From Paenibacillus polymyxa (GTDB lineage: Bacteria > Bacillota > Bacilli > Paenibacillales > Paenibacillaceae): a stretch of 64,000 nt of DNA. Below are positions 1 through 64,000 of this stretch, in pieces. The position numbers were made by a program, and so were the translations under genes. The notes beneath the pieces were generated by a model, which did no database searches, had not been told where the DNA came from, and was given only the letters and a program-made list of their open reading frames with translations. The stretch lies in assembly GCF_001719045.1 (NCBI RefSeq), contig NZ_CP015423.1:1054001-1118000 (forward strand), written 5' to 3'. Within the stretch, counting starts at the first letter, position 1, and each line of letters starts with the position of its first letter.

Positions 1-650
1 GGACTGACGGGTACAGCATCCACAAATCCGCTCATTAAAGCGGAGACGGCTGGGCCTGCTCCCTCATAAGGGATATGGGTAAAGCGAACTCCGCTTTTCT
101 GCTCCAGCATCGCGGCAGCAAGGTGCCATATGCTCCCTGTGCCTGCATTCCCCATTTTGAGCTTACCGGGATGGGCCCCAGCATCCTCCAGAAATGCCTC
201 CGCTGTCTTCCATGGTGCATCCGCCCGGACCGTAATGGCGGAAGGGTCCATATTGGTTTGAAGCAGCGGCTTAAATCGCTCATAGGTGAGCGGTAGCAGT
301 CCCAAATGAGGCAACGTAGTCAGCTCAGCGACCAGATACGTTACGGTATAACCGTCCGCCTGCGCCTCAGCCCCTTCCATTAGCCCGACAGAACCGCCTC
401 CTCCCGTTCGATTAACGACGATGATCGGCTGACCGAGATGCTTTTCGGCGGCTTTCGCCAACGCTCTCGCGGTAATATCTGTACCGCCGCCGGCTGCGTA
501 AGGAACGACGAGTGTTATTGGCTTCGTAGGAAATATACGGCTGTGATCCTGCAAGGTGCGGTGATCCACATATTCACTGATACTCAAGGCAGAAAGCATA
601 GCTACTCCCGCCGCAACCAGCACATATTTTTGCCATGGCTTTTTCTTCAT
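1..650 (-). CDS. Tripartite tricarboxylate transporter receptor (TctC/Bug family), partial
   Basis: Extracytoplasmic solute receptor of a TTT-type carboxylate importer. The gene starts at the ATG at 648-650, preceded by an AGAGGAAA ribosome binding site, and runs off the left edge, so its C-terminus is not in the window. The product starts with MKKKPWQKY and a hydrophobic signal or anchor segment. It then shows the family landmarks PITLVVPYAAGGGTD and a glycine-rich NRTGGGGSVG loop, followed by GNAGTGSIWH and FTHIPYEG. Family knowledge: these receptors bind tricarboxylates or similar acids outside the membrane. The divergent or upstream AraC sensor at 780-3221 may respond to the same substrate, which is inference. 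The assignment rests on motifs read by hand and is fairly sure. Confidence 0.82.
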   Translation of the reverse strand, partial: MKKKPWQKYVLVAAGVAMLSALSISEYVDHRTLQDHSRIFPTKPITLVVPYAAGGGTDITARALAKAAEKHLGQPIIVVNRTGGGGSVGLMEGAEAQADGYTVTYLVAELTTLPHLGLLPLTYERFKPLLQTNMDPSAITVRADAPWKTAEAFLEDAGAHPGKLKMGNAGTGSIWHLAAAMLEQKSGVRFTHIPYEGAGPAVSALMSGFVDAVPVS

Positions 651-779
651 TACGTTTCCTCTTCTCCAAAAATGAACTGGGCCCGTCATGCGCCCGTTTT
701 CACCTCCAACGTTTTTGGTCTTGTTGTTTGCGTTTACATGAAGTCAATGTACCGCAACGTGGAGGGCTACAGCTATCGC

Positions 780-3221
780 TTAATCTTCGTATTTATCTTC
801 TATTTCGCCAAAGTATCGACCTTTTGACCGATCTGCATATTCATTGGAAGATCTGCTGATTTGTCTGAATTTCCCTGGGGTCACTTGTTTGTGCTTGCGG
901 AATACCCGGATAAAGCTGTTCTCATTTCGGTATCCGACCTGTTCTGCAATTTCACCGATTTTCAAATGGGTTTCACATAGTAATGTGCATGCCTTTTTTA
1001 CGCGTAGTCCAGTCAAATAATCGTAAACGGTGGTCCCCGTTTCTTCCTTGAACATGCTACTCACCGAGGACACGCTCATGTGAACATGATCCGCAATTTC
1101 CTGAAGCCCGATGTTCAAATGTAAATGATGCTCCATATACTCGATCATCTCTTGTACACGCACAAAATCTTTGGACTGGATGCGTCCATTCCATTTTTCT
1201 TCAATATCAGTCAACATAATGACCAGCAATACCTCCATGTCATGAAGGTCTAGCGTCAGAATCTGATTCCAGTGGTAATCAGCAAGCTGATCCGGCGGCG
1301 TCACACTCTGAGTGGCACACCATTTTAGCAAATCTTCCAGCAATTCATGAACAAACAAGTAGACCTGGGCTGGGGATGTTCTGTGAAGTCGAAGTTCTTC
1401 TACCCAGTGGCTGATTAGCTTTACACTTGCACCAGGTTCCTGTGACTCCAGGGCACGAATCATTTCCACACGCCGATTGTCCAGCAATGTTGAATCCTGA
1501 ATCTGCTCCTTTGACTGTTCATCCACCGTATTATCCTTTTTCACACTTATACTGCTGTCTATATTCGTATATGAACGTCCATACCCCTCATACAAACGCA
1601 AATTAAGGGCCTCTTTTCCTTTTATAAAAGACGCCCGTGCCTCTCGAATATCCGCGACCATATGACCAATCCCTATAGAAATAGTCAAAGGAAGATACTC
1701 ACCGACAACCTGAATCAGCCTATCCACGTTTTTGTGAAGCAAAATGCTCTCTTGGAGGTCAGTCTCTGTACCAACTTCATTCGAACTCTCGCTGAACTGT
1801 AACAGCACAATAAAACCACTTTCCTCCTCCGGCGAGCATACTACTTTCCAGTGAGGTTCGAGCATCTCTAGCAAAATATTGTTCAGCGCATACTTGAGCA
1901 GCATTTTATCTTCTTCTGGAAAGCTTGCGGCCCACGCAGAATACCGGTCAATGGACACGATCATGACAAACAAAGAATGGCCGTCCCAATCGGAAAAATA
2001 CTGTTCCCATTTCATACGCATTTCCTGTATGCCCATTCTACGCTGGATGACATCTTCCATATATTTGGAACGCAGCTCCGGCAGGCTTCGCTCTACCACC
2101 AATGATTTGCGGTGAAACTCTCCAACCAGTTTGCTAATCACAGGTTCCAGGTCATACAATCCTCCCTGGCGCGTTCCCTTATTGCCCGAATTCAATAGGC
2201 TATTAATTTTTTTCATGGGACGAAAAGCTGCATAATTATAATAGTAAACTGCTGAGCACCCAGCCAGTATGGAGATAAAGGCCAGCCACAGCATCATATT
2301 GCGCGCCAGCTTTACATTTTTCAGCAGCTTGTCCATCGGAACGAGCGATACTAGACGCCAGCCCGTTACATCAGAAAAGGTTTGGTTCGCCATATATTCC
2401 ATGTCCCCTATCTCCACATAAGCATAGGGACTCACATCCAGTTCTTTTAAAATCCTGCCCATATCATTTAAGGGTAAGGACGATCTCAGCTTGGGATAGA
2501 TCAACTCGCCCTCCAGATCGTACACGTATTGCGAGTTGGATAAATGAATATAGAGTTTGGAGAAAAAACGGTCATAATCCAGATTGATTAGCACCGCACC
2601 CATGACCTGACCATTCTCTACTATGGGCCTGGCCAGCGAAAGTAGCTCTACCGCCCCCTGCTCACGATCGGTGCCGTACCATCGCCGCTTAATCAACAAC
2701 GGCTTTTTTTGAATGTCCTGAATCCAGGGAACCCATGTGGTATCCGGTGCCTGCTTCCAATCAGGCCTGTAACCATAATTGCTGGATACGAGAGCATGAT
2801 TGTCCAAAGAAATAACTTCAACCGAGTAAATTTCTTCGTGCGAAGAAAGGGTTTTCAAGTATTTGTGAAGCCGATCTATGACGGAGGCCTTGTCTTCCAG
2901 CGATTCCCCATCCGTTTGGACACGTACAAAGGCCTCTACGTCTGGATGATATGCTGCGTCCAGCGCCTTGTTATCAGACTCACGAAAAGCCCGATTGGTC
3001 ACATCCAGATTGATTTGCAACAATTCTATATTGGGTGTGTTCAGCTCGGTATCCAAACCTTCACGGTATCGTGAATACGATAGCAAGCCGATCACGCTAA
3101 TTACAAGCGACACGCACAAAGTGAGCAGTAGAATCAATCTTGTCTGTTTATTTTTCAGTATCAATCGAAGCTTAAGTCGCAACATTCCCGTAACTTCATC
3201 CTTCCGGACTTGGTTGTCCAT
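780..3221 (-). CDS. Membrane-anchored AraC-family transcriptional regulator with Cache-type sensor
   Basis: A long (813 residue) regulator typical of Paenibacillus. It has a transmembrane helix near residues 28-50, an extracytoplasmic Cache-like sensor up to about 300 (with a PIVENGQVMGAVLINLDY strand pattern), a second helix near 303-325, a middle region, and a C-terminal double helix-turn-helix AraC domain (about 710-800) with IGEIAEQVGYRNENSFIRVFRK and VTPGKFR. Such proteins sense an external ligand and switch on nearby sugar or carboxylate uptake genes. The start at 3221 has AGAGGAAG only three bases upstream. A second ATG at 3185 (MLRLKLRL) is a plausible alternative. It lies next to the TctC-like receptor on the same strand, but their regulatory link is inferred. 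Confidence 0.85.
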   Translation of the reverse strand: MDNQVRKDEVTGMLRLKLRLILKNKQTRLILLLTLCVSLVISVIGLLSYSRYREGLDTELNTPNIELLQINLDVTNRAFRESDNKALDAAYHPDVEAFVRVQTDGESLEDKASVIDRLHKYLKTLSSHEEIYSVEVISLDNHALVSSNYGYRPDWKQAPDTTWVPWIQDIQKKPLLIKRRWYGTDREQGAVELLSLARPIVENGQVMGAVLINLDYDRFFSKLYIHLSNSQYVYDLEGELIYPKLRSSLPLNDMGRILKELDVSPYAYVEIGDMEYMANQTFSDVTGWRLVSLVPMDKLLKNVKLARNMMLWLAFISILAGCSAVYYYNYAAFRPMKKINSLLNSGNKGTRQGGLYDLEPVISKLVGEFHRKSLVVERSLPELRSKYMEDVIQRRMGIQEMRMKWEQYFSDWDGHSLFVMIVSIDRYSAWAASFPEEDKMLLKYALNNILLEMLEPHWKVVCSPEEESGFIVLLQFSESSNEVGTETDLQESILLHKNVDRLIQVVGEYLPLTISIGIGHMVADIREARASFIKGKEALNLRLYEGYGRSYTNIDSSISVKKDNTVDEQSKEQIQDSTLLDNRRVEMIRALESQEPGASVKLISHWVEELRLHRTSPAQVYLFVHELLEDLLKWCATQSVTPPDQLADYHWNQILTLDLHDMEVLLVIMLTDIEEKWNGRIQSKDFVRVQEMIEYMEHHLHLNIGLQEIADHVHMSVSSVSSMFKEETGTTVYDYLTGLRVKKACTLLCETHLKIGEIAEQVGYRNENSFIRVFRKHKQVTPGKFRQISRSSNEYADRSKGRYFGEIEDKYED

Positions 3222-3330
3222 CTTCCTCTTGCCAATATACGTGGTGACATATTCTCCCTAAATCTATTTGACGTAAGAGTTGGAATTCCCTGCCTATGTA
3301 TATCAAACTTAATATAAGGATTCATATAAA

Positions 3331-3376
3331 AAAGAAGAAGCCTCCCTGTACTGTACAAGGTAGAACTCCTTCTTTG
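3331..3376 (-). terminator. Putative terminator hairpin after the chemoreceptor gene
   Basis: CCCTGTAC faces TGTACAAGG with an outer AAGAAG/CTTCTT extension. It lies just downstream of the minus-strand chemoreceptor ending at 3436. The pairing is imperfect. Confidence 0.45.
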
Positions 3377-3435
3377 ACACTGCTTGTATCATTATTCAGC
3401 AAAAACAGATACTCGCTGCACAGGTTTTAGCTTGT

Positions 3436-5091
3436 CTATTCCACCTGAAAACGATCCAGCTCCCGCTGCATCTCTTCGCGAATCTGACGAAGCTCTTTTA
3501 CCTTCTCAGCCGATTCCTCAAATGAACGCTTCTGCTCCACCGTGGAAGCCGTAATCTCTTCACTGCCTGCGGCGGACTGCTGAGTGATTGCGCTGATATT
3601 TTCAATAGCTTGCTGCACCTGTACGCTCAGTTCTCGCGATACATTCATGTCCGTTGATAACTTGCTGACTTGGCTGGCAATTTGCTGCACTTTACCACTA
3701 ATCTCTGTAAACGATTCTCCAGTCGAGGAGGTTGCCTTCTCCTGCTCACGGAACAGTTCCTGACTTTGCGCCACAGAAGTCTTCACCTTATCCATAGCCT
3801 GCGTGATACTGTCAACAGCAGTATAAATTTTCTTTACAGCAGACTCTGATTGATTCGCCAGCTTTTTCACTTCATTGGCAACAACAGCAAAACCTTTTCC
3901 TGCTTCACCTGCACGTGCAGCCTCAATAGAAGCATTCAAAGACAACAGCGATGTTTGGCTGGCAATTTCGGATACGTATCCAGTCATGGTTGTAATCTCG
4001 GCTGCATTAGCCTCCAGCTCCTTGACCGTCTGCTCCACTTCGGACATGGCTGAACGATTTTCTGCAACGATACGCAGTTGATCGCTCATGACCCGTGTCC
4101 CCTGCTCAATGACACGCAAAGCATCCTCACTATACGCGGTCGATTGTGTGGTCTCCAGTAGATTCGATTCAAACTTCTGCTGCATCTCGTCCACAACGCC
4201 AACTGTCGACGACAGATCCTCAGCAATTTTCTGACTGCCTATTGCCAGTTCCTCTGTTGACGTGCTGACTTGTGTCACAATTTCCTTCATGGCCTCATTA
4301 TGCTGATCAATATCCCGAGCCATCAGATCGACACGATTACCCGCCTGATCAATGGAGAGTACAATGCTGCGCAAGTTCCCGATCATCACCCGGAAAGATT
4401 CATTGAGCTCGTCTAGCTCATCGCGTCCCTTGGTTTGGGCAAGCTGCACTGTCAGATTCCCCTCAGCAATTTGCTTTGCGGCATCCGTTAATTTGCGTGT
4501 TCTAAGGGCAAGCTGCCTGGATGTATATGTATTATATAGCCCAACTGCCACCAGAAGTATAACTGCACCTGCCAAGGCCAATTGCCATGTAAAACGAATG
4601 CTCTTGGTCAAATCTTCTGTGTATTGGTCATAACGTGCTTTGGTCAGCAGATCCAGCATAAATACATCGTTCTGAATCCCTTGGGCACGCATGGCCTCCC
4701 GCTTGGACTCCGGGCTGTTTTGGGTACTCATGGCTTTCTCCGTTGCTACTTTCAATTGGCTGAATTTTGTTTTAATCGTATTCAGTCGCTTTTGCTGCGC
4801 TTCGGTTTGCATCATGCCCTGTGAAAGCAAAGCAATCGTCTTTTCAGACTGAGTCAGTTGATTTTGCACATCGGCTTTGTTGCTCTCCGTCATGGAAGCT
4901 GAATAATTTTGCAGTGCCTGCCCTGACTGAATCAAATAGGCATTGAGCTGCTGTACATTCAACATAGCCGGAACCAGATTGCTACTTTGCGAGTTAATAC
5001 GAATTAATTCAAAAATGATATAAGCCACTAAAGCCAGGCAAGCGATCAAGGAAATCATCGCGTTCAGAACCAGTTTACCTTGCAGTTTCAT
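3436..5091 (-). CDS. Methyl-accepting chemotaxis protein, probable partner of the BMP lipoprotein
   Basis: A 551-residue transmembrane chemoreceptor. A first membrane helix (about 10-32) and a second (about 168-190) bracket a small four-helix external sensor, too short for a Cache domain. A HAMP linker follows (about 190-245), then the methylated coiled coil. The conserved signalling tip reads [16 protein letters not shown] followed by [13 protein letters not shown]. The tip contacts CheA and CheW in the cytoplasm. The gene starts 27 bp after the BMP-family binding protein and is surely co-transcribed with it. This suggests the lipoprotein delivers its ligand to the short sensor domain (inference). 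The end of the operon is marked by a weak hairpin. Confidence 0.9.
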
Positions 5092-5118
5092 CAGCTTTCA
5101 TCCTCCGTTTGCGAAAAT

Positions 5119-6123
5119 TTATTGGGTGGGAACAGTCAGTGTGCCGGATTTGATTTTTTCCTTTAAATCATCCAACAACTTTTGCTGATCCGGACTCAGT
5201 GTCACGACACGAATAGGCGCCAAACCTACACCATCTTCCGCAAGACCAAACACCATATCCTTCTCCGTAAATTTTCTTTGATGATCTGCAAATCCTTTGA
5301 CTGCTGTATAAATTGCAATGTCTACATTTTTAAACATCGAGGTCACTACCGCTTTTTCCGCAATAAAAAACTGGTCGCTATCGACCCCGATGGCGAATTT
5401 ATGCTGCTTTTGCGCTTCCTGCAGCGCACCTACACCCGTAAGACCTGCGGCTGCAAAGATGACATCAATCTGATCCTGATTAATCATGTCATCTGCAATT
5501 TCCGTACCCAGTTCCGGCTTTCCAAAATCTCCCGCATACGTTGTAGTAACTTTGGCATTAGGCTTGACTGATTGCACTCCTGCGCGATACCCAATTTCAA
5601 ATTTTTTCAACAGAGGAGATTCCGCACCTCCGAGAAAACCCACCTGTTCGGTGCGACTCGTCAAACCCGCAACGACTCCAGCCATAAAACTGCCCTCTTC
5701 TGCTTTGAAGCTAATAGAGGCCACATTCGGTAAATCTGATTTCTCATCCACGATTAAAAATTTACGGTCTGGATATTTTTTAGCAATGGATTCCAAACTG
5801 TCCTTCACCATGTAACCCAGCCCAATGATTAAATCAGCCTTTTCCTGAGCAAGCTGTTCAAAAGCCGCATCATACGTCTTGGTCTCTGTTATTTCTCGGT
5901 ATTCAAAAACAATTTTCCCCTCATCCCGTGCTTTGACCAAACCTCGGAAAGCAGCGTCGCTGTAAGATTGGTCACCCAGACCAATATCTGACAGTACGAT
6001 TCCCACCTTAATGGGCTGAGCCTTGGTTTGTGCTGCCGATTGCCCACATGCACTTAGCAATAATGCAAAGATTGTGACAATGGGAATCCACCTAAAATTT
6101 AATAATACAGCTCGCTTCTTCAT
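5119..6123 (-). CDS. BMP-family (Med/PnrA-like) substrate-binding lipoprotein
   Basis: A 334-residue lipoprotein with a signal peptide ending in the lipobox LLSAC (cysteine about residue 26). The mature part begins PIKVGIVLSDIGLGDQSYSD, followed by EKADLIIGLGYM and FLGGAESPLLKKFEIGYRAGV, the periplasmic-binding fold of the basic membrane protein/PnrA family, which bind nucleosides or related ligands. No permease or ATPase gene is adjacent. Instead the next gene in the operon is a chemoreceptor, so the protein may serve in sensing rather than uptake (inference). A sigma-D-like promoter element upstream supports joint control with motility genes. The family assignment is firm; the ligand is unknown. 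Confidence 0.86.
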   Translation of the reverse strand: MKKRAVLLNFRWIPIVTIFALLLSACGQSAAQTKAQPIKVGIVLSDIGLGDQSYSDAAFRGLVKARDEGKIVFEYREITETKTYDAAFEQLAQEKADLIIGLGYMVKDSLESIAKKYPDRKFLIVDEKSDLPNVASISFKAEEGSFMAGVVAGLTSRTEQVGFLGGAESPLLKKFEIGYRAGVQSVKPNAKVTTTYAGDFGKPELGTEIADDMINQDQIDVIFAAAGLTGVGALQEAQKQHKFAIGVDSDQFFIAEKAVVTSMFKNVDIAIYTAVKGFADHQRKFTEKDMVFGLAEDGVGLAPIRVVTLSPDQQKLLDDLKEKIKSGTLTVPTQ

Positions 6124-6164
6124 GACATATCACCTCAGCATAATTTGGAAATCCCCAACATCTT

Positions 6165-6194
6165 TATATCGGTTATAAAAGCATATTTTTTCAT
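6165..6194 (-). promoter_or_regulatory. Sigma-D-like promoter for the BMP lipoprotein/chemoreceptor operon
   Basis: Read on the minus strand, CCGATATA lies about 16 bases after GAAA, close to the sigma-D pattern TAAA-N15-GCCGATAA. The same CCGATATA box occurs upstream of the chemoreceptor at 61289. Confidence 0.45.
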
Positions 6195-6294
6195 AATAAT
6201 TTCTGTAAACTCAGTTCTTCTATTTTATTATGAAAAAATAGAAGGGACTGACCACCAGGCTTGAATAACATCGCCTAACAATCAGTCCCCAATC

Positions 6295-6885
6295 TTATTT
6301 ACTTTTACTCCATTTGGAAGCAATCACTTCGGTTTTACTCTCTATGAGATCCATGACTTCCTCGCGGCGTTTCGTCTTGAATAAATTAATCATGTCGATC
6401 AAGTCGTTGCGGTCTAATAATTTAACCCCGTTGACAGCAGCAAGTGTTTTACAGGATTCCGTATAACGGCCGGAGGTGATGACGACAGACTTGTCGGCCG
6501 CATAATAACGCATGGAGGTATAAATTTCCTGCACCGCGCCCAAACCTACCGGATGTTGTACCCCATAACGTTTGGCCTGTATAACAACTCTGACGCCTTC
6601 ACGGTCTGTAAAAACCAGATCCGCTCCAAAATCCCGGCTACTGGTTGTTTTATAGATGTCCTTATAGCCAAGCGCGGATAATAACCGCTGCAAATAAAGC
6701 TCAAATTCCGAACCATCCTCCATACGATCTATATCCTGAATTCCAATTTTACGTGGGTCCAGATCACGTAAAATCCGATTTCTGCGACCACGTATCAATC
6801 CTCTGATGATGAGCGCAAACAACACTAAAAGTACAATGAGTCCTATTCCTAATTCCTTGTATGCCAATAATTTCTCTAGCAACAT
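6295..6885 (-). CDS. Membrane-anchored Mrr-type restriction endonuclease-like protein
   Basis: A 196-residue protein with one N-terminal membrane helix (about residues 10-32, ELGIGLIVLLVLFALII), then a basic linker and a PD-(D/E)XK nuclease fold of the Mrr_cat type: a conserved E in GSEFELYLQRLL, D in RDFGADLVF and QAK in VVIQAKRYG. The C-terminus has VVITSGRYTESC and VKLLDRNDLIDMI, as in Mrr relatives. The start at 6885 has GGGAG upstream. Members of this family cleave modified or foreign DNA. The membrane anchor may place activity at the DNA entry point, which is inference. It stands alone between the BMP operon and aspA, with no methylase. Confidence 0.82.
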   Translation of the reverse strand: MLLEKLLAYKELGIGLIVLLVLFALIIRGLIRGRRNRILRDLDPRKIGIQDIDRMEDGSEFELYLQRLLSALGYKDIYKTTSSRDFGADLVFTDREGVRVVIQAKRYGVQHPVGLGAVQEIYTSMRYYAADKSVVITSGRYTESCKTLAAVNGVKLLDRNDLIDMINLFKTKRREEVMDLIESKTEVIASKWSKSK

Positions 6886-6986
6886 CCAACTCTCCCTTTT
6901 CTACCATAAGCGTAGCCGTATCATCCTTAACAGGGAACTCCCCTGCACGCTGGCTCCCGTATTACATCTCTCTTTATCACATAACA

Positions 6987-7014
6987 ATAGCCCCGCCAGA
7001 TTCGACGGGGCTAT
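6987..7014 (-). terminator. Terminator downstream of aspA
   Basis: ATAGCCCCG faces CGGGGCTAT across an 11-base loop, directly after the aspA stop in the minus direction. Confidence 0.7.
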
Positions 7015-7058
7015 CTTCGTCTTGCCTCAAAGCTGTCTAAACTCCATACTCCGCATTA

Positions 7059-8468
7059 TTATTCGCGATTCAGCAAAGATTCTCCGGCAATACCAGGCTG
7101 AGTCATTTGGTACGGGTCCAATATAATGTCCAGCTCCTCCTCGGTCAGTACATTGTACAGCAAGCACAGCTCGCGCACCGATTTCCCAGTCGTAATTGCT
7201 TCGCGAGCAATGCGTGATACCACCTCATATCCAAGGTGCGGATTAAGCGCTGTAATAATGCCTACACTGTTCTCTACATATTCACGACAACGCTCCACAT
7301 TCGCTTCAATTCCTTCTACACAATGAATGCGGAAGACGTGGAAGCCCTGCTTCATAATTTCCAGCGATTGCAGTAGGTTGTACACCAGTACGGGCTCCAT
7401 TACATTCAGCTCGAGCTGACCAGCCTCTGAAGCCAAGCAGATTGTATGATCATTACCAATGACCTGAAAAGCAATTTGGTTAATGACCTCACACATCACC
7501 GGATTTACCTTGCCCGGCATAATGGATGACCCTGGCTGGCGGGCAGGCAGACTCAGTTCCCCCAGACCCGCACGTGGTCCGGAAGCCATCAAACGGATGT
7601 CATTTGCCACCTTAGACATATTCATCATACAAATTTTCAAGGCGGCAGACACTTCAGTATAAGCATCCGTATTTTGTGTAGCATCTACAAGATTTTCGTC
7701 AGCTTCCACAGGGAAGCCACTGACGTCTGCCAGTACCTCTGCGACACGCTGAATATAACGACGGTCTGCGTTCAGGCCAGTACCCACCGCAGTTGCACCC
7801 ATATTAATCGTTAGCAGGTGCTGCTTGGTCGCACGGACGCGTCCGATATCACGACCCAGCACACGCGCATAAGCCTGAAACTCCTGTCCTAATCGGATCG
7901 GCACTGCATCCTGCAAGTGAGTCCGGCCCATTTTAATCACACTATCAAACTCATTTGCCTTGCGGGAAAATGCTTCCTGAAGCTCACTCATGGTAGCTAA
8001 CAGCTTATCAATCATACTTAGTACAGCCAAGTGTACGGCTGTAGGAAAAGCATCATTCGTCGATTGCGCCATATTAACATGATTATTAGGACTGATCTCC
8101 TGGTAATCTCCGCGTTGCTTGCCAATCAGCTCCAACGCGCGGTTCGCAATCACTTCATTTGTATTCATATTAATGGACGTGCCTGCGCCGCCCTGAATCG
8201 GATCGACGATGAAATGATCATGCAACTGTCCTTGTATAATCTCATCAGCAGCCTGAATAATGGCCTCTGCTTTGGGGCGGTGTAAACGGGTTAGTTCCAT
8301 ATTCACCGTCGCTGCTCCCTTTTTCACGATCGCCATGGCTTTAATCAACTCAGGGTGCAGTCTTTGGCCTGTAATTGGAAAATTTTCTTTTGCCCTCAGC
8401 GTTTGTACACCATAATAGGCATCTAATGGCACTTCCTTGGTACCTAAAAAATCATGTTCCAACCTCAT
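7059..8468 (-). CDS. aspA: Aspartate ammonia-lyase
   Basis: A full-length (469 residue) fumarase/aspartase-superfamily enzyme that interconverts L-aspartate with fumarate and ammonia. Visible landmarks are the N-terminal RLEHDFLGTKEVP, the substrate loop GTSINMNTNEV, the TGRTHLQ-like segment MGRTHLQDAVP, and the superfamily signature GSSIMPGKVNPV. TNTDAYTEVSA and the N-terminal sequence favour aspartase over fumarase. It appears to be a single transcription unit closed by the hairpin at 6987. The start has an AGAGGAATCAGAGA-like purine stretch upstream. Confidence 0.92.
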   Translation of the reverse strand: MRLEHDFLGTKEVPLDAYYGVQTLRAKENFPITGQRLHPELIKAMAIVKKGAATVNMELTRLHRPKAEAIIQAADEIIQGQLHDHFIVDPIQGGAGTSINMNTNEVIANRALELIGKQRGDYQEISPNNHVNMAQSTNDAFPTAVHLAVLSMIDKLLATMSELQEAFSRKANEFDSVIKMGRTHLQDAVPIRLGQEFQAYARVLGRDIGRVRATKQHLLTINMGATAVGTGLNADRRYIQRVAEVLADVSGFPVEADENLVDATQNTDAYTEVSAALKICMMNMSKVANDIRLMASGPRAGLGELSLPARQPGSSIMPGKVNPVMCEVINQIAFQVIGNDHTICLASEAGQLELNVMEPVLVYNLLQSLEIMKQGFHVFRIHCVEGIEANVERCREYVENSVGIITALNPHLGYEVVSRIAREAITTGKSVRELCLLYNVLTEEELDIILDPYQMTQPGIAGESLLNRE

Positions 8469-8668
8469 ATTCTCTGATTCCTCCGCTGTGTTTGCTACGT
8501 TTCTTCAGTTCAGTACAGCCAAATTGACATAAAAAGACCTTCTCTGATCCCCTCTTCATTATACGTTTCTATTCCCGTGCTTTTCCAGTTGAATAAACGC
8601 GGAAAAAGCTATGTAATCCTATGACAAGTTATGATTACCCCTATATACCACACTTATTCGGTAAATGC

Positions 8669-9199
8669 TCAGCTATGACTTGAATACGGATTTAATGACT
8701 TATAATAATATCGAGTGGCATGAAGCTGACCATCGGCTGATTGAGCATAACCCGGAATAACACCAGCTTCTACAAACCCGATCGCCTCGTATAGTCCATT
8801 GGAGGGATCACCCACCCGCGTATCTAGCACCAGTAACGTTCTATCCTGACTTAGTGCCTCTTCTTCCGCTGCCTTCATTAACTGTCGTGCGATCCCCAGT
8901 CTGCGACCGGACGGATGTACCATAAGCTTTGCAATTTCCGCACGATGAATAGCGTTAGCTTTTTGAGCCAAATGAAGCTGGACCGTCCCTACAGGTACTC
9001 CGTCCTTCTCGGCAATCCACAGAACTACGCCGTCCTCAAGTACATTGTTCCAATAAGTTGCTGCTTCCTGATAACCTAATGGGGGTAAGAAACCTATAGA
9101 TGCACCGTCTGCAACCACGTCGATTAACAGTCGACTTAGCGAATCTACCAGGGCTTCATCCAGAGCTTGAACAGGGTAGACTCTCATTTCGTTAGACAT
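8669..9199 (-). CDS. GNAT N-acetyltransferase
   Basis: A 176-residue acetyltransferase. The start at 9199 is chosen because GGGAGG lies 7 bases before the ATG; the longer open frame to 9385 overlaps the upstream terminator. The acetyl-CoA site motif is in IAKLMVHPSGRRLGIARQLM (Q/R-x-x-G-x-G/A) with a C-terminal strand LLVLDTRVGDPSNGLYEAIGF, typical of GNAT enzymes. A WIAEKDGVPVGTVQL strand precedes it. The substrate is unknown. It follows the VOC protein gene but is separated from it by a hairpin. Confidence 0.85.
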   Translation of the reverse strand: MSNEMRVYPVQALDEALVDSLSRLLIDVVADGASIGFLPPLGYQEAATYWNNVLEDGVVLWIAEKDGVPVGTVQLHLAQKANAIHRAEIAKLMVHPSGRRLGIARQLMKAAEEEALSQDRTLLVLDTRVGDPSNGLYEAIGFVEAGVIPGYAQSADGQLHATRYYYKSLNPYSSHS

Positions 9200-9237
9200 T
9201 GTGATTCCTCCCGATGGGTTCGATAATATACAATAAA

Positions 9238-9272
9238 GAAAGTAAACTATCTTTTTAGGATAGTTTACTTTC
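9238..9272 (-). terminator. Terminator between VOC and GNAT genes
   Basis: A near-perfect 14-base stem, GAAAGTAAACTATC facing GATAGTTTACTTTC, follows the VOC gene on the minus strand. Confidence 0.7.
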
Positions 9273-9308
9273 CATAATACTTCGCTTACTTCATCATTCT
9301 CATTTCCA

Positions 9309-9710
9309 TTACTGCTCTGCCATATAAAAGAACTCCCACAGATGACCATCCAAATCCTGAAAGCTCCATCCATACATAAAACCATGATCTTGAGGTTCGT
9401 TTGAGGGCTTGCCGCCCGCTTCCAAAGCCTTGTGGACGATCTCGTCTACCTTTTCTCGACTCTCCACCGATAAGGCAACAATTGCTTCTGTGCTTTTTGT
9501 GGCATCTGAAATTTCCTTTGTCGTGAACGCTTTAAAACGTTCTTCAACCAATAACATGACAAAAATATGCTCACTAACAACCATACAGGTTGCATGTTCA
9601 TCAGTGAACTGAGCACTGAATTCAAATCCGATGGTAGTGAAAAAATCAATGGACTGTTGCAGATTTTTAACTGGCAAATTCACAAAAATTTGTTTAGCTT
9701 TTACTCCCAC
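9309..9710 (-). CDS. VOC/glyoxalase-fold protein
   Basis: A 133-residue protein starting QIFVNLPVKNLQQSIDFFTTIGF, the classical first beta-alpha-beta half of the vicinal oxygen chelate fold, and ending HGFMYGWSFQDLDGHLWEFFYM, the second half with the metal-binding glutamate. The spacing fits the bacterial 'lactoylglutathione lyase-like' group that includes bleomycin- or fosfomycin-resistance relatives. The actual substrate cannot be told from sequence. Confidence 0.85.
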   Translation of the reverse strand: MGVKAKQIFVNLPVKNLQQSIDFFTTIGFEFSAQFTDEHATCMVVSEHIFVMLLVEERFKAFTTKEISDATKSTEAIVALSVESREKVDEIVHKALEAGGKPSNEPQDHGFMYGWSFQDLDGHLWEFFYMAEQ

Positions 9711-9825
9711 GACATTTCACCTCTTCATTTGTCATTCATTCTAATTTATCATACTACCTCTCCACAAAAGATAACTTAACTATCGTATAAAGTCAATCAA
9801 TCTGACATTTGTATAGGGAAATCTC

Positions 9826-12800
9826 CTATTCCCAATGTAGCTTATCCAGCGTGCGAGATAATACAGCCGCAGCTTCTGCCCTCGTCACGGATGTAGCCGG
9901 GCCAAAACGGCCTTTCTCGTCTCCCCTCAGAATACCTAGTCCAGACAAAGTCTTCACAGCCGGAGCTGCCCATGTAGAAATCTCCTGCGCATCCGACAAT
10001 GATACGGATATACTTTCACTCACTTCTCTTGTATTTTCTTCTGTGTTCCCAGCGAAGCGCAAGGCTCTCTCTATGATCACAGCCAGTTCCTCCCTCGATA
10101 CCGGGGTATCAGGACGGAAGCTTCCGTCAGTATAGCCGTTGATCAGCCCAGCTGCTGCTGCGGTACGTACGGAATCCGCATACCACGATTTGGATTGAAC
10201 ATCGTCAAAGCTCGTCAGCGTGCGATCTGTACGCTCCAGTCCAAGCACACGAACCAGCATCGCTGCCAGTTCAGAGCGTCGTACCTGGCCTTCAGGTTCA
10301 AAATGCACGTTCGCTAAGTCCCTTTCACGAGTAGCACTAGCTGTAGACGCTGTTGAATGGGTCCCCGTCACAAGCAGGCGAGTTGCCAGCCGTGTAATGT
10401 CCTGCTGCGCCCAATGGCCGGATATATCCATGAACGATCTGACTTCACCAGAAGACCCGCCATCAAGCACAGCGTAAGTCCCTCCCGAACGTCCATACAC
10501 GGTTATTTCCTCACTCGAAGTGTGAAAAGGAACGGGTTGATAGGACAGCTGTCCGACTTGGTTGGTCGATGATACCTTCACTACAGCAAGCTGGTCTGTA
10601 TCGACCATTGCAGGAACACGTAACAGATAACGTTCATACCCTCTACCAGAGTCTCCGTTACCTGCCAAAAGCTGTTTCCGTCCATCCTCGCTTCTCAGCT
10701 CAGCGGCGATATCCAAAGCCTGTAACAGTGTACGCCCTGTTGGAACATCCAAGCGTTTAGCCAGCTCTTCGTTCGAAGCGATGGAAAAATTCAAGGAAAT
10801 TTGTTTTACAGGCACCTGCCAGGTATCAGCCAGTTTCTGAAGAGACAAACGACTTGTTGCTACTTCATAACCACCCTGTAACGTTTCCACTCGAAGGGTA
10901 CGAATACGGTCGTTCAAGACGGCTCCCAAAGCTTCCCCGTTTAAATGAACCTCGTACGTCCCCGCTTCTACTTGCTCCCCTGCACGGATCACAAGCGTAC
11001 CCTTCGCACCATTTTGAATGGCCTTTTGTATTTCAGCAGCTGTTACTTGAGCAACTGCCTTTTTCAGTCCGTTTTTCTCCACTCCGGTCATTACAGACTT
11101 AACTTGCACCACATTTGTACCAGACAGGCTGCTTCCATTGGGCTCACTACTGGCAGTCTGACCCTGTCCATTTACCGTTCCATTCACGTTACCGCTACTG
11201 CCATTTCCAGTGTTACCATTTCCCTCGTTATCCTGCTGATCCTCATCATCATCGTCATTTCGGCCACTCCCAACCTCTGTCGGTGGTTCTTCCGTTTTGC
11301 GCGACAAATCTATTTGCGCAACCAACGGATCATGATCACTGACCCGCCCGTCCGCCGCACTAAAGTCTGCATTCATATGAACGATATCCAGCACGGATGT
11401 TTGGCTCAGTGACGGGCTGACCAGCATATGATCCAATGTTTGCGAGTTACCTTCATAAATATAAGAGTACCGTTCCTTTTCATCCAAATGGTCAATCAGA
11501 TTGGTCAATTCCTGCCCCCGTAGCAAAGCCAGCGTTTCCGAAAATTGAAAATCATTCAGGTCACCGAGCACCACCATATTGGCCTTAGGGTTTACTTGCA
11601 GTACCGACTTTACAAAGCCATTCACAATCGTTGCAATCTTCGCACGCTGTATTTCGCTGCTTCGCACAGGTGGTTGAATTCCTCCAAATGGCGCTTGATC
11701 GCCCCCTTTGGAATTAAAATGGTTAGCGACCACAATCACCTGCTGGCCTTCAAACTCAAATTCAGCGGCCAACGGCTTGCGTGAGTCTTCAAATGACGCA
11801 TTCAGGGGATCAATCCGACCCGGGTTGAGGGAAAGTCCCTGCACTCCATAAGTGACAGACGTAACTGAATCCCCCTTGGGCTTGTCGGTCAGCGTAACAC
11901 GTTGCGGATTGAACAAGAAGCCAACACGGATGTTGCCACCGGGGGCACCGCCATCCTTATTATTTTCAGGGCCAATATCTGTAAAATTGTATTCCGGGCC
12001 TCCATGAGCACGAATCGCCTCTATGAGCACGCGGAAGCTTTCGGAAGCGTCTGTGGTGCCATCATCTTTCTCACCGTTATTATCCTGTACTTCCAGCAAT
12101 CCTATGATATCCGGATGATTCAAATTTACAGCGATAGCCTGTCCCAGCTGATCTATCCGTTTTCCATCACCGGGATCGAAGTTTTCCACATTAAAAGAAG
12201 CTACTGTCAGCTTACGATCATCCCCTATCAAACGCGTATTGGCTGGCTGGAGGCCGCCAGGTACAACATCCGGCATACGCTCTGGCAGCAGCTTATAATT
12301 GCTAAAGCTATAGCTCACCACACCTGTGATAGAACCCGCAAAACGATCGCCTGTTTTCAACGGTGTCGAAGGCTTCGCATCAATCAGAATCCGTTGCGGG
12401 TTCAGACTTCTTTCTGTCAGCATGAGTCCACCTGCCTCCGTTACAACCTCACCTGTATTTGGACCGTTATCAATTCGGACTGGAATTTCATAGCCATAAG
12501 GACCAATCACAGTGGCATCCTTCAACTCTACACGCATGCCTTCCAGGCTTTCGAAAAAGTCCAAGCCATCCTCCTGTGGATCAAACACTGTCATTCCGTC
12601 ATTATCCACCAAAGATGTCGGCATCACACGTCCCTGTTCTCCTAGCAAAATTGGAGCTGGCATTGGACGGTCATTGGCAATTACCTTAACCGAAGAAGCC
12701 ACAATTTCTGTGGTTGTCAGGTCGATTGGCTTGCTCGCATATGTTCTTTCCGTGTATTCCTTTACCGAACCGCTAACCCTTACCTCATCCCCTACCTGTG

Positions 12801-13209
12801 CACCGTGACTAGGCTTGTACACTAAAATGGCCTCGGATGTTTTTTCATCCTGATCCACTTGATCATCCAACTCTTGGATATAGAAGCTGCTCCCCTTCAC
12901 CATTGTGACAACGCCTTCAATATCCGTTACTTTTTGTCCTTCATATGGAGAACGGTGTGCTGCCCCCTGTACATCGTGGATGCGAAGCTTTTTAGGAAAA
13001 TAGACATCTGCATATACACTTGCCCCTACAGTTACGGGTGAAGGTTGCACCTCTTTTCCTGCAAAAGATGCAGGCTCTGCCGAAGCTTTTCCACTGGACA
13101 ACCTTGCCGGCCCTCCAGCTGAAAGCAGCAGTATGGCACTGAGCCATGTGATCCCGAACCTTTTTAATTTCGTAGGTAATATTTTTTCTATGTATTCTTG
13201 TTTCATCAA
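9826..13209 (-). CDS. Secreted endonuclease/exonuclease/phosphatase-domain protein with SLH repeats
   Basis: A 1127-residue cell-surface protein. A signal peptide (about 1-45) is followed by an OB-fold-like region (VTDIEGVVTMVKGSSFYIQE, about 90-180), then a second domain. A metal-dependent EEP nuclease core spans about 330-640, with LTVASFNVENF at its start, the acidic IIGLLEVQDN, GDLNDF and the catalytic SDHDPL near 640. A low-complexity Asp/Gly/Asn linker and a central region precede three C-terminal S-layer homology motifs (about 930-1127), with WYADSVRTAAAAGLINGYTDGSFRPD as the clearest, which bind wall polymers. It probably degrades extracellular DNA at the surface. The start is weakly supported: ATG ATG with AGGGGAGTATC upstream. 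Confidence 0.88.
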   Translation of the reverse strand: MMKQEYIEKILPTKLKRFGITWLSAILLLSAGGPARLSSGKASAEPASFAGKEVQPSPVTVGASVYADVYFPKKLRIHDVQGAAHRSPYEGQKVTDIEGVVTMVKGSSFYIQELDDQVDQDEKTSEAILVYKPSHGAQVGDEVRVSGSVKEYTERTYASKPIDLTTTEIVASSVKVIANDRPMPAPILLGEQGRVMPTSLVDNDGMTVFDPQEDGLDFFESLEGMRVELKDATVIGPYGYEIPVRIDNGPNTGEVVTEAGGLMLTERSLNPQRILIDAKPSTPLKTGDRFAGSITGVVSYSFSNYKLLPERMPDVVPGGLQPANTRLIGDDRKLTVASFNVENFDPGDGKRIDQLGQAIAVNLNHPDIIGLLEVQDNNGEKDDGTTDASESFRVLIEAIRAHGGPEYNFTDIGPENNKDGGAPGGNIRVGFLFNPQRVTLTDKPKGDSVTSVTYGVQGLSLNPGRIDPLNASFEDSRKPLAAEFEFEGQQVIVVANHFNSKGGDQAPFGGIQPPVRSSEIQRAKIATIVNGFVKSVLQVNPKANMVVLGDLNDFQFSETLALLRGQELTNLIDHLDEKERYSYIYEGNSQTLDHMLVSPSLSQTSVLDIVHMNADFSAADGRVSDHDPLVAQIDLSRKTEEPPTEVGSGRNDDDDEDQQDNEGNGNTGNGSSGNVNGTVNGQGQTASSEPNGSSLSGTNVVQVKSVMTGVEKNGLKKAVAQVTAAEIQKAIQNGAKGTLVIRAGEQVEAGTYEVHLNGEALGAVLNDRIRTLRVETLQGGYEVATSRLSLQKLADTWQVPVKQISLNFSIASNEELAKRLDVPTGRTLLQALDIAAELRSEDGRKQLLAGNGDSGRGYERYLLRVPAMVDTDQLAVVKVSSTNQVGQLSYQPVPFHTSSEEITVYGRSGGTYAVLDGGSSGEVRSFMDISGHWAQQDITRLATRLLVTGTHSTASTASATRERDLANVHFEPEGQVRRSELAAMLVRVLGLERTDRTLTSFDDVQSKSWYADSVRTAAAAGLINGYTDGSFRPDTPVSREELAVIIERALRFAGNTEENTREVSESISVSLSDAQEISTWAAPAVKTLSGLGILRGDEKGRFGPATSVTRAEAAAVLSRTLDKLHWE

Positions 13210-13389
13210 AAGATACTCCCCTCCCCATTTTTACTATGATTACGCTTACAAATATATTCATCTTTTAAGATACCATAAATTAGTCAATTTAGTACCTGAA
13301 TTATGTAAAATGAATTCTTCTTGCCGTAGCATATTCAGATCAAATTATTGTAAACTTGTTCTAATACAGAAAAAGGTGGCACATACGCT

Positions 13390-14553
13390 ATGGAGCATTT
13401 GCTTAACGATCAGGTTAAAAACATTCAAATCAGCGGCATCCGCAAAATCGCCAACAAAGTTGCCGCATTACCCGGAACCCTGTCATTAACGATCGGACAA
13501 CCGGATTTCCCTACCCCTGCGCATATTATGGAAGCTGCCCATCGGGCGATTAACGAAGGACGCACCTCCTATACACCTAATCCGGGACTGCCGGAATTAC
13601 GAGAAGCCGCAGCGGCGTTTGTAGCTCGTAAATACGGCCTGAATTACCGTGGACAGGATGAGGTGATCGTAACGAACGGAGCCAGTGAAGCGCTGGATAT
13701 TACCTTACGCACGATTTTGTCACCGGGCGATGAAGTCATTCTGCCAGTGCCGATCTACCCAGGGTACGAGCCATTGATCCGCTTGTCAGGCGGCATTCCA
13801 GTGTTTGCTGACACCCGCAACAGCGGCTTCAAGCTCACGGCCGAGGTGCTGGAGCCTTATCTGACCGAACGGACAAAAGCAGTCATTCTCGGATATCCTT
13901 CGAATCCAACCGGACGAGTGATGAGCCGCGAAGAACTGGAAGCGGTCGCAGATTTACTGAAGGAGCGCGATCTGTTTATCATTTCGGATGAAATATACAG
14001 TGAACTTATTTACGAACCCCCCCACGTGTCCATTGCAGCTCTACCAGGTATGCGGGAGCGCACCATCGTCATTAACGGTCTGTCCAAATCACATTCCATG
14101 ACGGGATGGCGCATTGGTTTTACACTTGCACCCGCTGAAATTACACAGCACATGGTCAAAGTCCATCAGTACAACGTAACCTGTGCTAGCTCGATTAGCC
14201 AATATGCTGCCCTGGAAGCCTTGACTGTTGGTGTCGATGATGCACTCCCGATGCGTGAGGAATACCGCAAGCGTCGTGATTATGTACATGGTAGGCTGAC
14301 AGACATGGGTATCCCGCTGGAGAAACCCGAGGGAGCCTTTTACCTTTTCCCTTCCATCGCCCATTTTGGATTAAGCTCGATGGATTTTACCTTGAAGCTG
14401 CTGGAAGAGCATGGAGTTGCTGTCGTACCTGGAGATGCCTTTTCTTCCTATGGCGAAGGATACATTCGCTTGTCCTATGCTTACGGACAGGATGTGCTGG
14501 AGCAAGGGTTGGATAAAATAGAGAGGTTTGTTAGGGGAATTGTGAGGAGTTAA
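13390..14553 (+). CDS. PLP-dependent class I aminotransferase (PatA-like)
   Basis: A 387-residue fold-type I aminotransferase. It shows TIGQPDFPTPAHI, the Y-x-P-N-x-G-LPELR start pattern, VTNGASEALD, the N-P-T-G cofactor loop YPSNPTGRV, SDEIYSELIY, and the PLP lysine in INGLSKSHSMTGWRIGF. This profile matches the Bacillus PatA/AlaT-like aminotransferases acting on amino acids such as N-acetyl-LL-diaminopimelate or aromatic acids. The dap genes lie 4 kb away on the other strand, so a lysine-pathway role is possible but not shown. The ATG at 13390 is preceded by AAAAAGGTGG. Confidence 0.88.
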   Translation: MEHLLNDQVKNIQISGIRKIANKVAALPGTLSLTIGQPDFPTPAHIMEAAHRAINEGRTSYTPNPGLPELREAAAAFVARKYGLNYRGQDEVIVTNGASEALDITLRTILSPGDEVILPVPIYPGYEPLIRLSGGIPVFADTRNSGFKLTAEVLEPYLTERTKAVILGYPSNPTGRVMSREELEAVADLLKERDLFIISDEIYSELIYEPPHVSIAALPGMRERTIVINGLSKSHSMTGWRIGFTLAPAEITQHMVKVHQYNVTCASSISQYAALEALTVGVDDALPMREEYRKRRDYVHGRLTDMGIPLEKPEGAFYLFPSIAHFGLSSMDFTLKLLEEHGVAVVPGDAFSSYGEGYIRLSYAYGQDVLEQGLDKIERFVRGIVRS

Positions 14554-14793
14554 GGTGGGAGAGGCGCTACGCAGTCCATTTGATCTTCCGATCGCTGTTG
14601 CTGGGGGATTCTTGGATTAGATAAAACATTTATAGGTAAGAATCCCACAGCAAAGGCGAACGCTGTCGCTTCTCCAGATTCAAATGGCCCGCTTCGCTCA
14701 CTGCCCACCTTAAAGTCCCACGATTCTCTAACGTGTGTGAAGTATGGGGAAAAGAAGTACAATACTCACTGCTTTACACGGTGAATAAACAAA

Positions 14794-14835
14794 ACAGGCC
14801 CTTGAACCACCTACACGGGTGGTTCAAGGGCCTGT
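14794..14835 (+). terminator. Strong bidirectional terminator
   Basis: An 18-base perfect stem, ACAGGCCCTTGAACCACC facing its complement across TACACG, lies between the aminotransferase and the convergent pot operon. Confidence 0.75.
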
Positions 14836-14944
14836 TCGTTCTTCCTCTACTCCCTCACCTGGGTGTGGGATTCATGGGTGACTAGCTTTAAGCACGGCGC
14901 AGCGGAGGGGGCGGAATGGGGCTGGACAAGCAAAGCGGTCGCCT

Positions 14945-14996
14945 TTAAATTCCGATTTTAACCTTTAAATATTCAATCATAAAAATCGGAATTTAA
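14945..14996. repeat. Intergenic inverted repeat
   Basis: TTAAATTCCGATTTT is repeated in inverted form 22 bases later. The two arms are perfect over 15 bases. It may be a terminator for the pot operon or a dispersed repeat element. Confidence 0.55.
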
Positions 14997-15068
14997 CAGC
15001 GATGGTAAGCACCATCCGCCACCGCAGCGACCTTTAAAGCACCAACTCCTAATCCCAACGCCACTCCC

Positions 15069-16142
15069 CTACTTTAAATGCATTTTGAATTGCAGGAACA
15101 ATTCGTTGTAATGAGCGAGCATGCGCTTGCCCAGATTGTTGTATACTTCCAGCTTGTCTGTAATTTCGGACGGAGGGTAAAAACGCTCGTCACCAGAGAT
15201 ATCTTCAGGCAACAACTTCTTTCCATCCTCGTTGGGTGTGGAGTATCCTACAAATTCGGCATTTTGAGCGGCTACATCGGGCTGCATCATGAAATTGATG
15301 AACTTATGGGCTGCATCCACATGAGTAGCGGTTTTTGGAATAACCATATTATCAAACCACAAGTTGGAGCCTTCATCTGGCACGATGTAATCGAGCTTCT
15401 CGTTCTCATCCATGATTTCAGACGCATCACCGGACCATACTACCCCGGCAGCGGCTTCCTCGTTTGCCAGCAGCATTTTAATCTCGTCACCGACAACCGC
15501 TTTGACATTGGGCGCTAATTTTTCCAACTTCGTCAAAGCCTGCTGCAAATGTGCCTCATTCGTATCGTTCAGGGAATAGTGAAGGCTGTTCAGTGACATC
15601 CCTACGACTTCCCTCGCACCATCAACCAACAGTAGATTATTACGCAGCTTTGGATTCCACAGACCGTTCCAGCTATGAAAATCAATGCCTTTCGTCAGCT
15701 CCGGGTTAAACACAATCCCGACTGTACCCCAAAAATACGGTACCGAGTATTCATTATTCGGGTCGAACGAAAGGTTTAGAAAATGAGAATCCACATGCTT
15801 CAAATTCGGCAGCTTGCTGTGGTCCAACGGGAGCAGCAAGTGCTCCTGCTTCATTTTAGCCAAAGCATATTCCGAGGGAACCGCTACATCAAACGAAGTT
15901 CCTCCCTGCTCGATTTTCGTCAGCATCGCCTCATTGGAATCAAATGTCTGATAAATGACAGTAATCCCCGTCTCCTTCTGAAACCGTTCCAGCAGCTCAG
16001 GGTCAATGTAGTCTCCCCAGTTGTACACCGTCAGTGTGTTACCACCGGAGTAGCCTTGACTGGAATTCAACCATGCGGCCACCCCCATCAGCCCAAACGA
16101 GATGATGAAAATCGACAGAAACACGCGCACAAGTGACTTCAT
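15069..16142 (-). CDS. potD: Spermidine/putrescine ABC transporter substrate-binding protein
   Basis: A 357-residue binding protein with an N-terminal membrane anchor, then TLTVYNWGDYIDPELLERFQKETGI, the PotD/PotF opening. Internal landmarks are SFDVAVPSEYALAKM, VPYFWGTVGIVFN, VWSGDASEIM and VDAAHKFINFMMQPDVAAQN. It captures polyamines for import. It is the last gene of potABCD, overlapping potC by four bases, so translational coupling is likely. No lipobox cysteine is visible near the N-terminal helix, so anchoring is probably by an uncleaved helix. Confidence 0.9.
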   Translation of the reverse strand: MKSLVRVFLSIFIISFGLMGVAAWLNSSQGYSGGNTLTVYNWGDYIDPELLERFQKETGITVIYQTFDSNEAMLTKIEQGGTSFDVAVPSEYALAKMKQEHLLLPLDHSKLPNLKHVDSHFLNLSFDPNNEYSVPYFWGTVGIVFNPELTKGIDFHSWNGLWNPKLRNNLLLVDGAREVVGMSLNSLHYSLNDTNEAHLQQALTKLEKLAPNVKAVVGDEIKMLLANEEAAAGVVWSGDASEIMDENEKLDYIVPDEGSNLWFDNMVIPKTATHVDAAHKFINFMMQPDVAAQNAEFVGYSTPNEDGKKLLPEDISGDERFYPPSEITDKLEVYNNLGKRMLAHYNELFLQFKMHLK

Positions 16143-16960
16143 CTAGGCACCCCCATTTCTGCCGCAGGCTCTTTTTTACCATTACGATTCGCCTTGCGCA
16201 TAATAAAGTAGTAACCCACCACCAGCAGCACAGTAAATAGGAAAATGAGCGTGGATAGCGCATTGATGGACAGGGAAACCCCTTGCCGGGCACGTGAGTA
16301 TATTTCCACCGATAAGGTCGAATAGCCACTGCCTGTCACAAAAAAGGTCACCGCAAAATCATCCAGCGAGTACGTTAACGCCATAAAGAAGCCCGCATAA
16401 ATCCCTGGCTTGATAAAGGGTAGAATTACCTTGGTCAGCACATCCATTCGGCTGGCACCCAAATCACGCGCGGCATCGACCAGAGATGGACTCATTTCCT
16501 GCAACCGCGGCAAAATCATAATGACTGCAATCGGCACACTAAATGCAATATGGGATAATAAAACGGAGTAGAAACCCAGCTTAATCCCGACCATCGTGAA
16601 CAAAATGAGGAAGGAAGCGCCAATAATGACGTCCGGGTTCACGATCAATACATTATTGAGCGATAGCAGCGTATTTTTGACTCGACGGTTCTGCATCTGA
16701 TGAATAGCCAGTGCCCCCATGATGCCAATAATCGTAGCCAACGCAGACGACAGCAGAGCAATCACCAAGGTGTTAATGACAATAATGATCAAGCGAGTGT
16801 CTGCAAACACCTCTTTGTAATATTGGAGTGTAAAACCTTCAAACTCATGCATCGTCCCGCCGCTGTTGAAGGAATAGTACATCAAATACAAAATAGGTGC
16901 GTACAACACGAGAAAAACAATCACCAAATAAATATTCCCGAACCGGTTTTTATTTACCAT
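16139..16960 (-). CDS. potC: Spermidine/putrescine ABC transporter permease
   Basis: A 273-residue permease with six predicted membrane helices. The EAA loop that contacts the ATPase reads [19 protein letters not shown] followed by ILPFIKPGIYAG. The N-terminus (YLMYYSFNSGG and WEGFTLQYY-like LQYYKEVFAD) is typical of PotC. The gene overlaps potB by about ten bases and potD by four. Confidence 0.9.
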   Translation of the reverse strand: MVNKNRFGNIYLVIVFLVLYAPILYLMYYSFNSGGTMHEFEGFTLQYYKEVFADTRLIIIVINTLVIALLSSALATIIGIMGALAIHQMQNRRVKNTLLSLNNVLIVNPDVIIGASFLILFTMVGIKLGFYSVLLSHIAFSVPIAVIMILPRLQEMSPSLVDAARDLGASRMDVLTKVILPFIKPGIYAGFFMALTYSLDDFAVTFFVTGSGYSTLSVEIYSRARQGVSLSINALSTLIFLFTVLLVVGYYFIMRKANRNGKKEPAAEMGVPR

Positions 16961-17762
16961 GCCGCACCCTCCGTTTCGTTCCCGAGGTGAGCAGCATAAT
17001 GATCCCCATCGCCAAAATCAGGAACACGGCAACCGTAGAGCCCATCCCCCAATCCTGAGTAACCAGAAAATGCTGCTCTATCGCCGTCCCCAGTGTAATC
17101 ACACGGTTACCTGCAATCAGGCGGGTAATCATAAACAGCGACAACGCTGGAATAAACACAGCCATGCAACCGGATCGCACACCCGCAAGCGTTAACGGGA
17201 AAATAACCCTACGAAACGCGGTCCACTTGGAGGCTCCCAAATCTCGGGCAGCGTCCAGCAATGAAGGGTTTAACCCTTCCAGCGCGTTATAGATGGGCAA
17301 AATCATAAAAGGCACAAAAATATAAACCGATACAAACACAAAGCTGGAGCTGGTAAACAATAATTGCTGACCTCCCAACCCAACCATACCTAACACCGCA
17401 TTCACCGGCCCATAGGTACCAAATATCCCGATAAAAGCATACGTTTTGAGTAACAGGTTAATCCAGGTCGGCAAAATAATGAGCAACAGCCACAGCTGCT
17501 TATGCTTGGTGCGTGTGAGCAAATATGCTGCCGGGTAAGCAACTAACAGTGAAAATACAGTGATCAGAAATGCATACCAAAACGAACTAAGCGTCATGCT
17601 CAAATAAACAGGTGTCAGAAACTGAGCATAGTTGTTGAATGTGAGATGACCATCCACATCAAATAGTGAATAGTAAAACACAAGTACAACCGGAGCTGCC
17701 ACGAACAGCACAATCCATAAATAGTAAGGCAGCAGATACGCTGCTCTTGTATTACCGGACAT
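16950..17762 (-). CDS. potB: Spermidine/putrescine ABC transporter permease
   Basis: A 270-residue inner-membrane permease. The start at 17762 is preferred over the longer frame at 17822 because GAGGTG lies 7 bases upstream of this ATG, and the ATG overlaps the end of potA by a few codons. It has about six hydrophobic segments and the EAA motif [19 protein letters not shown] followed by IFPLTLAGV. It pairs with PotC to form the channel. Confidence 0.9.
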
Positions 17763-18861
17763 GCTGATCCACCTCTTCATAGGCTTCCAGGCGCCGATCA
17801 AACTCTTCCTCTGTTTCCCCAAACCGCATCACATGGATCGCTTCCGGGTCAAATCGCAGACCGATTTCACTGCCCAGCTCCGCCTTTTTGGTAGAATGCA
17901 CGAGCCACTCCTGACCCGAATCATCATAGCAGCTTATTTCATAGTGAACACCACGGAACAATTGGGTATCTACCTTCACACGCAGCTTGCCTTCAGCAAC
18001 ATTCGTAATCTCCAAGTCCTCTGGCCGGATCACAATTTCAATGGGTTCGTTCGGACGTAATCCTCCGTCGACACATTCAAACTGTCGACCGTTAAATTCC
18101 ACTTGATAATCTGCAATCATCCGTCCTGGGACAATATTGGATTCGCCGATGAAATCAGCAACAAACCGATTGATCGGCTCATCATAAATATCATTAGGCG
18201 TACCACTCTGCTCAATCTTACCTTTGTTCATAACAAAAATTTCGTCCGACATGGCCAGTGCTTCCTCCTGATCATGCGTAACGAAAATAAAGGTAATTCC
18301 AAGGCGCTGCTGCATTTCGCGCAAAATGTACTGCATTTCAGTACGCAGCTTTAAATCCAGTGCAGACAATGGTTCATCCAACAAGAGAACATCAGGTTCA
18401 TTGACGATAGCCCGTGCGATGGCTACACGCTGACGCTGTCCCCCGGACATCTCAGAAATTTCCCGCTCGCCGTAGCCTTCCAGATTGACAAAGGACAACG
18501 CCTGTGTCACCTTCTCCTGAATGTCCTTTTTGTTCATCTTTTTAATTCGCAGACCGAAGGCTACATTTTCAAACACATTCAGATGCGGAAATAGCGCATA
18601 ATCTTGAAAAACCGTATTGACCTGCCGCTCATTGGCTGGAACACGATTAATGAGTTTTCCATTTAAATAAATAGAGCCTTCTGTCGGCTCCGCAAAACCT
18701 GCAATCATACGCAGAATCGTCGTTTTACCACAGCCGGAAGGCCCCAGCAGTGTATAAAATTTACCACGCTCAATCTCAAAGCTGACGTCCGCCAGCACTG
18801 GGGGATCGTTGTCATATTGCTTGGTCACCCGTTCAAATCGGATGATGGTTTGCTCTCCCAT
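17752..18861 (-). CDS. potA: Spermidine/putrescine ABC transporter ATPase
   Basis: A 369-residue ABC ATPase. It has Walker [11 protein letters not shown]-loop, signature [13 protein letters not shown], Walker [14 protein letters not shown] and the switch histidine in [10 protein letters not shown]. The C-terminal half is a TOBE domain (VIRPEDLEI). The start at 18861 (MGEQTIIRF) has GGAGGG 6 bases upstream; the open frame to 18891 lacks its own site. It is the first gene of the pot operon and powers uptake through PotB and PotC. Confidence 0.92.
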
Positions 18862-18937
18862 AACACCCTCCTTCAAAAAATTCGACTTCATTCCATTTCA
18901 TTCTTTTCATTAAACCTATTTATTCAGGGCGCATCAT

Positions 18938-20074
18938 TTACCCTTGAGACTTCCATGTAAAATAGTCTGTCAGCACACGAATGGCTACACCAATCGCTTC
19001 CTCCGCAGGCTCCAGCTTGGCATGATGCAAACCATAAGGCGTATCCACACCAAGCCAGAACATCAGACCGGGAATTCGCTCCAGAAAATATCCAAAGTCT
19101 TCTCCGGTCATCGCTTCTCCGCATTCAATAAGCTGCACATCCTGCCGATTACGGACCCAGTTCATGAATTCCTCGGTCACCTTGGCTTCATTGTACACTT
19201 GCAAATAATTGGAGCCATAATGAATCTCGGCATGACATTCAAATCCAGCCTCCAAACCACGCACTAGTGCTTCAATCCGTGATTTAACCAGCTTCATCGT
19301 ATCGGCTGACAACGTTCGGATCGTACCCTCCAAACGGGCGGTTTCCGCGATAATATTTTGCTTCGTGCCTCCGCTAACCTTACCCACGGTAATGACCGCT
19401 GCATCGAGTGGATTCACATTACGGGCTACAACCGTCTGTAATTGTCCCACCAGCTGACAAGCAGCCACTACCATATCATTCGCCTTGTGTGGATACGCAG
19501 CATGCCCACCCATACCCTTCAGGTCGATGAAAAGCTCCGACGTATTGGCAAATAGGATGCCCGGGCGAGTCGCAATTGTGCCAACAGGATATTCAGGTGC
19601 AACATGTAGCGCGACAATTTCATCGGGTATCCAATCTGCCAGCTCCGTGCTGTCCCGCATAGGCAAGGCTCCGCCCGGCCCTTCTTCAGCCGGTTGAAAC
19701 AACACAACCAGGTCATCCTTAATCGGATGGCTTGCAAAGTGAGTAACAATTCCCAATCCAATCGTCATATGTAAATCGTGTCCACAAGCATGCATATAGC
19801 CGGGATGGGTCGAACGAAAATCGTACCCTGTCTCTTCTTCAATAGGCAAACCGTCCATATCACAACGATATCCATAGCGGCGTTCAGGAGCCGTTCCATG
19901 AATGAACACTAACACGCCCGTACGCCATGTACGAATTTCCAACCGCTCCTGAGGGAGCGTTTCCAAATAATCCAGCAAATATTGTTGTGTTTTGTATTCC
20001 TCAAAACCCGGTTCGGGAATTTGGTGTAAATCCCTTCGTATTTGGACAAAAGAACGATAGTCGACCGTACTCAT
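18938..20074 (-). CDS. dapL: N-acetyldiaminopimelate deacetylase
   Basis: An M20-family amidohydrolase of 378 residues, assigned to the acetylase branch of lysine biosynthesis because it follows dapH. Metal-site motifs are [24 protein letters not shown] and [10 protein letters not shown]. The dimer domain contains [14 protein letters not shown], and the C-terminus [15 protein letters not shown]. It removes the acetyl group from N-acetyl-LL-diaminopimelate, feeding lysine and cell-wall synthesis. The gene name follows Bacillus usage for this deacetylase. Confidence 0.86.
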
Positions 20075-20257
20075 TGCTGCTACGCCTCCTCTTTATAGCT
20101 CATCAGCTCTTATCTGGCAAAAGAACAAAAGGACAAAAGCCCGGCGCAGCCGCCGAGCCTTGTCCGTTGTGCTTCGTCCCTAAGTTATGCTGTCAGTGCA
20201 TCATGCTTCTGACAAGGAATCGTTCACCTTTGGTACATTAAAAAAAATTTTGCCTTC

Positions 20258-20971
20258 TTACAGAATGCGCAGTTCTTTCAAAATCTCAGTTTTAGATTTG
20301 GTCTTATCGTCGACCTGTTTGATCACACGTGCAGGTGTACCCGCCACTACGGAGTATTCAGGCACATCTTCAGTTACGACAGATCCGGCTGCAACAACTG
20401 CACCTTTACCAATTCGTACGCCTTCCAATACGACTGAGTTTGCACCGATCAATACATCGTCTTCTACTACAACTGGTTGTGCAGATGGTGGTTCAATGAC
20501 ACCCGCCAGGACAACGCCTGCACCGATGTGACACATGTTACCTACTTTAACACGACCGCCCAGCACAGCATTCATATCAATCATCGTGCCTTCACCAATG
20601 GTGACACCGATGTTAATCACTGCACCCATCATGATGACTGCGTTGTTACCGATGCCAACCATATCACGAATATATGCGCCTGGCTCAATGCGGGCATTGA
20701 TGCCTTTCAGATCGAGCATAGGAACAGCAGAGTTACGGCGGTCATTTTCCACCACATAGTCTTCTTCTTTCGCGTTTGCGCTATCCAGTACAGGCTTGAT
20801 ATCAGCCCAATCCCCAAATACAACACCACTGTCTCCAGAAATAAAAGCTTGAACATTCTCGCCAAAAGATGCGGAAGCCAAAGCTCCTTTTACATATACT
20901 TTAACAGGCGTCTTTTTCTTGCTGTTTTTAATCACGTTGATGACTTCTTGTGTATTCATTTCGATGGACAT
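20258..20971 (-). CDS. dapH: Tetrahydrodipicolinate N-acetyltransferase
   Basis: A 237-residue left-handed beta-helix acyltransferase. Hexapeptide repeats fill the C-terminal half ([39 protein letters not shown]), and the N-terminal domain [23 protein letters not shown] is typical of DapH. It acetylates tetrahydrodipicolinate using acetyl-CoA. It is transcribed ahead of the deacetylase gene, with a 183-bp gap containing a weak GC-rich hairpin. Confidence 0.92.
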
Positions 20972-21072
20972 AGTAAATCTAACAACTCCTTCATCGCTTC
21001 ATACGACTTCGCAAGCCGGAATGATCTTATTCTCTCATCCTTTATAGCACAAAAGTGCAGGTCTCGCAATTA

Positions 21073-21100
21073 TAGATTAGACCCTTATAGCTCTAATCTA
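21073..21100. promoter_or_regulatory. Inverted repeat upstream of dapH
   Basis: TAGATTAGA faces TCTAATCTA across ten bases. It lacks a T-run, so it could be an operator or a weak terminator of the lipoprotein gene. Confidence 0.35.
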
Positions 21101-21183
21101 ACCCTTAAAATAACAATTTCCAGCGGCATGACTGCCTTAAATTCATAATTGTAAGCCGCCGACCATCCCACATCAAAGTAGGG

Positions 21184-22092
21184 TTATTTATTAGCTTGCA
21201 GGCTCTCCAGCGATGTATAAATGAAGGATTCGAATCCTTCAGCAGGTTCACCTTGTGGAATGTTCACTTTCACGATAAAACCACCTGTTTTATTTTCTAC
21301 AACAATATATTGCTGTGTCATCTTCGAACTGCTCGCTTGTAGGAACAGACGGCTACTGGACAGCGCTTGAGGTACGGCTGCTTTGTCCAGCTTTTGAACC
21401 TTGCCGATGGAAGCTAGATCCTTTTCTCCTTCTTTTTGAAGCTCATCCAGATTAAAGTCGGAGGACAGCTTCGTAATTTCAGCATAATAGTTATCATCTA
21501 CAGCCAAGGCAACACGGTTTTGATCGGGAAACAGGGACATCGGATCAAACACATACAGTGAATATCCCTCTCCTTTTGCCAATGTTGCTGTCTGCTTTTC
21601 CTTTTTCCCTTCAAGGGTAAGCTCAAAAGTTGGAGTCTTCGAGCGTTCTCCGCCTACCGCTTGACCAGAGCTTCCGTTTTGATTGCCATCTGTTGCAGCT
21701 TCTGTTTTTTGTATTTTCGTTAAAGTCAGTTGCTTCGCCGTAGCGTCGCCCTCTACTGCTTTTTCGTTGTATTCAAACGCTACTGTATCGCCTTCTTTAA
21801 GTCCAGCTATTACCGTGTCCAGTCCCTCCCCCAATTGGAAGGATTGGGCTTCGCCATTGGTTTCAATCTCTACCGTATGCGGGTCAGCAGCTCCATTGTA
21901 TACACCCGTGCCTTTTTTAACTTCCGGCTCAGCGATTGGCTCCGGTTTAACTTGCGGCTGCTGTTGCGTTTGCGGTTGGTCTGACCCTTGAGGTGCGGTG
22001 TTATTGGTTTGCGGTTTCGTTCCACAGGCTGACAGAGCCAGCACTGCCACTACAGTCAGTAGTATGATTGAAAATGTGTTTTGTTTTTTCAT
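21184..22092 (-). CDS. Putative lipoprotein of unknown function
   Basis: A 302-residue lipoprotein. The ATG at 22092 (MKKQNTFSI) follows GGAGGTGG by a short spacer, so the frame start at 22107 is rejected. The lipobox is LALSAC (cysteine about 23), followed by a Pro/Gln-rich linker. An OB-like middle part has GTGVYNGAADPHTVEIE, and the C-terminal half resembles a stress-response or DUF4352-type beta domain, which I cannot name. It probably sits on the outer face of the membrane. Confidence 0.75.
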   Translation of the reverse strand: MKKQNTFSIILLTVVAVLALSACGTKPQTNNTAPQGSDQPQTQQQPQVKPEPIAEPEVKKGTGVYNGAADPHTVEIETNGEAQSFQLGEGLDTVIAGLKEGDTVAFEYNEKAVEGDATAKQLTLTKIQKTEAATDGNQNGSSGQAVGGERSKTPTFELTLEGKKEKQTATLAKGEGYSLYVFDPMSLFPDQNRVALAVDDNYYAEITKLSSDFNLDELQKEGEKDLASIGKVQKLDKAAVPQALSSSRLFLQASSSKMTQQYIVVENKTGGFIVKVNIPQGEPAEGFESFIYTSLESLQANK

Positions 22093-22325
22093 AAAATCCA
22101 CCTCCACTATGATAGACGAGCTTGTGCAGCAAAAGTTCTACGCAGCATCTCACTTAAAACCCTACCTCCTGCTCCCGTTTATTATATTCTCAGGATTTTG
22201 CAAATTCCTAATACCACGGGAATGTCAGGTACGGTATAATGGGCTGTATTAAACCCCATTTTCGAGATACCGCTTGGAAGGAACATAAACGTATTTATTT
22301 TCCTCCATACGGATGGAGCTGCCAC

Positions 22326-23270
22326 ATGAATCAAGCACATAAACCGTCGTTTTCCTTTGAATTATTGTACATCATAGGTATTATCGCTATTTCGTTCTCC
22401 TCGATCTTCGTAAGATGGTCTGAAGCCGAGGTGTCCGTCATCGCTATGTACCGTTTGTACCTAACCAATCTGATCATGCTGCCTTTGGTCTGGAAATACC
22501 GCACCGAGCTGTTTAGCCTGACCCGCAAGCAGTGGATGCTGATCCTCTGGTCCGGTATAGCGCTGGGGCTGCATTTCTTGCTCTGGATGGGCTCACTGCG
22601 ACTGACCACCGTTGCAAGCTCTACCGTTATTATGACATTGGAGCCGATCCTTGTCATGCTCGGTTCTTTTTTGTTTTTCCGGACGGGCACGAATCGCGCT
22701 ATGCTCATCGGAATGGGTATGGCTTTTATCGGCTCACTGGCCATCGGAGCTGGAGACTTTCATGTCTCGGGACAAGCCCTGCTCGGGGACGCACTGTCCT
22801 TCTTGGGTATGGTAGCCGTGTCCATCCATATGCTGATGGGTAAGCATCTACGCGAGCATTTGAGCGCGTTTGTGTATAATTTTTGGGTTTTCGCCATCGC
22901 AGCCACATCACTTGCGCTGTATAATATGGTCAATGCCATTCCTTTTACCGGATACGCTCCACGGGAATGGGGACTGTTCCTGCTGCTTGCCATTGTGCCT
23001 ACGCTGTTCGGACATTACCTGTTTAATTGGCTGCTCAAATACATTAACGCCACTGCCGTGTCGATGGCGGTACTCGGCGAACCCGTTATTTCTTCCCTGC
23101 TAGCTTGGGTGCTGCTCGGGGAGAGGCTGTCTACTTTACAATTTGGTGCAGGCTTTTTTATCCTATTCGGGGTATGGATTTTTATCCGATACGGAGCGGA
23201 TTTTAAAAAGAAAGTCATCCATCAAAGTGAGTTGCCCGACACTGAGCATCCCCTGAAAGCCAGCTCTTAA
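22326..23270 (+). CDS. EamA/DMT-family transporter
   Basis: A 314-residue membrane protein with about ten hydrophobic helices in two EamA repeats. The first contains FSSIFVRWSEAEVSVIAMYR and WLWSGIALGLHFLLWM-like text; the second ends GEPVISSLLAWVLLGERLS. Start at 22326 (MNQAHKPS) with GGAG upstream. Members export metabolites; no substrate can be given. Confidence 0.85.
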   Translation: MNQAHKPSFSFELLYIIGIIAISFSSIFVRWSEAEVSVIAMYRLYLTNLIMLPLVWKYRTELFSLTRKQWMLILWSGIALGLHFLLWMGSLRLTTVASSTVIMTLEPILVMLGSFLFFRTGTNRAMLIGMGMAFIGSLAIGAGDFHVSGQALLGDALSFLGMVAVSIHMLMGKHLREHLSAFVYNFWVFAIAATSLALYNMVNAIPFTGYAPREWGLFLLLAIVPTLFGHYLFNWLLKYINATAVSMAVLGEPVISSLLAWVLLGERLSTLQFGAGFFILFGVWIFIRYGADFKKKVIHQSELPDTEHPLKASS

Positions 23271-23345
23271 CTTATTTACCCCATTTTCATAAACCATACT
23301 CAATGAATTAAATTTACTGTTAAATAAAGGAAGGCGGAATCCTCT

Positions 23346-24194
23346 ATGAAATCCATCGTATCCAAACGCTGGCTGCTGGCCCGATTGTATGAGCCGGACA
23401 TCATCATTGCCGACTGCCGTTCCCTGCTCGGACAAGCCGGGGCTGGACGGACTCAATTTAATGAAGACCATATTCCAGGGGCGATCCACTTCGATTTGGA
23501 AGAAGACCTTACCGCTCCTCTTGGTGAGCATGGTGGTCGCCATCCCTTACCTGATGTGGATACACTTGCCACACGTCTGAGTCGTGTCGGAATCAACGCA
23601 TCTTCACGCATCGTCGCTTATGATGACCAAGGCGGTATGATGGCTTCCCGCTTCTGGTGGCTCCTGCGCTATCTCGGGCATGAGCAGGTATATGTGCTGG
23701 AAGAAGGCTACAGCGCTTGGAAAGAAGCGAAGTTCCCCGTTACGTCAGACCAGCCGATTCGCATTCCAAGTACATTCACACCGAATGTACAGCCGCAAAT
23801 GCTCACAAGTATGCAAGAGGTGCAACGTGTATCCAAAGATTCGCTTCCTGATGGCTCTTACATATTGATTGATTCGAGAGAGCGGCCTCGCTACCTGGGG
23901 CTGGAGGAGCCCATTGATCAAGCAGCGGGGCATATCCCAGGTGCGGTGAATTTCTTTTGGAAAGAAGTATTGGACGAACAAGGCAGCTTTAAAAATGCGG
24001 AACAATTGCAGCAGCACTTTGCTGACCTTGATCCAAACGCAGAAATTATCGTGTATTGCGGTTCCGGCGTATCCGCCTGTCCCAATGTACTGGCCCTGAA
24101 TGAAGCTGGATTTAGTAAGGTCCGTTTATATCCGGGAAGCTGGAGCGACTGGATCAGTTATGAGGAGAATCCGGTGGCGACCGGAGAGGAATAA
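23346..24194 (+). CDS. Rhodanese-type sulfurtransferase
   Basis: A 282-residue protein of two rhodanese domains. The N-terminal, inactive domain spans about 1-140 (IIADCRSLLG, HIPGAIHFD). The C-terminal, active domain spans about 155-282, with catalytic cysteine in the loop VYCGSGVSA. The loop CGSGVSA fits 3-mercaptopyruvate or thiosulfate sulfurtransferases of the SseA group. AGGCGG precedes the ATG. It is the last host gene before the cassette array. Confidence 0.88.
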   Translation: MKSIVSKRWLLARLYEPDIIIADCRSLLGQAGAGRTQFNEDHIPGAIHFDLEEDLTAPLGEHGGRHPLPDVDTLATRLSRVGINASSRIVAYDDQGGMMASRFWWLLRYLGHEQVYVLEEGYSAWKEAKFPVTSDQPIRIPSTFTPNVQPQMLTSMQEVQRVSKDSLPDGSYILIDSRERPRYLGLEEPIDQAAGHIPGAVNFFWKEVLDEQGSFKNAEQLQQHFADLDPNAEIIVYCGSGVSACPNVLALNEAGFSKVRLYPGSWSDWISYEENPVATGEE

Positions 24195-24221
24195 AAAGTT
24201 TTCAACGGATATACAGGTTCT

Positions 24222-24278
24222 AAAGACAAATACACTGTCCTAGCGATTAGGCTTACGGCAGTGTATTTGTCTTTGTTT
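24222..24278 (+). terminator. Terminator closing the host sulfurtransferase gene
   Basis: A perfect 16-base stem, AAAGACAAATACACTG facing CAGTGTATTTGTCTTT, followed by GTTTAAAAAAA. It marks the left border of the array. Confidence 0.75.
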
Positions 24279-24346
24279 AAAAAAACAACTTGAGCTGAAT
24301 GAAGCAATAAAACGATGTAGTTGAAGTTGCTTGCTTTTTTGAATAG

Positions 24347-24982
24347 CTATCCAATCTTTTGAACAAATATATATCTTAATTCATATTTTTTCTGTTGTTT
24401 TTCTGCATATATCAGAGTTTCTCTTATGGAACCCGTTTCTAATATATTCAAATCATTAAAATGTCCTTTTAAATCTTCTTCAGTAAAGAAGTGAGCATAT
24501 TTCCCTTCCTTGTATTCATATGTTCCTTCTTCAATTTCCCTACCCACACCATTATTAAAATCACAATTAGAAAAACATGTGAAATACATTACTCCTAATT
24601 CCTTCAAATGCTTCACGCAATTCTGTATCAGTCTTTTTCGGTCTTCTAACAAAAATAAATGTAATAAATCATAACAATATATTCCATCATACCTTTGGCA
24701 TGTACTAAACTCTAATACCGATTCTTGAATAAAATTCGTTTTTAAGTCCCATTCTTTTGCTAGATTTATAGCTGAACTAGATATCTCAATTCCATCAACC
24801 TGAAAATAAGAAGAGAACGCCTTCGTATTTCTTCCATATCCAGCACCAGGAACCAAAATATCATGTACATGATTCTTTTTAAACAAATCTATAGCTTGGG
24901 TTACAGTTTGACTTGGTTCACAACCCCAAATCATCCCTTCTTCAGTAAATCTTTTGTTCCAATAATCCCCCATATGATTCAC
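24347..24982 (-). CDS. SAM-dependent methyltransferase (cassette gene)
   Basis: A 211-residue class I methyltransferase. Motif I reads ILVPGAGYGRNT, motif II IEISSSAI, and RYDGIYCYDLLHLFL covers motif IV. The overall layout resembles the small TPMT/TehB-like enzymes acting on small molecules. It is separated from the next gene (DinB-like) by only 12 bp with no attC, so both may belong to one cassette, the most distal of the array. Substrate unknown. Confidence 0.82.
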   Translation of the reverse strand: MNHMGDYWNKRFTEEGMIWGCEPSQTVTQAIDLFKKNHVHDILVPGAGYGRNTKAFSSYFQVDGIEISSSAINLAKEWDLKTNFIQESVLEFSTCQRYDGIYCYDLLHLFLLEDRKRLIQNCVKHLKELGVMYFTCFSNCDFNNGVGREIEEGTYEYKEGKYAHFFTEEDLKGHFNDLNILETGSIRETLIYAEKQQKKYELRYIFVQKIG

Positions 24983-24994
24983 CCGCCTATATAC

Positions 24995-25450
24995 TCACAT
25001 AGCTTTTCTTTTAAGTTCATCAATCTGTCTGATATGATGTTGATCATGCCAGATAAAATCTCTTAAATATGATATTACAGTAAACTTCCCGTTAGCATAT
25101 TCTTTAGTAAACTTATCGTCTTCAAAACTCTCTATACTCTCCAATATCATGTTACGGTACTGAATAGTCATTTTAATTAATTCTTCTTTCGTTTTTGTTT
25201 TTCCATATTCAATAGCATCCTGATTAAATTGTTCAAAATCCATATGTGTTAATGTCAAAGGTTTATTGTTTAATATCGGATTTATTGCTGCTTCAAAAAA
25301 GTATTTATCCCACAGCAGTATATGACTTACGACATCCTGAACTGACCATTTACCTTCAGCAATCGTTATTTGCCAATCCATTTCACGAATCTCAGAAACA
25401 AAACTGATCCATTCTTTGAACTCCTCTAGTAACCGTGACTTCTCATTCAT
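24995..25450 (-). CDS. DinB-fold protein (cassette gene)
   Basis: A 151-residue four-helix protein of the DinB/DUF1569-like superfamily. The three metal-ligand regions are visible: WSVQDVVSHILLWDKYF (first His), and IWHDQHHIRQIDELK (HxxxH) at the end. Members are thiol- or toxin-handling enzymes. RBS AAAGGAGC-like text precedes ATG at 25450. Confidence 0.8.
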   Translation of the reverse strand: MNEKSRLLEEFKEWISFVSEIREMDWQITIAEGKWSVQDVVSHILLWDKYFFEAAINPILNNKPLTLTHMDFEQFNQDAIEYGKTKTKEELIKMTIQYRNMILESIESFEDDKFTKEYANGKFTVISYLRDFIWHDQHHIRQIDELKRKAM

Positions 25451-25486
25451 GGTATCACGCTCCTTTTTTCAAATTTCATTTATCTA

Positions 25487-25603
25487 GGACAACGTTTCTG
25501 ACTCATGGACCCCAAAGGGGTTGTCTGCTGAAAATCCCTTTTCGAGACTCCTTCTCGCAGGCCTAGGCTCCGTCAGGAGACGCAGTTGAATATATGTTAT
25601 GGG
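25487..25603 (-). repeat. attC-like site, type I
   Basis: Left core GGACAAC at 25487-25493, right core GTTATGG at 25596. Inner arms pair ACCCC/GGGGT and GGCTCC/GGAG. It borders the last cassette. Confidence 0.8.
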
Positions 25604-25622
25604 CTTCCTCTGCCTCTCAGAA

Positions 25623-26072
25623 TCAACGTTCCAAAGCTTTGCTTGCTTCTGTTAATTCATCATTTGCCTCTAAATATTTCAATGTTTTTTCAATATCGTC
25701 GTTGTACATTGTTTTCGTTATAATTAGATGCTTAATATTAAGCCCTGGTGGTTCCATTTCTTTTTTAAAGTGATTTACTAACTTTTGAGGGGTTGTCACC
25801 AAACTCCACCGTTTACTTCCATCCGAAAAAGTAAGGGTCACCTCCACCAAATCAAACTCCTTTGGATCATCATCAAACTTCCATGTTTCTAAATAAGGCA
25901 CTTCTATATTTCCATCAATAAAAAATGCTTTTGATATCCAAACAGCTTTCCTGTGGTTTCCAATGATTCTATACTTGTCCCCATCCTCATTTTTTACAAT
26001 GTATCTATTCCCTCTTGTAAGTGCATGAGCATAAACGCCTATACTCATACAAGTTATGATTGGTTCCTCCAT
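25623..26072 (-). CDS. Orphan cassette protein, paralogue of the one at 28363
   Basis: A 149-residue protein I do not recognise. The start at 26072 (MEEPIITC) is set by GGAAGTG upstream and by alignment with its paralogue; the longer frame to 26147 is translated attC. The first 60 residues look like a small SH3-like barrel (GNRYIVKNEDGDKYRIIGN), the rest alternates strand and helix (TLTFSDGSKRWSLVTTP). Identity to the 28363 product is about 90 percent by eye, so the two cassettes are recent duplicates or independent captures of related cassettes. Confidence 0.75.
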   Translation of the reverse strand: MEEPIITCMSIGVYAHALTRGNRYIVKNEDGDKYRIIGNHRKAVWISKAFFIDGNIEVPYLETWKFDDDPKEFDLVEVTLTFSDGSKRWSLVTTPQKLVNHFKKEMEPPGLNIKHLIITKTMYNDDIEKTLKYLEANDELTEASKALER

Positions 26073-26113
26073 CAATTCACTTCCATGTATCGTATTTAAT
26101 TTACTGAGGTTTC

Positions 26114-26273
26114 GCATAACATTACTGTATTCACAACGTCCCACCAACTCAAGGCTCGTCAGGAGCTGGCTAAAATGTGGTTAGTCGGTGCGGATGTGTA
26201 CGCTGATATTTTGCTGACGCCTTCTCGCGGACTGAGGGTCGAATGGTTCAATGCGCGAAAATAATGTTATCTG
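26114..26273 (-). repeat. attC-like site, type II
   Basis: Left core CATAAC (AAC 26118-26120), right core GTTATC at 26266. The long inner arm pairs CCACCAACT with an AGTCGGTG region. Confidence 0.75.
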
Positions 26274-26296
26274 AAGTTATCAACTTCCTGAAATGC

Positions 26297-26863
26297 TTAC
26301 AAAATGTATTTCTTTAAAATATCTAGTTCGTCTTTCAAATTAGTTTCTATTTTTTCAATCCAATCATTTGGATTTCTAATTGTAGTTGGAAAGCTGCTCT
26401 TATTCTCAAGATAATATTTCAATTGAAGATAACTACTAATCGGAAAATCTTGAGCATACCATTGTTTTCTATATCCTAAAATTCCATGATCCTTTAGTAA
26501 TACTTCCATTGATTGTACAACCTCTGATATGAATTCATTAAAGTTACATTCTTCACTGAACTCTAATTTCCCTGGGTGTGTCTTTATCCCATCTTCATAG
26601 ACAGTTATATTAACTTGCACCTTTTCTTTTGATTTCTTTACAATTTTCCAGTTATGTATAGCTGGTTCCGAATCCCAATCAAAGTGAACAATACTTTTAA
26701 CTTCATCCGCAGGTGTACATTCAGGCAACAACACTTCAATTGCTCTTACTAGGTCAATTAATGGCTCAGAGAGATAGCTTGGAGAAATATAAATTTCCGA
26801 ATTTTCAATTCGAAGATGTATATCTGCCCAACCAATATTACTTAGTGTATAAGTAAATTTCAT
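26297..26863 (-). CDS. Orphan cassette protein
   Basis: A 188-residue protein with no family I recognise. The ATG at 26863 (MKFTYTLSN) has AAGGAG 8 bases upstream. The frame start at 26923 is attC-derived. The sequence alternates strands and amphipathic helices. GWADIHLRIENSEIYISPSYLSEPLIDLVRAIEVLL and a later WYAQDFPI resemble the style of immunity-type proteins seen near polymorphic toxins, but no toxin is adjacent. Function unknown. Confidence 0.7.
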   Translation of the reverse strand: MKFTYTLSNIGWADIHLRIENSEIYISPSYLSEPLIDLVRAIEVLLPECTPADEVKSIVHFDWDSEPAIHNWKIVKKSKEKVQVNITVYEDGIKTHPGKLEFSEECNFNEFISEVVQSMEVLLKDHGILGYRKQWYAQDFPISSYLQLKYYLENKSSFPTTIRNPNDWIEKIETNLKDELDILKKYIL

Positions 26864-26896
26864 GTATATTCTCCTTTTCAATATTACAGTTATTTC

Positions 26897-27058
26897 GGCT
26901 AACGTTTGTGTATTCACGAACATGCGAACCTTAAGACTCTGTAGAAGCTATCCGCTATGTGGTTAAGTTCTCAGACGGTCCACTGAATTCGCTTCTTGGG
27001 TCGCATCTAGCGGATCAAGGAAGCGAAAGCGGCCACAGTGTGAATTACGATGTTAGGT
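26897..27058 (-). repeat. attC-like site, type II
   Basis: Left core GGCTAAC (AAC 26901-26903), right core GTTAGGT at 27052. The two cores are close to the classical RYYYAAC/GTTRRRY consensus. Confidence 0.8.
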
Positions 27059-27100
27059 GGAATGCACTGAAATACTCACATAATTAATTCAATTTTCCCT

Positions 27101-27526
27101 TTAGGGCTCTACTCGAACTAATACCTCTTCCATAGTCATTTCTGGAGTTATAATTATCGTTTTGTTTAGGTTCCGACTTAAATCTTTTAGGAAGTTCATG
27201 AGTAAATCTATTTTTTTCTCTGAGTCTATCTGTATTGGTGAAATATCAAATTCAATAACGCTCCCTTCATAAAAATGCCCACAAATATCAATTTCACTAT
27301 ATTCAATAGTTATCCCAATACTTGCTTCTTTTTTTATTCTTAACAATTCAGTAATATCCCTAATTCTAGTTATTACCCCATCTATAGTCACTCGATAATT
27401 AATTTCATTACTTTCCAAATAATCAAAAATCAAAGCCCATACTTGGATCTCTGTATCCAATATATAAATGTCCCTTAGACTTCCATCTTTAAAGAATACT
27501 TCATTTAATACTTCATCGTAATTCAT
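27101..27526 (-). CDS. Orphan cassette protein
   Basis: A 141-residue acidic protein not recognised. N-terminal MNYDEVLNEVFFKDGSLRDIYI and a later YEGSVIEFDISPIQID suggest an alpha/beta fold, with a helical C-terminal third. AGGAGGCC-like text precedes the ATG. Style is that of a contact-dependent immunity protein, which is only an impression. Confidence 0.65.
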   Translation of the reverse strand: MNYDEVLNEVFFKDGSLRDIYILDTEIQVWALIFDYLESNEINYRVTIDGVITRIRDITELLRIKKEASIGITIEYSEIDICGHFYEGSVIEFDISPIQIDSEKKIDLLMNFLKDLSRNLNKTIIITPEMTMEEVLVRVEP

Positions 27527-27553
27527 TCAGGCCTCCTAAACACTTCGCATTTC

Positions 27554-27702
27554 ACCTAACGTTCTTATATCTACAAGCCCTCTCAGATTACGTTTCTGTA
27601 TTCATGAACCCCTAAGGGGTTGTCTGCTGAAATTCCTCTCCGAAATCCACCTCGCAGACCCAGACTCCGTAAGGAGCCGCTGCTTGAATATGATGTTAGG
27701 CG
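27554..27702 (-). repeat. Composite attC-like site
   Basis: It carries two left ends: CACCTAACGTTC at 27554 and, 30 bases on, ACGTTTCTGTATTCATG at 27590, then one right end GTTAGGCG at 27695. It looks like a type I site with a second partial left arm fused to it. Confidence 0.75.
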
Positions 27703-27755
27703 ATACCCTTGATCTCTTTTGAGTTCCTTAAAATAATCCCTATTACTACTGTATT

Positions 27756-28253
27756 TTAACTTCTCAAATCGACAACCATCGTGATTGATGAATCAACTTT
27801 CCCAACTTCTTTAAATCCGAATCTCTCGTAGAGTTTCATTGCCGCTGCATTGCTCGGATCAACACTGAGGGATAATTTTTTTATATTCCTCTTCCTAGCT
27901 TCTTTAAATAATTCATCCATTAAGGCCATTCCGATTTTTCTTCCCCTGTATTCTTTTAACAAAGCCATTCCTAGTTCGGGTACATCATTATCAATAAATC
28001 CAAATCCCTTATTATCCTCGTTAAAATATCGAACTGTTATTGATCCGACGGGTTCACCCTCATGGTTCATTGCTATAAATCCAAAATCCCCATCTCTTCC
28101 CCAACCTTCAATATACTTTGATATATAAGGGTCTTTTATTATCGCTTTATCGAATGGCTCTTGACCTTCTGGGACAAATAATGATTCATATAACATCTCC
28201 CATAAAAAAAACACATCATCTTCTATTATTGGTCGGATTCTGTATTGCATCAT
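27756..28253 (-). CDS. GNAT N-acetyltransferase (cassette gene)
   Basis: A 165-residue acetyltransferase. The acetyl-CoA motif is GMALLKEYRGRKIGMALMDEL (R-x-x-G-x-G/A pattern) and the C-terminal SVDPSNAAAMKLYERFGFKEVG is a signature of the RimI-like branch. The N-terminus YRIRPIIEDDVFFLWEMLY is standard. GAGGTAAC lies upstream; either of two adjacent ATGs (28253 or 28250) may be used. Substrate unknown; related cassettes often modify antibiotics or peptides. Confidence 0.88.
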   Translation of the reverse strand: MMQYRIRPIIEDDVFFLWEMLYESLFVPEGQEPFDKAIIKDPYISKYIEGWGRDGDFGFIAMNHEGEPVGSITVRYFNEDNKGFGFIDNDVPELGMALLKEYRGRKIGMALMDELFKEARKRNIKKLSLSVDPSNAAAMKLYERFGFKEVGKVDSSITMVVDLRS

Positions 28254-28288
28254 TGAAGTTACCTCATTTCTAGATTCTCAAAGGTTTC

Positions 28289-28341
28289 GCATAACGTTTC
28301 TTATTTTCCATAAAAGCCGTAGCTTGAATATTATGTTATGC
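28289..28341 (-). repeat. Minimal attC-like site
   Basis: Only 53 bp. Left core GCATAACG (AAC 28293-28295), right core GTTATGC at 28335. The internal arms are absent apart from an AAAGCC loop. Confidence 0.65.
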
Positions 28342-28362
28342 AATTCCTCCATCCTCTCCGAA

Positions 28363-28812
28363 TCAACGTTCCAAAGATTGGCTTGCTTCTGTTAATTCAT
28401 CATTGGCCTCTAAATATTTCAATGTTTTTTCAATATCGTCGTGGTCCATTGTTTTCGTTATAATAAGATGTTTAATATTAAATCCTGGTGGTTCCATTTC
28501 TTTTTTAAAGTGATTTACTAATTTTTGAGGGGTTGTCACCAAACTCCATCGTTCACTTCCATCCGAAAAAGTAAGGGTCACCTCCACCAAATCAAACTCC
28601 TTTGGATCATCATCAAACTTCCATCTTTCTAAAAAAGGCACTTCTATATTTCCTTCAATAAAATGAGCTTTTGATATCCAAACTGCTTTTCCATGGTTTC
28701 CAATAATTCTATACTTGTCCCCATCTTCTTTTTTTACGATGTATTTATTGCCCCTTGTAAGTGCATGAGCATAAACGCCTATACTTATACAAGTTATGAT
28801 TGGTCCCTCCAT
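28363..28812 (-). CDS. Orphan cassette protein, paralogue of the one at 25623
   Basis: A 149-residue near-copy of the product encoded at 25623-26072, with the same SH3-like start (IGVYAHALTRGNKYIVKKEDG) and the same C-terminus ANDELTEASQSLER. GGAAGTG precedes ATG 28812. Differences are concentrated at a few surface positions (for example RKAVWISKAFF against GKAVWISKAHF). The two flanking attC sites differ, so the copies are separate cassettes rather than a tandem gene duplication. Function unknown. Confidence 0.75.
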   Translation of the reverse strand: MEGPIITCISIGVYAHALTRGNKYIVKKEDGDKYRIIGNHGKAVWISKAHFIEGNIEVPFLERWKFDDDPKEFDLVEVTLTFSDGSERWSLVTTPQKLVNHFKKEMEPPGFNIKHLIITKTMDHDDIEKTLKYLEANDELTEASQSLER

Positions 28813-28851
28813 CAATTCACTTCCATACCGTATTTAATTTACTGAGGTTTC

Positions 28852-28969
28852 GCATAACGTTCCTGTATTCATGAACCCCAAGGGGGGTGTCTGCTGAGAT
28901 TCCTCTTCGAAATCGACCTATCAGACCAAGGCTTCGTCAGTAGCCGCTGCTTGAATATGATGTTAAGCG
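28852..28969 (-). repeat. attC-like site, type I
   Basis: Left core GCATAAC (AAC 28856-28858), right core GTTAAGC at 28962. The TAA stop of the next gene (28963-28965) lies in the right core. Confidence 0.8.
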
Positions 28970-29592
28970 ATGTCATTGCCTTCCATGATTATTCTGACAC
29001 ATTTGTTCCAGTCTTTATCATCTGTATTGATTTCTCTTGTAGGCACTTTCGATTGTTTGGCTTGTTCTCTTAACATATTTTGTGTTTCCAATAATTCGTT
29101 TACTGACATTTTTACTACTTCAGGCTTGTTTATCCATTCACTTGGATTTCTGCTTATAATTCTTTCTTCAGCCATTTCAGGAGAATTTGTTAGCAATATG
29201 CACTCTGCACCTAGAGATACGAGTTTTTCTTCAATTGTCATGACTTCAATGTGGTCTGAGTTGGAGAAAGCTACCCTGTGATTAAGGTGGAATCTTTCTA
29301 AAACGTAAAATAGTCCTCTGGCCCTTCTTGATGCAGGCCCTAACTGTACAGCCCATTCATTGAGCTTTGTTAACATTTCTGTTCTTTCCTTCAGTAAGGT
29401 TAAATGCTCTTCTTGAGATAAACTTAAAAACTTCCCATGCTTGTTATTCAATATTTGTGTGTAATGTTCACCAAGAATAACTACACTTCTCTCTGCCGAT
29501 TCATCCTGTGATTGGTACTGCTTAATAGCCCTCAATACCGATGTCTTACCAGCATTAGAAAATCCCTCAAGAATTACTCCTTTGATATGCAT
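28963..29592 (-). CDS. P-loop kinase-like protein (cassette gene)
   Basis: A 209-residue nucleotide-binding protein. The Walker A motif GFSNAGKTS lies at residues 10-18, following VILE, as in thymidylate-kinase and adenylate-kinase relatives. A lid-like basic region (RRARGLFYVLERFH) and a central RIISRNPSEWI follow. It may be a small-molecule or nucleotide kinase. The stop codon TAA sits inside the neighbouring attC core. AGAGGG precedes ATG 29592. Exact substrate unknown. Confidence 0.78.
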   Translation of the reverse strand: MHIKGVILEGFSNAGKTSVLRAIKQYQSQDESAERSVVILGEHYTQILNNKHGKFLSLSQEEHLTLLKERTEMLTKLNEWAVQLGPASRRARGLFYVLERFHLNHRVAFSNSDHIEVMTIEEKLVSLGAECILLTNSPEMAEERIISRNPSEWINKPEVVKMSVNELLETQNMLREQAKQSKVPTREINTDDKDWNKCVRIIMEGNDIA

Positions 29593-29624
29593 GCTTTTCC
29601 CTCTCTATACCCAGCAATGACTTC

Positions 29625-29748
29625 GCTTAACATTCCTGAAATCATGAACCCCTCAAGAGGTTGTCTTTGTCTGCCTGATCAAACCTCCCCGGAATGCCTC
29701 TTGCAGACCAAGGCCGTCAGGCTTGCAGCAATAATAGTTTGTTATGAG
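29625..29748 (-). repeat. attC-like site, type I variant
   Basis: Left core GCTTAAC (AAC 29629-29631), right core GTTATGA at 29741. Inner arms are ACCCCT/AGAGGT and GCAGACC. Confidence 0.7.
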
Positions 29749-29772
29749 AATTTACATTGAGTTACCTACACA

Positions 29773-30054
29773 TTATCTACTCAAATCTTCTAAAAGCCCT
29801 TTGATATTCTTTCTAAAATCTTCAACCTTCATTTTGTTTCCATAATGGTCTAATATGTCTTTAAATATCCCACTCTCGACACATAACTCAAAATCATTCA
29901 GTTGGTCAATTAATTCATTAATGACTTCACCTGATTCCATTTGTTTATAGAGCTCTGTATATTCTTTCAACATTTTTATATCTGAATCATAATTGCTATA
30001 AAACATTGCGAAAAAATGCTCTAATGTAACGTACTCTTCATCCTTTGTATTCAA
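29773..30054 (-). CDS. Small acidic orphan protein (cassette gene)
   Basis: A 93-residue, mostly helical acidic protein starting at a TTG (MNTKDEEYVTLEHFF) with GAGGTG 7 bases upstream. FFAMFYSNYDSDIKMLKEY recalls CdiI-type immunity proteins that contain an aromatic-rich first helix, but the match is weak and no toxin is nearby. Confidence 0.6.
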   Translation of the reverse strand: MNTKDEEYVTLEHFFAMFYSNYDSDIKMLKEYTELYKQMESGEVINELIDQLNDFELCVESGIFKDILDHYGNKMKVEDFRKNIKGLLEDLSR

Positions 30055-30122
30055 TGTTTGTCACCTCATAAAATGTAGTGTAACTCCTATTTGTCTTGAT
30101 TTTTAATGTCCTTCGCAATTTC

Positions 30123-30324
30123 TCATAACGTTTCCGCATTCATGAACCCCAAAGGGGTTGTCTGCTTGAAATGCCTCCCCAAAATCCTCCTCGGTTAGGC
30201 AGTAAAGGGTTATCCGGCGAATATACTCTCCTGCTAATGAATCTACTTCTTCGAAACCGCTACTTTAAACTTCGGTCCGGACCAAGAAGTCATAGCCACA
30301 CAGCGTTGAATATATTGTTATAGG
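30123..30324 (-). repeat. Long attC-like site
   Basis: About 200 bp. Left core CATAAC (AAC 30127-30129), right core GTTATAGG at 30317. The left third matches type I; a 70-bp extra stretch around 30210-30280 lengthens the arm. Confidence 0.72.
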
Positions 30325-30346
30325 ATAGGGACGCCTACTGATATAC

Positions 30347-30934
30347 TTACTGATATTCTTCAAATTTATATTTTGTTAATTTATTTATTTCAATTACTTG
30401 TTCTTTATTAAAATAGCCCATTAGGCAACCATGATCTAAAATTGAAATATACAATTTCATGGATTGTTCAGTCTTTATTAGTTCGTTAAATTTCTTGAAT
30501 ATCTCCATATCCAACCAATCATCATCTACTTTCATTTCCCATCTGATAAGTTCATTCATATATTCAAAAGAGACCCATGCAGTACCATTCTGAATATCTA
30601 CGTAATCCGTTATATTATTTAAATCAAGTTTTGTCATATTCTCTAATCGTATTATTATTCTTGCATAGTCTCCATGGTCCTCAATACATTCAGTATCTAA
30701 ATACCAAATTTCCTCAGATACATTTATAAATTCACCATTCACTTCAACTTCTCCACCTAAATTAAGTAGTAGCAAGTTGTAGGGATCTTCTTCATATTCA
30801 TTTCTCGAAAATTCTTCCAAAAGTAATTCTTTCTTTAAATCTGCACTCATGAAGATGCCCAATTCAGAAAGTTTGTTTAGTTGATCTTCAAATATTATTT
30901 TCTTCTTCTTAAATAAACCAAACAACTTAAACAC
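30347..30934 (-). CDS. Orphan cassette protein
   Basis: A 195-residue protein not recognised. A GTG start is given; a TTG at 30925 has a better-spaced AAGGTG. The basic N-terminus (LFGLFKKKKI) is followed by an acidic strand-rich middle (NLGGEVEVNGEFINVSEEIWYLDTECIEDHGDYARI). Function unknown; it has the look of toxin-immunity-type cassette proteins. Confidence 0.65.
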   Translation of the reverse strand: MFKLFGLFKKKKIIFEDQLNKLSELGIFMSADLKKELLLEEFSRNEYEEDPYNLLLLNLGGEVEVNGEFINVSEEIWYLDTECIEDHGDYARIIIRLENMTKLDLNNITDYVDIQNGTAWVSFEYMNELIRWEMKVDDDWLDMEIFKKFNELIKTEQSMKLYISILDHGCLMGYFNKEQVIEINKLTKYKFEEYQ

Positions 30935-30961
30935 CTTCTTTTTATGGTTTGCGTCCCTTTT

Positions 30962-31077
30962 CTATAACGCTTGTATTCATGAGCTCCGTCAGGGGTTGTC
31001 TGCTGAAATGCCTTCTCGAAATCTATCTCGCAGACTTAGGCACCGTAAAAGTCGCTGCTTGAATATGATGTTAAGAG
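30962..31077 (-). repeat. attC-like site, type I
   Basis: Left core TATAAC (AAC 30966-30968), right core GTTAAG at 31070. It ends the cassette carrying the decayed gene at 31113. Confidence 0.78.
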
Positions 31078-31112
31078 TGATGTCTTTGCCTTCTACAAAT
31101 CAGTGTACATTA

Positions 31113-31556
31113 TTATTTTTCTATTATTCTAAAAGTATTATTAATAACTCTTTCATAGTTTTCCCATTCAAAATTAAAAGGGACCTAGATTTATTGATTT
31201 GTTAACATGCTCCAATTTGAAATCCTTCCATATTACAATTTCTTCTTCCCTGTCAATTTTCACTGATATATACCACACTCTTCATCTCCACACCAAGGAC
31301 ATACAAGTATTGGATATCTATAATACATATGCTCATGTGGTTTCTTTAGCAAAAAGTATTGAATCATTTCTTTTTGGTGATCTTCGCTTCCCCATCCTAA
31401 GGATGGAACCATATCGTGCTTCTTGAGCATTTGGCAAAGTGATCTTCCATCAATAATTAAATCTGCAAATTTTGTGTTCTTATTCCCATCTTGCTCTGGG
31501 TCAAATTCATCATATCAGCTGGAAAGTTTAGTTTGTAGAGTATTTATCGTTGTCAT
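31113..31556 (-). pseudogene. Decayed cassette gene with cysteine-rich centre
   Basis: No intact frame exists here. The ATG at 31556 has AAGGAG upstream and opens MTTINTLQTKLSS, then a TGA at 31515-31517 interrupts. The frame continues YDEFDPEQDGNKNTKFADLI and HMYYRYPILVCPWCGDEECG. A one-base loss then shifts it to YISVKIDREEEIVIWKDFKL, and a one-base gain near GPF restores FEWENYERVINN with a stop at 31113. The indels cancel, giving exactly 148 codons. The zinc-knuckle-like CPWCGDEECG is the main clue. The intact family is unnamed to me. Confidence 0.75.
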
Positions 31557-31591
31557 TGGTTTCTCCTTGTTGATTATCATATATAGATTTC

Positions 31592-31758
31592 ACTTAACGT
31601 TGATGTATTCACAAACCCTCACCGACTCAAAGGCCGAAGGCCTAGCGTGATGCGCTTAGTCGGTACAGGCTTGTCCTATCAGTCACTTCCTCTCCTAATG
31701 CTTTTTGGACCAAGGGTCGGCTTGCCTCGGCCCTTAGCGTTGAATGTAATGTTAGGTG
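31592..31758 (-). repeat. attC-like site, type II
   Basis: Left core CACTTAAC (AAC 31596-31598), right core GTTAGGTG at 31751. A long arm pairs CACCGACT with CTTAGTCGGT. Confidence 0.8.
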
Positions 31759-31785
31759 AAGCATTGTAACTTCTTTGAATCTGCT

Positions 31786-32322
31786 TTAATTATTATTTTT
31801 CTGATTTGCTCGCTCTTTTATCGTTTTAATTACTCCTCTATATCTTTCTACATCATATTGAAAATTCAAGCCATGCGTAATCATTTTGCTCTTTAGATCA
31901 TCAAATTTATGTATTAATTCTTCTAAAAAATCTATTATTTGATCCCAAGAGAAAGCAAATTTATTAGAAGTCTTAACGAATTGTTCCTTAAAAGGCGATT
32001 GCTCAGTTAACCAAAACAATCTATCATCCTCATGACTGACTTCAACATAGTATCCCCCACAACCAAATATACCGCAAGTACAAGTGAACATAGGATACTT
32101 TCCTGGACAAATTAATGATTTTAAAAATTCGTCTTCAACAAACACTTCATCTTCGTGCAACTTATTTCCGTTTATATATAAAGCTATCCTCCAATCAATA
32201 ACATGGACCATTCGCCCATTGTGTCTTGTTATATTTTTGTATTCTTTTCTTATGTCAATTTCCATATCTACTGACAGTACATCAAGTTTATTTTTATCTA
32301 CTTTTTTTAAGAAAATCTTCAT
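31786..32322 (-). CDS. Orphan cassette protein with a CxC-CGxxGCGG motif
   Basis: A 178-residue protein starting MKIFLKKVDKNK with GGGGAGAG upstream. Its centre holds TCTCGIFGCGGYYVEV, a cysteine cluster likely to bind zinc, followed by FAFSWDQIIDFLEEL. The same kind of cluster occurs in several bacterial orphan families. Function unknown. Confidence 0.68.
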   Translation of the reverse strand: MKIFLKKVDKNKLDVLSVDMEIDIRKEYKNITRHNGRMVHVIDWRIALYINGNKLHEDEVFVEDEFLKSLICPGKYPMFTCTCGIFGCGGYYVEVSHEDDRLFWLTEQSPFKEQFVKTSNKFAFSWDQIIDFLEELIHKFDDLKSKMITHGLNFQYDVERYRGVIKTIKERANQKNNN

Positions 32323-32360
32323 CGCTCTCCCCGAACTTCATTGTATGATCACAATATTTC

Positions 32361-32479
32361 GCCCAACGTTTCTGTATTCATGACTCCCTCAGGGACTGTC
32401 TGTCTGCTCCTGCCTCTTCGAAATCCCTCTGGCAGACCAAGGCGACTGCAAGACCCGAAGCATGAATATTATGTTATAT
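32361..32479 (-). repeat. attC-like site, type I variant
   Basis: Left core GCCCAAC (AAC 32365-32367), right core GTTATAT at 32473. Inner arm GTCTGTCTGC faces GGCAGAC. Confidence 0.75.
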
Positions 32480-32518
32480 GATTATTACATCTTCTATGGA
32501 ATACCTACAGTCCTTAAT

Positions 32519-33049
32519 TCAGCTTCCATTATTGCAAAGTATACATCCATGGCAATTTAAATAGATGTTATGCTTTTCGCATTTGGGATACCCTCTTGGA
32601 ATTGTAGGATTATCATCCCCCTCTTCAATTTCGGACCATTCTATATAATTGTCCATATCAACATCTTCTTTATTAAATACTTTAATCATTAAGCCAAATT
32701 GATTCAAACAATTAACAACCCAATCTTGACGTGGTTTATAGCTTAATTTGTCCCACCCTAAGCCATCTGCTGCATTTGAAATAGTATCTAGTATAAAATT
32801 TTTCTCGCTTTCAAAGGAGTCTATAGTCCAAGGCATTTCATCAATATCAAAACCAACTGTTCCTATTCCAACTACAGACTGATCCCTTTGTGCTAGCCAA
32901 ATAATTAATTCTTTTTCTCGATTCGTTTTAGCTAGTACTGATCCACTAATAGCTAGAACTTCAATAAAGACTGATGTTAATCCATTTGACATACCTATGG
33001 GGTCAACTACATCATTTAATTGTTTTGGTAATGAAATGGTGTTCGCCAT
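32519..33049 (-). CDS. Orphan cassette protein
   Basis: A 176-residue acidic protein beginning MANTISLPKQL at 33049, where GGAGG lies 5 bases upstream. The C-terminus carries a possible zinc site, CEKHNIYLNCHGCILC. The N-terminal half (WLAQRDQSVVGIGTVGFDIDE) may be beta-rich. Not recognised. Confidence 0.65.
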   Translation of the reverse strand: MANTISLPKQLNDVVDPIGMSNGLTSVFIEVLAISGSVLAKTNREKELIIWLAQRDQSVVGIGTVGFDIDEMPWTIDSFESEKNFILDTISNAADGLGWDKLSYKPRQDWVVNCLNQFGLMIKVFNKEDVDMDNYIEWSEIEEGDDNPTIPRGYPKCEKHNIYLNCHGCILCNNGS

Positions 33050-33093
33050 ACTATCCTCCAACACTTTTCAACTTGGTTTATATGGTGATTTTC

Positions 33094-33212
33094 ATCTAAC
33101 ACGCTTCTGTATTCATGAACCCCAAAAGGGCTGTCTGCTAAAATGCCTGCGAAATCCATCTCGCAGACCAAGGCTCCATTCGGGAGCCGCAACTTTAATA
33201 TTATGTGATTCG
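33094..33212 (-). repeat. attC-like site with degenerate right core
   Basis: Left core TCTAAC (AAC 33098-33100), then GAACCCCAAAAGGGCTG and GCAGACC arms. The right core reads GTGATTC at 33204 instead of GTTATTC, so folding of the site would be weakened. Confidence 0.68.
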
Positions 33213-33247
33213 ATGTTTTTCCTTCGAAAACCTTATTGAACCGATAT

Positions 33248-33601
33248 CTACAATTCTCTGTTTAAAATAAACTCAAAATCTTCATCAGATACTAAATGAT
33301 TATCTTTTATAAATGTCTCTAACTCATTTAAATAATTATTACAGAGTTTGATATATCTATCTCGATATTGATCTTGAATCTTATTTGAATTGGTTTCTAT
33401 ATTAATGATTTCTTTACGTGCTCTTCTTAAAAACAAGATTGAACTTGTATAATTGTCACTTAGACATAAAGAAATTGAATTATTAATATAGCAAACCAAG
33501 CCATAGAATACAGAATTTCTTCTTAAGCCTGTCCATTGCTTGTGCATCTCTTCTGTATTTAGTTTTTTGGCTAACTCAAAGACATGAGAATTTAAAAACA
33601 T
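33248..33601 (-). CDS. Small helical orphan protein (cassette gene)
   Basis: A 117-residue, mostly helical protein starting at the ATG at 33601 (MFLNSHVFEL), 8 bases after GGAGG. Longer frames are translated attC. It is rich in Asn and Lys and has no recognised family. Confidence 0.65.
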   Translation of the reverse strand: MFLNSHVFELAKKLNTEEMHKQWTGLRRNSVFYGLVCYINNSISLCLSDNYTSSILFLRRARKEIINIETNSNKIQDQYRDRYIKLCNNYLNELETFIKDNHLVSDEDFEFILNREL

Positions 33602-33630
33602 ATGATATTCCTCCATCTTTAAGCAGTTTT

Positions 33631-33725
33631 GCATAACGTTTCTGTATTCATGAACCCTGTCAGGGGTTGTCTGCTGAAGTGCCTCTTCGATATCCAGCTC
33701 GCAGACCAAGGTTCCATAGGAGCTA
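33631..33725 (-). repeat. attC-like site truncated on its right side
   Basis: A full type I left half (GCATAACGTTTCTG, GAACCCTGTCAGGGGTTG, GCAGACC) stops after AGGAGCT at about 33724. The expected TTGAATATTATGTTAT end is missing. Confidence 0.7.
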
Positions 33726-33867
33726 ACAAAACATAACTTCTTCGATTCACTTACAAAATCAGCCCTTTATCATCCTCGCCTTCGAGCTATTTATAATTCT
33801 AAATCAACTATCTATCAGCAATTCTCTTAATCCTAGACAAAATTGCTTCGCATGAAAATGCCAACAT

Positions 33868-34182
33868 TTATTTGTAATCATAATCCCTTAATAATAGTTC
33901 TTGAACAATTTTTCTACTGTCCTTTATTCTTAGAATTTGCTTCGGTTTATCATATATCCAACCAAGCTTTATACAATATTCAATTAATATGGATTTTATT
34001 AAAGGTCTATATAAGTTAATGTAATAACATTCTTTCCAGTCGAACGAAATTTCAATAAAAGAAGTTTTATACTTTCTTGGATAAGCTCTAAACAATACCT
34101 CATAAGGTTTCTCGTAAACAATGCAAATGAATTGATAATGTCTAACAATGATTGGGATTGCTTTTTTTTGAAATACTTTCAT
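33868..34182 (-). CDS. Small orphan protein (cassette gene)
   Basis: A 104-residue basic protein (MKVFQKKAIPI) with GAGGTG upstream. Strand-rich, no recognised family. The 140 bp downstream, to the truncated attC, hold no gene and seem to be decayed cassette sequence. Confidence 0.6.
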   Translation of the reverse strand: MKVFQKKAIPIIVRHYQFICIVYEKPYEVLFRAYPRKYKTSFIEISFDWKECYYINLYRPLIKSILIEYCIKLGWIYDKPKQILRIKDSRKIVQELLLRDYDYK

Positions 34183-34218
34183 CATTCACCTCAACATTAC
34201 TTTATCAGCAACTATGTC

Positions 34219-34341
34219 TAATAACGTTCTTGTGCTCCTGAACCCGAGAAGCTTAAAGAAGCGTAGCGACTGGCTAGCTTCGGTTCATAGCCTCGCAGGA
34301 TTGTCTACCTGACTTTCACTTTCAGGAAAACGATGTTATGT
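34219..34341 (-). repeat. attC-like site, type II variant
   Basis: Left core TAATAAC (AAC 34223-34225), right core GTTATGT at 34335. Arms: GAAGCTTAAAGAAGC and GACTGGCTAGCTTC. Confidence 0.72.
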
Positions 34342-34371
34342 GATACCTCTAGTTCTTATTTAATATATTCT

Positions 34372-34845
34372 TCAATCCTTGTTTAATATTATTTGATATA
34401 CCTTTAATATAAAGGGCTTTTTTTCTATATTGTCATAATATCCTTCAATGGGTAACCCCACATGAAATGGAGAATTCAAAAAAGCTAATATCATGTCATC
34501 CATATGCTCTATTATCTCAAGATCACATTGAAATGGGAGTTTCTTATGTAAATCAGATATTAAATTAAATCTCAACTGACATGCCAACTGATCAAACCAC
34601 AAATAAAAAATCATTCCATGGTTCAGAGTAGAACCTATTATTTGATCTCGTCTATTCTGGATTACTCTATTAAAAAAATCTCTGTAGTCTTTTAAAGTCA
34701 ATGCCTTTTTTAGTTCTATATTGGAAGAAATACACCACATATTATTAGCACTCTCTTCATCCAAATCGTATTCTGAACTACCAATAAAAATTGTATCTGT
34801 AATTATGTTTTCTAGATCTTTAAAATAAAGCTCTTTATTATTCAT
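34372..34845 (-). CDS. Orphan cassette protein
   Basis: A 157-residue protein starting at 34845 (MNNKELYFKDLENIIT); the upstream GTG lies inside the GGAGTG ribosome binding site. Middle region has MIFYLWFDQLACQLRFNLIS; the end (YDNIEKKPFILKVYQIIL) is typical of strand-ending domains. This layout is seen in small immunity-type orphans. Not named. Confidence 0.62.
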   Translation of the reverse strand: MNNKELYFKDLENIITDTIFIGSSEYDLDEESANNMWCISSNIELKKALTLKDYRDFFNRVIQNRRDQIIGSTLNHGMIFYLWFDQLACQLRFNLISDLHKKLPFQCDLEIIEHMDDMILAFLNSPFHVGLPIEGYYDNIEKKPFILKVYQIILNKD

Positions 34846-34894
34846 GCTTCGATTCACTCCACTTAAAATGCTTTTTACATTGATTTACTCAACA

Positions 34895-35308
34895 TCAATT
34901 TTGGTTCAACTTCTTTGTCAGTATTATTTCCAGAGGTTCGTTCTCAAGCATTAAACATCCAGCATCTCTATATCCAAGCTTCCTATAAAAATGTTGAGCT
35001 TCTTCATTTGAAAGTGTTGAGGTCATAACCATTTCAAATCCTTTTTGTTTCATTAATTCCTCCCAATAGTGGACAACTTTTTTACCAATACCTGTTCCTC
35101 TATACTCCTCATCTATCCATATCATATTCATAAATGGTGTGTTGTCCCAAAAAAATCCGTATCTCATCCAACCTATTTCTTGATTGGATTCTCTAATTAT
35201 TAGAATTTCATTTTCTTTTATTTTTGGTCTTATAAGTGTCTTATGTATGTGCTTGTCTCTTAACGAGATATACTCATAATCTGATTCAATCGCAAAATCA
35301 ATCTTCAT
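34895..35308 (-). CDS. GNAT N-acetyltransferase (cassette gene)
   Basis: A 137-residue acetyltransferase starting at 35308 (MKIDFAIESDYEYI), with GGGAGG 7 bases upstream. The cofactor motif is IDEEYRGTGIGKKVVHYW (R-G-x-G-I-G), followed by STLSNEEAQHFYRKLGYRDAG. No attC separates it from the gene on either side: only 49 bp lie between it and the downstream gene, so three genes share one stretch between recognisable sites. Confidence 0.86.
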   Translation of the reverse strand: MKIDFAIESDYEYISLRDKHIHKTLIRPKIKENEILIIRESNQEIGWMRYGFFWDNTPFMNMIWIDEEYRGTGIGKKVVHYWEELMKQKGFEMVMTSTLSNEEAQHFYRKLGYRDAGCLMLENEPLEIILTKKLNQN

Positions 35309-35395
35309 TGTAGATCCTCCCATTTCACTTTCATTGAATATCTTCTTGGTAACACATAGTACTGATGTCTCATAATGTTTGTACATTACATAAGT

Positions 35396-35845
35396 TTATA
35401 AAGTCTTTTCAAAAATGTATAAGTCACCTTCTTCTCTAACTTTAGTAAACCCACACTTTGAATAGAAGTGATGATTCTTCACACTCCATCTAGGAGTATC
35501 CAGCCACCATTCAGTGCTGTCTGGAAATTTACCTTCAATTTTCTCCATCACCTTCGTTCCGATTCCTTGATTTTTAAAATTTGGATTAATAAAGATTCTT
35601 CCTAGATTATGCACTTGATTACATTCTACGAATATCATTGCTCCACCGATTATTTTTCCATTAAAGAGTACCTTGAAATATTCGCAATTTTGCATCATCT
35701 CTTCTTGCCAACTTATGGAGTCATATCCTATTGGCCCAACGATTTCGTTGTTATTAAAATGCTTTGATTCATCCTCAAAACTGGCCTTTTGTATTTCAGC
35801 AAGTTTATGTGCATCATTTTCTCTAGCTTTTTCTAGTGTCAGCAC
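35396..35845 (-). CDS. GNAT N-acetyltransferase (cassette gene)
   Basis: A 149-residue acetyltransferase. The GTG at 35845 (LTLEKARENDA) lies 8 bases after GGAGG, deciding the start. The longer frame to 35926 is attC-derived. Core motif GRIFINPNFKNQGIGTKVMEK, end WSVKNHHFYSKCGF. The product differs widely from the adjacent GNAT at 34895, so they are not a tandem duplication. Confidence 0.84.
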   Translation of the reverse strand: MLTLEKARENDAHKLAEIQKASFEDESKHFNNNEIVGPIGYDSISWQEEMMQNCEYFKVLFNGKIIGGAMIFVECNQVHNLGRIFINPNFKNQGIGTKVMEKIEGKFPDSTEWWLDTPRWSVKNHHFYSKCGFTKVREEGDLYIFEKTL

Positions 35846-35876
35846 CCAACATACCTCCATTGTCTTTTTATTTTTT

Positions 35877-35966
35877 CTGGGGTTGTCTGCTGAAATCCCT
35901 CTTCGAACTCCATCCCAACAGGCCAAAGCTCCGTGAGGATTCGATGCTTGAATATTATGTTATCAG
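35877..35966 (-). repeat. attC-like site truncated on its left side
   Basis: Begins inside the arm (CTGGGGTTGTCTGCTG) and ends with TTGAATATTATGTTATC at 35963. The left core and outer stem arm are missing. Confidence 0.7.
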
Positions 35967-36019
35967 AAGTTACCGAACTTCTTCACTATGCATTCAAAAT
36001 CAATCTGCAAATTTTTTTA

Positions 36020-36232
36020 TCAGCGAATTTTCTTATATGGTCTTTTTTCATTTTGTAGTTTGATTATTAGTTCATATGCATCTCTTTCACTTTTCTGAGC
36101 TTTTAGTGACTCTTCTTCTGTTATTTCTATTTCTATCATTTGAATCACTATTCCACCAGCATCAAAAATAATGAATATTCCCCCATCTCTTCGAATTATA
36201 TTAATCCCATAATTGGCAAAGAGTATATTCAT
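36020..36232 (-). CDS. Very small orphan protein (cassette gene)
   Basis: A 70-residue protein (MNILFANYGINIIRRDGG), GGAGG 7 bases upstream. A strand-rich hydrophobic first half (GGIFIIFDAGGIVIQMIEIE) is followed by a charged C-terminal helix. Not recognised. Confidence 0.62.
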   Translation of the reverse strand: MNILFANYGINIIRRDGGIFIIFDAGGIVIQMIEIEITEEESLKAQKSERDAYELIIKLQNEKRPYKKIR

Positions 36233-36323
36233 AAAGTGACCTCCAGTTCTTTCGCGTTCTTTATACTATAGCTTTTAGTACTTTTGAGATCTTATTATTA
36301 TGTTTTAGTAATTCAAGAATTTC

Positions 36324-36362
36324 TAATAACGTTTGTGTATAAAGCCTCTAAATTAGAGGCTC
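36324..36362 (-). repeat. attC left half fused to a terminator-like hairpin
   Basis: Left core TAATAACGTTTGTGTAT (AAC 36328-36330), then AAGCCTCTAAATTAGAGGCTC. The hairpin AGCCTCT/AGAGGCT would terminate the minus-strand tetR gene. Confidence 0.6.
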
Positions 36363-36930
36363 ATATGGACGATGTTCGTTCGTTTCCCTCGACACCACAA
36401 TTCAGCAATTTCCAAAATTGTTCAACTATGACCGATGCCGGATACGGCATCGAACGGGTAATCCACCATTCCAATACCCCCACTGCCGCTGAAATTAAAA
36501 ATTGCACCGTAATGTCCCTGTTCATATCCTGATCGAGGTTGATCGAATCCAGATGCTCGCACAGACTTTGCCGGAACATTGTCTCTATTTGGTTTCGAAA
36601 AACCGTACTTCCCTTGTTCGTCAGCATTATAGAGTAGAATGAAGCATGCTGCTCCAAATATTCAAACGTACGCAGTAGTGCGGTTTTGGAAGGGAGATGA
36701 AAGAAGTTATCTTCAGACATACAATTGCGTAGTAACTCTTTAATTTGAGCTTCCATGCATTGATCGCGCAGATCGTACTTATCAGCGAAATGCAAATAAA
36801 CCGTTCCGCGATTGACATTCGCTTCCTCCGCAATTTGATTGATCGTAATTCTCTCGAATTCCTTTTCTGACATCAGCCTCATAAAAGCATCAATAATGGC
36901 TTGCCTCGATTTTTGAATACGCCTGTCCAT
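36361..36930 (-). CDS. TetR-family transcriptional repressor
   Basis: A 189-residue regulator, N-terminal helix-turn-helix in ITINQIAEEANVNRGTVYLHFADKYDL, the classical TetR_N domain, with a helical ligand-binding C-terminus. It is divergent from the SDR gene at 37170, and two identical-type palindromes lie between them, so it very probably represses both. GGGGAGAAGG precedes ATG 36930. The pair is not organised like the surrounding cassettes. Confidence 0.88.
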   Translation of the reverse strand: MDRRIQKSRQAIIDAFMRLMSEKEFERITINQIAEEANVNRGTVYLHFADKYDLRDQCMEAQIKELLRNCMSEDNFFHLPSKTALLRTFEYLEQHASFYSIMLTNKGSTVFRNQIETMFRQSLCEHLDSINLDQDMNRDITVQFLISAAVGVLEWWITRSMPYPASVIVEQFWKLLNCGVEGNERTSSI

Positions 36931-36981
36931 ATCCTTCTCCCCTTTGTACCATCCGAAAAAATGAACATTTCGAAGTCCTCT

Positions 36982-37075
36982 GTTGAAAAATCAACAACCA
37001 CGCTTGTTTTAACCATTGAACCCCATTTACCGCTCTGTTACATTCACTTTATAAAATTTAGGTTGATGATTCAAC
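36982..37075. promoter_or_regulatory. Paired TetR operators
   Basis: GTTGAAAAATCAAC at 36982-36995 and GTTGATGATTCAAC at 37062-37075 share the palindrome GTTGA-N4-TCAAC, spaced 80 bases apart in the divergent promoter region of tetR and the SDR gene. Confidence 0.62.
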
Positions 37076-37169
37076 ATATGTTCAATTTTAGAGGAGCTGT
37101 AATCATGAAATCTATTGTTTTACAATGTTTGGATAATTTAATTTACATTGAATTAGGAGGGTTTAAAAA

Positions 37170-37919
37170 TTGAAACTTACAGGAAACACGATTTTTATTA
37201 CAGGCGGCGGTTCGGGAATTGGACGTGCGTTAGCAGAAGCTCTCCACAATCTTGGAAACAAAGTTATTATCTCCGGTCGACGTAAAGAGCGTCTGGAGGA
37301 GACGATCAAAGCGAATCCCGGCATGTCCGCAGTGGAATTGAATGTACAAGATCCTGCCAGCATAGAGGCGGCCGCCAAGCAGTTAATCGAAGAATACCCG
37401 GATGTTAATGTCTTGATTAACAACGCCGGCATCATACAGCCCGATGACGCGGCGGGCGTGATCGATGAGGATGTTTTGATTTCGACTGTCACTACAAACT
37501 TGCTAGGTCCCATTCGGTTGACTTCTGCATTCATCGAGCATTTGAAGTCCAAAGAAGAAGCGGTTGTCATCAACACGACTTCAATACTCGGATTTGTACC
37601 ATTAGCAACAACTGCTGTATACTCCGCGACGAAAGCAGCACTTCATACCTATACGCTGTCCCAAAGGTACATGCTTAAAGACACATCGGTCAAAGTAATA
37701 GAAATCGTGCCCCCATGGGTTCAAAGCAACAACGATGAACCGCGTGCGATGCCACTTGCTTCATTCATTGATGCAACAATAAAGATACTTGGTACAGATA
37801 CAGACGAAGTTCTGGTGGAAGAAGCGAAAATGTTTCGAAATAACCCTGGCCCGAACGAAGGTGTTTTTGTGACCCAGCTTAACGATACGATGAATTCTGA
37901 ACCTCCAAAGATTCATTGA
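37170..37919 (+). CDS. Short-chain dehydrogenase/reductase
   Basis: A 249-residue SDR starting at a TTG with GGAGGG upstream. It has the cofactor loop TGGGSGIGR, NVLINNAGI and the catalytic YxxxK in VYSATKAAL. The acidic or basic residue choice (SGRRKERL) favours NADPH. The N-terminus resembles the DltE/YvrD-like SDRs often controlled by an adjacent TetR. It is the only plus-strand enzyme in the array region, and is ended by a hairpin at 37954. Confidence 0.88.
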   Translation: MKLTGNTIFITGGGSGIGRALAEALHNLGNKVIISGRRKERLEETIKANPGMSAVELNVQDPASIEAAAKQLIEEYPDVNVLINNAGIIQPDDAAGVIDEDVLISTVTTNLLGPIRLTSAFIEHLKSKEEAVVINTTSILGFVPLATTAVYSATKAALHTYTLSQRYMLKDTSVKVIEIVPPWVQSNNDEPRAMPLASFIDATIKILGTDTDEVLVEEAKMFRNNPGPNEGVFVTQLNDTMNSEPPKIH

Positions 37920-37953
37920 TCCACCTGTAATTCAATTTTCAAAAGTTTAAGCG

Positions 37954-37994
37954 AACATGAAGTAGACACTCAGCTCCGTCTACTTCATGTTCAT
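37954..37994 (+). terminator. Terminator after the SDR gene
   Basis: GAACATGAAGTAGAC pairs with GTCTACTTCATGTTC, followed by ATTTTATT. Confidence 0.72.
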
Positions 37995-38086
37995 TTTATT
38001 GTAACTTGCTCGTGAAGTAAGAAAAAGCGCCAAGCGGTCACACCCATGTTTACCTCTTAAATAATTACGTTGATTTCACATAATGT

Positions 38087-38124
38087 AGGGAATTCCCGAA
38101 GTTCAAACAGCCCTTTGTTAGGTG
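38087..38124 (-). repeat. Short degenerate attC-like site
   Basis: CACATAATG at 38087 (AAT replacing AAC) and GTTAGGTG at 38117, with a GGGAATTCCC hairpin between. It may be a decayed site at the border of the TetR-SDR insert. Confidence 0.45.
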
Positions 38125-38161
38125 ATGTCAGGGACATCCTCGATTTACTAAAAAAATGTTT

Positions 38162-38626
38162 TCATGATCTTACTTCATTTAAAAATCTTGTTATTATCGG
38201 TAGGTCGGGAGGACTTATTTGATTAGGTATCTTGTTTAAATCAAAAAATCGTATATCTTGTACTTCAGCTTCATCACCTTTCATTATTCCACTGTATTCT
38301 TTACATATATAAGCTGCAACTACGTTATATACTTCATCTCCATGAGGATATCGATAGTAAAGTTCCGGGCCTGAAAATATATCAAGTAATTCTAACTCTT
38401 CAGCTTCTAAGCCTACCTCTTCAAAAAGTTCCCGGCTTGCAACCTCCTTCATATTCTCACCAGGCTCCATTGAACCTCCTGGTAATCCCCATAGACCATT
38501 GTCAGTTCTCTGTTGCAATAATAATCGTCCCTCATCATCTATGAGAATCACACATGCTCCTGCCATAATTATAGGTCGGGTACCTACTAACTCTCTTAAT
38601 TCTCTTATGTAATTCAATATCTTCAC
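38162..38626 (-). CDS. Nudix hydrolase (cassette gene)
   Basis: A 154-residue Nudix enzyme. The Nudix box is complete, GSMEPGENMKEVASRELFEEVGL, with MAGACVILIDDEGRLLLQQR before it. It hydrolyses nucleoside-diphosphate-linked substrates; the specific one is unknown. The GTG at 38626 is barely spaced from AAAGGGGC; the TTG at 38617 is a fair alternative. Confidence 0.84.
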   Translation of the reverse strand: MKILNYIRELRELVGTRPIIMAGACVILIDDEGRLLLQQRTDNGLWGLPGGSMEPGENMKEVASRELFEEVGLEAEELELLDIFSGPELYYRYPHGDEVYNVVAAYICKEYSGIMKGDEAEVQDIRFFDLNKIPNQISPPDLPIITRFLNEVRS

Positions 38627-38634
38627 GCCCCTTT

Positions 38635-38694
38635 GAGATCCTCCAACAGACCAAAGCTCCGTTAGGAGCCACTGCTAGAATTTGACGTTATACG
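38635..38694 (-). repeat. attC-like site truncated on its left side
   Basis: Starts within the arm (GAGATCCTCCAACAGACC) and ends GTTATACG at 38687. The left core is missing. Confidence 0.65.
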
Positions 38695-38722
38695 ACGGAT
38701 TCACTTCTTGAGTCTGCCCTCA

Positions 38723-38947
38723 CTATTGATGGTCTCCAGGTAGATATTCAATCAAATCAGATAATTTACAGTTAAATGTATCGCAAAGCTTGAATAAAGT
38801 TTCCAGCTTTGTTGTTTCTATATTTATTTCCCTATATAGCTTATTGATTGAATTCCGACTCAATCCCGATTTCGCCATCAGTTCTGTTATATCATCTATT
38901 CGATGTTCTGCCATGAGTTCCCTTATATTGCACTTGATTACGGTCAT
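38723..38947 (-). CDS. Small XRE-family repressor (module A)
   Basis: A 74-residue helix-turn-helix protein of the Cro/C1 type: ITELMAKSGLSRNSINKLYR holds the recognition helix and KLCDTFNCKLSDLIEYLPGD closes the fold. GGAGGGG precedes the ATG. It is divergent from the 95-residue protein gene at 39101, with a 150-bp shared regulatory gap holding three operator-like repeats. An equivalent pair (module B) is at 48837-49499. Confidence 0.85.
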   Translation of the reverse strand: MTVIKCNIRELMAEHRIDDITELMAKSGLSRNSINKLYREINIETTKLETLFKLCDTFNCKLSDLIEYLPGDHQ

Positions 38948-39010
38948 CTTTTCCCCTCCATAATTCTATCTTATCTCCCATATCAGTAATCATCAACGAA
39001 AAGCAAAGAT

Positions 39011-39079
39011 TTAACTCTACAAAGTCAAATATTCACCTTGTAATTAACTCTATAAGGTTATGTAATAACTCTATGAAAT
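39011..39079 (+). promoter_or_regulatory. Promoter and operator repeats for module A
   Basis: TTAACTCTACAAAGT (39011), TTAACTCTATAAGGT (39044) and ATAACTCTATGAAAT (39065) are spaced by 33 and 21 bases, near whole helical turns. A TTGTAA (39038) and TGTAAT (39061) pair with a 17-base spacer forms a promoter for the plus-strand gene, the middle repeat filling the spacer. Confidence 0.6.
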
Positions 39080-39100
39080 TAATTAAAGGAGGAAAAACAT

Positions 39101-39388
39101 ATGATTAATACATTAGAATCATTGACAGAGCCACTTATAAGAATACGTTTAGAATTACTCTTTGCTGAGCTTCTGGAGTACCATATGGAGTACAATCAGC
39201 TTTCTTCGGAGACAGATCGATACTTTAGAACACTTAGTGAAGCGTTACCCGATCAACTTCAACATACGGTTTTTCTGTACGAAGATGCTCAAATTTCTCT
39301 CCAATCCATCTTAGAAAGAAGCATCTACATACAAGGTTTCAAAGACGCTCTACAACTCTTTAGCGAATTGAAAAATTCTAACATCTAG
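39101..39388 (+). CDS. 95-residue helical protein (module A)
   Basis: A small, mostly helical protein paired with the XRE repressor. It aligns end to end with the product at 49212-49499 (about half of residues identical by eye): LFAELLEYHMEYNQLSSE and FLYEDAQISLQSILERSIYIQGFKDAL against FLYDDAELSVQAILERE-type text. It has the style of the DUF6809 group. GGAGG precedes the ATG, and a hairpin at 39386-39410 closes it. It might be the effector of a two-gene module; no catalytic motif is seen. Confidence 0.72.
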   Translation: MINTLESLTEPLIRIRLELLFAELLEYHMEYNQLSSETDRYFRTLSEALPDQLQHTVFLYEDAQISLQSILERSIYIQGFKDALQLFSELKNSNI

Positions 39389-39410
39389 AGGATCATATGA
39401 TCCTCTTTTC
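39386..39410 (+). terminator. Terminator of module A
   Basis: AGAGGATC ATAT GATCCTCT followed by TTTCTG, just after the 95-residue gene. Confidence 0.7.
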
Positions 39411-39427
39411 TGTTGTTTGATTCTGTC

Positions 39428-39549
39428 GTTTAACGTTCCCGTATTCACGACGCCCAGCGAATGCTGGGTGTGTCCGGCTGTCCCCGCTTCCCCGAAATCC
39501 TCCTGCCGGACCGAGGGCGTATGCCCGATGCGTGAATATAATGTTATCT
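39428..39549 (-). repeat. attC-like site, type III
   Basis: Left core TTTAAC (AAC 39432-39434), GCCCAGCGAATGCTGGGTGTGTCCGG arm region, right core GTTATC at 39543. Confidence 0.76.
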
Positions 39550-39605
39550 GATGTCAGCCCTCCTTAGAGCCACTAACTCACTTATTTTGGGCTTCTTCAG
39601 TAATT

Positions 39606-40352
39606 TTAAAGTTTTCTTGCTTTGATAACAAAGGTTACAGGAAACATCTTCGCTCTTTTTACGAAATCATTATTTTTATCGTGCAATTGTATGATTTCAT
39701 TCTCGGTTTCTTCAATCATTTGTTCAATAACAAACCCTGCTTTCGCCAACGCATTTATATAGGTTGATAGTTTACGGTCAGATAAGGTTAGCGCGCCTTG
39801 ACAAAAATCAGGAGATACCGAATACCAAGATTCATCGAAATAACACTTGTTAAAAGCAAATCTATTATTTTCTTCAACAACACATTTGTGTATAGGATGA
39901 GACCAACTGAAAATAAAAACGCAGTCTTTTTTTAAATAAGAAGCAATTCGACAAAAAGTGCCTTCTAGGTCGGTTGTCCAGCCTATGGTGTAAATCGAAT
40001 AAACAAAGTCAAAATAATCTACAGGTATGTCACATTCTTCTTCCATGGGAGAACAGATCAATTTTGCCGAAAGACCACACGCCGTCAAATGTTGTTTTGC
40101 CTTCTCAATTTGTTTTTCTGATATATCCATCCCCCATAGTTCAGATGCTTTTCGATCCCCCTGATATTGCAAGGATTGACCATTTCCACAGCCTATCTCT
40201 AACATCTTTTTTCCTGAGACATCGCCAAAAAGTTGGCATTTTTCTTCTGAGACAAATGCTCCATAAAAAGGAAGTACGATTGCTCCTAAAAAGTCATTTC
40301 CTTTTGTATCCCAATAGAAGCTGTTTGTTTCATAAACACTATGCTTGTTCAT
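39606..40352 (-). CDS. SAM-dependent methyltransferase (cassette gene)
   Basis: A 248-residue class I methyltransferase. Motif I is MLEIGCGNGQSL, and DFVYSIYTIGW gives motif IV. The end YINALAKAGFVIEQMIEE is typical of the C-terminal strand region. The layout (a SAM domain with extra C-terminal part) is that of the Methyltransf_11 group. No substrate can be suggested. Confidence 0.86.
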   Translation of the reverse strand: MNKHSVYETNSFYWDTKGNDFLGAIVLPFYGAFVSEEKCQLFGDVSGKKMLEIGCGNGQSLQYQGDRKASELWGMDISEKQIEKAKQHLTACGLSAKLICSPMEEECDIPVDYFDFVYSIYTIGWTTDLEGTFCRIASYLKKDCVFIFSWSHPIHKCVVEENNRFAFNKCYFDESWYSVSPDFCQGALTLSDRKLSTYINALAKAGFVIEQMIEETENEIIQLHDKNNDFVKRAKMFPVTFVIKARKL

Positions 40353-40407
40353 CCTGTGACCTCCTCAAATATAAATTTTGTTCGCTGCTCAGGTGTTTAC
40401 CTATTAG

Positions 40408-40512
40408 TCATTTATTAGGTTTAGTTAATTTATCTGAAATAAAGTAAGCAGCAATAAATGAAAGAATAAAATTAGTTGTAACATTATCTGGTGTCCATCC
40501 AAAGGTGTTCAC
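40408..40512 (-). CDS. Possible 34-residue membrane peptide
   Basis: A short frame starting at GTG (MNTFGWTPDNV) with a hydrophobic helix (TNFILSFIAAYFIS) and a basic tail. It lies between the methyltransferase and the next attC, where a cassette would otherwise be empty. No clear ribosome binding site is seen. It could be a small peptide gene or chance. Confidence 0.3.
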   Translation of the reverse strand: MNTFGWTPDNVTTNFILSFIAAYFISDKLTKPNK

Positions 40513-40548
40513 CTCATTACTTAAGTGTCTATGATTTTAGCTGATTTC

Positions 40549-40645
40549 AGATAACGTTCTTGTATTCATGACCCAGCGCATGCTGGATGTCCGGCGACTG
40601 CCGGACCGAGGACGAATGTCCGATGCATGAATATTATGTTATCTG
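40549..40645 (-). repeat. attC-like site, type III
   Basis: Short (97 bp). Left core GATAAC (AAC 40553-40555), GACCCAGCGCATGCTGG hairpin, TCCGGCGACTGCCGGACC arm, right core GTTATCTG at 40638. Confidence 0.8.
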
Positions 40646-40664
40646 CTGTTTCTCTCTTCTTTGA

Positions 40665-41153
40665 CTAAACAGTAAGCAAGTCTTTTAACGACCATTCATT
40701 ATCATTTCCGTCTTTTGAAACAAACCAAATATGAGTGTATTTTTCTGGCTTGTATATTGCATTTTTATTTCTAAGAAAATCACTCATTCCGAATATAGGA
40801 GAAGCGTTCCTAATTAAAAGCGCTATTGGATATGCAGCATCATACTTCTCTATCTTTTTTTCCTTCTGTTTCAGTAGTTCATTAAGAACCTGCATATAGC
40901 TTGCTGAATTTTCTAATCCATGCATTTCCTCAGCCGATCTTCCAAATAACATTTTAGCTTCGGCGGCATCGTAGAATAGGTGAGTTACTTCTAGACCTAC
41001 TAATCCATCTTTTATGCTCTTTAAGATATAATCTGGACGCTCACGTCTCTCTATTACTTCTAAGTGATCTTCGCGATTTAAATTATATAAATCTACAAAG
41101 ATGCTAACGGCAGCTTCTTCTAAGGCAGATTTTTCATCATCATGATTTTTCAT
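40665..41153 (-). CDS. Putative nuclease-fold orphan protein (cassette gene)
   Basis: A 162-residue protein starting MKNHDDEKSALEEA at 41153 with GGGAG upstream. RRERPDYILKSIKDGLVGLEVTHL keeps the D...E spacing of a PD-(D/E)XK-like core, but the lysine after the E is replaced by TH. The C-terminus reads YTHIWFVSKDGNDNEWSL. A defence or repair nuclease is possible; catalytic completeness is not shown. Confidence 0.55.
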   Translation of the reverse strand: MKNHDDEKSALEEAAVSIFVDLYNLNREDHLEVIERRERPDYILKSIKDGLVGLEVTHLFYDAAEAKMLFGRSAEEMHGLENSASYMQVLNELLKQKEKKIEKYDAAYPIALLIRNASPIFGMSDFLRNKNAIYKPEKYTHIWFVSKDGNDNEWSLKDLLTV

Positions 41154-41188
41154 TACTTCTCCCTCCCTAAATGTATTTGAGAAATTGC

Positions 41189-41357
41189 AGATAACGTTCT
41201 CGCATTCACGACGTTCAAGCGGCTTAAGGCACGTAGTGCCGGGTGGCTCTGCCACTTAGCCGGTAAATGTGTCCGGTGAATCAGCTCCTCCGAAATCCCT
41301 CTCCCGGACCAAGGGTCGAGCTTGTCTCGACCCGCTGCGTTGAATGCAATGTTATAA
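41189..41357 (-). repeat. attC-like site, type II
   Basis: Left core CAGATAAC (AAC 41193-41195), right core GTTATAA at 41351. Inner arm CTTAAGGCACGTAGTGCC. The stop of the next gene lies in the right core. Confidence 0.8.
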
Positions 41358-42140
41358 GATGTTGGCGCCTTCTTCGATTTCTCTATCTAGATCCTTTGAT
41401 GCTTCAATTATTACTGAGTCTAATTTATTCAACCACTCGGTGTATTCTTGAGAGTCTGCTTCCATAGGTTCCTTTCTCAATTCCTTACATTTCAATAAAT
41501 GTTCCTTCCAATCAGAGGTAATATGTCTTAGTCCCCAATCAGCAGCTTGGCTTTTTGAAAATATTATTTCCTCACGTAACCAACCTATGAATTTTGCAGC
41601 TAATAGCAACCAATCTATTGAATGTAAACTTCCACCCTTGCCATGTTCCTTCATACATAGAGAAAATTCTATAAGAAATCCTTTTATTTCTTCCTTTGTG
41701 ATCTCAGGAAAAATATGTTCCTGTAAATCTCCGTATATTAAAAGTCCTTGTTTCTTAATTGAATACATTGTGAATGTATCGAGTTGATTCTTCTCCCACA
41801 TCCGTTCTCCTCTCGTTCCCCACCACAATGCTCGTCCCTGTTCGCCGAAAATCAACTTATATGGTAAAAATGCACCTTCCAACATATCGGTATATAGATC
41901 TACCAATACATTTCTATATATGACCCTCTGTTCATTCAATCTCGTGATCTCTTCCATAGTAATATTCTCAGAAAGCAAAGCTAAAAAATCCAAATCTCCA
42001 TAACCAGGACTCAAATCGTTATGTAACGATGAACCATATATGTAAACACTAGTTAATTTATCCCCGAATATAGCTCGTATATCCTGAATGAAAATACGAA
42101 GAGTTTCTTGAAGTTTTTCATCTTTAAAGTGTTTCTTCAA
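41352..42140 (-). CDS. AadA-like aminoglycoside nucleotidyltransferase (cassette gene)
   Basis: A 262-residue nucleotidyltransferase. The catalytic signature is GSSLHNDLSPGYGDLDFL (GS, then DxD after ten residues), followed by FLIEFSLCMKEH and the helical DUF4111-type C-terminal domain (SKSQAADWGLRHITS). This arrangement is that of the AadA/ANT(3'')/ANT(9) family, which adenylylates streptomycin or spectinomycin. aadA is a classic integron cassette in Gram-negatives, here in a Gram-positive array. Identity to characterised AadA appears low, so activity is not certain. Stop codon TAA lies in the attC core. Confidence 0.8.
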   Translation of the reverse strand: MKKHFKDEKLQETLRIFIQDIRAIFGDKLTSVYIYGSSLHNDLSPGYGDLDFLALLSENITMEEITRLNEQRVIYRNVLVDLYTDMLEGAFLPYKLIFGEQGRALWWGTRGERMWEKNQLDTFTMYSIKKQGLLIYGDLQEHIFPEITKEEIKGFLIEFSLCMKEHGKGGSLHSIDWLLLAAKFIGWLREEIIFSKSQAADWGLRHITSDWKEHLLKCKELRKEPMEADSQEYTEWLNKLDSVIIEASKDLDREIEEGANIL

Positions 42141-42184
42141 TGTGTCATCTCTCCTTTGGTTTTTTAACGTTTTGCGCCATTTTC

Positions 42185-42301
42185 TTATAACGTTTCTGTA
42201 TTCATGAACCCTAAAGGGGTTGTCTGCTGAAATTCCTCTCCGAAACCCTTCTCACAGACCCAGGCTCCAAAGGAGCCGCAGCTTGAATATTATGTTATGC
42301 G
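42185..42301 (-). repeat. attC-like site, type I
   Basis: Left core CTTATAAC (AAC 42189-42191), hairpins GAACCCTAAAGGGGTTG and GGCTCCAAAGGAGCC, right core GTTATGC at 42294. The best formed type I copy. Confidence 0.86.
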
Positions 42302-42343
42302 TTGTTACTGCCATCTTTGAACTCCTTACAATTACCCTCTTTC

Positions 42344-42877
42344 TTATATGTCTTTCCATTTCTCTCTTCTTATTAGGTTTTCGATTTGGGATGCATGGTG
42401 TTTGTTGTGCCAAATAAATCTTTGTATAGCTGTCTCTAATGTAATTATTCCTAATACTTCAGTCTGTATAGTCCGTTTATAGTCTTCTATACTAAGTTCA
42501 TTCAGCAACACCAAAAAGCGATGATGCAATACTTCAATAAGTGATAGCGAATTCTCTACGGGCAACTTCTTGTAATCAATTAATTCTCCCCACAGATCTT
42601 CTCTATATGTATTTGCTAATGGATTATTTTCAGTTAATCCTCTTTTAAATCTTAGGTACGCATTCATATCATTATCAGCTAAGTGATGTATGACCTGCCT
42701 TACTGTCCAACCATTCGGCCGATACGGAGTCTCCAATTGGTATTGTTCGAGACCACTCAGCAATGTATTTAATCGCTTAATTAGTTCAGGAATTTGTTTA
42801 ATAAGATTTATTATTTCATCATTTGAAAGATTGTTTTTGGGTTGAAATTGACCAATCGGATATTTGATTTGATCCAT
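42344..42877 (-). CDS. YfiT-like DinB-fold metal-dependent transferase (cassette gene)
   Basis: A 177-residue protein. MDQIKYPIGQFQPKNNLSND is the YfiT-type opening, GGWTVRQVIHHLAD-like NGWTVRQVIHHLADND the first metal-ligand region, and IWHNKHHASQI the last. Family knowledge: YfiT relatives transfer bacillithiol to damaged or reactive molecules. The ATG at 42877 has AGGAG upstream; frame start 42949 is attC. A good fit with a Firmicutes host. Confidence 0.85.
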   Translation of the reverse strand: MDQIKYPIGQFQPKNNLSNDEIINLIKQIPELIKRLNTLLSGLEQYQLETPYRPNGWTVRQVIHHLADNDMNAYLRFKRGLTENNPLANTYREDLWGELIDYKKLPVENSLSLIEVLHHRFLVLLNELSIEDYKRTIQTEVLGIITLETAIQRFIWHNKHHASQIENLIRREKWKDI

Positions 42878-42915
42878 TGTATTTCTCCTTTCTTCTTTAG
42901 AATTGTAGTAATTAC

Positions 42916-43102
42916 GCGTAACGTTCTTGTATTCACGACGTCCCACCACCTTAACCCCGAAGGGCGGCCGCGATGCGGTTAGGTGGTCCGGATGTGTCGG
43001 GCCGAATATGCTTCCCCGCTACTGAGATGCCTCTGCGAATAACATCGTACTTCTGCCGGACCGAGGGCCGGATGGACCGAAGCTTGAATATGGTGTTATA
43101 CG
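42916..43102 (-). repeat. attC-like site, type II
   Basis: Left core GCGTAAC (AAC 42920-42922), right core GTTATACG at 43095. CCACCACCTTAACC faces GGTTAGGTGG in the long arm. Confidence 0.8.
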
Positions 43103-43143
43103 CTGCCCTTGCCCTCTTAAGTGACTATCATATTGTTCTTTAT

Positions 43144-43575
43144 TCATTCTATTACGAGGTAATTATCAATGTGTTGATCTTTAAATACGGTTTTATTGTT
43201 CGTTACTGCATCTATCAATCTTTCTACTGTAAAATTTGAAATCGGTCTTGGTAAATTATCAATATCAAAAAATCCATATTCATCTATTTCTTTATTATCA
43301 ACTTCTATGCGACCAACATATCCATCTGACTTAAAAGTATAAATGTATCCATTCCGATGAGACATAAAATAGATACCTGATAAATCCATTTCATTGACTT
43401 CAATATTGACTTCTTCCTTCAGTTCTCTTCTTGCACCATCCCATACTGATTCCCCTTCTTCTACTACTCCGCCTGGTACAGACCATTGTTTCTTTCCATA
43501 TGTTTGATGAACCAATAGCACTCTATTATGCTCATCAATAATGATAATTCCTGAGGCATCATGGGATCGCTTCAT
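43144..43575 (-). CDS. Nudix hydrolase (cassette gene)
   Basis: A 143-residue Nudix protein. The box GGVVEEGESVWDGARRELKEEVNI is complete except that the final G of the consensus is N. ASGIIIIDEHNRVLLVHQTYG precedes it. Unrelated in detail to the Nudix cassette at 38162. Substrate unknown. Confidence 0.82.
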   Translation of the reverse strand: MKRSHDASGIIIIDEHNRVLLVHQTYGKKQWSVPGGVVEEGESVWDGARRELKEEVNIEVNEMDLSGIYFMSHRNGYIYTFKSDGYVGRIEVDNKEIDEYGFFDIDNLPRPISNFTVERLIDAVTNNKTVFKDQHIDNYLVIE

Positions 43576-43615
43576 TTTGTACCTCTTTCCTTTTATTTAC
43601 TCTAGCAAGGGTTGC

Positions 43616-43785
43616 GTATAACGTTTCTGTATTCACGAACCCAGCACTGCCTTAAGGTAGTGCTGGGTTGTCGCATAGATTCACTTCTTTGCCACTGAAT
43701 TATCTACATAGTGAAATTGCTTCAATGACTTCGGGCAACCAAGGGGCGGCGCAGCCGACCCACAGCGTGAATACTTTGTTATCTG
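43616..43785 (-). repeat. attC-like site, type II variant
   Basis: Left core CGTATAAC (AAC 43620-43622), arm CCCAGCACTGCCTTAAGGTAGTGCTGGG, right core GTTATCTG at 43778. Confidence 0.78.
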
Positions 43786-43912
43786 ATTGACCGGTCCCAC
43801 TTCTTCAAATAGAGACAGGACCTCGGCCCACATGATATTTATCTAATTTCCGATTTACCCACCGATCATTTACTGATTCAGTACACAAGGGTCGTTTGAA
43901 TTTTCCCATATA

Positions 43913-44389
43913 TTAGTTCTCAAGTATTTTTTCCATTATCACATTTCCATCATTGTCCTCAACTACTTTATATTTTAGTTTATTATATAGATTGTAGGCT
44001 GGTTCATTGAATTTAAATACACTAAGTCTGAGTTTTCTAATTCCTTTATCTTTGGCATTCTTCTCAATCAATTTCATAGTTTTAAATCCATATCCCTTAT
44101 TTCTGTAATTTTGCATAACCAAAAAATCACAAATGAATCCTGATGTATTCTCTTTTTCATACCAAATAAAACCAATTTTTTCTAAACTATGATTTATCAT
44201 TACATATAAGAAATTATTTTTTGTTGATAAACCCATCGGAAGTAGTTCATTGAATTCTTTTTCAGCACATTTATAAGCATCTTTATCGCTACTCATTTTA
44301 GATTTGATTAAATCTTTTGCATAGTCATTAACAGACCACTCTTTAAATTGTTCAAATTCCTTTTCTGACATATTTCGAATCTTTATCAT
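43913..44389 (-). CDS. GNAT N-acetyltransferase (cassette gene)
   Basis: A 158-residue acetyltransferase. MQNYRNKGYGFKTMKLIEK is the cofactor loop, followed by LRLSVFKFNEPAYNLYNKLKYKVV. IKIRNMSEKEFEQF at the start. ATG has AGGGGTT-type purines upstream. The gap to the previous attC (127 bp) holds no gene. Confidence 0.86.
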   Translation of the reverse strand: MIKIRNMSEKEFEQFKEWSVNDYAKDLIKSKMSSDKDAYKCAEKEFNELLPMGLSTKNNFLYVMINHSLEKIGFIWYEKENTSGFICDFLVMQNYRNKGYGFKTMKLIEKNAKDKGIRKLRLSVFKFNEPAYNLYNKLKYKVVEDNDGNVIMEKILEN

Positions 44390-44548
44390 TTATTAACCCC
44401 TATTCATTTAAATTTGAATTCCTTGTTCCTATTTTTCTACAAAACATGTTTGAGTTGTACAAAAAGAAAATCCTCTAAATAATTTTGTACATCAGGCAAC
44501 AGGACGTTGCAAACGAATTACTTTCAAAGTTTTTGGGGCCGATCTTTC

Positions 44549-44707
44549 AGATAACGTTTGTGTATCTACGAACCCTCACCACCTTAAGGACCGTAGGTCC
44601 GGCCGCGATGCGGTTAGGTGGTGCAGGGTTGTCTGGTGAATAGGCTTCCTCGAAATCCCTCTTGCAGACCAAGGCCGTCAGGCCGCAGCGTATATACGGT
44701 GTTAACT
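44549..44707 (-). repeat. attC-like site, type II
   Basis: Left core AGATAAC (AAC 44553-44555), CCACCTTAAGGACCGTAGG arm, right core GTTAACTG at 44701. It contains the stop codon of the next gene. Confidence 0.8.
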
Positions 44708-45361
44708 GATGTTGCGGCCTCCTTCGAAATAATCAATACTCTGGTCTTTAAATAGTTCTTTCAATTCCCTTGATGTTTCACTAATAAAGATCTTAATAAT
44801 TTCTGCTTTAAAATAGATAGGTGCTATATGAGGTTCATTCTTTAGATCTTGCAGCCATCTCACCTTACTATCCCTATACTGATTGACTTCAAGCTGCGTA
44901 ATGTAAGGATTTATTGTATAGCCCTTGGCTTTTAAGAGTTTTGTAAACAGTTTTTCAGTACTTTCCATTGATCTTAAGAGATCAAATTCTACTTGGCTAA
45001 CTTCAAGGTTATATGTCTTTCTAATATCATTCTTTTCGCCTTTGTAGTTTTTCTCAAAATCGAAATAGACGGTATCTGTCCACCTTAAATCTGTATAAAT
45101 ATGTGAAAAGTAACCTATAACAAAGTCCTTCCATTCTGGCCCCGCTTGCTTCAGTAAATATTCCTTGCACTTCTCCATGATCAATTCCTTGGCTGGTAAT
45201 TTATCGTTATGTACGAGATGAGTCACACCTTTTTCTTCCCTGGATACCTTCCCTCTCATATGAATCGCATCCGGAGCAATACTGCCTAATAAAAAATTGG
45301 GTGAGGGGTCATTAATAGAAAGGTTTTCTGAGATTGCAAAGTGTACCATAGGCCAAGGCAA
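44702..45361 (-). CDS. Zinc-dependent phospholipase C-like protein (cassette gene)
   Basis: A 219-residue protein. GGAGG lies 7 bases before a TTG at 45361, giving a start LPWPMVHFAISENL rather than the earlier ATG. MVHFAI, GSIAPDAIHMR, THLVHND and GYFSHIYTDLRW supply the histidine/aspartate set expected of the zinc-dependent phospholipase C superfamily. Function unknown beyond the fold. The stop TAA lies in the attC core. Confidence 0.78.
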   Translation of the reverse strand: MPWPMVHFAISENLSINDPSPNFLLGSIAPDAIHMRGKVSREEKGVTHLVHNDKLPAKELIMEKCKEYLLKQAGPEWKDFVIGYFSHIYTDLRWTDTVYFDFEKNYKGEKNDIRKTYNLEVSQVEFDLLRSMESTEKLFTKLLKAKGYTINPYITQLEVNQYRDSKVRWLQDLKNEPHIAPIYFKAEIIKIFISETSRELKELFKDQSIDYFEGGRNIS

Positions 45362-45411
45362 ATTAATTCCTCCTTTGATATTTCCTTCAATCATGAACTT
45401 GCCGGAATTTC

Positions 45412-45582
45412 AATTAACGTTCCCGCATTCACGACGTTCAAGCAGCTTAAGGACCGTAGGTCCGGGTGGCTCTGCCACTTAGCTGGTTGAATGTGTCCGG
45501 TGAATTGACCTCCCTGAAATGCCCCTTCCGGACCATGGGTCGAGCTTGTCTCGGCCCGCAGCGTTGAATGCGATGTTAGGCG
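45412..45582 (-). repeat. attC-like site, type II
   Basis: Left core AATTAAC (AAC 45416-45418), CTTAAGGACCGTAGGTCC arm, right core GTTAGGCG at 45575. Confidence 0.82.
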
Positions 45583-45608
45583 ATGCTCTCGACTTCTTCA
45601 AAATACCT

Positions 45609-46553
45609 TCAATTTATATTGTTAATTATATAATTCAGTGCCTTCAAATGTGTTTTTGATAAACCGTTTTTGTTCTTTAGTTTTTCAATTGTCTCACTCT
45701 CACTATGCATCGGTCTTTGAAGCTCACTTCTAGCGCTCACATAGTCTCTACTAATATAAAAATTACATGTTACAATACTTGCATTATTCGCTAGAACATA
45801 ATCAATTATCTTTAACAATTTTTCAGGATTCCTTGTTATTGTTTTAAAAGAATCAGTAAAGAAGATTGGATAACCTTCGCTTATTGCTTTAAGCACATTT
45901 GACAAATAAGGGTCAATATTAGGATCCATACCACTCAAGACTACTGTATTCTTCTTAAAATATTGGTCAATTCTTAATAAATTATCAGATTTCTGTTTCG
46001 AATTCTTAACTATGCTTTTGTTAGTCTTGTCATCAATAATCGAATATTTCTTATTTTGAAAAACGATTTTTCCTAATTCTTTTATAATGCCCCATGCTAG
46101 TGGATATGAAGACATTAGCTTACCGTAAACATCATTATCAGTAATAACACTTTTTGAGACTGTACTAATATCAATACAACAGAAATACTTTATTGCATCA
46201 GAGGTAAACTTTCTGATATCTCGTTCAGGAATAATTGTCTTCTGCAGCCCCATTAACTTTGCGGCTTCATTAGTGCTCGCAAGATCCTCTATTAGACTAT
46301 TTCTAATAGTCAATACAACAAGACATCGAATTTCTATGTCTTCAGGAGGCTGATAATAATGTGCTTCCTCAACACTCGTAACTAACAACGCTCTTCTATT
46401 ATCACAATTATTCCAGTTATTAAATAAAGACAAGAGCCGGGTCTTTATATCAAGTCCTACTCTTTCAATGATGTCTTTATTCATTTCATATTGTTCAAAT
46501 CGTGGGAACAATACATTCTGTAGATAGTTATCAATAACTTCCATGTAATTCAC
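45609..46553 (-). CDS. Large orphan protein (cassette gene)
   Basis: A 314-residue protein not recognised, one of the two largest cassette genes. MEVIDNYLQNVLFPRF opens it. The segment AISEGYPIFFTDSFKTITRN followed by IIDYVLANNASIVTCNFYISRDYV has the spacing and secondary structure of the second half of a serine-recombinase catalytic domain, but the catalytic Ser region is unclear. It could equally be an unrelated alpha/beta protein. ATG at 46553 is in good context; no neighbour helps. Confidence 0.6.
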   Translation of the reverse strand: MNYMEVIDNYLQNVLFPRFEQYEMNKDIIERVGLDIKTRLLSLFNNWNNCDNRRALLVTSVEEAHYYQPPEDIEIRCLVVLTIRNSLIEDLASTNEAAKLMGLQKTIIPERDIRKFTSDAIKYFCCIDISTVSKSVITDNDVYGKLMSSYPLAWGIIKELGKIVFQNKKYSIIDDKTNKSIVKNSKQKSDNLLRIDQYFKKNTVVLSGMDPNIDPYLSNVLKAISEGYPIFFTDSFKTITRNPEKLLKIIDYVLANNASIVTCNFYISRDYVSARSELQRPMHSESETIEKLKNKNGLSKTHLKALNYIINNIN

Positions 46554-46581
46554 TCTTTCAGTTAATATTTTTGAGAGTTTC

Positions 46582-46698
46582 GCCTAACATTCCTGTATTC
46601 ATGAACCCCGAAGGGTTGTCTGCTGAAATGCTTCCCTGAAATCCTTTCTCGCAAACCAAGGCTCCAAAGGAGCCGCTGCTTGAATACTATGTTAGGCG
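46582..46698 (-). repeat. attC-like site, type I
   Basis: Left core CGCCTAAC (AAC 46586-46588), GAACCCCGAAGGGTTG arm, GGCTCCAAAGGAGCC, right core GTTAGGCG at 46691. Confidence 0.85.
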
Positions 46699-46864
46699 AT
46701 ACTAACGGCATCTTCGAATAAATTTACCAGTTCTTCGTAAGTCTTTTTATTCTTTCTTTGACAAAATTCACAAGTACCTTGATTCAAATCCGATGATAAT
46801 TTCAGTTAGCTTGCGGAGAATAGCCTTTTATTTGTTTTTTGATCGTTTCTATAAAAACCTTCAA
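46692..46864 (-). pseudogene. Frameshifted small gene with zinc-knuckle N-terminus of RES/HEPN type
   Basis: A TTG at 46864, preceded by GGAG, opens MKVFIETIKKQIKGYSPQA, then a single lost base shifts to LKLSSDLNQGTCEFCQRKNK and continues to a TAA in the attC core. Restoring one base gives exactly 58 codons. TCEFCQRKN and YEELVNLFEDAV match the N-terminal zinc-binding part that precedes RES-domain toxins. The toxin domain itself is absent. Confidence 0.55.
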
Positions 46865-46871
46865 CAATTTC

Positions 46872-46922
46872 TCCTAACGCTCTTTAACAACACGGACTCG
46901 AGCGAGTGCGGTTCTAATAATG
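46872..46922 (-). repeat. Possible short attC-like site
   Basis: TCCTAACG (AAC 46876-46878) is followed by GACTCGAGCGAGTGC; the right core is degenerate (GGTTCTAATAA). Confidence 0.4.
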
Positions 46923-47915
46923 CCATTCTGACGTCCCATAATGTTCCATGGACATTCTAATTAATTCATTCCAAAAATCTTCCAAATCACTAAATAGACG
47001 GTTTGTGTTTACTAATTCAATCAATTGTGAAATATAACTACTAAAGCTCAGTTCATCTGCATTGAAGGACTTCATAAATCTCAATTTATCTATTTCGCTA
47101 TCAGTAATACCGAGTTTTTTGACTTCTTCTACCGTTTCGAAAACATGACTAACCCAAAGCAGGGAATAGAACGATTTATACATACTCCTCCCTTTGATAT
47201 TGGATTTTATTAATATTTCTCTGTAAATTTTCCTGATTGCGTCGAATATATATGCCGAATCAGGTAACTCATCTATTTCTTTTCTGACATACTTCGAAGT
47301 TTGAATATATCCACCCTCTACATCAATTACATTAGAAGGTCGGTATATAGCTCTGTCTCTTACATAACAAAGCTTTTCATAAAGCCCTTTAATACTTTCA
47401 TTTGGTTTATTTTCATCAGCAAATATAAAGTTGTTATAAAGTATTCTAAATACCTCATCCAATTTTTCACTTTCTTCTCTTAAACAATCACAATATTCTT
47501 TAACGTCAGTATGTGTTATCAGTGTTGAAAGGTCTTGTTCAAGTAATTTAAACTCATTCCATACATTTGGTAATTCGGAGGGATCTGATAAATCATTAAA
47601 ATTGACTCCAAGATTTACAATACCGTTCGAGCATAACCTTTTGGGAACTTTTAAGTTAAAACGCTCATCTAATAACATTAACGAAATAAATAAATGATAC
47701 ACCGAGTAGTAAGTCAAAACTGCCCTACTAATTCTTAATCCCCCAGCACTCTCTACATCTTTAACTGATTCAAGTGCCCTTAATTCTGATAAACCAATAA
47801 GAATTTTATGAAATGAAAGTGCAGAACATGAACACAAATAAACCATATTGGTGATATTAGTTCTATCCAAATAATTGAATTTCCCACTTTGTATATATGT
47901 AAGTTCTTCTTTCAT
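46914..47915 (-). CDS. Orphan cassette protein, possibly HEPN-like
   Basis: A 333-residue helical protein, the largest cassette gene. AVLTYYSVYHLFISLMLLDE resembles the aromatic-rich first helices of HEPN proteins, and LCYVRDRAIYRPSNVID resembles their basic active loop, but the R-x4-6-H motif is not seen. The neighbouring remnant at 46692 carries the N-terminal part of a HEPN/RES protein, so a former link between them is possible. Function unknown. Confidence 0.6.
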   Translation of the reverse strand: MKEELTYIQSGKFNYLDRTNITNMVYLCSCSALSFHKILIGLSELRALESVKDVESAGGLRISRAVLTYYSVYHLFISLMLLDERFNLKVPKRLCSNGIVNLGVNFNDLSDPSELPNVWNEFKLLEQDLSTLITHTDVKEYCDCLREESEKLDEVFRILYNNFIFADENKPNESIKGLYEKLCYVRDRAIYRPSNVIDVEGGYIQTSKYVRKEIDELPDSAYIFDAIRKIYREILIKSNIKGRSMYKSFYSLLWVSHVFETVEEVKKLGITDSEIDKLRFMKSFNADELSFSSYISQLIELVNTNRLFSDLEDFWNELIRMSMEHYGTSEWHY

Positions 47916-48021
47916 TTACCTGTCTCCTTATATAACGTTTTGGTCTTCTAAAATCTATCTAACAAATCTCACAGCTTTTATACCAGCCATCTTCTCATTT
48001 TTATAGTTTTTCAAGAGTTTC

Positions 48022-48117
48022 GCCTAACGTTCCTGTATTCACGACCCAGCATATGCTGGGTGTCCGGCGCATGCCGGGCCAAGGACGAATGTCCGCAGCG
48101 TGAATATTATGTTATGT
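48022..48117 (-). repeat. attC-like site, type III
   Basis: Left core CGCCTAAC (AAC 48026-48028), GACCCAGCATATGCTGGG hairpin, TCCGGCGCATGCCGGG arm, right core GTTATGTG at 48111. Confidence 0.82.
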
Positions 48118-48138
48118 GATGTCTGCTTCTTCTTCGAA

Positions 48139-48636
48139 CTACTTAGACAGCTTGTTTGATTTCTTTGCCATGCTTTTAAACTCTTCATATTTCTCTTTAG
48201 CAGCTTTAATTTTACTTTCCACTACATAAGGAGCATCATCTGAAAAACTGGGTAGTTTCTCATTTATGTAATCGTATAATGATTTTTTCTCAGCAGTCGT
48301 CGGAATTATCGGCGCAACAGGTATAGGTAGTGGCTTATCTTCTACTTCTATTCCTTCATGCAAATCAGCCATCCCAAAAGAAAGAAAATTATGAATAGCT
48401 CTTTTTCTATCTTCTTCTGTCTGTTTATAATTTCCGTCCGAATCTAAATGGAATCTATCAAATTCCACCATAAGTAGTTTATGCGGCTTCCTGTCTTTAT
48501 TCCTGTAATATAAGATCACTTCAAGTACTTCCTCACCTGCTAATTGAGGAACAAATTTATGCTTATGATCTTTAGGTCGGGCGATCTTTATAACTTTGCC
48601 TGCACGAGATACAAATAAATATCTGCTTTGAATCAT
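48139..48636 (-). CDS. Orphan cassette protein
   Basis: A 165-residue protein. N-terminal VIKIARPKDHKHKFVPQLAG and VILYYRNKDRKPHKLLMVEFDRFHLD suggest a small beta-barrel, then a proline-rich linker (PLPIPVAPIIPTT) and a C-terminal Lys-rich helix. Not recognised. Confidence 0.65.
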   Translation of the reverse strand: MIQSRYLFVSRAGKVIKIARPKDHKHKFVPQLAGEEVLEVILYYRNKDRKPHKLLMVEFDRFHLDSDGNYKQTEEDRKRAIHNFLSFGMADLHEGIEVEDKPLPIPVAPIIPTTAEKKSLYDYINEKLPSFSDDAPYVVESKIKAAKEKYEEFKSMAKKSNKLSK

Positions 48637-48672
48637 CTATCTCACTCTTTCTCTCTTATTTAAGCTGATTTC

Positions 48673-48788
48673 ACATAACGTTTCTGTATTCATGAACCCC
48701 GTAGGGGTTGTCTGCTGAAATGCCTCTCCGAAATCCTTCCCGCAGACCAAGGCTCCAAAGGAGCCGCTGCTTGAATATTATGTTATAC
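48673..48788 (-). repeat. attC-like site, type I
   Basis: Left core CACATAAC (AAC 48677-48679), GAACCCCGTAGGGGTTG, GGCTCCAAAGGAGCC, right core GTTATACG at 48782. Confidence 0.86.
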
Positions 48789-48836
48789 GATGGAATCTTC
48801 TACGATTAACCAACATTCATTCTTGATTCTAATCTG

Positions 48837-49040
48837 TCATTGTTCTGCTATATGTTCCAATAAATCTCCTGGCTGACAACCTAAAGCCGCACATAATTTA
48901 TCAATCACTTCTAACGATACATATTCGTTTGTATTGAGTTTCGCCATTGTAGCAGACGAAATACCCGTCATTTTCAATAAATCCTGCTTCTTAATCTCCC
49001 TGTCGATCAATAATTTTTGAAAAGGCTTATAACTAATCAT
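48837..49040 (-). CDS. Small XRE-family repressor (module B)
   Basis: A 67-residue Cro/C1-type protein: IKKQDLLKMTGISSATMAKLN is the helix-turn-helix and LEVIDKLCAALGCQPGDLLEHI the rest. It is divergent from the gene at 49212 and equals module A at 38723 in arrangement, though the two repressors differ in sequence. It lies in its own cassette between sites at 48673 and 49534. Confidence 0.84.
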   Translation of the reverse strand: MISYKPFQKLLIDREIKKQDLLKMTGISSATMAKLNTNEYVSLEVIDKLCAALGCQPGDLLEHIAEQ

Positions 49041-49070
49041 CTGATATTCCTTTCACACATCAAGTGAATT

Positions 49071-49153
49071 TTTCTTTAATTATATGAAAGTATATTTTCT
49101 TTATCAAAAACATCTTCAACATGTATTGACTTGATTATTTGACATGATAAAAT
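49071..49153 (+). promoter_or_regulatory. Divergent control region of module B
   Basis: A TTGACT (49126) and TAAAAT (49148) pair with a 16-base spacer drives the plus-strand gene. Two dyads, TTTCTTTAATTATATGAAA (49071) and GAAAGTATATTTTC (49086), are operator candidates for the repressor. Confidence 0.5.
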
Positions 49154-49211
49154 TATATTTAATAAGTTGAACTTTTATTCATAAAATCAAATACATTGGA
49201 TGGTGTTCAAA

Positions 49212-49499
49212 ATGCATAATTCTTTAGAAGTCTTACTTGATTCACTGATTCAGACTCGAATTGAATCTTTATATGGCAAGCTTATCAAAAACAATCCCAG
49301 CTATAACCAGTTCTCATCCGAACGGAATCTCTACTTCAAGCAGTTACATGAAGGAGTACCGGAGAATATACAGAAGACCCTATTTCTTTACGATGATGCT
49401 GAGCTTTCTGTTCAAGCTATTTTAGAACGTGAAATTTATTTGCAAGGTTTTAAGGACGCTCTTCACCTGCATAACGAATTACATATATCTTTAAATTGA
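49212..49499 (+). CDS. 95-residue helical protein (module B)
   Basis: Partner of the module B repressor. The ATG at 49212 (MHNSLEVLLDSL) is preferred over 49200, as it aligns with the paralogue at 39101 and has GGATGGTG upstream. SYNQFSSERNLYF and LFLYDDAELSVQAILEREIY are shared with module A. Same length (95 residues) and same divergent arrangement. Function unknown. Confidence 0.72.
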   Translation: MHNSLEVLLDSLIQTRIESLYGKLIKNNPSYNQFSSERNLYFKQLHEGVPENIQKTLFLYDDAELSVQAILEREIYLQGFKDALHLHNELHISLN

Positions 49500-49517
49500 G
49501 AGCCTTCTGGCTCTTTT
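49498..49517 (+). terminator. Terminator of module B
   Basis: GAGAGCC TTCT GGCTCTTTTT follows the stop codon. Confidence 0.72.
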
Positions 49518-49533
49518 TCATTTGGATTCTGTC

Positions 49534-49700
49534 GTATAACGTTGTTGTATTCCTGAACCCGAGAGGCTTAAGGTCCGTCAGGACCGGGTGGCTCCGCCAC
49601 TTAGCCTCGCAGAGTTGTCTGCCTGACTCCACTTCACTGGAAAACCTCGGGCAGACCAAGGTTCGGCGTAGTCATTCACAGCGGGAATACGTTGTTATAC
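49534..49700 (-). repeat. attC-like site, type II
   Basis: Left core CGTATAAC (AAC 49538-49540), CTTAAGGTCCGTCAGGACC arm, right core GTTATAC at 49694. Its left flank ATTCTGTCG repeats that of the site at 39428, also beside a module. Confidence 0.82.
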
Positions 49701-49791
49701 AAAGTCACTTAATTCACCGAATTTACTTTCAAAATCCTAAAATCAAAACACTATCCTTATTTGATATCTCTTAAAATCGTTCTTCGAGACC

Positions 49792-50268
49792 TTATTCCTT
49801 GATTAAATTCTTTGTCATTATTATATCTCTACCAAAATCTTCAGACTCTATTATTTCTAATGCATGGTATCCAAGCTTCTCATAAAATCCTTGTGCCGTA
49901 ATGCTACTAGGAAGCTTAAGTGATGTAGTCCCGGAATCAAGAGCTATTCGTTCAATAAAATCAATCAGAACTCTACCAATTCCCTTATTGTGGTGGTGAA
50001 TATCAATAAAGACTGTGTAAATGGTATCTTGATCAAGGCTTGCAGTACCGATTATCTTATTACCTTCAACTACAACATATACTTTTCTGATTTTTGATAT
50101 CGAAGATATATATTCTGAGGTGAAGATTCTACTCATATTCTTTATTATCTTTTCTGGATAATCTTTGATGTTTACGTTTATTAAATTTTCTCTGATAATG
50201 CTTGATACCATTCCGGAATCATCGTCAATAAAATCCCGAATCAATAAATTAGTATTCAATAATCTCAC
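49792..50268 (-). CDS. GNAT N-acetyltransferase (first cassette gene)
   Basis: A 158-residue acetyltransferase, the cassette nearest the recombinase and so possibly the last captured. Cofactor motif IHHHNKGIGRVLIDFIER, then LPSSITAQGFYEKLGYHAL. VVEGNKIIGTASLD precedes it. AGGTGAG precedes the start. Substrate unknown. Confidence 0.86.
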   Translation of the reverse strand: MRLLNTNLLIRDFIDDDSGMVSSIIRENLINVNIKDYPEKIIKNMSRIFTSEYISSISKIRKVYVVVEGNKIIGTASLDQDTIYTVFIDIHHHNKGIGRVLIDFIERIALDSGTTSLKLPSSITAQGFYEKLGYHALEIIESEDFGRDIIMTKNLIKE

Positions 50269-50304
50269 CTCTTATTAGAATAGAATTAAATGTTTGGGTG
50301 GTTT

Positions 50305-50404
50305 CGTATTAACGTCTTATTTACGAACTTCAGAAAAAATGTTCTCTTCGTCATATTCACGAACTTCGTGAATCCTGCACTTTGTTCCTGATTTCCGCAC
50401 TTTC
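50305..50404 (-). other. Candidate attI-like site
   Basis: TATTAACGTC at 50307-50316 is the same core found at cassette borders, but no full attC follows. Downstream are a second CTTATTTACGAACTTC and a perfect hairpin ATTCACGAACTTCGTGAAT (50375-50393). It lies just before the recombinase gene's 3' end, where the array begins. Confidence 0.5.
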
Positions 50405-50410
50405 TGCGTT

Positions 50411-51341
50411 TCAATCCTCCTGCCCGCTCATCCGATCCAACGGACTTTGAATCCGCACAATGTCCCGCCTGCTCACATGTGTATACCGCTCCGTCGTTCG
50501 CACACTCTGATGCCCTAGCAGTTCCTGAATATAGCGAAGATCAATCCCATTCTCCAGCAAGTGGGTCGCAAAGGAATGCCTTAGCGAATGGATACTCACC
50601 TGTTTGCGAATGTCCGCTTCAGCCAGCGCTTTTTCAAACACTTTCTGCGCTGAACGTTCCGTCAGGTGGCGGCCTTCCCTCTGCCCTGGAAACAGCCAGT
50701 CTTCTGGCCGCTCCCCCCTATATACTGCTCGACCACCGTAAAAGCCGCTTCGGAGAGCAGCGTTTGCCGTTCCTTCCTGCCCTTTCCCTGACGAACTTTC
50801 AGTACTTTCCGTTCACGGTCGCAGTCTTCAAGACGCAACCTCACCACTTCGCTTACCCGCAGCCCGGATGTATACGTCAGGTACAGAATAGCCTTATGCT
50901 TTGGATTTTTCACTACTTTCAACAGACGCATGACCTCATTCAGGGACAGCACATCCGGTAGTTTACTCTCCTTTTTCGGACGAACATAGGCGGAGGATTT
51001 GGGCTGCTTTAGCACATGGCGAAAATAAAATTTCAACGCACTGATCGCTTGGTTAACATAAGCGTGCGAAAGGCCTTTTTCGAGCAGCGCCAACGCATAT
51101 TTTTGCACCGTCGCATCATTTATGCTTGCTTCGGTCCCTTGCAATCTTGCAAAAAAGCGTTCCGTTTGCGATATGTATGCTTTAATCGTCTTGCTGCTGT
51201 AGCCCCTTGCCACCAATGCATCGCGCATTTCTTGCCGCTGATCCGGGTTCCATTCGCCTCGTTCCGAAGAAGAGGGAACCGCATTAGCCTGCGTATCCCG
51301 TCGATTGTTTTTTCATCCCGATAAAGTAGGTTTATCTTCAT
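50411..51341 (-). pseudogene. Tyrosine recombinase (Xer/XerA-like, integron-integrase-like), two frameshifts
   Basis: Reading from the ATG at 51341 (GGAGG 8 bases upstream), MKINLLYRDEK is lost at a six-base A run (plus 51308-51313) where one more base would join the main frame MRDALVARGYSSKTIKAYIS. That frame then breaks at a six-base G run (50713-50718), where one more base would lead to the C-terminal frame. The repaired product is 310 residues. All catalytic residues are present across the parts: R in TSGLRVSE, K in [16 protein letters not shown] and the nucleophile in TERYTH. The end [13 protein letters not shown] resembles XerA-type enzymes. No insertion of the IntI-specific kind lies between the patches. 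Confidence 0.82.
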
Positions 51342-51404
51342 CTCACTTGCCTCCTTAGTATATCAGCCGTTCAAAAAATTGGAAATCTAATTTCACACAA
51401 AAAA

Positions 51405-51438
51405 AGGGACTTAAGATGGATATTCATCTTAAGTCCCT
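51405..51438 (-). terminator. Terminator upstream of the recombinase gene
   Basis: AGGGACTTAAGATG faces CATCTTAAGTCCCT across six bases. On the minus strand it is followed by TTTTTTT, so it blocks leftward transcripts from outside the array. Confidence 0.78.
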
Positions 51439-51502
51439 GATTCTTTCAGAGTAAATTATTGATCCATTAAGTCCAATTTTCATCATCATAAAGTGTCTTG
51501 CC

Positions 51503-51605
51503 TTTACTTGTCCAGTTCTTCCGTCACATCATCCCATAGCACTGCCGCCACCTTTTCCAACAAATCCCCCGGCACAAGGTTCAGTAGGTATCCTTTTGGA
51601 ACTCT
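51503..51605 (-). pseudogene. C-terminal gene fragment
   Basis: A minus-strand frame ends VPKGYLLNLVPGDLLEKVAA then VLWDDVTEELDK and a stop, with no start in frame. It looks like the tail of a lost gene at the right edge of the array. Family unknown. Confidence 0.35.
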
Positions 51606-51676
51606 CCCACATCACCGAAGAAACAAAAGAATAGCCTGATTATTTTATTAAGAAAATAAGGATAAGCCGCTAAAAA

Positions 51677-51698
51677 AGCCCGCGCAGCTCGCGGGCTT
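51677..51698 (-). terminator. Terminator after the chemoreceptor gene
   Basis: AAGCCCGCG CAGCT CGCGGGCTT, with a T-run in the minus direction. Confidence 0.78.
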
Positions 51699-51733
51699 TG
51701 CTGTATATTTAGTCAAAATCATGCCTAGATTTG

Positions 51734-53797
51734 TTACTCCACCTTGAACTGTTTTAATTCGTCTTGAAGCTTATTGGACAATTGGTTTAATTGTTTGGAT
51801 AGTTCAGCAACCTGTTCGAAGCTTTCCAATTGTTCCTGCGTGCTGGCGCTGACCTCTTCGGTTGAAGCTGAGTTTTCCTCCGTGGTGGAAGAAATGATCT
51901 CCAGCGCCTGCAAAATCTCATCTTTGTGCTTGTGGACTTTGGAGGTGTTGGTGCTGATCTGGATCATTCGCAATTTCAAATCTTCCAAATCCTTATTAAT
52001 GCTAAAGAATACTTGCTTCGTGTCCTCCACCGATCTGGCATTTTCTTCTGCAATTTTCAGACCGTGAACCGTATGCTCAACCGATACGCTGGTTTTTTCT
52101 TCAATCACACGTACCTTCTTGTAGATTTCCTGTGTCGCCAGTGCAGTCTGCTCAGCCAGCTTGCGAACCTCTCCGGCAACCACAGCAAACCCTTTGCCCT
52201 GTTCTCCTGCACGTGCAGCTTCAATGGAAGCATTAAGCGCCAGCAGGTTGGTCTGCGTTGCAATTTGGTTGACCGTATCCACGATGCTTGAAATCTCATG
52301 ACGGCTCAGATCAATATCCTGAATAATAGACGACATCGCTTGTGTGGAATTGTGATTTTCTTCCGCCCATCTGGATAACTGATCTACTACAGCAAGCCCC
52401 TGTCCGCTTTGCTCAGCAGAGATCTGCACCATCGTTTCGATGGCTTTGGCATCATTGGCAATTTCGTCAATTTGGCCGGATAATGCTCCGGTTTTTTGTA
52501 AAATGTTCTCCGTTTCGATGGATTGGTAGTTCGTTGCATTGGCAATCTCATTAATTGCTGTCGCCGTATCGTTCATCGTGATCGCGGTTCTGGAAGAAAT
52601 GGATTGCAGATCGTGAGAAGACTGATTCAAGACTTGGGCTGAGCCACCCACCATTTGGAGCATGCCTTGAATTTTTTGAACCATATTGTAAACTCCTTGA
52701 TGAATTTGCCCGATTTCGTTGTTGGAATGCGTATCAAACTGAACGGTCATATCTCCATTTTCAATCAGCTTGATTTTTGCAAGCAATTTCGGGATTGCTC
52801 TTAACTGATAGCGGAGCGTTATATAACAAATCACAACGAGCAGGATGGTGGCTGCCGAAAAACCGCCAATCGTAATCCAGGTAAAGGTTCTTAATTCTGA
52901 GAGCGCCTCTTGTTGCGAAATGGTTAAGCCTACAGACCACCCCGTATCTTTACTGGTTCCATACCCGATATAACGAGGTTCCCCATTATCATTAATCAAC
53001 TGTACTCCAGACTCACCGGCAATCATTTTCTTGCCGATCTCGCCAAGATCATCTGTGGTTTCGTTAATCTTTTCTTTCAGCACTTTATTTTGATCAGGGT
53101 GATACAAAATATCACCTGTTTTGGATGCAAGAATCGAATAGCCTGTGCTTCCAAGCGAATAGCTTTGCATAATGGCAGGGATGTCTTTTAAGGCAATATC
53201 AACAACTGCAAATCCGATTAATTGGTTACTGCTATCCTTGATTGGATAGAAAATGCCCATGATCACATTACCCGAATTGACGTCCTTATAGGGTTCAGAG
53301 TAGTATAAACCGTCTGCTTCAACAGCTGGCTTGAAGTATGGGCGTGTATGAATATCGAAGTCCGACTTGGAAACAGCACCATCATTCTGAAGAAAGAAGC
53401 CTTTGCCAGATATTCCTGCAATCCAGGCATCGGCAAAAGATGGCTCTGCCTTTACAATCGCTGCTAAGGTCGCTTCGGTTTCCGCAGCATGTGGAGAAGT
53501 TTTCACCATCTCAACCGATTCAGTAGTCTCTATATATTTCTTAAAAAGATTGTTCGTTGACATTTGTTGGACAAGCGAGCCCTTTTCCTTAAATAACGCA
53601 TCAAATTGACTGACGACCGCTTGCGTCTTGGCCTGAAGCATGGCCTCTTGCTGCTTGACAAGCATGCTTTGCGTGCTTGAATACATGAACGTCCCCAAGG
53701 TTGCAAAAACGAGAACGATAATGACTAACAAGACCATGGCCAATGTGTTGGCCATGCTCAATGATCTGAATAGGCGATTCTTAATACTTTGTGACAT
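51734..53797 (-). CDS. Methyl-accepting chemotaxis protein with dCache sensor
   Basis: A 687-residue chemoreceptor. A membrane helix near residues 13-40, a long external region (about 45-300) with the dCache pattern [21 protein letters not shown] and [14 protein letters not shown], a second helix near 304-326, HAMP to about 375, and the methylated coiled coil with tip [20 protein letters not shown]. Cache sensors typically bind amino or organic acids. Promoter text upstream (TTAA-15-CCGACATA) is only weakly sigma-D-like. Confidence 0.88.
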
Positions 53798-54148
53798 GGT
53801 GTCATCTCCCCAAGAATAGTGAGCGAAAAGCTCTTAAATAATATGTCGGAAGTTTACAGTTGTATTAATATACTTTTGAATGAATTTTAATGAATTTTTA
53901 ATAAACGCAATTTAAGTTTTGCTATCTTAGTCTTAAGCTATGGCTCCAAAGAAAAGCTTGGCTTAACAACTTTAGTCGCCAGCTAACCCCTTATAGACCC
54001 CCTCAAGATTTGTTCTGCAACCTAACAAAAGCAGCACAAAGAGCCTCCGTTCAGACGCAGGCTCTTTTCCAAAAACTATGAACACGCAGGGTTATGCGGA
54101 CTTAGAGCGTTCCAGCGATCAGTAAGCGTAATCCTTTATTCTCTGTCG
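53798..54148. other. Intergenic stretch, no gene seen
   Basis: Holds the promoter region of the chemoreceptor and a hairpin (54038-54067, AAAGAGCCT/AGGCTCTTT) that ends the cueP-like gene. No convincing small gene. Confidence 0.5.
54038..54067 (-). terminator. Terminator of the CueP-like gene
   Basis: AAAGAGCCT pairs with AGGCTCTTT across 12 bases. Confidence 0.65.
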
Positions 54149-54688
54149 TTAACCCAACTGCATCGTTGTGATACACGTATCGTTTTTCTCGTATGTAGAG
54201 AATTCAGTTTCAGCCGTTTTACCTTCACGATTCACGCTAATGCGGTATGTTTTATCCCTCGGTAGCCATAGATCAATAAAACCATTGGATTGTGATTTCA
54301 TGGCGGCATTCTCCATGATGACATTCCCTTCGGAGTCGTGAACGGTCACATTGAACGCACCGTTTTTTATTTCGCCCTGGCAGCCCGTTAGACTATGAGT
54401 TGCACAAGGGTGGGTCTGTTCCACATATGGCGCAATCGAAACAAAAAACTCGTTGTCAGGCAAATCATAATTCACGGTCTGAGTATCGTCCCCTGTGACA
54501 ATCAACTGACTGGAATTAATGGAAGCGGACTGGGCTGTTGCCTTGCCTGCACTGATATCATGCACCAATTGCTTGATATTTGTCTTCCCCGGGTTGTCCG
54601 TCCCTTCTCTCTGAATATTCCCTGCAATTAGGTACGTCCCCAATGCGGCAACAACCAACCCTGAAGCGACCAAGATTCCTTTTTTCAT
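54149..54688 (-). CDS. CueP-family periplasmic/extracellular metal-binding protein
   Basis: A 179-residue exported protein. The ATG at 54688 (MKKGILVASGLVV) is preceded by GAGGAG; the earlier start at 54823 is unlikely. An N-terminal membrane helix is followed by the CueP core: HPCATHSLTGCQGEI with its two cysteines, GFIDLWLPRDKTYRISV, and the terminal DTCITTMQL cysteine. In Salmonella CueP is a periplasmic copper protein. In a Gram-positive it must act outside the membrane; copper handling is the likely role. Confidence 0.85.
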   Translation of the reverse strand: MKKGILVASGLVVAALGTYLIAGNIQREGTDNPGKTNIKQLVHDISAGKATAQSASINSSQLIVTGDDTQTVNYDLPDNEFFVSIAPYVEQTHPCATHSLTGCQGEIKNGAFNVTVHDSEGNVIMENAAMKSQSNGFIDLWLPRDKTYRISVNREGKTAETEFSTYEKNDTCITTMQLG

Positions 54689-54830
54689 CTGGAGTTCATC
54701 TCCTCGTCTGTTTTGTATTATTATAAGGGAGAATGCACCATAATGGGCAAAATGGGGTGCTGAAGTCACCGGATATTCACATATCTGTGTTGTGTGCTCA
54801 GACATATTTATAATGGGATACACTCGTTTT

Positions 54831-57218
54831 TTAACGGTCCCGGTTCACGACATAATGTATTAAGTGCTTCAGAAAAGCAATATTGCGTGGGATCTCTTTC
54901 AATGCTTCCATCGCGAGGCAATAGTGTTCCCACATCTCTTTACTGGCACCTTCTAGACCAAGGATGGACACGAAATTCGAATTGTTGTTATCCGAATCTT
55001 GGCCAACAGGTTTTCCGAGTAAGAGCATATCTCCTTCCACATCAAGCAAATCATCTTTAATCTGAAAAGCAATCCCCATATGATAGGCAAATTTCTTCAA
55101 AGCAGCAATTTCCGACTCCTTGACCTGTGCAAGCATGGCTGGCATAACCAGACAAGCCTCAAACGCCACTCCTGTTTTGTAAAAGCACACCATATTCAGC
55201 TGCTCCAAGGTCAGTGCCTTTCCTTTGGAATCCAGATCCATCGCCTGCCCCATACACATATCTTCTGCTTTCTGGGCCGAGTATTGTATCAAAGAAAGCA
55301 CCGTTTCAGCATTGAACTGGTCAAGGGACGATTGTTCCCCAATCGCCTTCTGGATCAGATACAGACCAGTTAGTTCCGCAGTGGCGCTATTGTGCACCTG
55401 ATGCAAGGTCTGACGCCCTCTACGGGTAGACGCATTATCCTGGGAAGGAAGATCATCAAAGATCAGGGAGGCGGTATGCATATACTCTAGTGATCTCAGA
55501 AGTGGCACGATTGCCGATGCATCTAGTCCATATTCGTTCACGCCCATGACCCAAGTCAATATAGGCCGTATCCGCTTCCCGTCCCCTTCAAGACTGTAAT
55601 TTGCAGCCTCAATAAGCTGTTCTTTCATGGCCGGAATCCCTTGAGGCTTGGTAATTTTCAATTGGTTGTTAATCTGCTCACGGACCATTTTGACCGTATT
55701 GAAAAAGTCTTCCTTTTCCCTCGCATCGTTTTTCAGATGGGTAATCATTTGGTCCCGAAGCAGCTTATCTAAGAAATCTACATCATCCGCTTTTTGTACC
55801 ATCTTCTGAATGAGATTATTAAATTCTGGATTTCCGGATGCAAAGATCTCCATCATTTCATTATACTTTTCTATACCTACACGTTCTTTATAACGTTTGA
55901 GTCCATTCATTGCACGATCCAGTATCACCTCACGAGCCATGGCATCGGAGTCATATACGTTATGGATCAAATAGGAAATAACCGCCCAGTATAATTCAAA
56001 GGGATTGATCAAATCCGGTCTCTGATGATGATATTTTAAATAGTAGGTATAAGGTGTTACCGCACCGTCTCTCATATCGTCAACCATATCCGCAAAATCA
56101 TCAGCAAGCTGGTTATAGATACCATAAAAGAATGTTCGTTGCTCAAAGCCCTCATCCGCAGAAGCACTAATCACGGAACGGACAATCAAGCGGGACGAAG
56201 AGGACTTCAAAATAACGGGTATATAAAGCTCTTCATTGGTATAAGTAGCTCGCGTTAGATCCTTAACACGGTCAATATCTTGAGAATGAAAAAAGACATA
56301 GGCCTGCTCGAAAAATGTTTGCTGTGTGTCCGGTCGCTGATGTTCCTTAATATACTCAAATGCATCCGAGAGCTCCGAATGTATGTATTGAATCAACTTC
56401 ATATGATTTCCAGTCCAATTGCCCAACTCAGGCACAGATCCACTGAGAAGCGCGGCACGTATCATACGGGAATATTGTTCTTTCTCTTGAACGTTCAGAA
56501 CCTGGGAATCGAGAAGATCATCGATGAAAGGATAGGTTAGACCATAGGAGTACCCAAGCCTGATGGCTTCATCAAGTCTGCGAGCACGTTCCATAGGCGA
56601 CACTGTATCGTCCATTTCTTCCATCACATGCAGAATAACCCCGACAATGATCTTAATCAGTTTGCGCTGGGCTTGCTCGGCATCCATCTCCTTGGGAATA
56701 TGGGAGGATACGGACCTAAGTTTGTTGATCACCCAAATTATCGCGGTCTCTATACCTTCCCTCTGGGCCCACCGATACACCCCGGCCAAATTCATAAATT
56801 CCGGTTGGTCTCCCCCGTTTGCACGGGTGGATTGGATCAAGTGTTTTTTTACGTCTGCAATCACACGCTGAATCCGGGTATGTGTGTCAGGAGAATCCAG
56901 AGCTTTGCCTAGGTCCCTCATATAAATATAGGAGACACTTCGGTCCAGATAATCATCCAATTTGCCTGTATAATTTAGCCATTGAATGTATCTATTATAG
57001 TCCCGAGTATCAGGTTTTCTTTTTCTCCGCGAAAAAAAGGATAACCATGAGGAATGTTGAAGATGATTTTCTTTCCACTTTTGAATGTCTTCTGTTAGGG
57101 TAGTCACATAAGATTTGTCTATGACCTGATCATACAGTAATGCAAAATACTGAATCGCCTTCCGCTCAGCCAGCTGATATCCTGTATTGGCTTGTAATTT
57201 TTCATTCATATGATGCAT
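54831..57218 (-). CDS. Polyprenyl synthetase with large extra N-terminal domain
   Basis: A 795-residue protein, more than twice the usual size of a prenyl synthase. The C-terminal 320 residues are a complete trans-prenyltransferase: first Asp-rich motif IFDDLPSQDN and second FQIKDDLLDVEGD, plus GKRIRP. The N-terminal 480 residues are all-helical and carry PFIDDLLDSQVLN, which resembles another DDxxD-like motif, and KLDDYLDRSVS. It may be a second isoprenoid-synthase-fold domain (a terpene-synthase-like half), giving a bifunctional enzyme, which is inference. GAGGTA precedes ATG 57218; a second ATG follows three codons on. Confidence 0.82.
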   Translation of the reverse strand: MHHMNEKLQANTGYQLAERKAIQYFALLYDQVIDKSYVTTLTEDIQKWKENHLQHSSWLSFFSRRKRKPDTRDYNRYIQWLNYTGKLDDYLDRSVSYIYMRDLGKALDSPDTHTRIQRVIADVKKHLIQSTRANGGDQPEFMNLAGVYRWAQREGIETAIIWVINKLRSVSSHIPKEMDAEQAQRKLIKIIVGVILHVMEEMDDTVSPMERARRLDEAIRLGYSYGLTYPFIDDLLDSQVLNVQEKEQYSRMIRAALLSGSVPELGNWTGNHMKLIQYIHSELSDAFEYIKEHQRPDTQQTFFEQAYVFFHSQDIDRVKDLTRATYTNEELYIPVILKSSSSRLIVRSVISASADEGFEQRTFFYGIYNQLADDFADMVDDMRDGAVTPYTYYLKYHHQRPDLINPFELYWAVISYLIHNVYDSDAMAREVILDRAMNGLKRYKERVGIEKYNEMMEIFASGNPEFNNLIQKMVQKADDVDFLDKLLRDQMITHLKNDAREKEDFFNTVKMVREQINNQLKITKPQGIPAMKEQLIEAANYSLEGDGKRIRPILTWVMGVNEYGLDASAIVPLLRSLEYMHTASLIFDDLPSQDNASTRRGRQTLHQVHNSATAELTGLYLIQKAIGEQSSLDQFNAETVLSLIQYSAQKAEDMCMGQAMDLDSKGKALTLEQLNMVCFYKTGVAFEACLVMPAMLAQVKESEIAALKKFAYHMGIAFQIKDDLLDVEGDMLLLGKPVGQDSDNNNSNFVSILGLEGASKEMWEHYCLAMEALKEIPRNIAFLKHLIHYVVNRDR

Positions 57219-57396
57219 TACCTCTACTTCTCATTTTGTTAAACATGGTTGCATTTCTCCCTGAGGGAACGAATTCGGATCATGTTTTTATCTTTATACG
57301 GAAAATAATCTGTGAGGTTACGAAATTTAATGGGGTCGAGGCGATATAAGAAGTAATCCCAAGAGGTGAATCGTCATGAAATATAGTGAACAAAAA

Positions 57397-57434
57397 AAGC
57401 TGGGTTCTGCTTCATAAGAAAAGCAGACCAGCTT
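57397..57434 (-). terminator. Terminator of the ADP-ribosylglycohydrolase gene
   Basis: AAGCTGGGTTCTGCTT pairs with AAGCAGACCAGCTT. Confidence 0.68.
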
Positions 57435-57453
57435 GATCTTTATAGATATCTCC

Positions 57454-58392
57454 TTAGAGTGTTTGGTCATTCTCAACCTTCTGCCATAAAGCCTCAGTCA
57501 GTTCATCTATCGTCTCCTTCATCGCCAGCTTCTCGCGCCAACGACTCGGGATACCACTTATTCCGTAATAAGCTCCTGCAATTTGCCCGTACACCGCCCC
57601 GGTCGTATCGGCATCATCCCCCAGATTCACTGCCAGCAGTGCGCCCTCTTCAAATGAAGTCGAATGGTGGAATGCCCACAACGCAGCCTCAAGGGAACGA
57701 ATGACATAACCGGTTCCTTGTATTTCGGGCGGCCCTTTATGCCGGTAAGATCCCCGAATTATTTCTTCAATGGCTGCCGAATAAGCCGGCTCGTCCTGCC
57801 GCCACTTATAACAGACCTCCGCCGATAACATGGATTCTTTGTCCGCTCCTCGCAGACCTGCCACAAGGATTGAAGCAAGCACAGCACAAGCCTCCACACT
57901 TTCGACTGCTCCATGGGTGGTTCGCGAGCTCATCTCAGCGTACTTCACCGCCTCTTCCGGACGGTTCGCATAGGCCATAGCCACAGGTGCAAGCCTCATA
58001 ATAGAGCCATTGCCGGCAGTCATGGGGTCAACGGACCCACTGTACGGATCTCCGGTAGCTTCGAAGCGATGCAGTGCTGCTCTCGTTGCACCACCGATAT
58101 CAAAGCACGTTCCCGTACTACTCATATATCCCAAGTGGTACCAATTGGTGTATCGGCGCATTTGATCTGCCGGATCAAAGCCATCTTTACGTACCATACT
58201 CTCGGCCAAGCAGAGCGCCATCGACGTATCGTCTGTCCACTGGCCCGGCTTTAACCCAAATACACCGCCGCCCACGATATCCGTTACAGGTTCAAATGTA
58301 CCTGGACTGCTGAATTCCACAGTGGTTCCCAAAGCATCGCCCACAGCCAGCCCAACCAGACATCCCAAAAAACGATCCTTGATAAGTGCCAT
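57454..58392 (-). CDS. ADP-ribosylglycohydrolase (DraG family)
   Basis: A 312-residue enzyme that removes ADP-ribose from proteins or small molecules. Landmarks are DRFLGCLVGLAVGDALG, GQWTDDTSMALCLAES and NLGDDADTTGAVYGQIAGA, the latter holding the paired magnesium aspartates. Single gene closed by the hairpin at 57397. The substrate is unknown. Confidence 0.9.
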   Translation of the reverse strand: MALIKDRFLGCLVGLAVGDALGTTVEFSSPGTFEPVTDIVGGGVFGLKPGQWTDDTSMALCLAESMVRKDGFDPADQMRRYTNWYHLGYMSSTGTCFDIGGATRAALHRFEATGDPYSGSVDPMTAGNGSIMRLAPVAMAYANRPEEAVKYAEMSSRTTHGAVESVEACAVLASILVAGLRGADKESMLSAEVCYKWRQDEPAYSAAIEEIIRGSYRHKGPPEIQGTGYVIRSLEAALWAFHHSTSFEEGALLAVNLGDDADTTGAVYGQIAGAYYGISGIPSRWREKLAMKETIDELTEALWQKVENDQTL

Positions 58393-58521
58393 TTTGGTTT
58401 ACGCCCCTTTTCAAATGTAATAACTAACGCATATTTTCCCATCTCGCCAGGAAGGAAGCAAAAATGCGGTAACGCCTTTTATTCGTAGATCAAGGCTGTA
58501 CAACGGCTATTCGGTTTTAAT

Positions 58522-58716
58522 TCAATGAAAATCCCCGCCTCGTGACGGTAAACGAGTGCTGCCAGAGCGAAGTTCTAGTCTCCACAGTTCTGCTTGTGTG
58601 TTTAGTGCCAGCAGGGTTATGCTTTCCTGAGAGTCGCCCTGTAGTGGATGAATGGCTGTAAGGCGTCCGATAGACGGTGGTAAATCAGGTAAAGAAACGT
58701 GATGGAATGGCATCAT
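58522..58716 (-). CDS. Small or truncated protein following the gene at 58716
   Basis: A 64-residue frame that overlaps the stop of the gene at 58716 in a TAATG arrangement, so it is translationally coupled. MPFHHVSLPDLPPSIGRLTA and LLALNTQAELWRLELRSG look like the N-terminus of a longer protein. Further out-of-frame coding-like text (VTAFLLPSWRDGK, then YALVITFEKGRK) up to 58390 suggests a frameshifted gene. Could be a pseudogene. Confidence 0.45.
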   Translation of the reverse strand: MMPFHHVSLPDLPPSIGRLTAIHPLQGDSQESITLLALNTQAELWRLELRSGSTRLPSRGGDFH

Positions 58717-59708
58717 TAAACCCCTTTTATTCTGGATAAATAATAATTTATACCCGCATTTGTGAAGCTGGATTTATCAACGAAAAATCTGATATCAAGC
58801 AATGCAGTCAATACTTTCATAAAAACTCCCGGTTTTTTCTTGCAAAACAACTTAAGATATGTAATTTCGCTAGGATCTCTTTTGAGAACAATATAGGAGT
58901 AATTCATCAAGATCAAGTTGGAGATGAACTGCTCTGTTGGAGATTGATGCTCATTGATACAGTCGATCAGCACCTCTAATACCCTATTTTTATTAGAGTT
59001 ATAGGCTTGTATAAACATCGTTGCTTCTACAAACGGCTTGTTGAAATCATCGAATGGAAAATCATATACATCATGACTACCCAGCATGAAGTTAACCCAT
59101 TGGCCTTGTAAAAATTTTATTTTTTCCAGCGCTGCTTGGGTATCCATATCCATCTTACTTTTGTGAATATGCTCATGCAAAATGTTAATAAGAATGTGCA
59201 GATCATAATGTTGTGCGTCTTCCATTCTGTACATAATCCTATTATTTTCAATCGTTAAACGATCATAAATGTCGTCACCTAAACCCAGTTCAAATAAAAG
59301 ATGTTGAAGGAAAAATAGTCTGTCCTGAGCAAACGTGAATTCATTGCCTCTATCTGCTAGATGTGAAACTTGATATTGATAATAAAAACAAAATAAGTTT
59401 TTTCTCCTATAAGCAACATCTTTATGTATATCAAAAACATTAAAAATGAGCGAAAGCAATCGAATCAGGCGTTCAGCATCCAGTTCGCTTCGAATGACAT
59501 GATCCATTTTTGTAAATTGCGACCTGTCAAACAGATCATGCCATCGCACTAGAGAAACATAATCCTGCTCGTTTATATTCAGGGTTAATATTCTTAAATT
59601 TTGCTCTTGATCGGGATAAGAATAAAATAGATATTCATGACTTAAATCAGAAATACGCTCATTAAAATAAGCTCTTAATTTGTAATCGTATATTTTAGAA
59701 AATGACAT
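58716..59708 (-). CDS. Conserved-looking orphan protein
   Basis: A 330-residue helical protein, start at 59708 (MSFSKIYDYKLRAYF) with AAGGAGG upstream; the frame start at 59753 is rejected. It contains HILINILHEHIHKSKMDMDTQ and many charged-aromatic helices. No family recognised. It is co-oriented with the ADP-ribosylglycohydrolase gene, 320 bp away, but a functional link cannot be made. Confidence 0.7.
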   Translation of the reverse strand: MSFSKIYDYKLRAYFNERISDLSHEYLFYSYPDQEQNLRILTLNINEQDYVSLVRWHDLFDRSQFTKMDHVIRSELDAERLIRLLSLIFNVFDIHKDVAYRRKNLFCFYYQYQVSHLADRGNEFTFAQDRLFFLQHLLFELGLGDDIYDRLTIENNRIMYRMEDAQHYDLHILINILHEHIHKSKMDMDTQAALEKIKFLQGQWVNFMLGSHDVYDFPFDDFNKPFVEATMFIQAYNSNKNRVLEVLIDCINEHQSPTEQFISNLILMNYSYIVLKRDPSEITYLKLFCKKKPGVFMKVLTALLDIRFFVDKSSFTNAGINYYLSRIKGV

Positions 59709-59920
59709 GCTTATCCTCCTTACAAGTAAGCCTGAGCATATTAAACTAAGCACAAAACATGTTCGAACTCCTATATTGTAAAATTAATCTGGTTAGACTG
59801 GCAAGGTGGCACAATTACAGAAACATATGTTCTCCATGTCTGTATTATGATATCTTTATGCTAGAAATGAAACGTTATTGTCGGAGGTCATAGCCTACAA
59901 TTAGAAAGGAATGGAAATCC

Positions 59921-60571
59921 TTGAAACAACTAAGTGAAGCTTTGTCCCGTTTTGTACAACAACAAAACTTGTATAATGAAGCCTACGGGCTGTTCCAAAA
60001 CCACGACATCCAGCCCCGGATGGAGAAAATTTCAGATTGCTGGGACAGCCAGATTCCTGTATCCCCCGAACTTGAGTATCTGTATAGCCATTATGAAATG
60101 ATCGATGCTAAGGCAGCAGGTACACACAAATTGAAAAATGCGGCAGTTGAAATTGGGGATGCTGCTGTCCTCTTTTTTGCTGCACCAGAACATCTGTATC
60201 GCCAACAACTAGGCTATCGCTGGATTACATCTGGTGAGCTTGTCCAAGAATCTTCTTCGTGGCCGCCCCATCATGTCGTGATTGCCACTTTTAATGACGA
60301 TCCAGTCATTGTCGATACTAGCGGACCCGATTCCCCTGTATATGCTGCATTCGAAGGCGGTGCGCCGCAGCAGGTGGCTGACTCTTTGGCTAACTTCTTT
60401 ACTGCTCTTTCCATCCTGATTGAAGGTGCCTGTACCTTTAAGGGAGAAGTGAAAGATGAAGAAACATACGAAACCAAAGCAGCATATATCGAGCACGTAA
60501 AACCATTGCTGCATTCGCTGTTGAGCGAAAATCAAACTACGTTTTTATTGGAATACCTATCCCTTTGTTAG
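59921..60571 (+). CDS. SUKH/SMI1-like protein
   Basis: A 216-residue protein starting at TTG (MKQLSEALSRFVQQQ) with AAAGGAATGG upstream. The second half has the SMI1/KNR4-like pattern: VVIATFNDDPVIVDTSGPDSP and YAAFEGGAPQQVADSLANFF. SUKH proteins often serve as immunity proteins for nuclease toxins. The next gene overlaps or abuts it, so a short operon with the DUF1697 gene is likely. Confidence 0.7.
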   Translation: MKQLSEALSRFVQQQNLYNEAYGLFQNHDIQPRMEKISDCWDSQIPVSPELEYLYSHYEMIDAKAAGTHKLKNAAVEIGDAAVLFFAAPEHLYRQQLGYRWITSGELVQESSSWPPHHVVIATFNDDPVIVDTSGPDSPVYAAFEGGAPQQVADSLANFFTALSILIEGACTFKGEVKDEETYETKAAYIEHVKPLLHSLLSENQTTFLLEYLSLC

Positions 60572-60603
60572 AAATCCTTTTTTTGAAGAGAGGTGGAGCT
60601 TAT

Positions 60604-61173
60604 ATGATCTATATCGCATTACTGCGGGGCATCAATGTCGGCGGCAATAACAAAATCGAGATGAAGAAGCTCAAGCAAACGTTTGAAAATGCAGGTATGG
60701 AGCATGTGACGACTTACATTAATTCTGGAAACATTATTTTTTCTAGTCAGACCCAGTCTAACCAGGAGCTTTCATTCATATTGGAACAGGCGATTCTGGA
60801 GGATTTTAGCTTACCCATTCGTGTCATCGTTCGTAATATGAAGGAGATTCAGAGCATTATGGAGGCACTGCCGAATGAATGGTCTAATGATACACAGATG
60901 AAAAGTGATGTATTGTTCCTGTGGGATGAAATTAACGATATTTCCGTTCTGGACAAACTTCCTTTGAAACCCGGAATAGGCCATGTAATATATACGACCG
61001 GCGCCGTTCTGTATTCTGTCAGCAAAGAACAAGTCACAAAAAGCGGGTTAACGAAATTAGTCGGCTCCAAGCTGTATCAGCAAATGACGGTGCGGAATGT
61101 GAACACAACACGACAGATTTACAAGCTGATGCAAATGGCTGAACAGGAAGAGTTACAGGATACGAGCTCCTGA
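60604..61173 (+). CDS. DUF1697 family protein
   Basis: A 189-residue protein. YIALLRGINVGGNNKIEMKK is the diagnostic DUF1697 opening, and TTYINSGNIIFSS follows. ATG 60604 has GAGGTGG 8 bases upstream. The family is widespread in bacteria and of unknown biochemical function. Confidence 0.9.
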   Translation: MIYIALLRGINVGGNNKIEMKKLKQTFENAGMEHVTTYINSGNIIFSSQTQSNQELSFILEQAILEDFSLPIRVIVRNMKEIQSIMEALPNEWSNDTQMKSDVLFLWDEINDISVLDKLPLKPGIGHVIYTTGAVLYSVSKEQVTKSGLTKLVGSKLYQQMTVRNVNTTRQIYKLMQMAEQEELQDTSS

Positions 61174-61214
61174 CTGTAGTCCAAAAGCAATCTTGGAAGA
61201 GTAAACTCAAAAAA

Positions 61215-61235
61215 GGGAGCCTTTTTACGGCTCCC
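61215..61235. terminator. Bidirectional terminator
   Basis: GGGAGCC facing GGCTCCC across seven bases, between convergent genes, flanked by A- and T-rich runs. Confidence 0.75.
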
Positions 61236-61288
61236 CAACTGTTTTTCTTCGATGTAATGTTTTCCCTAGTCTTTGTGTATTGGCCTCG

Positions 61289-62152
61289 TTAAATTTTAAA
61301 ACCTTCGACCAGTTCATTCAGTCGCGCAGCACTTTCCTTCACCTGATCAGACTGGTGTGCCACTTCAAGAGATTTCTCCGTCGATGAAACCATATTCTCT
61401 GCAATGTGCTGAGTGGATATAGCAGACTGTTCGCTGGCTGTTGCAATCTCATGGATTGCTCTCACCATGGTTTGGATCGTTTCATTCACCTGCTTAGAGG
61501 TGGCGTTCAAATCATTGACCGTGTTCGTATGCTCCACGGCATCATTGTAATATTGTCCTGCTGTATCCTCAAGCAGCTGATAATCCTTGCCTACCTGAGC
61601 TTGCAGGAAGTGCAATAATTCTTCGGCATTAGTAGTTAAATTCTCTACAGATTGCACAACTTCTTGAGTAACACTCTGAATTTGGTCTACCGCGTGTTTG
61701 GAGCCGTCTGCCAACTTGCGAATCTCGTTAGCCACAACCGCAAACCCTCGACCTGACTCACCCGCACGAGCTGCTTCAATGGATGCATTTAGAGCCAGCA
61801 AATTGGTTTGTGCCGTAATTTCTAAGATAGACTGAGAAAGTAAACGAATTTGGTCTACGCCCTTGGCTCGTTCTAGCGCTTCCTTCATCTTTTCATTGGC
61901 CTTCCGGTAAATTTCCTTGGCTGCTTTATTGGATTCACTAGCCGCATGCTTCAATGTTTCGGCTTTTACACTTGTATCATTGGCAGACTGAGCTCTTTCT
62001 TGAGTTTTGACCGAAATGTACTCTGCTGCCCGCTGCATTTCTTCCGCAGAATGGTTCATATTTTCGGTGTATGCCGAAGTCTCTTCCATAGCTGCTGACA
62101 GCTGTTCGACCGTGGCAGATACATCTCTAATCCGCTCATTGAGATCTGTCAT
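61289..62152 (-). CDS. Soluble chemoreceptor-type signalling protein, N-terminus disrupted
   Basis: A 287-residue product made almost entirely of the methylated coiled coil. [20 protein letters not shown] and [20 protein letters not shown] form the tip. There is no membrane helix, HAMP or Cache domain. Upstream text in a different frame ([15 protein letters not shown]) followed by in-frame [13 protein letters not shown] suggests the original gene began near 62240 and a frameshift broke it; the given ATG at 62152 has no convincing ribosome binding site. A sigma-D-like promoter is just beyond. Function as a cytoplasmic receptor is possible only if the start is used. Confidence 0.7.
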
Positions 62153-62259
62153 ATTATGATTCGTCTGGTCACTCAGTTGGTTAATTTGGCGTGACTCATT
62201 TCGTCTATGGATAATAGTTCACGCTGCAGATCACAGAACGTGATGATATATATATCTAT

Positions 62260-62285
62260 ATATCGGTAGAAAACGCTTAAATTTA
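62260..62285 (-). promoter_or_regulatory. Sigma-D-like promoter of the soluble chemoreceptor
   Basis: On the minus strand TAAA (plus 62282-62285) lies 15 bases before CCGATAT (62260-62266), matching the motility sigma factor pattern. Confidence 0.6.
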
Positions 62286-62471
62286 TAAGTAAAATAACGG
62301 TACTGCAAAAATAAGAATATTATAGTAGGCAACTTCATATTTGGATTTGCTATGTAACTCAAAATTTTAGATATTCATGGGCTTAAAGAATTTGTTAAAC
62401 TAGAAGAGGAGTCCTTACACGAAGTGGGGCACATATAAACAACGACGCTGAATGATGGGAGAGAAAGTATT

Positions 62472-63056
62472 GTGACAAACATACAAAATAAAAAACAAGT
62501 ATATATAATCCACGGATACACAGCTTCGCCAGCCGATCATTGGTTCCCTTGGTTACAAGACAAATTACAGGAAGATGGAGTATCGGTAGGTATACTGGAG
62601 ATGCCCAACTCGCAATCCCCCAAACTTAATGAGTGGATCGAGCATCTATTACAAAATATTAAAGTTCTACATAAAGACACCTATTTTATTGGTCATAGCT
62701 TGGGATGTGTATCCATATTAAGATACCTACAGCAAGTAAGTATCCCAGAACCACTTGGTGGTCTCGTTTTCGTTTCCGGTTTTACTGATCCAGTGCCGAG
62801 TCTACCGTCATTAGATGAATTTACAAATGGCCATTTGGATTATCAGCAAATCATGGATTCGCTAAAAGCGCGTTCAGTTATCGCTTCAAAGGATGACACA
62901 ATTGTGCCCTTTGCACTCAGCAAGAAACTAGCTGAAGACATCCAAGCCGATTTCCATGAAGTAGACCATGGAGGACACTTTTTACAAAGTGACGGTTTTA
63001 CCACCTTACCGATGGTACATCAAGTGTTAATTGAAATGATGAATGCAAATAAGTAG
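62472..63056 (+). CDS. Alpha/beta hydrolase of the RBBP9/YdeN type
   Basis: A 194-residue serine hydrolase starting at GTG (MTNIQNKKQVYIIHGYTASP) with GGGAGAG upstream. HGYTASPADHWFPWL supplies the oxyanion region, FIGHSLGCVSILRYL the nucleophile serine, SKDDTIVPF the aspartate, and DHGGHFLQSDGF the histidine. This small lid-less fold is typical of RBBP9/YdeN hydrolases. Substrate unknown. Confidence 0.88.
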   Translation: MTNIQNKKQVYIIHGYTASPADHWFPWLQDKLQEDGVSVGILEMPNSQSPKLNEWIEHLLQNIKVLHKDTYFIGHSLGCVSILRYLQQVSIPEPLGGLVFVSGFTDPVPSLPSLDEFTNGHLDYQQIMDSLKARSVIASKDDTIVPFALSKKLAEDIQADFHEVDHGGHFLQSDGFTTLPMVHQVLIEMMNANK

Positions 63057-63135
63057 CATGACAGGCTTAGTTTGAAAACTTACATAACCCGCAAAATGGA
63101 ACCGGCGAAGGGTTCATTATTGCGGGTTCAATACA

Positions 63136-63672
63136 TCAATATAATGCCCATTTTTCCGTACACAGCTCTATAAATGAATGGGCAACCTGTTCACATTCGT
63201 CATATCCCAAACTACCAGAATGAGCAAAAAGAACGGGATACTCATTGTTTCTTTTTTCCTCTCTCATATCAAACATATAGTGGTTTCCGCACCCATCCAT
63301 CGCAAACGACACAGCACCCGGCATATATTCCGGTAACTCGTAGGCGAGGTTCATTTCTCTCAAATCTTCGGTATTGAAAAACTGAAAATAACGTTCTCCA
63401 TTTTGAAACTCCCCGCCGTTAGAGTATCTCAAAAAATCCATATAGCTGTCAGGAAATTGCCCTTGGGGCAGATGCCAGCTCACAGGATCTAAAGGTTTAT
63501 ATTGATCATAGAATGGAGACGACTTTGGAAAAGGGTTCACTTGTCTTTGCTTGATTTCGTGAATCTCTTGTTCCGATAGCTTTATGTTCCATGTTTTTAA
63601 AAAATTCGCGATTTGTTCATCCGTTGCTTCCGGACTTTTTACAAATTGTTGTTCAAAGTGAATACTCCACAT
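63136..63672 (-). CDS. SMI1/KNR4 (SUKH) family protein
   Basis: A 178-residue protein. ATG 63672 has GGAGG upstream. LPQGQFPDSYMDFLRYSNGGEF and YFQFFNTEDLREMNLAYELPEYMPGAVSFAMDGCGNHYMFDM follow the SUKH-1 pattern closely. SUKH proteins commonly neutralise toxins or act as adaptor proteins. It lies directly downstream of the DUF2625 gene on the same strand, so the two probably form an operon. Confidence 0.85.
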   Translation of the reverse strand: MWSIHFEQQFVKSPEATDEQIANFLKTWNIKLSEQEIHEIKQRQVNPFPKSSPFYDQYKPLDPVSWHLPQGQFPDSYMDFLRYSNGGEFQNGERYFQFFNTEDLREMNLAYELPEYMPGAVSFAMDGCGNHYMFDMREEKRNNEYPVLFAHSGSLGYDECEQVAHSFIELCTEKWALY

Positions 63673-63728
63673 ATCAACCAACCTCCATACCTCGATGCCT
63701 CTAAGAGTTGTTATTTCTACCGAGCAAG

Positions 63729-64000
63729 CTATTCCTTATCCACTACCGCCTGCCATACTTTTGTAATGTCTATAGGCGACTTGCTGCTAGTCTCCCCTCC
63801 ACCTTCCTGAGTCCATAGCGGCGGATAATATGCAAATACCTCTCCCGGCTGAAGTTGCTCCATATCCTTCTGCCAACCGTTCCAGCGGAATGTCTGGTAG
63901 AACAAGTCCAAATCTCCCTCAGCCAACCAGCTCAAGAAACCGGAATAGGCCAGCTCTGTGGATTCCCATTCCAATGCATCTGGTGCAAAATAGTAGATAT
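63729..64000 (-). CDS. DUF2625 protein, partial (N-terminus outside the window)
   Basis: The C-terminal 90 residues of a gene reaching past the right edge. YYFAPDALEWESTELAYSGFLSWL, GDLDLFYQTFRWNGWQ and VFAYYPPLWT match the DUF2625 family style. The stop is at 63729-63731. Function unknown. It precedes the SUKH gene. Confidence 0.75.
   Translation of the reverse strand, partial: IYYFAPDALEWESTELAYSGFLSWLAEGDLDLFYQTFRWNGWQKDMEQLQPGEVFAYYPPLWTQEGGGETSSKSPIDITKVWQAVVDKE

Follow-up and report, generated by a model that had tools for sequence, protein, structure and literature searches.

Integrons are known mainly from bacteria other than those of the Paenibacillus type, and the Vibrio super-integron is an example of the sedentary chromosomal kind. 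The classical integron R-box consensus, RYYYAAC / GTTRRRY, is 7 nt. Xer has one dif site as its target, and dif sites are short. The earlier note on this DNA took integrons to be mainly Gram-negative, a view to be qualified for the Firmicutes, where one complete integron (that of Limnochorda pilosa) and 'a few CALIN' are given in the portion of PMC9024848 drawn on here. In the 'reverse' integrons of Treponema the integrase is transcribed towards attI, in the direction of the cassettes (PMC3607928, in part). Archaeal integrons have structured sites and an attI immediately downstream of the integrase; their IntIs are stated to have the IntI-specific domain, which the IntegronFinder screen of that study requires (excerpts of PMC9668308). 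I2 is considered essential to integron activity and serves as a marker in integron searches (portions of PMC9668308 and PMC8138268).

The window, the whole 64,000-nucleotide stretch of Paenibacillus polymyxa DNA analysed, contains a region which, on sequence grounds, works like an integron and strictly is not one, because the recombinases of its family are without I2 and no IntI was over cut-off in 75 genomes of the genus. Our main reading, at a probability of about 0.87, is a chromosomal integron-like platform, in which a tyrosine recombinase would join folded attC-like cassette sites to attI at GTT. Its basis in the sequence is the anatomy, a crossover in AACGTTA, an attI, cassettes that vary at a fixed locus and the linkage of sites to recombinase. 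As in sedentary chromosomal integrons, there are rows of small, mostly co-oriented cassettes with attI at one end, structured sites with AAC/GTT cores and apparent crossover at GTT, and different cassettes at a fixed locus. Unlike theirs, the window-family recombinase is without I2, outside the sampled I2-bearing IntI clade, carries an N-terminal domain and is co-oriented with the array, and the R boxes rarely fit the classical consensus.

Covariance model R1 finds 28 attC-like sites in the window between 25.5 and 49.7 kb, in a single orientation (matches from 25486 to 49701, every one on the minus strand), with E-values of <=0.001 in 26, 0.006 in one and 0.39 in one. R1 was made from 45 of 173 sites (the window supplied 5), all of the 110-nt class (length 107-113, motif score >=30), a class modelled alone because RNAalifold gave no pairs on the mixed alignment A1. 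The sites are listed from the attI end; all but number 16 are R1 matches.

49537..49697, minus: attC-like site 29, nearest attI
48676..48785, minus: attC-like site 28, 110-nt class, matching R1 best among the window's sites
48025..48114, minus: attC-like site 27, 90-nt class
46585..46694, minus: attC-like site 26
45415..45578, minus: attC-like site 25, long class
44552..44704, minus: attC-like site 24, long class
43619..43781, minus: attC-like site 23, long class
42919..43098, minus: attC-like site 22, long class
42188..42297, minus: attC-like site 21
41192..41354, minus: attC-like site 20, long class
40552..40641, minus: attC-like site 19, 90-nt class, folding most strongly as a single strand among three folded
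39431..39546, minus: attC-like site 18
38588..38690, minus: attC-like site 17, without R' half
36327..36345, minus: half site 16, R' half alone, adjoining a TetR/SDR block; no R1 match
35870..35962, minus: attC-like site 15, R' half degraded
34222..34338, minus: attC-like site 14, a weak R1 match (E=0.39)
33634..33744, minus: attC-like site 13, R'' half degraded
33099..33208, minus: attC-like site 12
32364..32476, minus: attC-like site 11
31595..31754, minus: attC-like site 10, long class
30965..31073, minus: attC-like site 9
30126..30320, minus: attC-like site 8, long class
29628..29744, minus: attC-like site 7
28855..28965, minus: attC-like site 6
28292..28338, minus: attC-like site 5, with an internal deletion (E=0.006)
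27588..27698, minus: attC-like site 4
26900..27055, minus: attC-like site 3, long class
26117..26269, minus: attC-like site 2, long class
25489..25600, minus: attC-like site 1, last of the array, R' core degenerate

At least five of the 28 are damaged (25489, 28292, 33634, 35870 and 38588). The sites are imperfect inverted repeats as first described, with outer cores TAAC/GTTA, an inner box TATTCA/TGAATA and internal hairpins. The further claim of attC architecture holds for the cores and the foldable middle, but not for the classical 7-nt R boxes: RYYYAAC fits 37 of 173 sites, GTTRRRY 41, and both together 9. Four of the seven inner-box pairs match more often than in any of 5000 permutations, and a fifth exceeds all but 5 of the 5000. 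Both sides have changed in 6 pairs, against 1.6 in shuffled sequences. The predicted folds of the two strands are alike in the three sites folded.

A motif finder run on 21 recombinase loci, the window included, gave 173 forward sites and 1 reverse, the orientation being that of the recombinase in 173 of the 174; one mononucleotide shuffle per locus gave 1 site over the same 21 loci, and a finder with other settings gave 162 forward sites and 3 reverse. The array has a G+C of 0.32-0.40; values are 0.43-0.50 to its left and 0.39-0.46 in the right flank. The region had been said to differ in composition from both flanks; this is so on the left, but the contrast on the right is therefore weaker. 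A consensus scan for a promoter driving the cassettes found 5 against 4.1 expected, which is chance level.

24347..50268, minus: cassette genes (Pfam scans)
38723..39388, no strand assigned: HTH_26 regulator and divergent 95-aa protein in one cassette (Pfam)

Pfam places GNAT acetyltransferases at 27756, 34895, 35396, 43913 and 49792, NUDIX proteins at 38162 and 43144, DinB at 24995 and 42344, and methyltransferases at 24347 and 39606; the match of 41352 to AadA_C is weak and that of 44702 to zinc phospholipase is below cut-off. No Pfam match at E<=0.001 was found for 17 of the 35 cassette proteins scanned. The 95-aa protein reaches 26.9 bits for DUF6809 (cut-off 27). A cassette at 48837-49499 is of similar build and encodes a 99-aa protein without a Pfam match. 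Related copies of the HTH_26-regulator cassette are present at the same locus in seven of seven relatives and also in a second array of the same genome. That cassette genes mostly point one way is borne out: the window's are mostly on the minus strand, with 37170-37919, 39101-39388 and 49200-49499 on the plus, and among 141 cassettes the longest ATG-started ORF is forward in 115, reverse in 16, with none of 60 aa in 10. Stop codons were also said to fall inside the site cores. They do so for the ORFs ending at 28963, 41352 and 44702, which are a few genes and not the rule.

50310..50379, minus: attI, where cassettes would be inserted; a conserved stretch that follows the recombinase stop and closes with GTTA (alignment of loci)

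The attI GTTA reads TAAC at 50310-50313 on the plus strand. Five clade-A loci align up to GTTA and then diverge, and 11 clade-B loci do likewise; over the 30 nt leading up to GTTA the identities are 0.96 and 0.89, and over the next 30 nt 0.39 and 0.40. The boundary is present in all 16 loci aligned from the 21, one reading ATTA.

The sequence next to a core complements that at the opposite end of its own cassette, and not its partner within the site. In the window, same-cassette complementarity is 5.05 of 8 positions (22 cassettes); the value is 3.28 within a site (25) and 3.17 for 578 pairs elsewhere, and none of 20000 permutations was as high (25 sites, the damaged 13, 15, 16 and 17 being left out and 1, 9 and 24 slightly out of register). 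Over the first 4 positions at the 21 loci it is 3.28 of 4 (149 cassettes), against 2.15 within a site (173), with a permutation mean of 2.03 and a maximum of 2.28 in 2000. The match extends for about 14 nt, interrupted by 2 mismatched nt. These comparisons place the crossover within AACGTTA, the two ends of one cassette matching. Exchange of cassettes at the GTT core would follow from this complementarity, the attI boundary and the presence of other cassettes at the same locus.

50411..51341, minus: remains of an XerA/IntI-like tyrosine recombinase without I2 (profile matches, comparison with L044)

A recombinase is indeed present where the array begins, as had been reported, but it is broken and of a lineage without I2. 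Compared with the L044 copy, about 205 bp are gone near its start, taking most of the N-terminal domain, and there is a 1-nt gap in the body. ORFs 50411-50641 and 50662-51228 match XerA and integron-integrase models, and the latter also Phage_integrase. A recombinase of this lineage heads the array in the window and at 20 loci from 19 relatives, and an intact copy heads an array in Saccharibacillus sacchari (L066); in the window it is transcribed towards the array, co-oriented with the cassettes, in which it resembles the Treponema 'reverse' integrons. The I2 insertion of integron integrases (about 40 residues) is absent from all 73 family recombinases examined, one from each of 73 of the 80 loci: the relevant span is 73-79 residues, against 117 in one reference IntI. 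On the NCBI IntI model (cut-off 265) four of four family proteins score 199-207 bits and four of four IntIs 394-509; NF040815 (XerA, archaeal) outscores it in all four family members and is over its own cut-off in one. In the tree the family (53 rows) is one clade (92/84), separate from I2-bearing IntI (24 rows, 100/99) and Xer (5 rows, 100/100). For IntI it draws only on gammaproteobacteria, on IntI1 and on a single spirochaete family, and it omits 4 of the 17 spirochaete IntI, 6 of the 17 remaining IntI and 15 of the 68 rows of the family. With its five Xer rows and spirochaete IntI it replaces an earlier tree with two very long Xer branches.

The family is like Xer, XerA included, in length and in the fold of its catalytic part; unlike Xer, it stands at the head of cassette arrays and carries an additional N-terminal domain. 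That domain is shared with the IntIs of Brucepastera's family (W..P motif in 12 of 17; hhalign probability 98.6 with a profile of 8). These do have I2, with 107 residues from GKG to H..RH in the 17 of 17 read, against 65-68 in the window family, and exceed the IntI cut-off. The Treponema comparison rests on them and not on the IntI of T. denticola, a species absent from the best 120 matches listed for a query from a Treponema member. The first approximately 70 residues weakly resemble the N-terminal domains of HARP, XPB and UvsW (4o66, 2fwr, 1rif), a likeness short of established homology; a PDB sequence search with the domain gave nothing useful. Archaeal integrons are comparable in their structured sites and in the position of attI behind the integrase; in contrast to theirs, an Altarchaeum recombinase (L115) of the window family is without the IntI-specific domain, and 'altarchae' does not occur in the main text of PMC9668308.

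On the platform reading, the tyrosine recombinase would recognise the attC-like sites of small circular cassettes, imperfect palindromes in folded form, and also the fixed attI behind its own gene, and would join the two at the core GTT, so that cassettes would enter beside the recombinase and accumulate in one orientation. We infer that the joining is done by the window-family recombinase; action on a single folded strand, as by IntI, is probable. We suggest that the N-terminal domain, rather than I2, helps to hold the folded site. In the window strain the array should now be frozen, because the recombinase is broken, unless another copy acts in trans.

The sites might instead be ordinary double-stranded, possibly cruciform, ones like Xer/dif modules. 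This is unlikely, though the strongest of the rivals, since a length of mostly 70-200 nt, conserved inner boxes, asymmetric spacers and a single polarity set them apart from short dif, and one crossover at GTT would account for the same-cassette pattern. That the array is a CALIN built by a classical I2-bearing IntI since lost, its neighbouring recombinase unrelated, is very improbable. It would accord with the Firmicutes CALIN reported in the part of PMC9024848 cited above, with the broken recombinase and with the second array, at 4.10 Mb, which has none of the genome's four recombinase matches nearby; against it, the family heads arrays in many species and attI adjoins its stop codon, and in the 75 genus genomes nothing passed the NCBI IntI cut-off (a search blank on its own controls too), while the same model passed in 20 of 60 genomes of a spirochaete family, 17 of the 20 being read. 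A classical IntI elsewhere was considered and rejected, with none over cut-off in G000 or in 12 further genomes either. That the repeats are merely a dispersed family between genes, whether of small hairpin elements or of RNA structures, is scarcely credible, for although the 110-nt copies have a mean per-column identity of 84%, as in many repeat families, and sites are present in some genomes without a recombinase match at E<=1e-20, it is countered by same-cassette complementarity and the attI boundary, beside near-uniform orientation, varied cassettes at one locus and no Rfam family matching at gathering scores.

The distribution bears on the platform reading. Relatives have the same locus with different cassettes, as the earlier note had looked for, and two cassettes are 99% identical to G014, in reversed order. 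Carried to other genomes of the genus, R1 found sites in 36 of 36 searched. Repeats scattered without cassettes were not seen in relatives (genomes with only 2-4 sites being left out), and the other outcome that the earlier note took as refuting, covariance models lacking a conserved fold, did not arise either, the two strands folding alike. With these results, the same-cassette complementarity and attI, the proposal of a large integron-like array is supported. Of 30 named Paenibacillaceae loci, 25 have sites; among the remaining 5, 4 break off no more than 0.8 kb from the recombinase. Outside the genus, 6 have recombinase and sites, 2 recombinase only, 2 sites only and 13 neither (one-sided Fisher p 0.006). 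Spirochaete, clostridial, Atribacteria and archaeal sequences have the same recombinase family with similar sites behind.

At about even odds, bacteria and archaea alike have a second, ancient and I2-free lineage of integron recombinases, aided in handling folded cassette sites by an N-terminal branched-DNA-binding domain; cassette capture at GTT would then predate IntI in its present definition, I2 would be a later addition on the IntI branch, and surveys requiring I2 would have missed the lineage. Such a lineage, beside IntI on the tree and in several phyla, could inform integron origins. An attI, attC-like sites and the GTT signature without I2 make the rule of I2 necessity testable: either I2 is dispensable, or an I2-free lineage solves the folded-DNA problem otherwise. 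Since every genus genome searched has sites, a Gram-positive store of mobile genes, some for phage defence, may have gone uncounted.

Protein searches gave nothing at >=60% identity among the 5000 plasmid records listed or in 1679 phage records, and a plasmid DNA search gave one short match. One near-full-length relative is present on a Chryseobacterium plasmid.

Between 24.3 and 50.3 kb of the window, which covers bases 1,054,001-1,118,000 of a 5.76-Mb single-contig genome, structured repeats separate short genes, most of which lie on the minus strand. The earlier note had counted about 28 units split by attC-like inverted repeats, and the covariance model R1, built from 45 attC-like sites of a 110-nt class, bears this out with 28 repeats, every one of which is on the minus strand (5 of the 28 belonged to its training set). 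The G+C of the stretch, 0.32-0.40, sets it apart from the left flank (0.43-0.50) as had been claimed, but the right flank (0.39-0.46) is close to it. A recombinase gene is indeed present where the array starts, though it is broken in this strain. The features concerned are:

50411-51341, minus strand: recombinase gene, broken
50310-50313: core of attI, the cassette insertion point behind the recombinase gene
25586-26133 and 28324-28871: duplicated cassette, 550 nt at 92%

Judged by its sequence, the array works like an integron. On joining at GTT, the bases right after GTTA would be those of the next cassette and the bases before TAAC those of the ending one, and the two ends of one cassette would be former partners in a free circle. 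Because of that partnership, cassette ends should match each other, and the halves of one site need not. In the window, matches are at 5.05 of 8 positions within a cassette (n=22) versus 3.28 within a site (n=25) and 3.17 elsewhere (n=578), the within-cassette value being equalled in 0 of 20000 permutations. Over 21 loci from 20 genomes, positions 1-3 match in 77-80% of 149 cassettes versus 38-49% of 173 sites (permuted, 32-48%); the 149 are partly non-independent, some being common to relatives, and the result is already given by the window alone. Positions 4 and 5 prove little, being included in the site finder's own motif. After a 2-nt mismatch the match resumes at positions 8-14, so that the circle's repeat would be about 14 nt long. 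The match pattern argues that the cassettes of the array were exchanged at GTT.

In one clade 5 loci, and in a second clade 11, carry a conserved block behind the recombinase stop codon. Identity in the 30 nt before the core is 0.96 and 0.89, respectively, and in the 30 nt after it 0.39 and 0.40. The alignment, anchored on the core GTTA (one locus reads ATTA), comprises 16 of the 21 loci, the other 5 being outside both clades or without a readable stop.

Read in the cassette direction, the sites have the form TCnnnTAAC-AT..-ATTCA ... hairpins ... TGAAT-AC..-AAC-GTTAnnnGA. Lengths (n=173) are 93 nt or less in 33, 94-120 nt in 71, 121-170 nt in 57 and longer in 12. The spacer from core to inner box is about 4 nt on the R'' side and about 7 nt on the R' side (the two halves of the site), and this difference gives the site a direction. 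Complementarity exceeds all 5000 permutations at inner-box pairs 2, 3, 5 and 7 and all but 5 of 5000 at pair 6; pair 1 is unpaired and pair 4 is no better than chance in the same 5000. For the 110-nt class, the proposed structure is paired in 95.2% of cells. Both-side changes occur there at 6 pairs versus 1.6 in shuffles, with slid versions giving similar counts, and the number of pair types is equalled in 64 of 500 shuffles.

The recombinases linked to such arrays lack I2, the insertion of about 40 residues of integron integrases (IntI). From QGKG to SFATH there are 73-79 residues in 73/73 family proteins examined versus 117 in a reference IntI, and a second measure gives 65-68 in the 72 measurable versus 106. 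Against the NCBI IntI model (cut-off 265), 4/4 family proteins score 199-207 bits and 4/4 IntI 394-509. None of 75 genomes of the genus is over this cut-off, and that search gave no hit above it anywhere; as a check on it, Brucepastera's family was searched too, with 20 of 60 genomes over the cut-off and I2 present in 17/17 IntI read from there. In a tree built from 82 rows over well-filled columns, with narrow IntI sampling (gammaproteobacteria, IntI1 and one spirochaete family), I2-bearing IntI (24 rows, 100/99) and Xer (5 rows, 100/100) stand apart from the family, a separate clade of 53 rows with moderate support (92/84). Intact family proteins are mostly about 370-390 residues, with an N-terminal domain of some 95 residues before an Xer-like body. 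An N-terminal domain with the W..P motif common to the family is also seen in 12 of the 17 IntIs of Brucepastera's family (L172-L188). We infer the recombinase's role, the use of a single strand and what the N-terminal domain does. Compared with strict integrons, the array departs in two tested features, I2 and the R-box consensus, and we therefore describe it as an integron-like platform whose recombinases form a distinct lineage.

Related recombinases (E<=1e-20) are in 30 of 59 genomes (22/36 of the genus, 8/23 outside). Sites found by R1, whose training sites are mostly from the genus, are in 44 (36/36 and 8/23). Of the 23 genomes outside the genus, both occur in 6, the recombinase alone in 2, sites alone in 2, and neither in 13 (one-sided Fisher p 0.006). 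For L043, a close relative, the nearest proteins to its recombinase are from Paenibacillus, including P. maysiensis and P. polymyxa. Eighty named recombinase loci were taken among the matches listed (at least 572), some from the same genomes as the 21 loci. Among the 30 from Paenibacillaceae (Paenibacillus, Saccharibacillus, Cohnella, Gorillibacterium), 25 have motif sites on the recombinase's strand, with none opposite, and four of the five site-less ones have <0.8 kb left behind the gene. The other 50, many of them MAG contigs whose binning is taken as given, have a motif site on that strand in only 4. With a structure-only finder, the 199,661 bases behind their recombinases yield 54 sites and the 379,741 before them 6; at least one site is found in 27/50 loci and four or more in 5/50. 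Same-cassette match there is 3.88 of 5 (n=24) versus 2.68 for same-site (n=53); permuted, the mean is 2.38 and the maximum 3.13 in 5000. The clearest arrays outside Paenibacillaceae are:

L126, Brucepastera: 6 sites
L115, Altarchaeum
L094, Peptococcaceae MAG
L099, Clostridia MAG

Atribacteria loci L119 and L131 have one or two sites. The three sites of locus L100 and the last of L094 look like chance, and four at L086 have their spacers reversed, against a uniform picture.

Six relatives (G004, G006, G007, G032, G033, G035) match both array flanks and G014 the recombinase side, at 85-95% identity. The recombinase-side match spans the next gene (segment 51400-53399); farther out only G014, G033 and one G007 segment match. 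G033 has no recombinase match. The earlier note had named variable arrays at one locus in relatives with an intact recombinase as support, and cassettes do differ among the seven compared. Seven of the 13 cassettes nearest attI are without a match in any of them. At about 30.3-36 kb the window shares its cassettes, in the same order, with G033 and G014, except near 33.2 kb, and two window cassettes are 99% identical to G014 (flank 83-93%) but in reversed order there.

Recurring cassettes, at 38723-39388 and 48837-49499, encode an HTH_26 regulator and a divergent protein of 95-99 aa, DUF6809-like in the first; this one is at the locus in 7/7 relatives (two copies in G032) and the second in three. 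They are possibly toxin-antitoxin or array-stabilising pairs. The block at 36345-38160 (G+C about 0.40), with half sites on both sides, holds a short-chain dehydrogenase and, facing the other way, a TetR regulator; it is also present in G006, G014 and G033. The nucleotidyltransferase-like gene of the cassette at 41352-42140 has weak matches to AadA_C (23.4 bits, cut-off 22.2) and PADLOC PDC-S09.

Integrons had been supposed mainly Gram-negative, with no such array known in Paenibacillus. Among the titles and abstracts listed from the open-licence literature on integrons in Paenibacillus, Firmicutes and Bacillota, none describes such a platform. Two papers put Firmicutes among phyla with integrons (PMC8618304) and report there one complete integron and a few CALIN, arrays lacking their integrase (IntegronFinder 2.0, PMC9024848). 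Archaeal IntIs are stated to possess the IntI-specific domain (PMC9668308), and a Treponema integrase is co-oriented with its array (PMC3607928).

A smaller second array lies about 3 Mb off in the same genome (L169, G000:C1:4095000-4114000, at 6559-13898), with 6 sites (E<=0.01) on a single strand. Between them are a Lamassu-type pair (LmuA, LmuB) and Mrr-like and weak HNH-like nuclease genes. Two relatives of the HTH cassettes of the window are also there, one with 96% identity over 741 nt, and cassettes thus seem to move between arrays.
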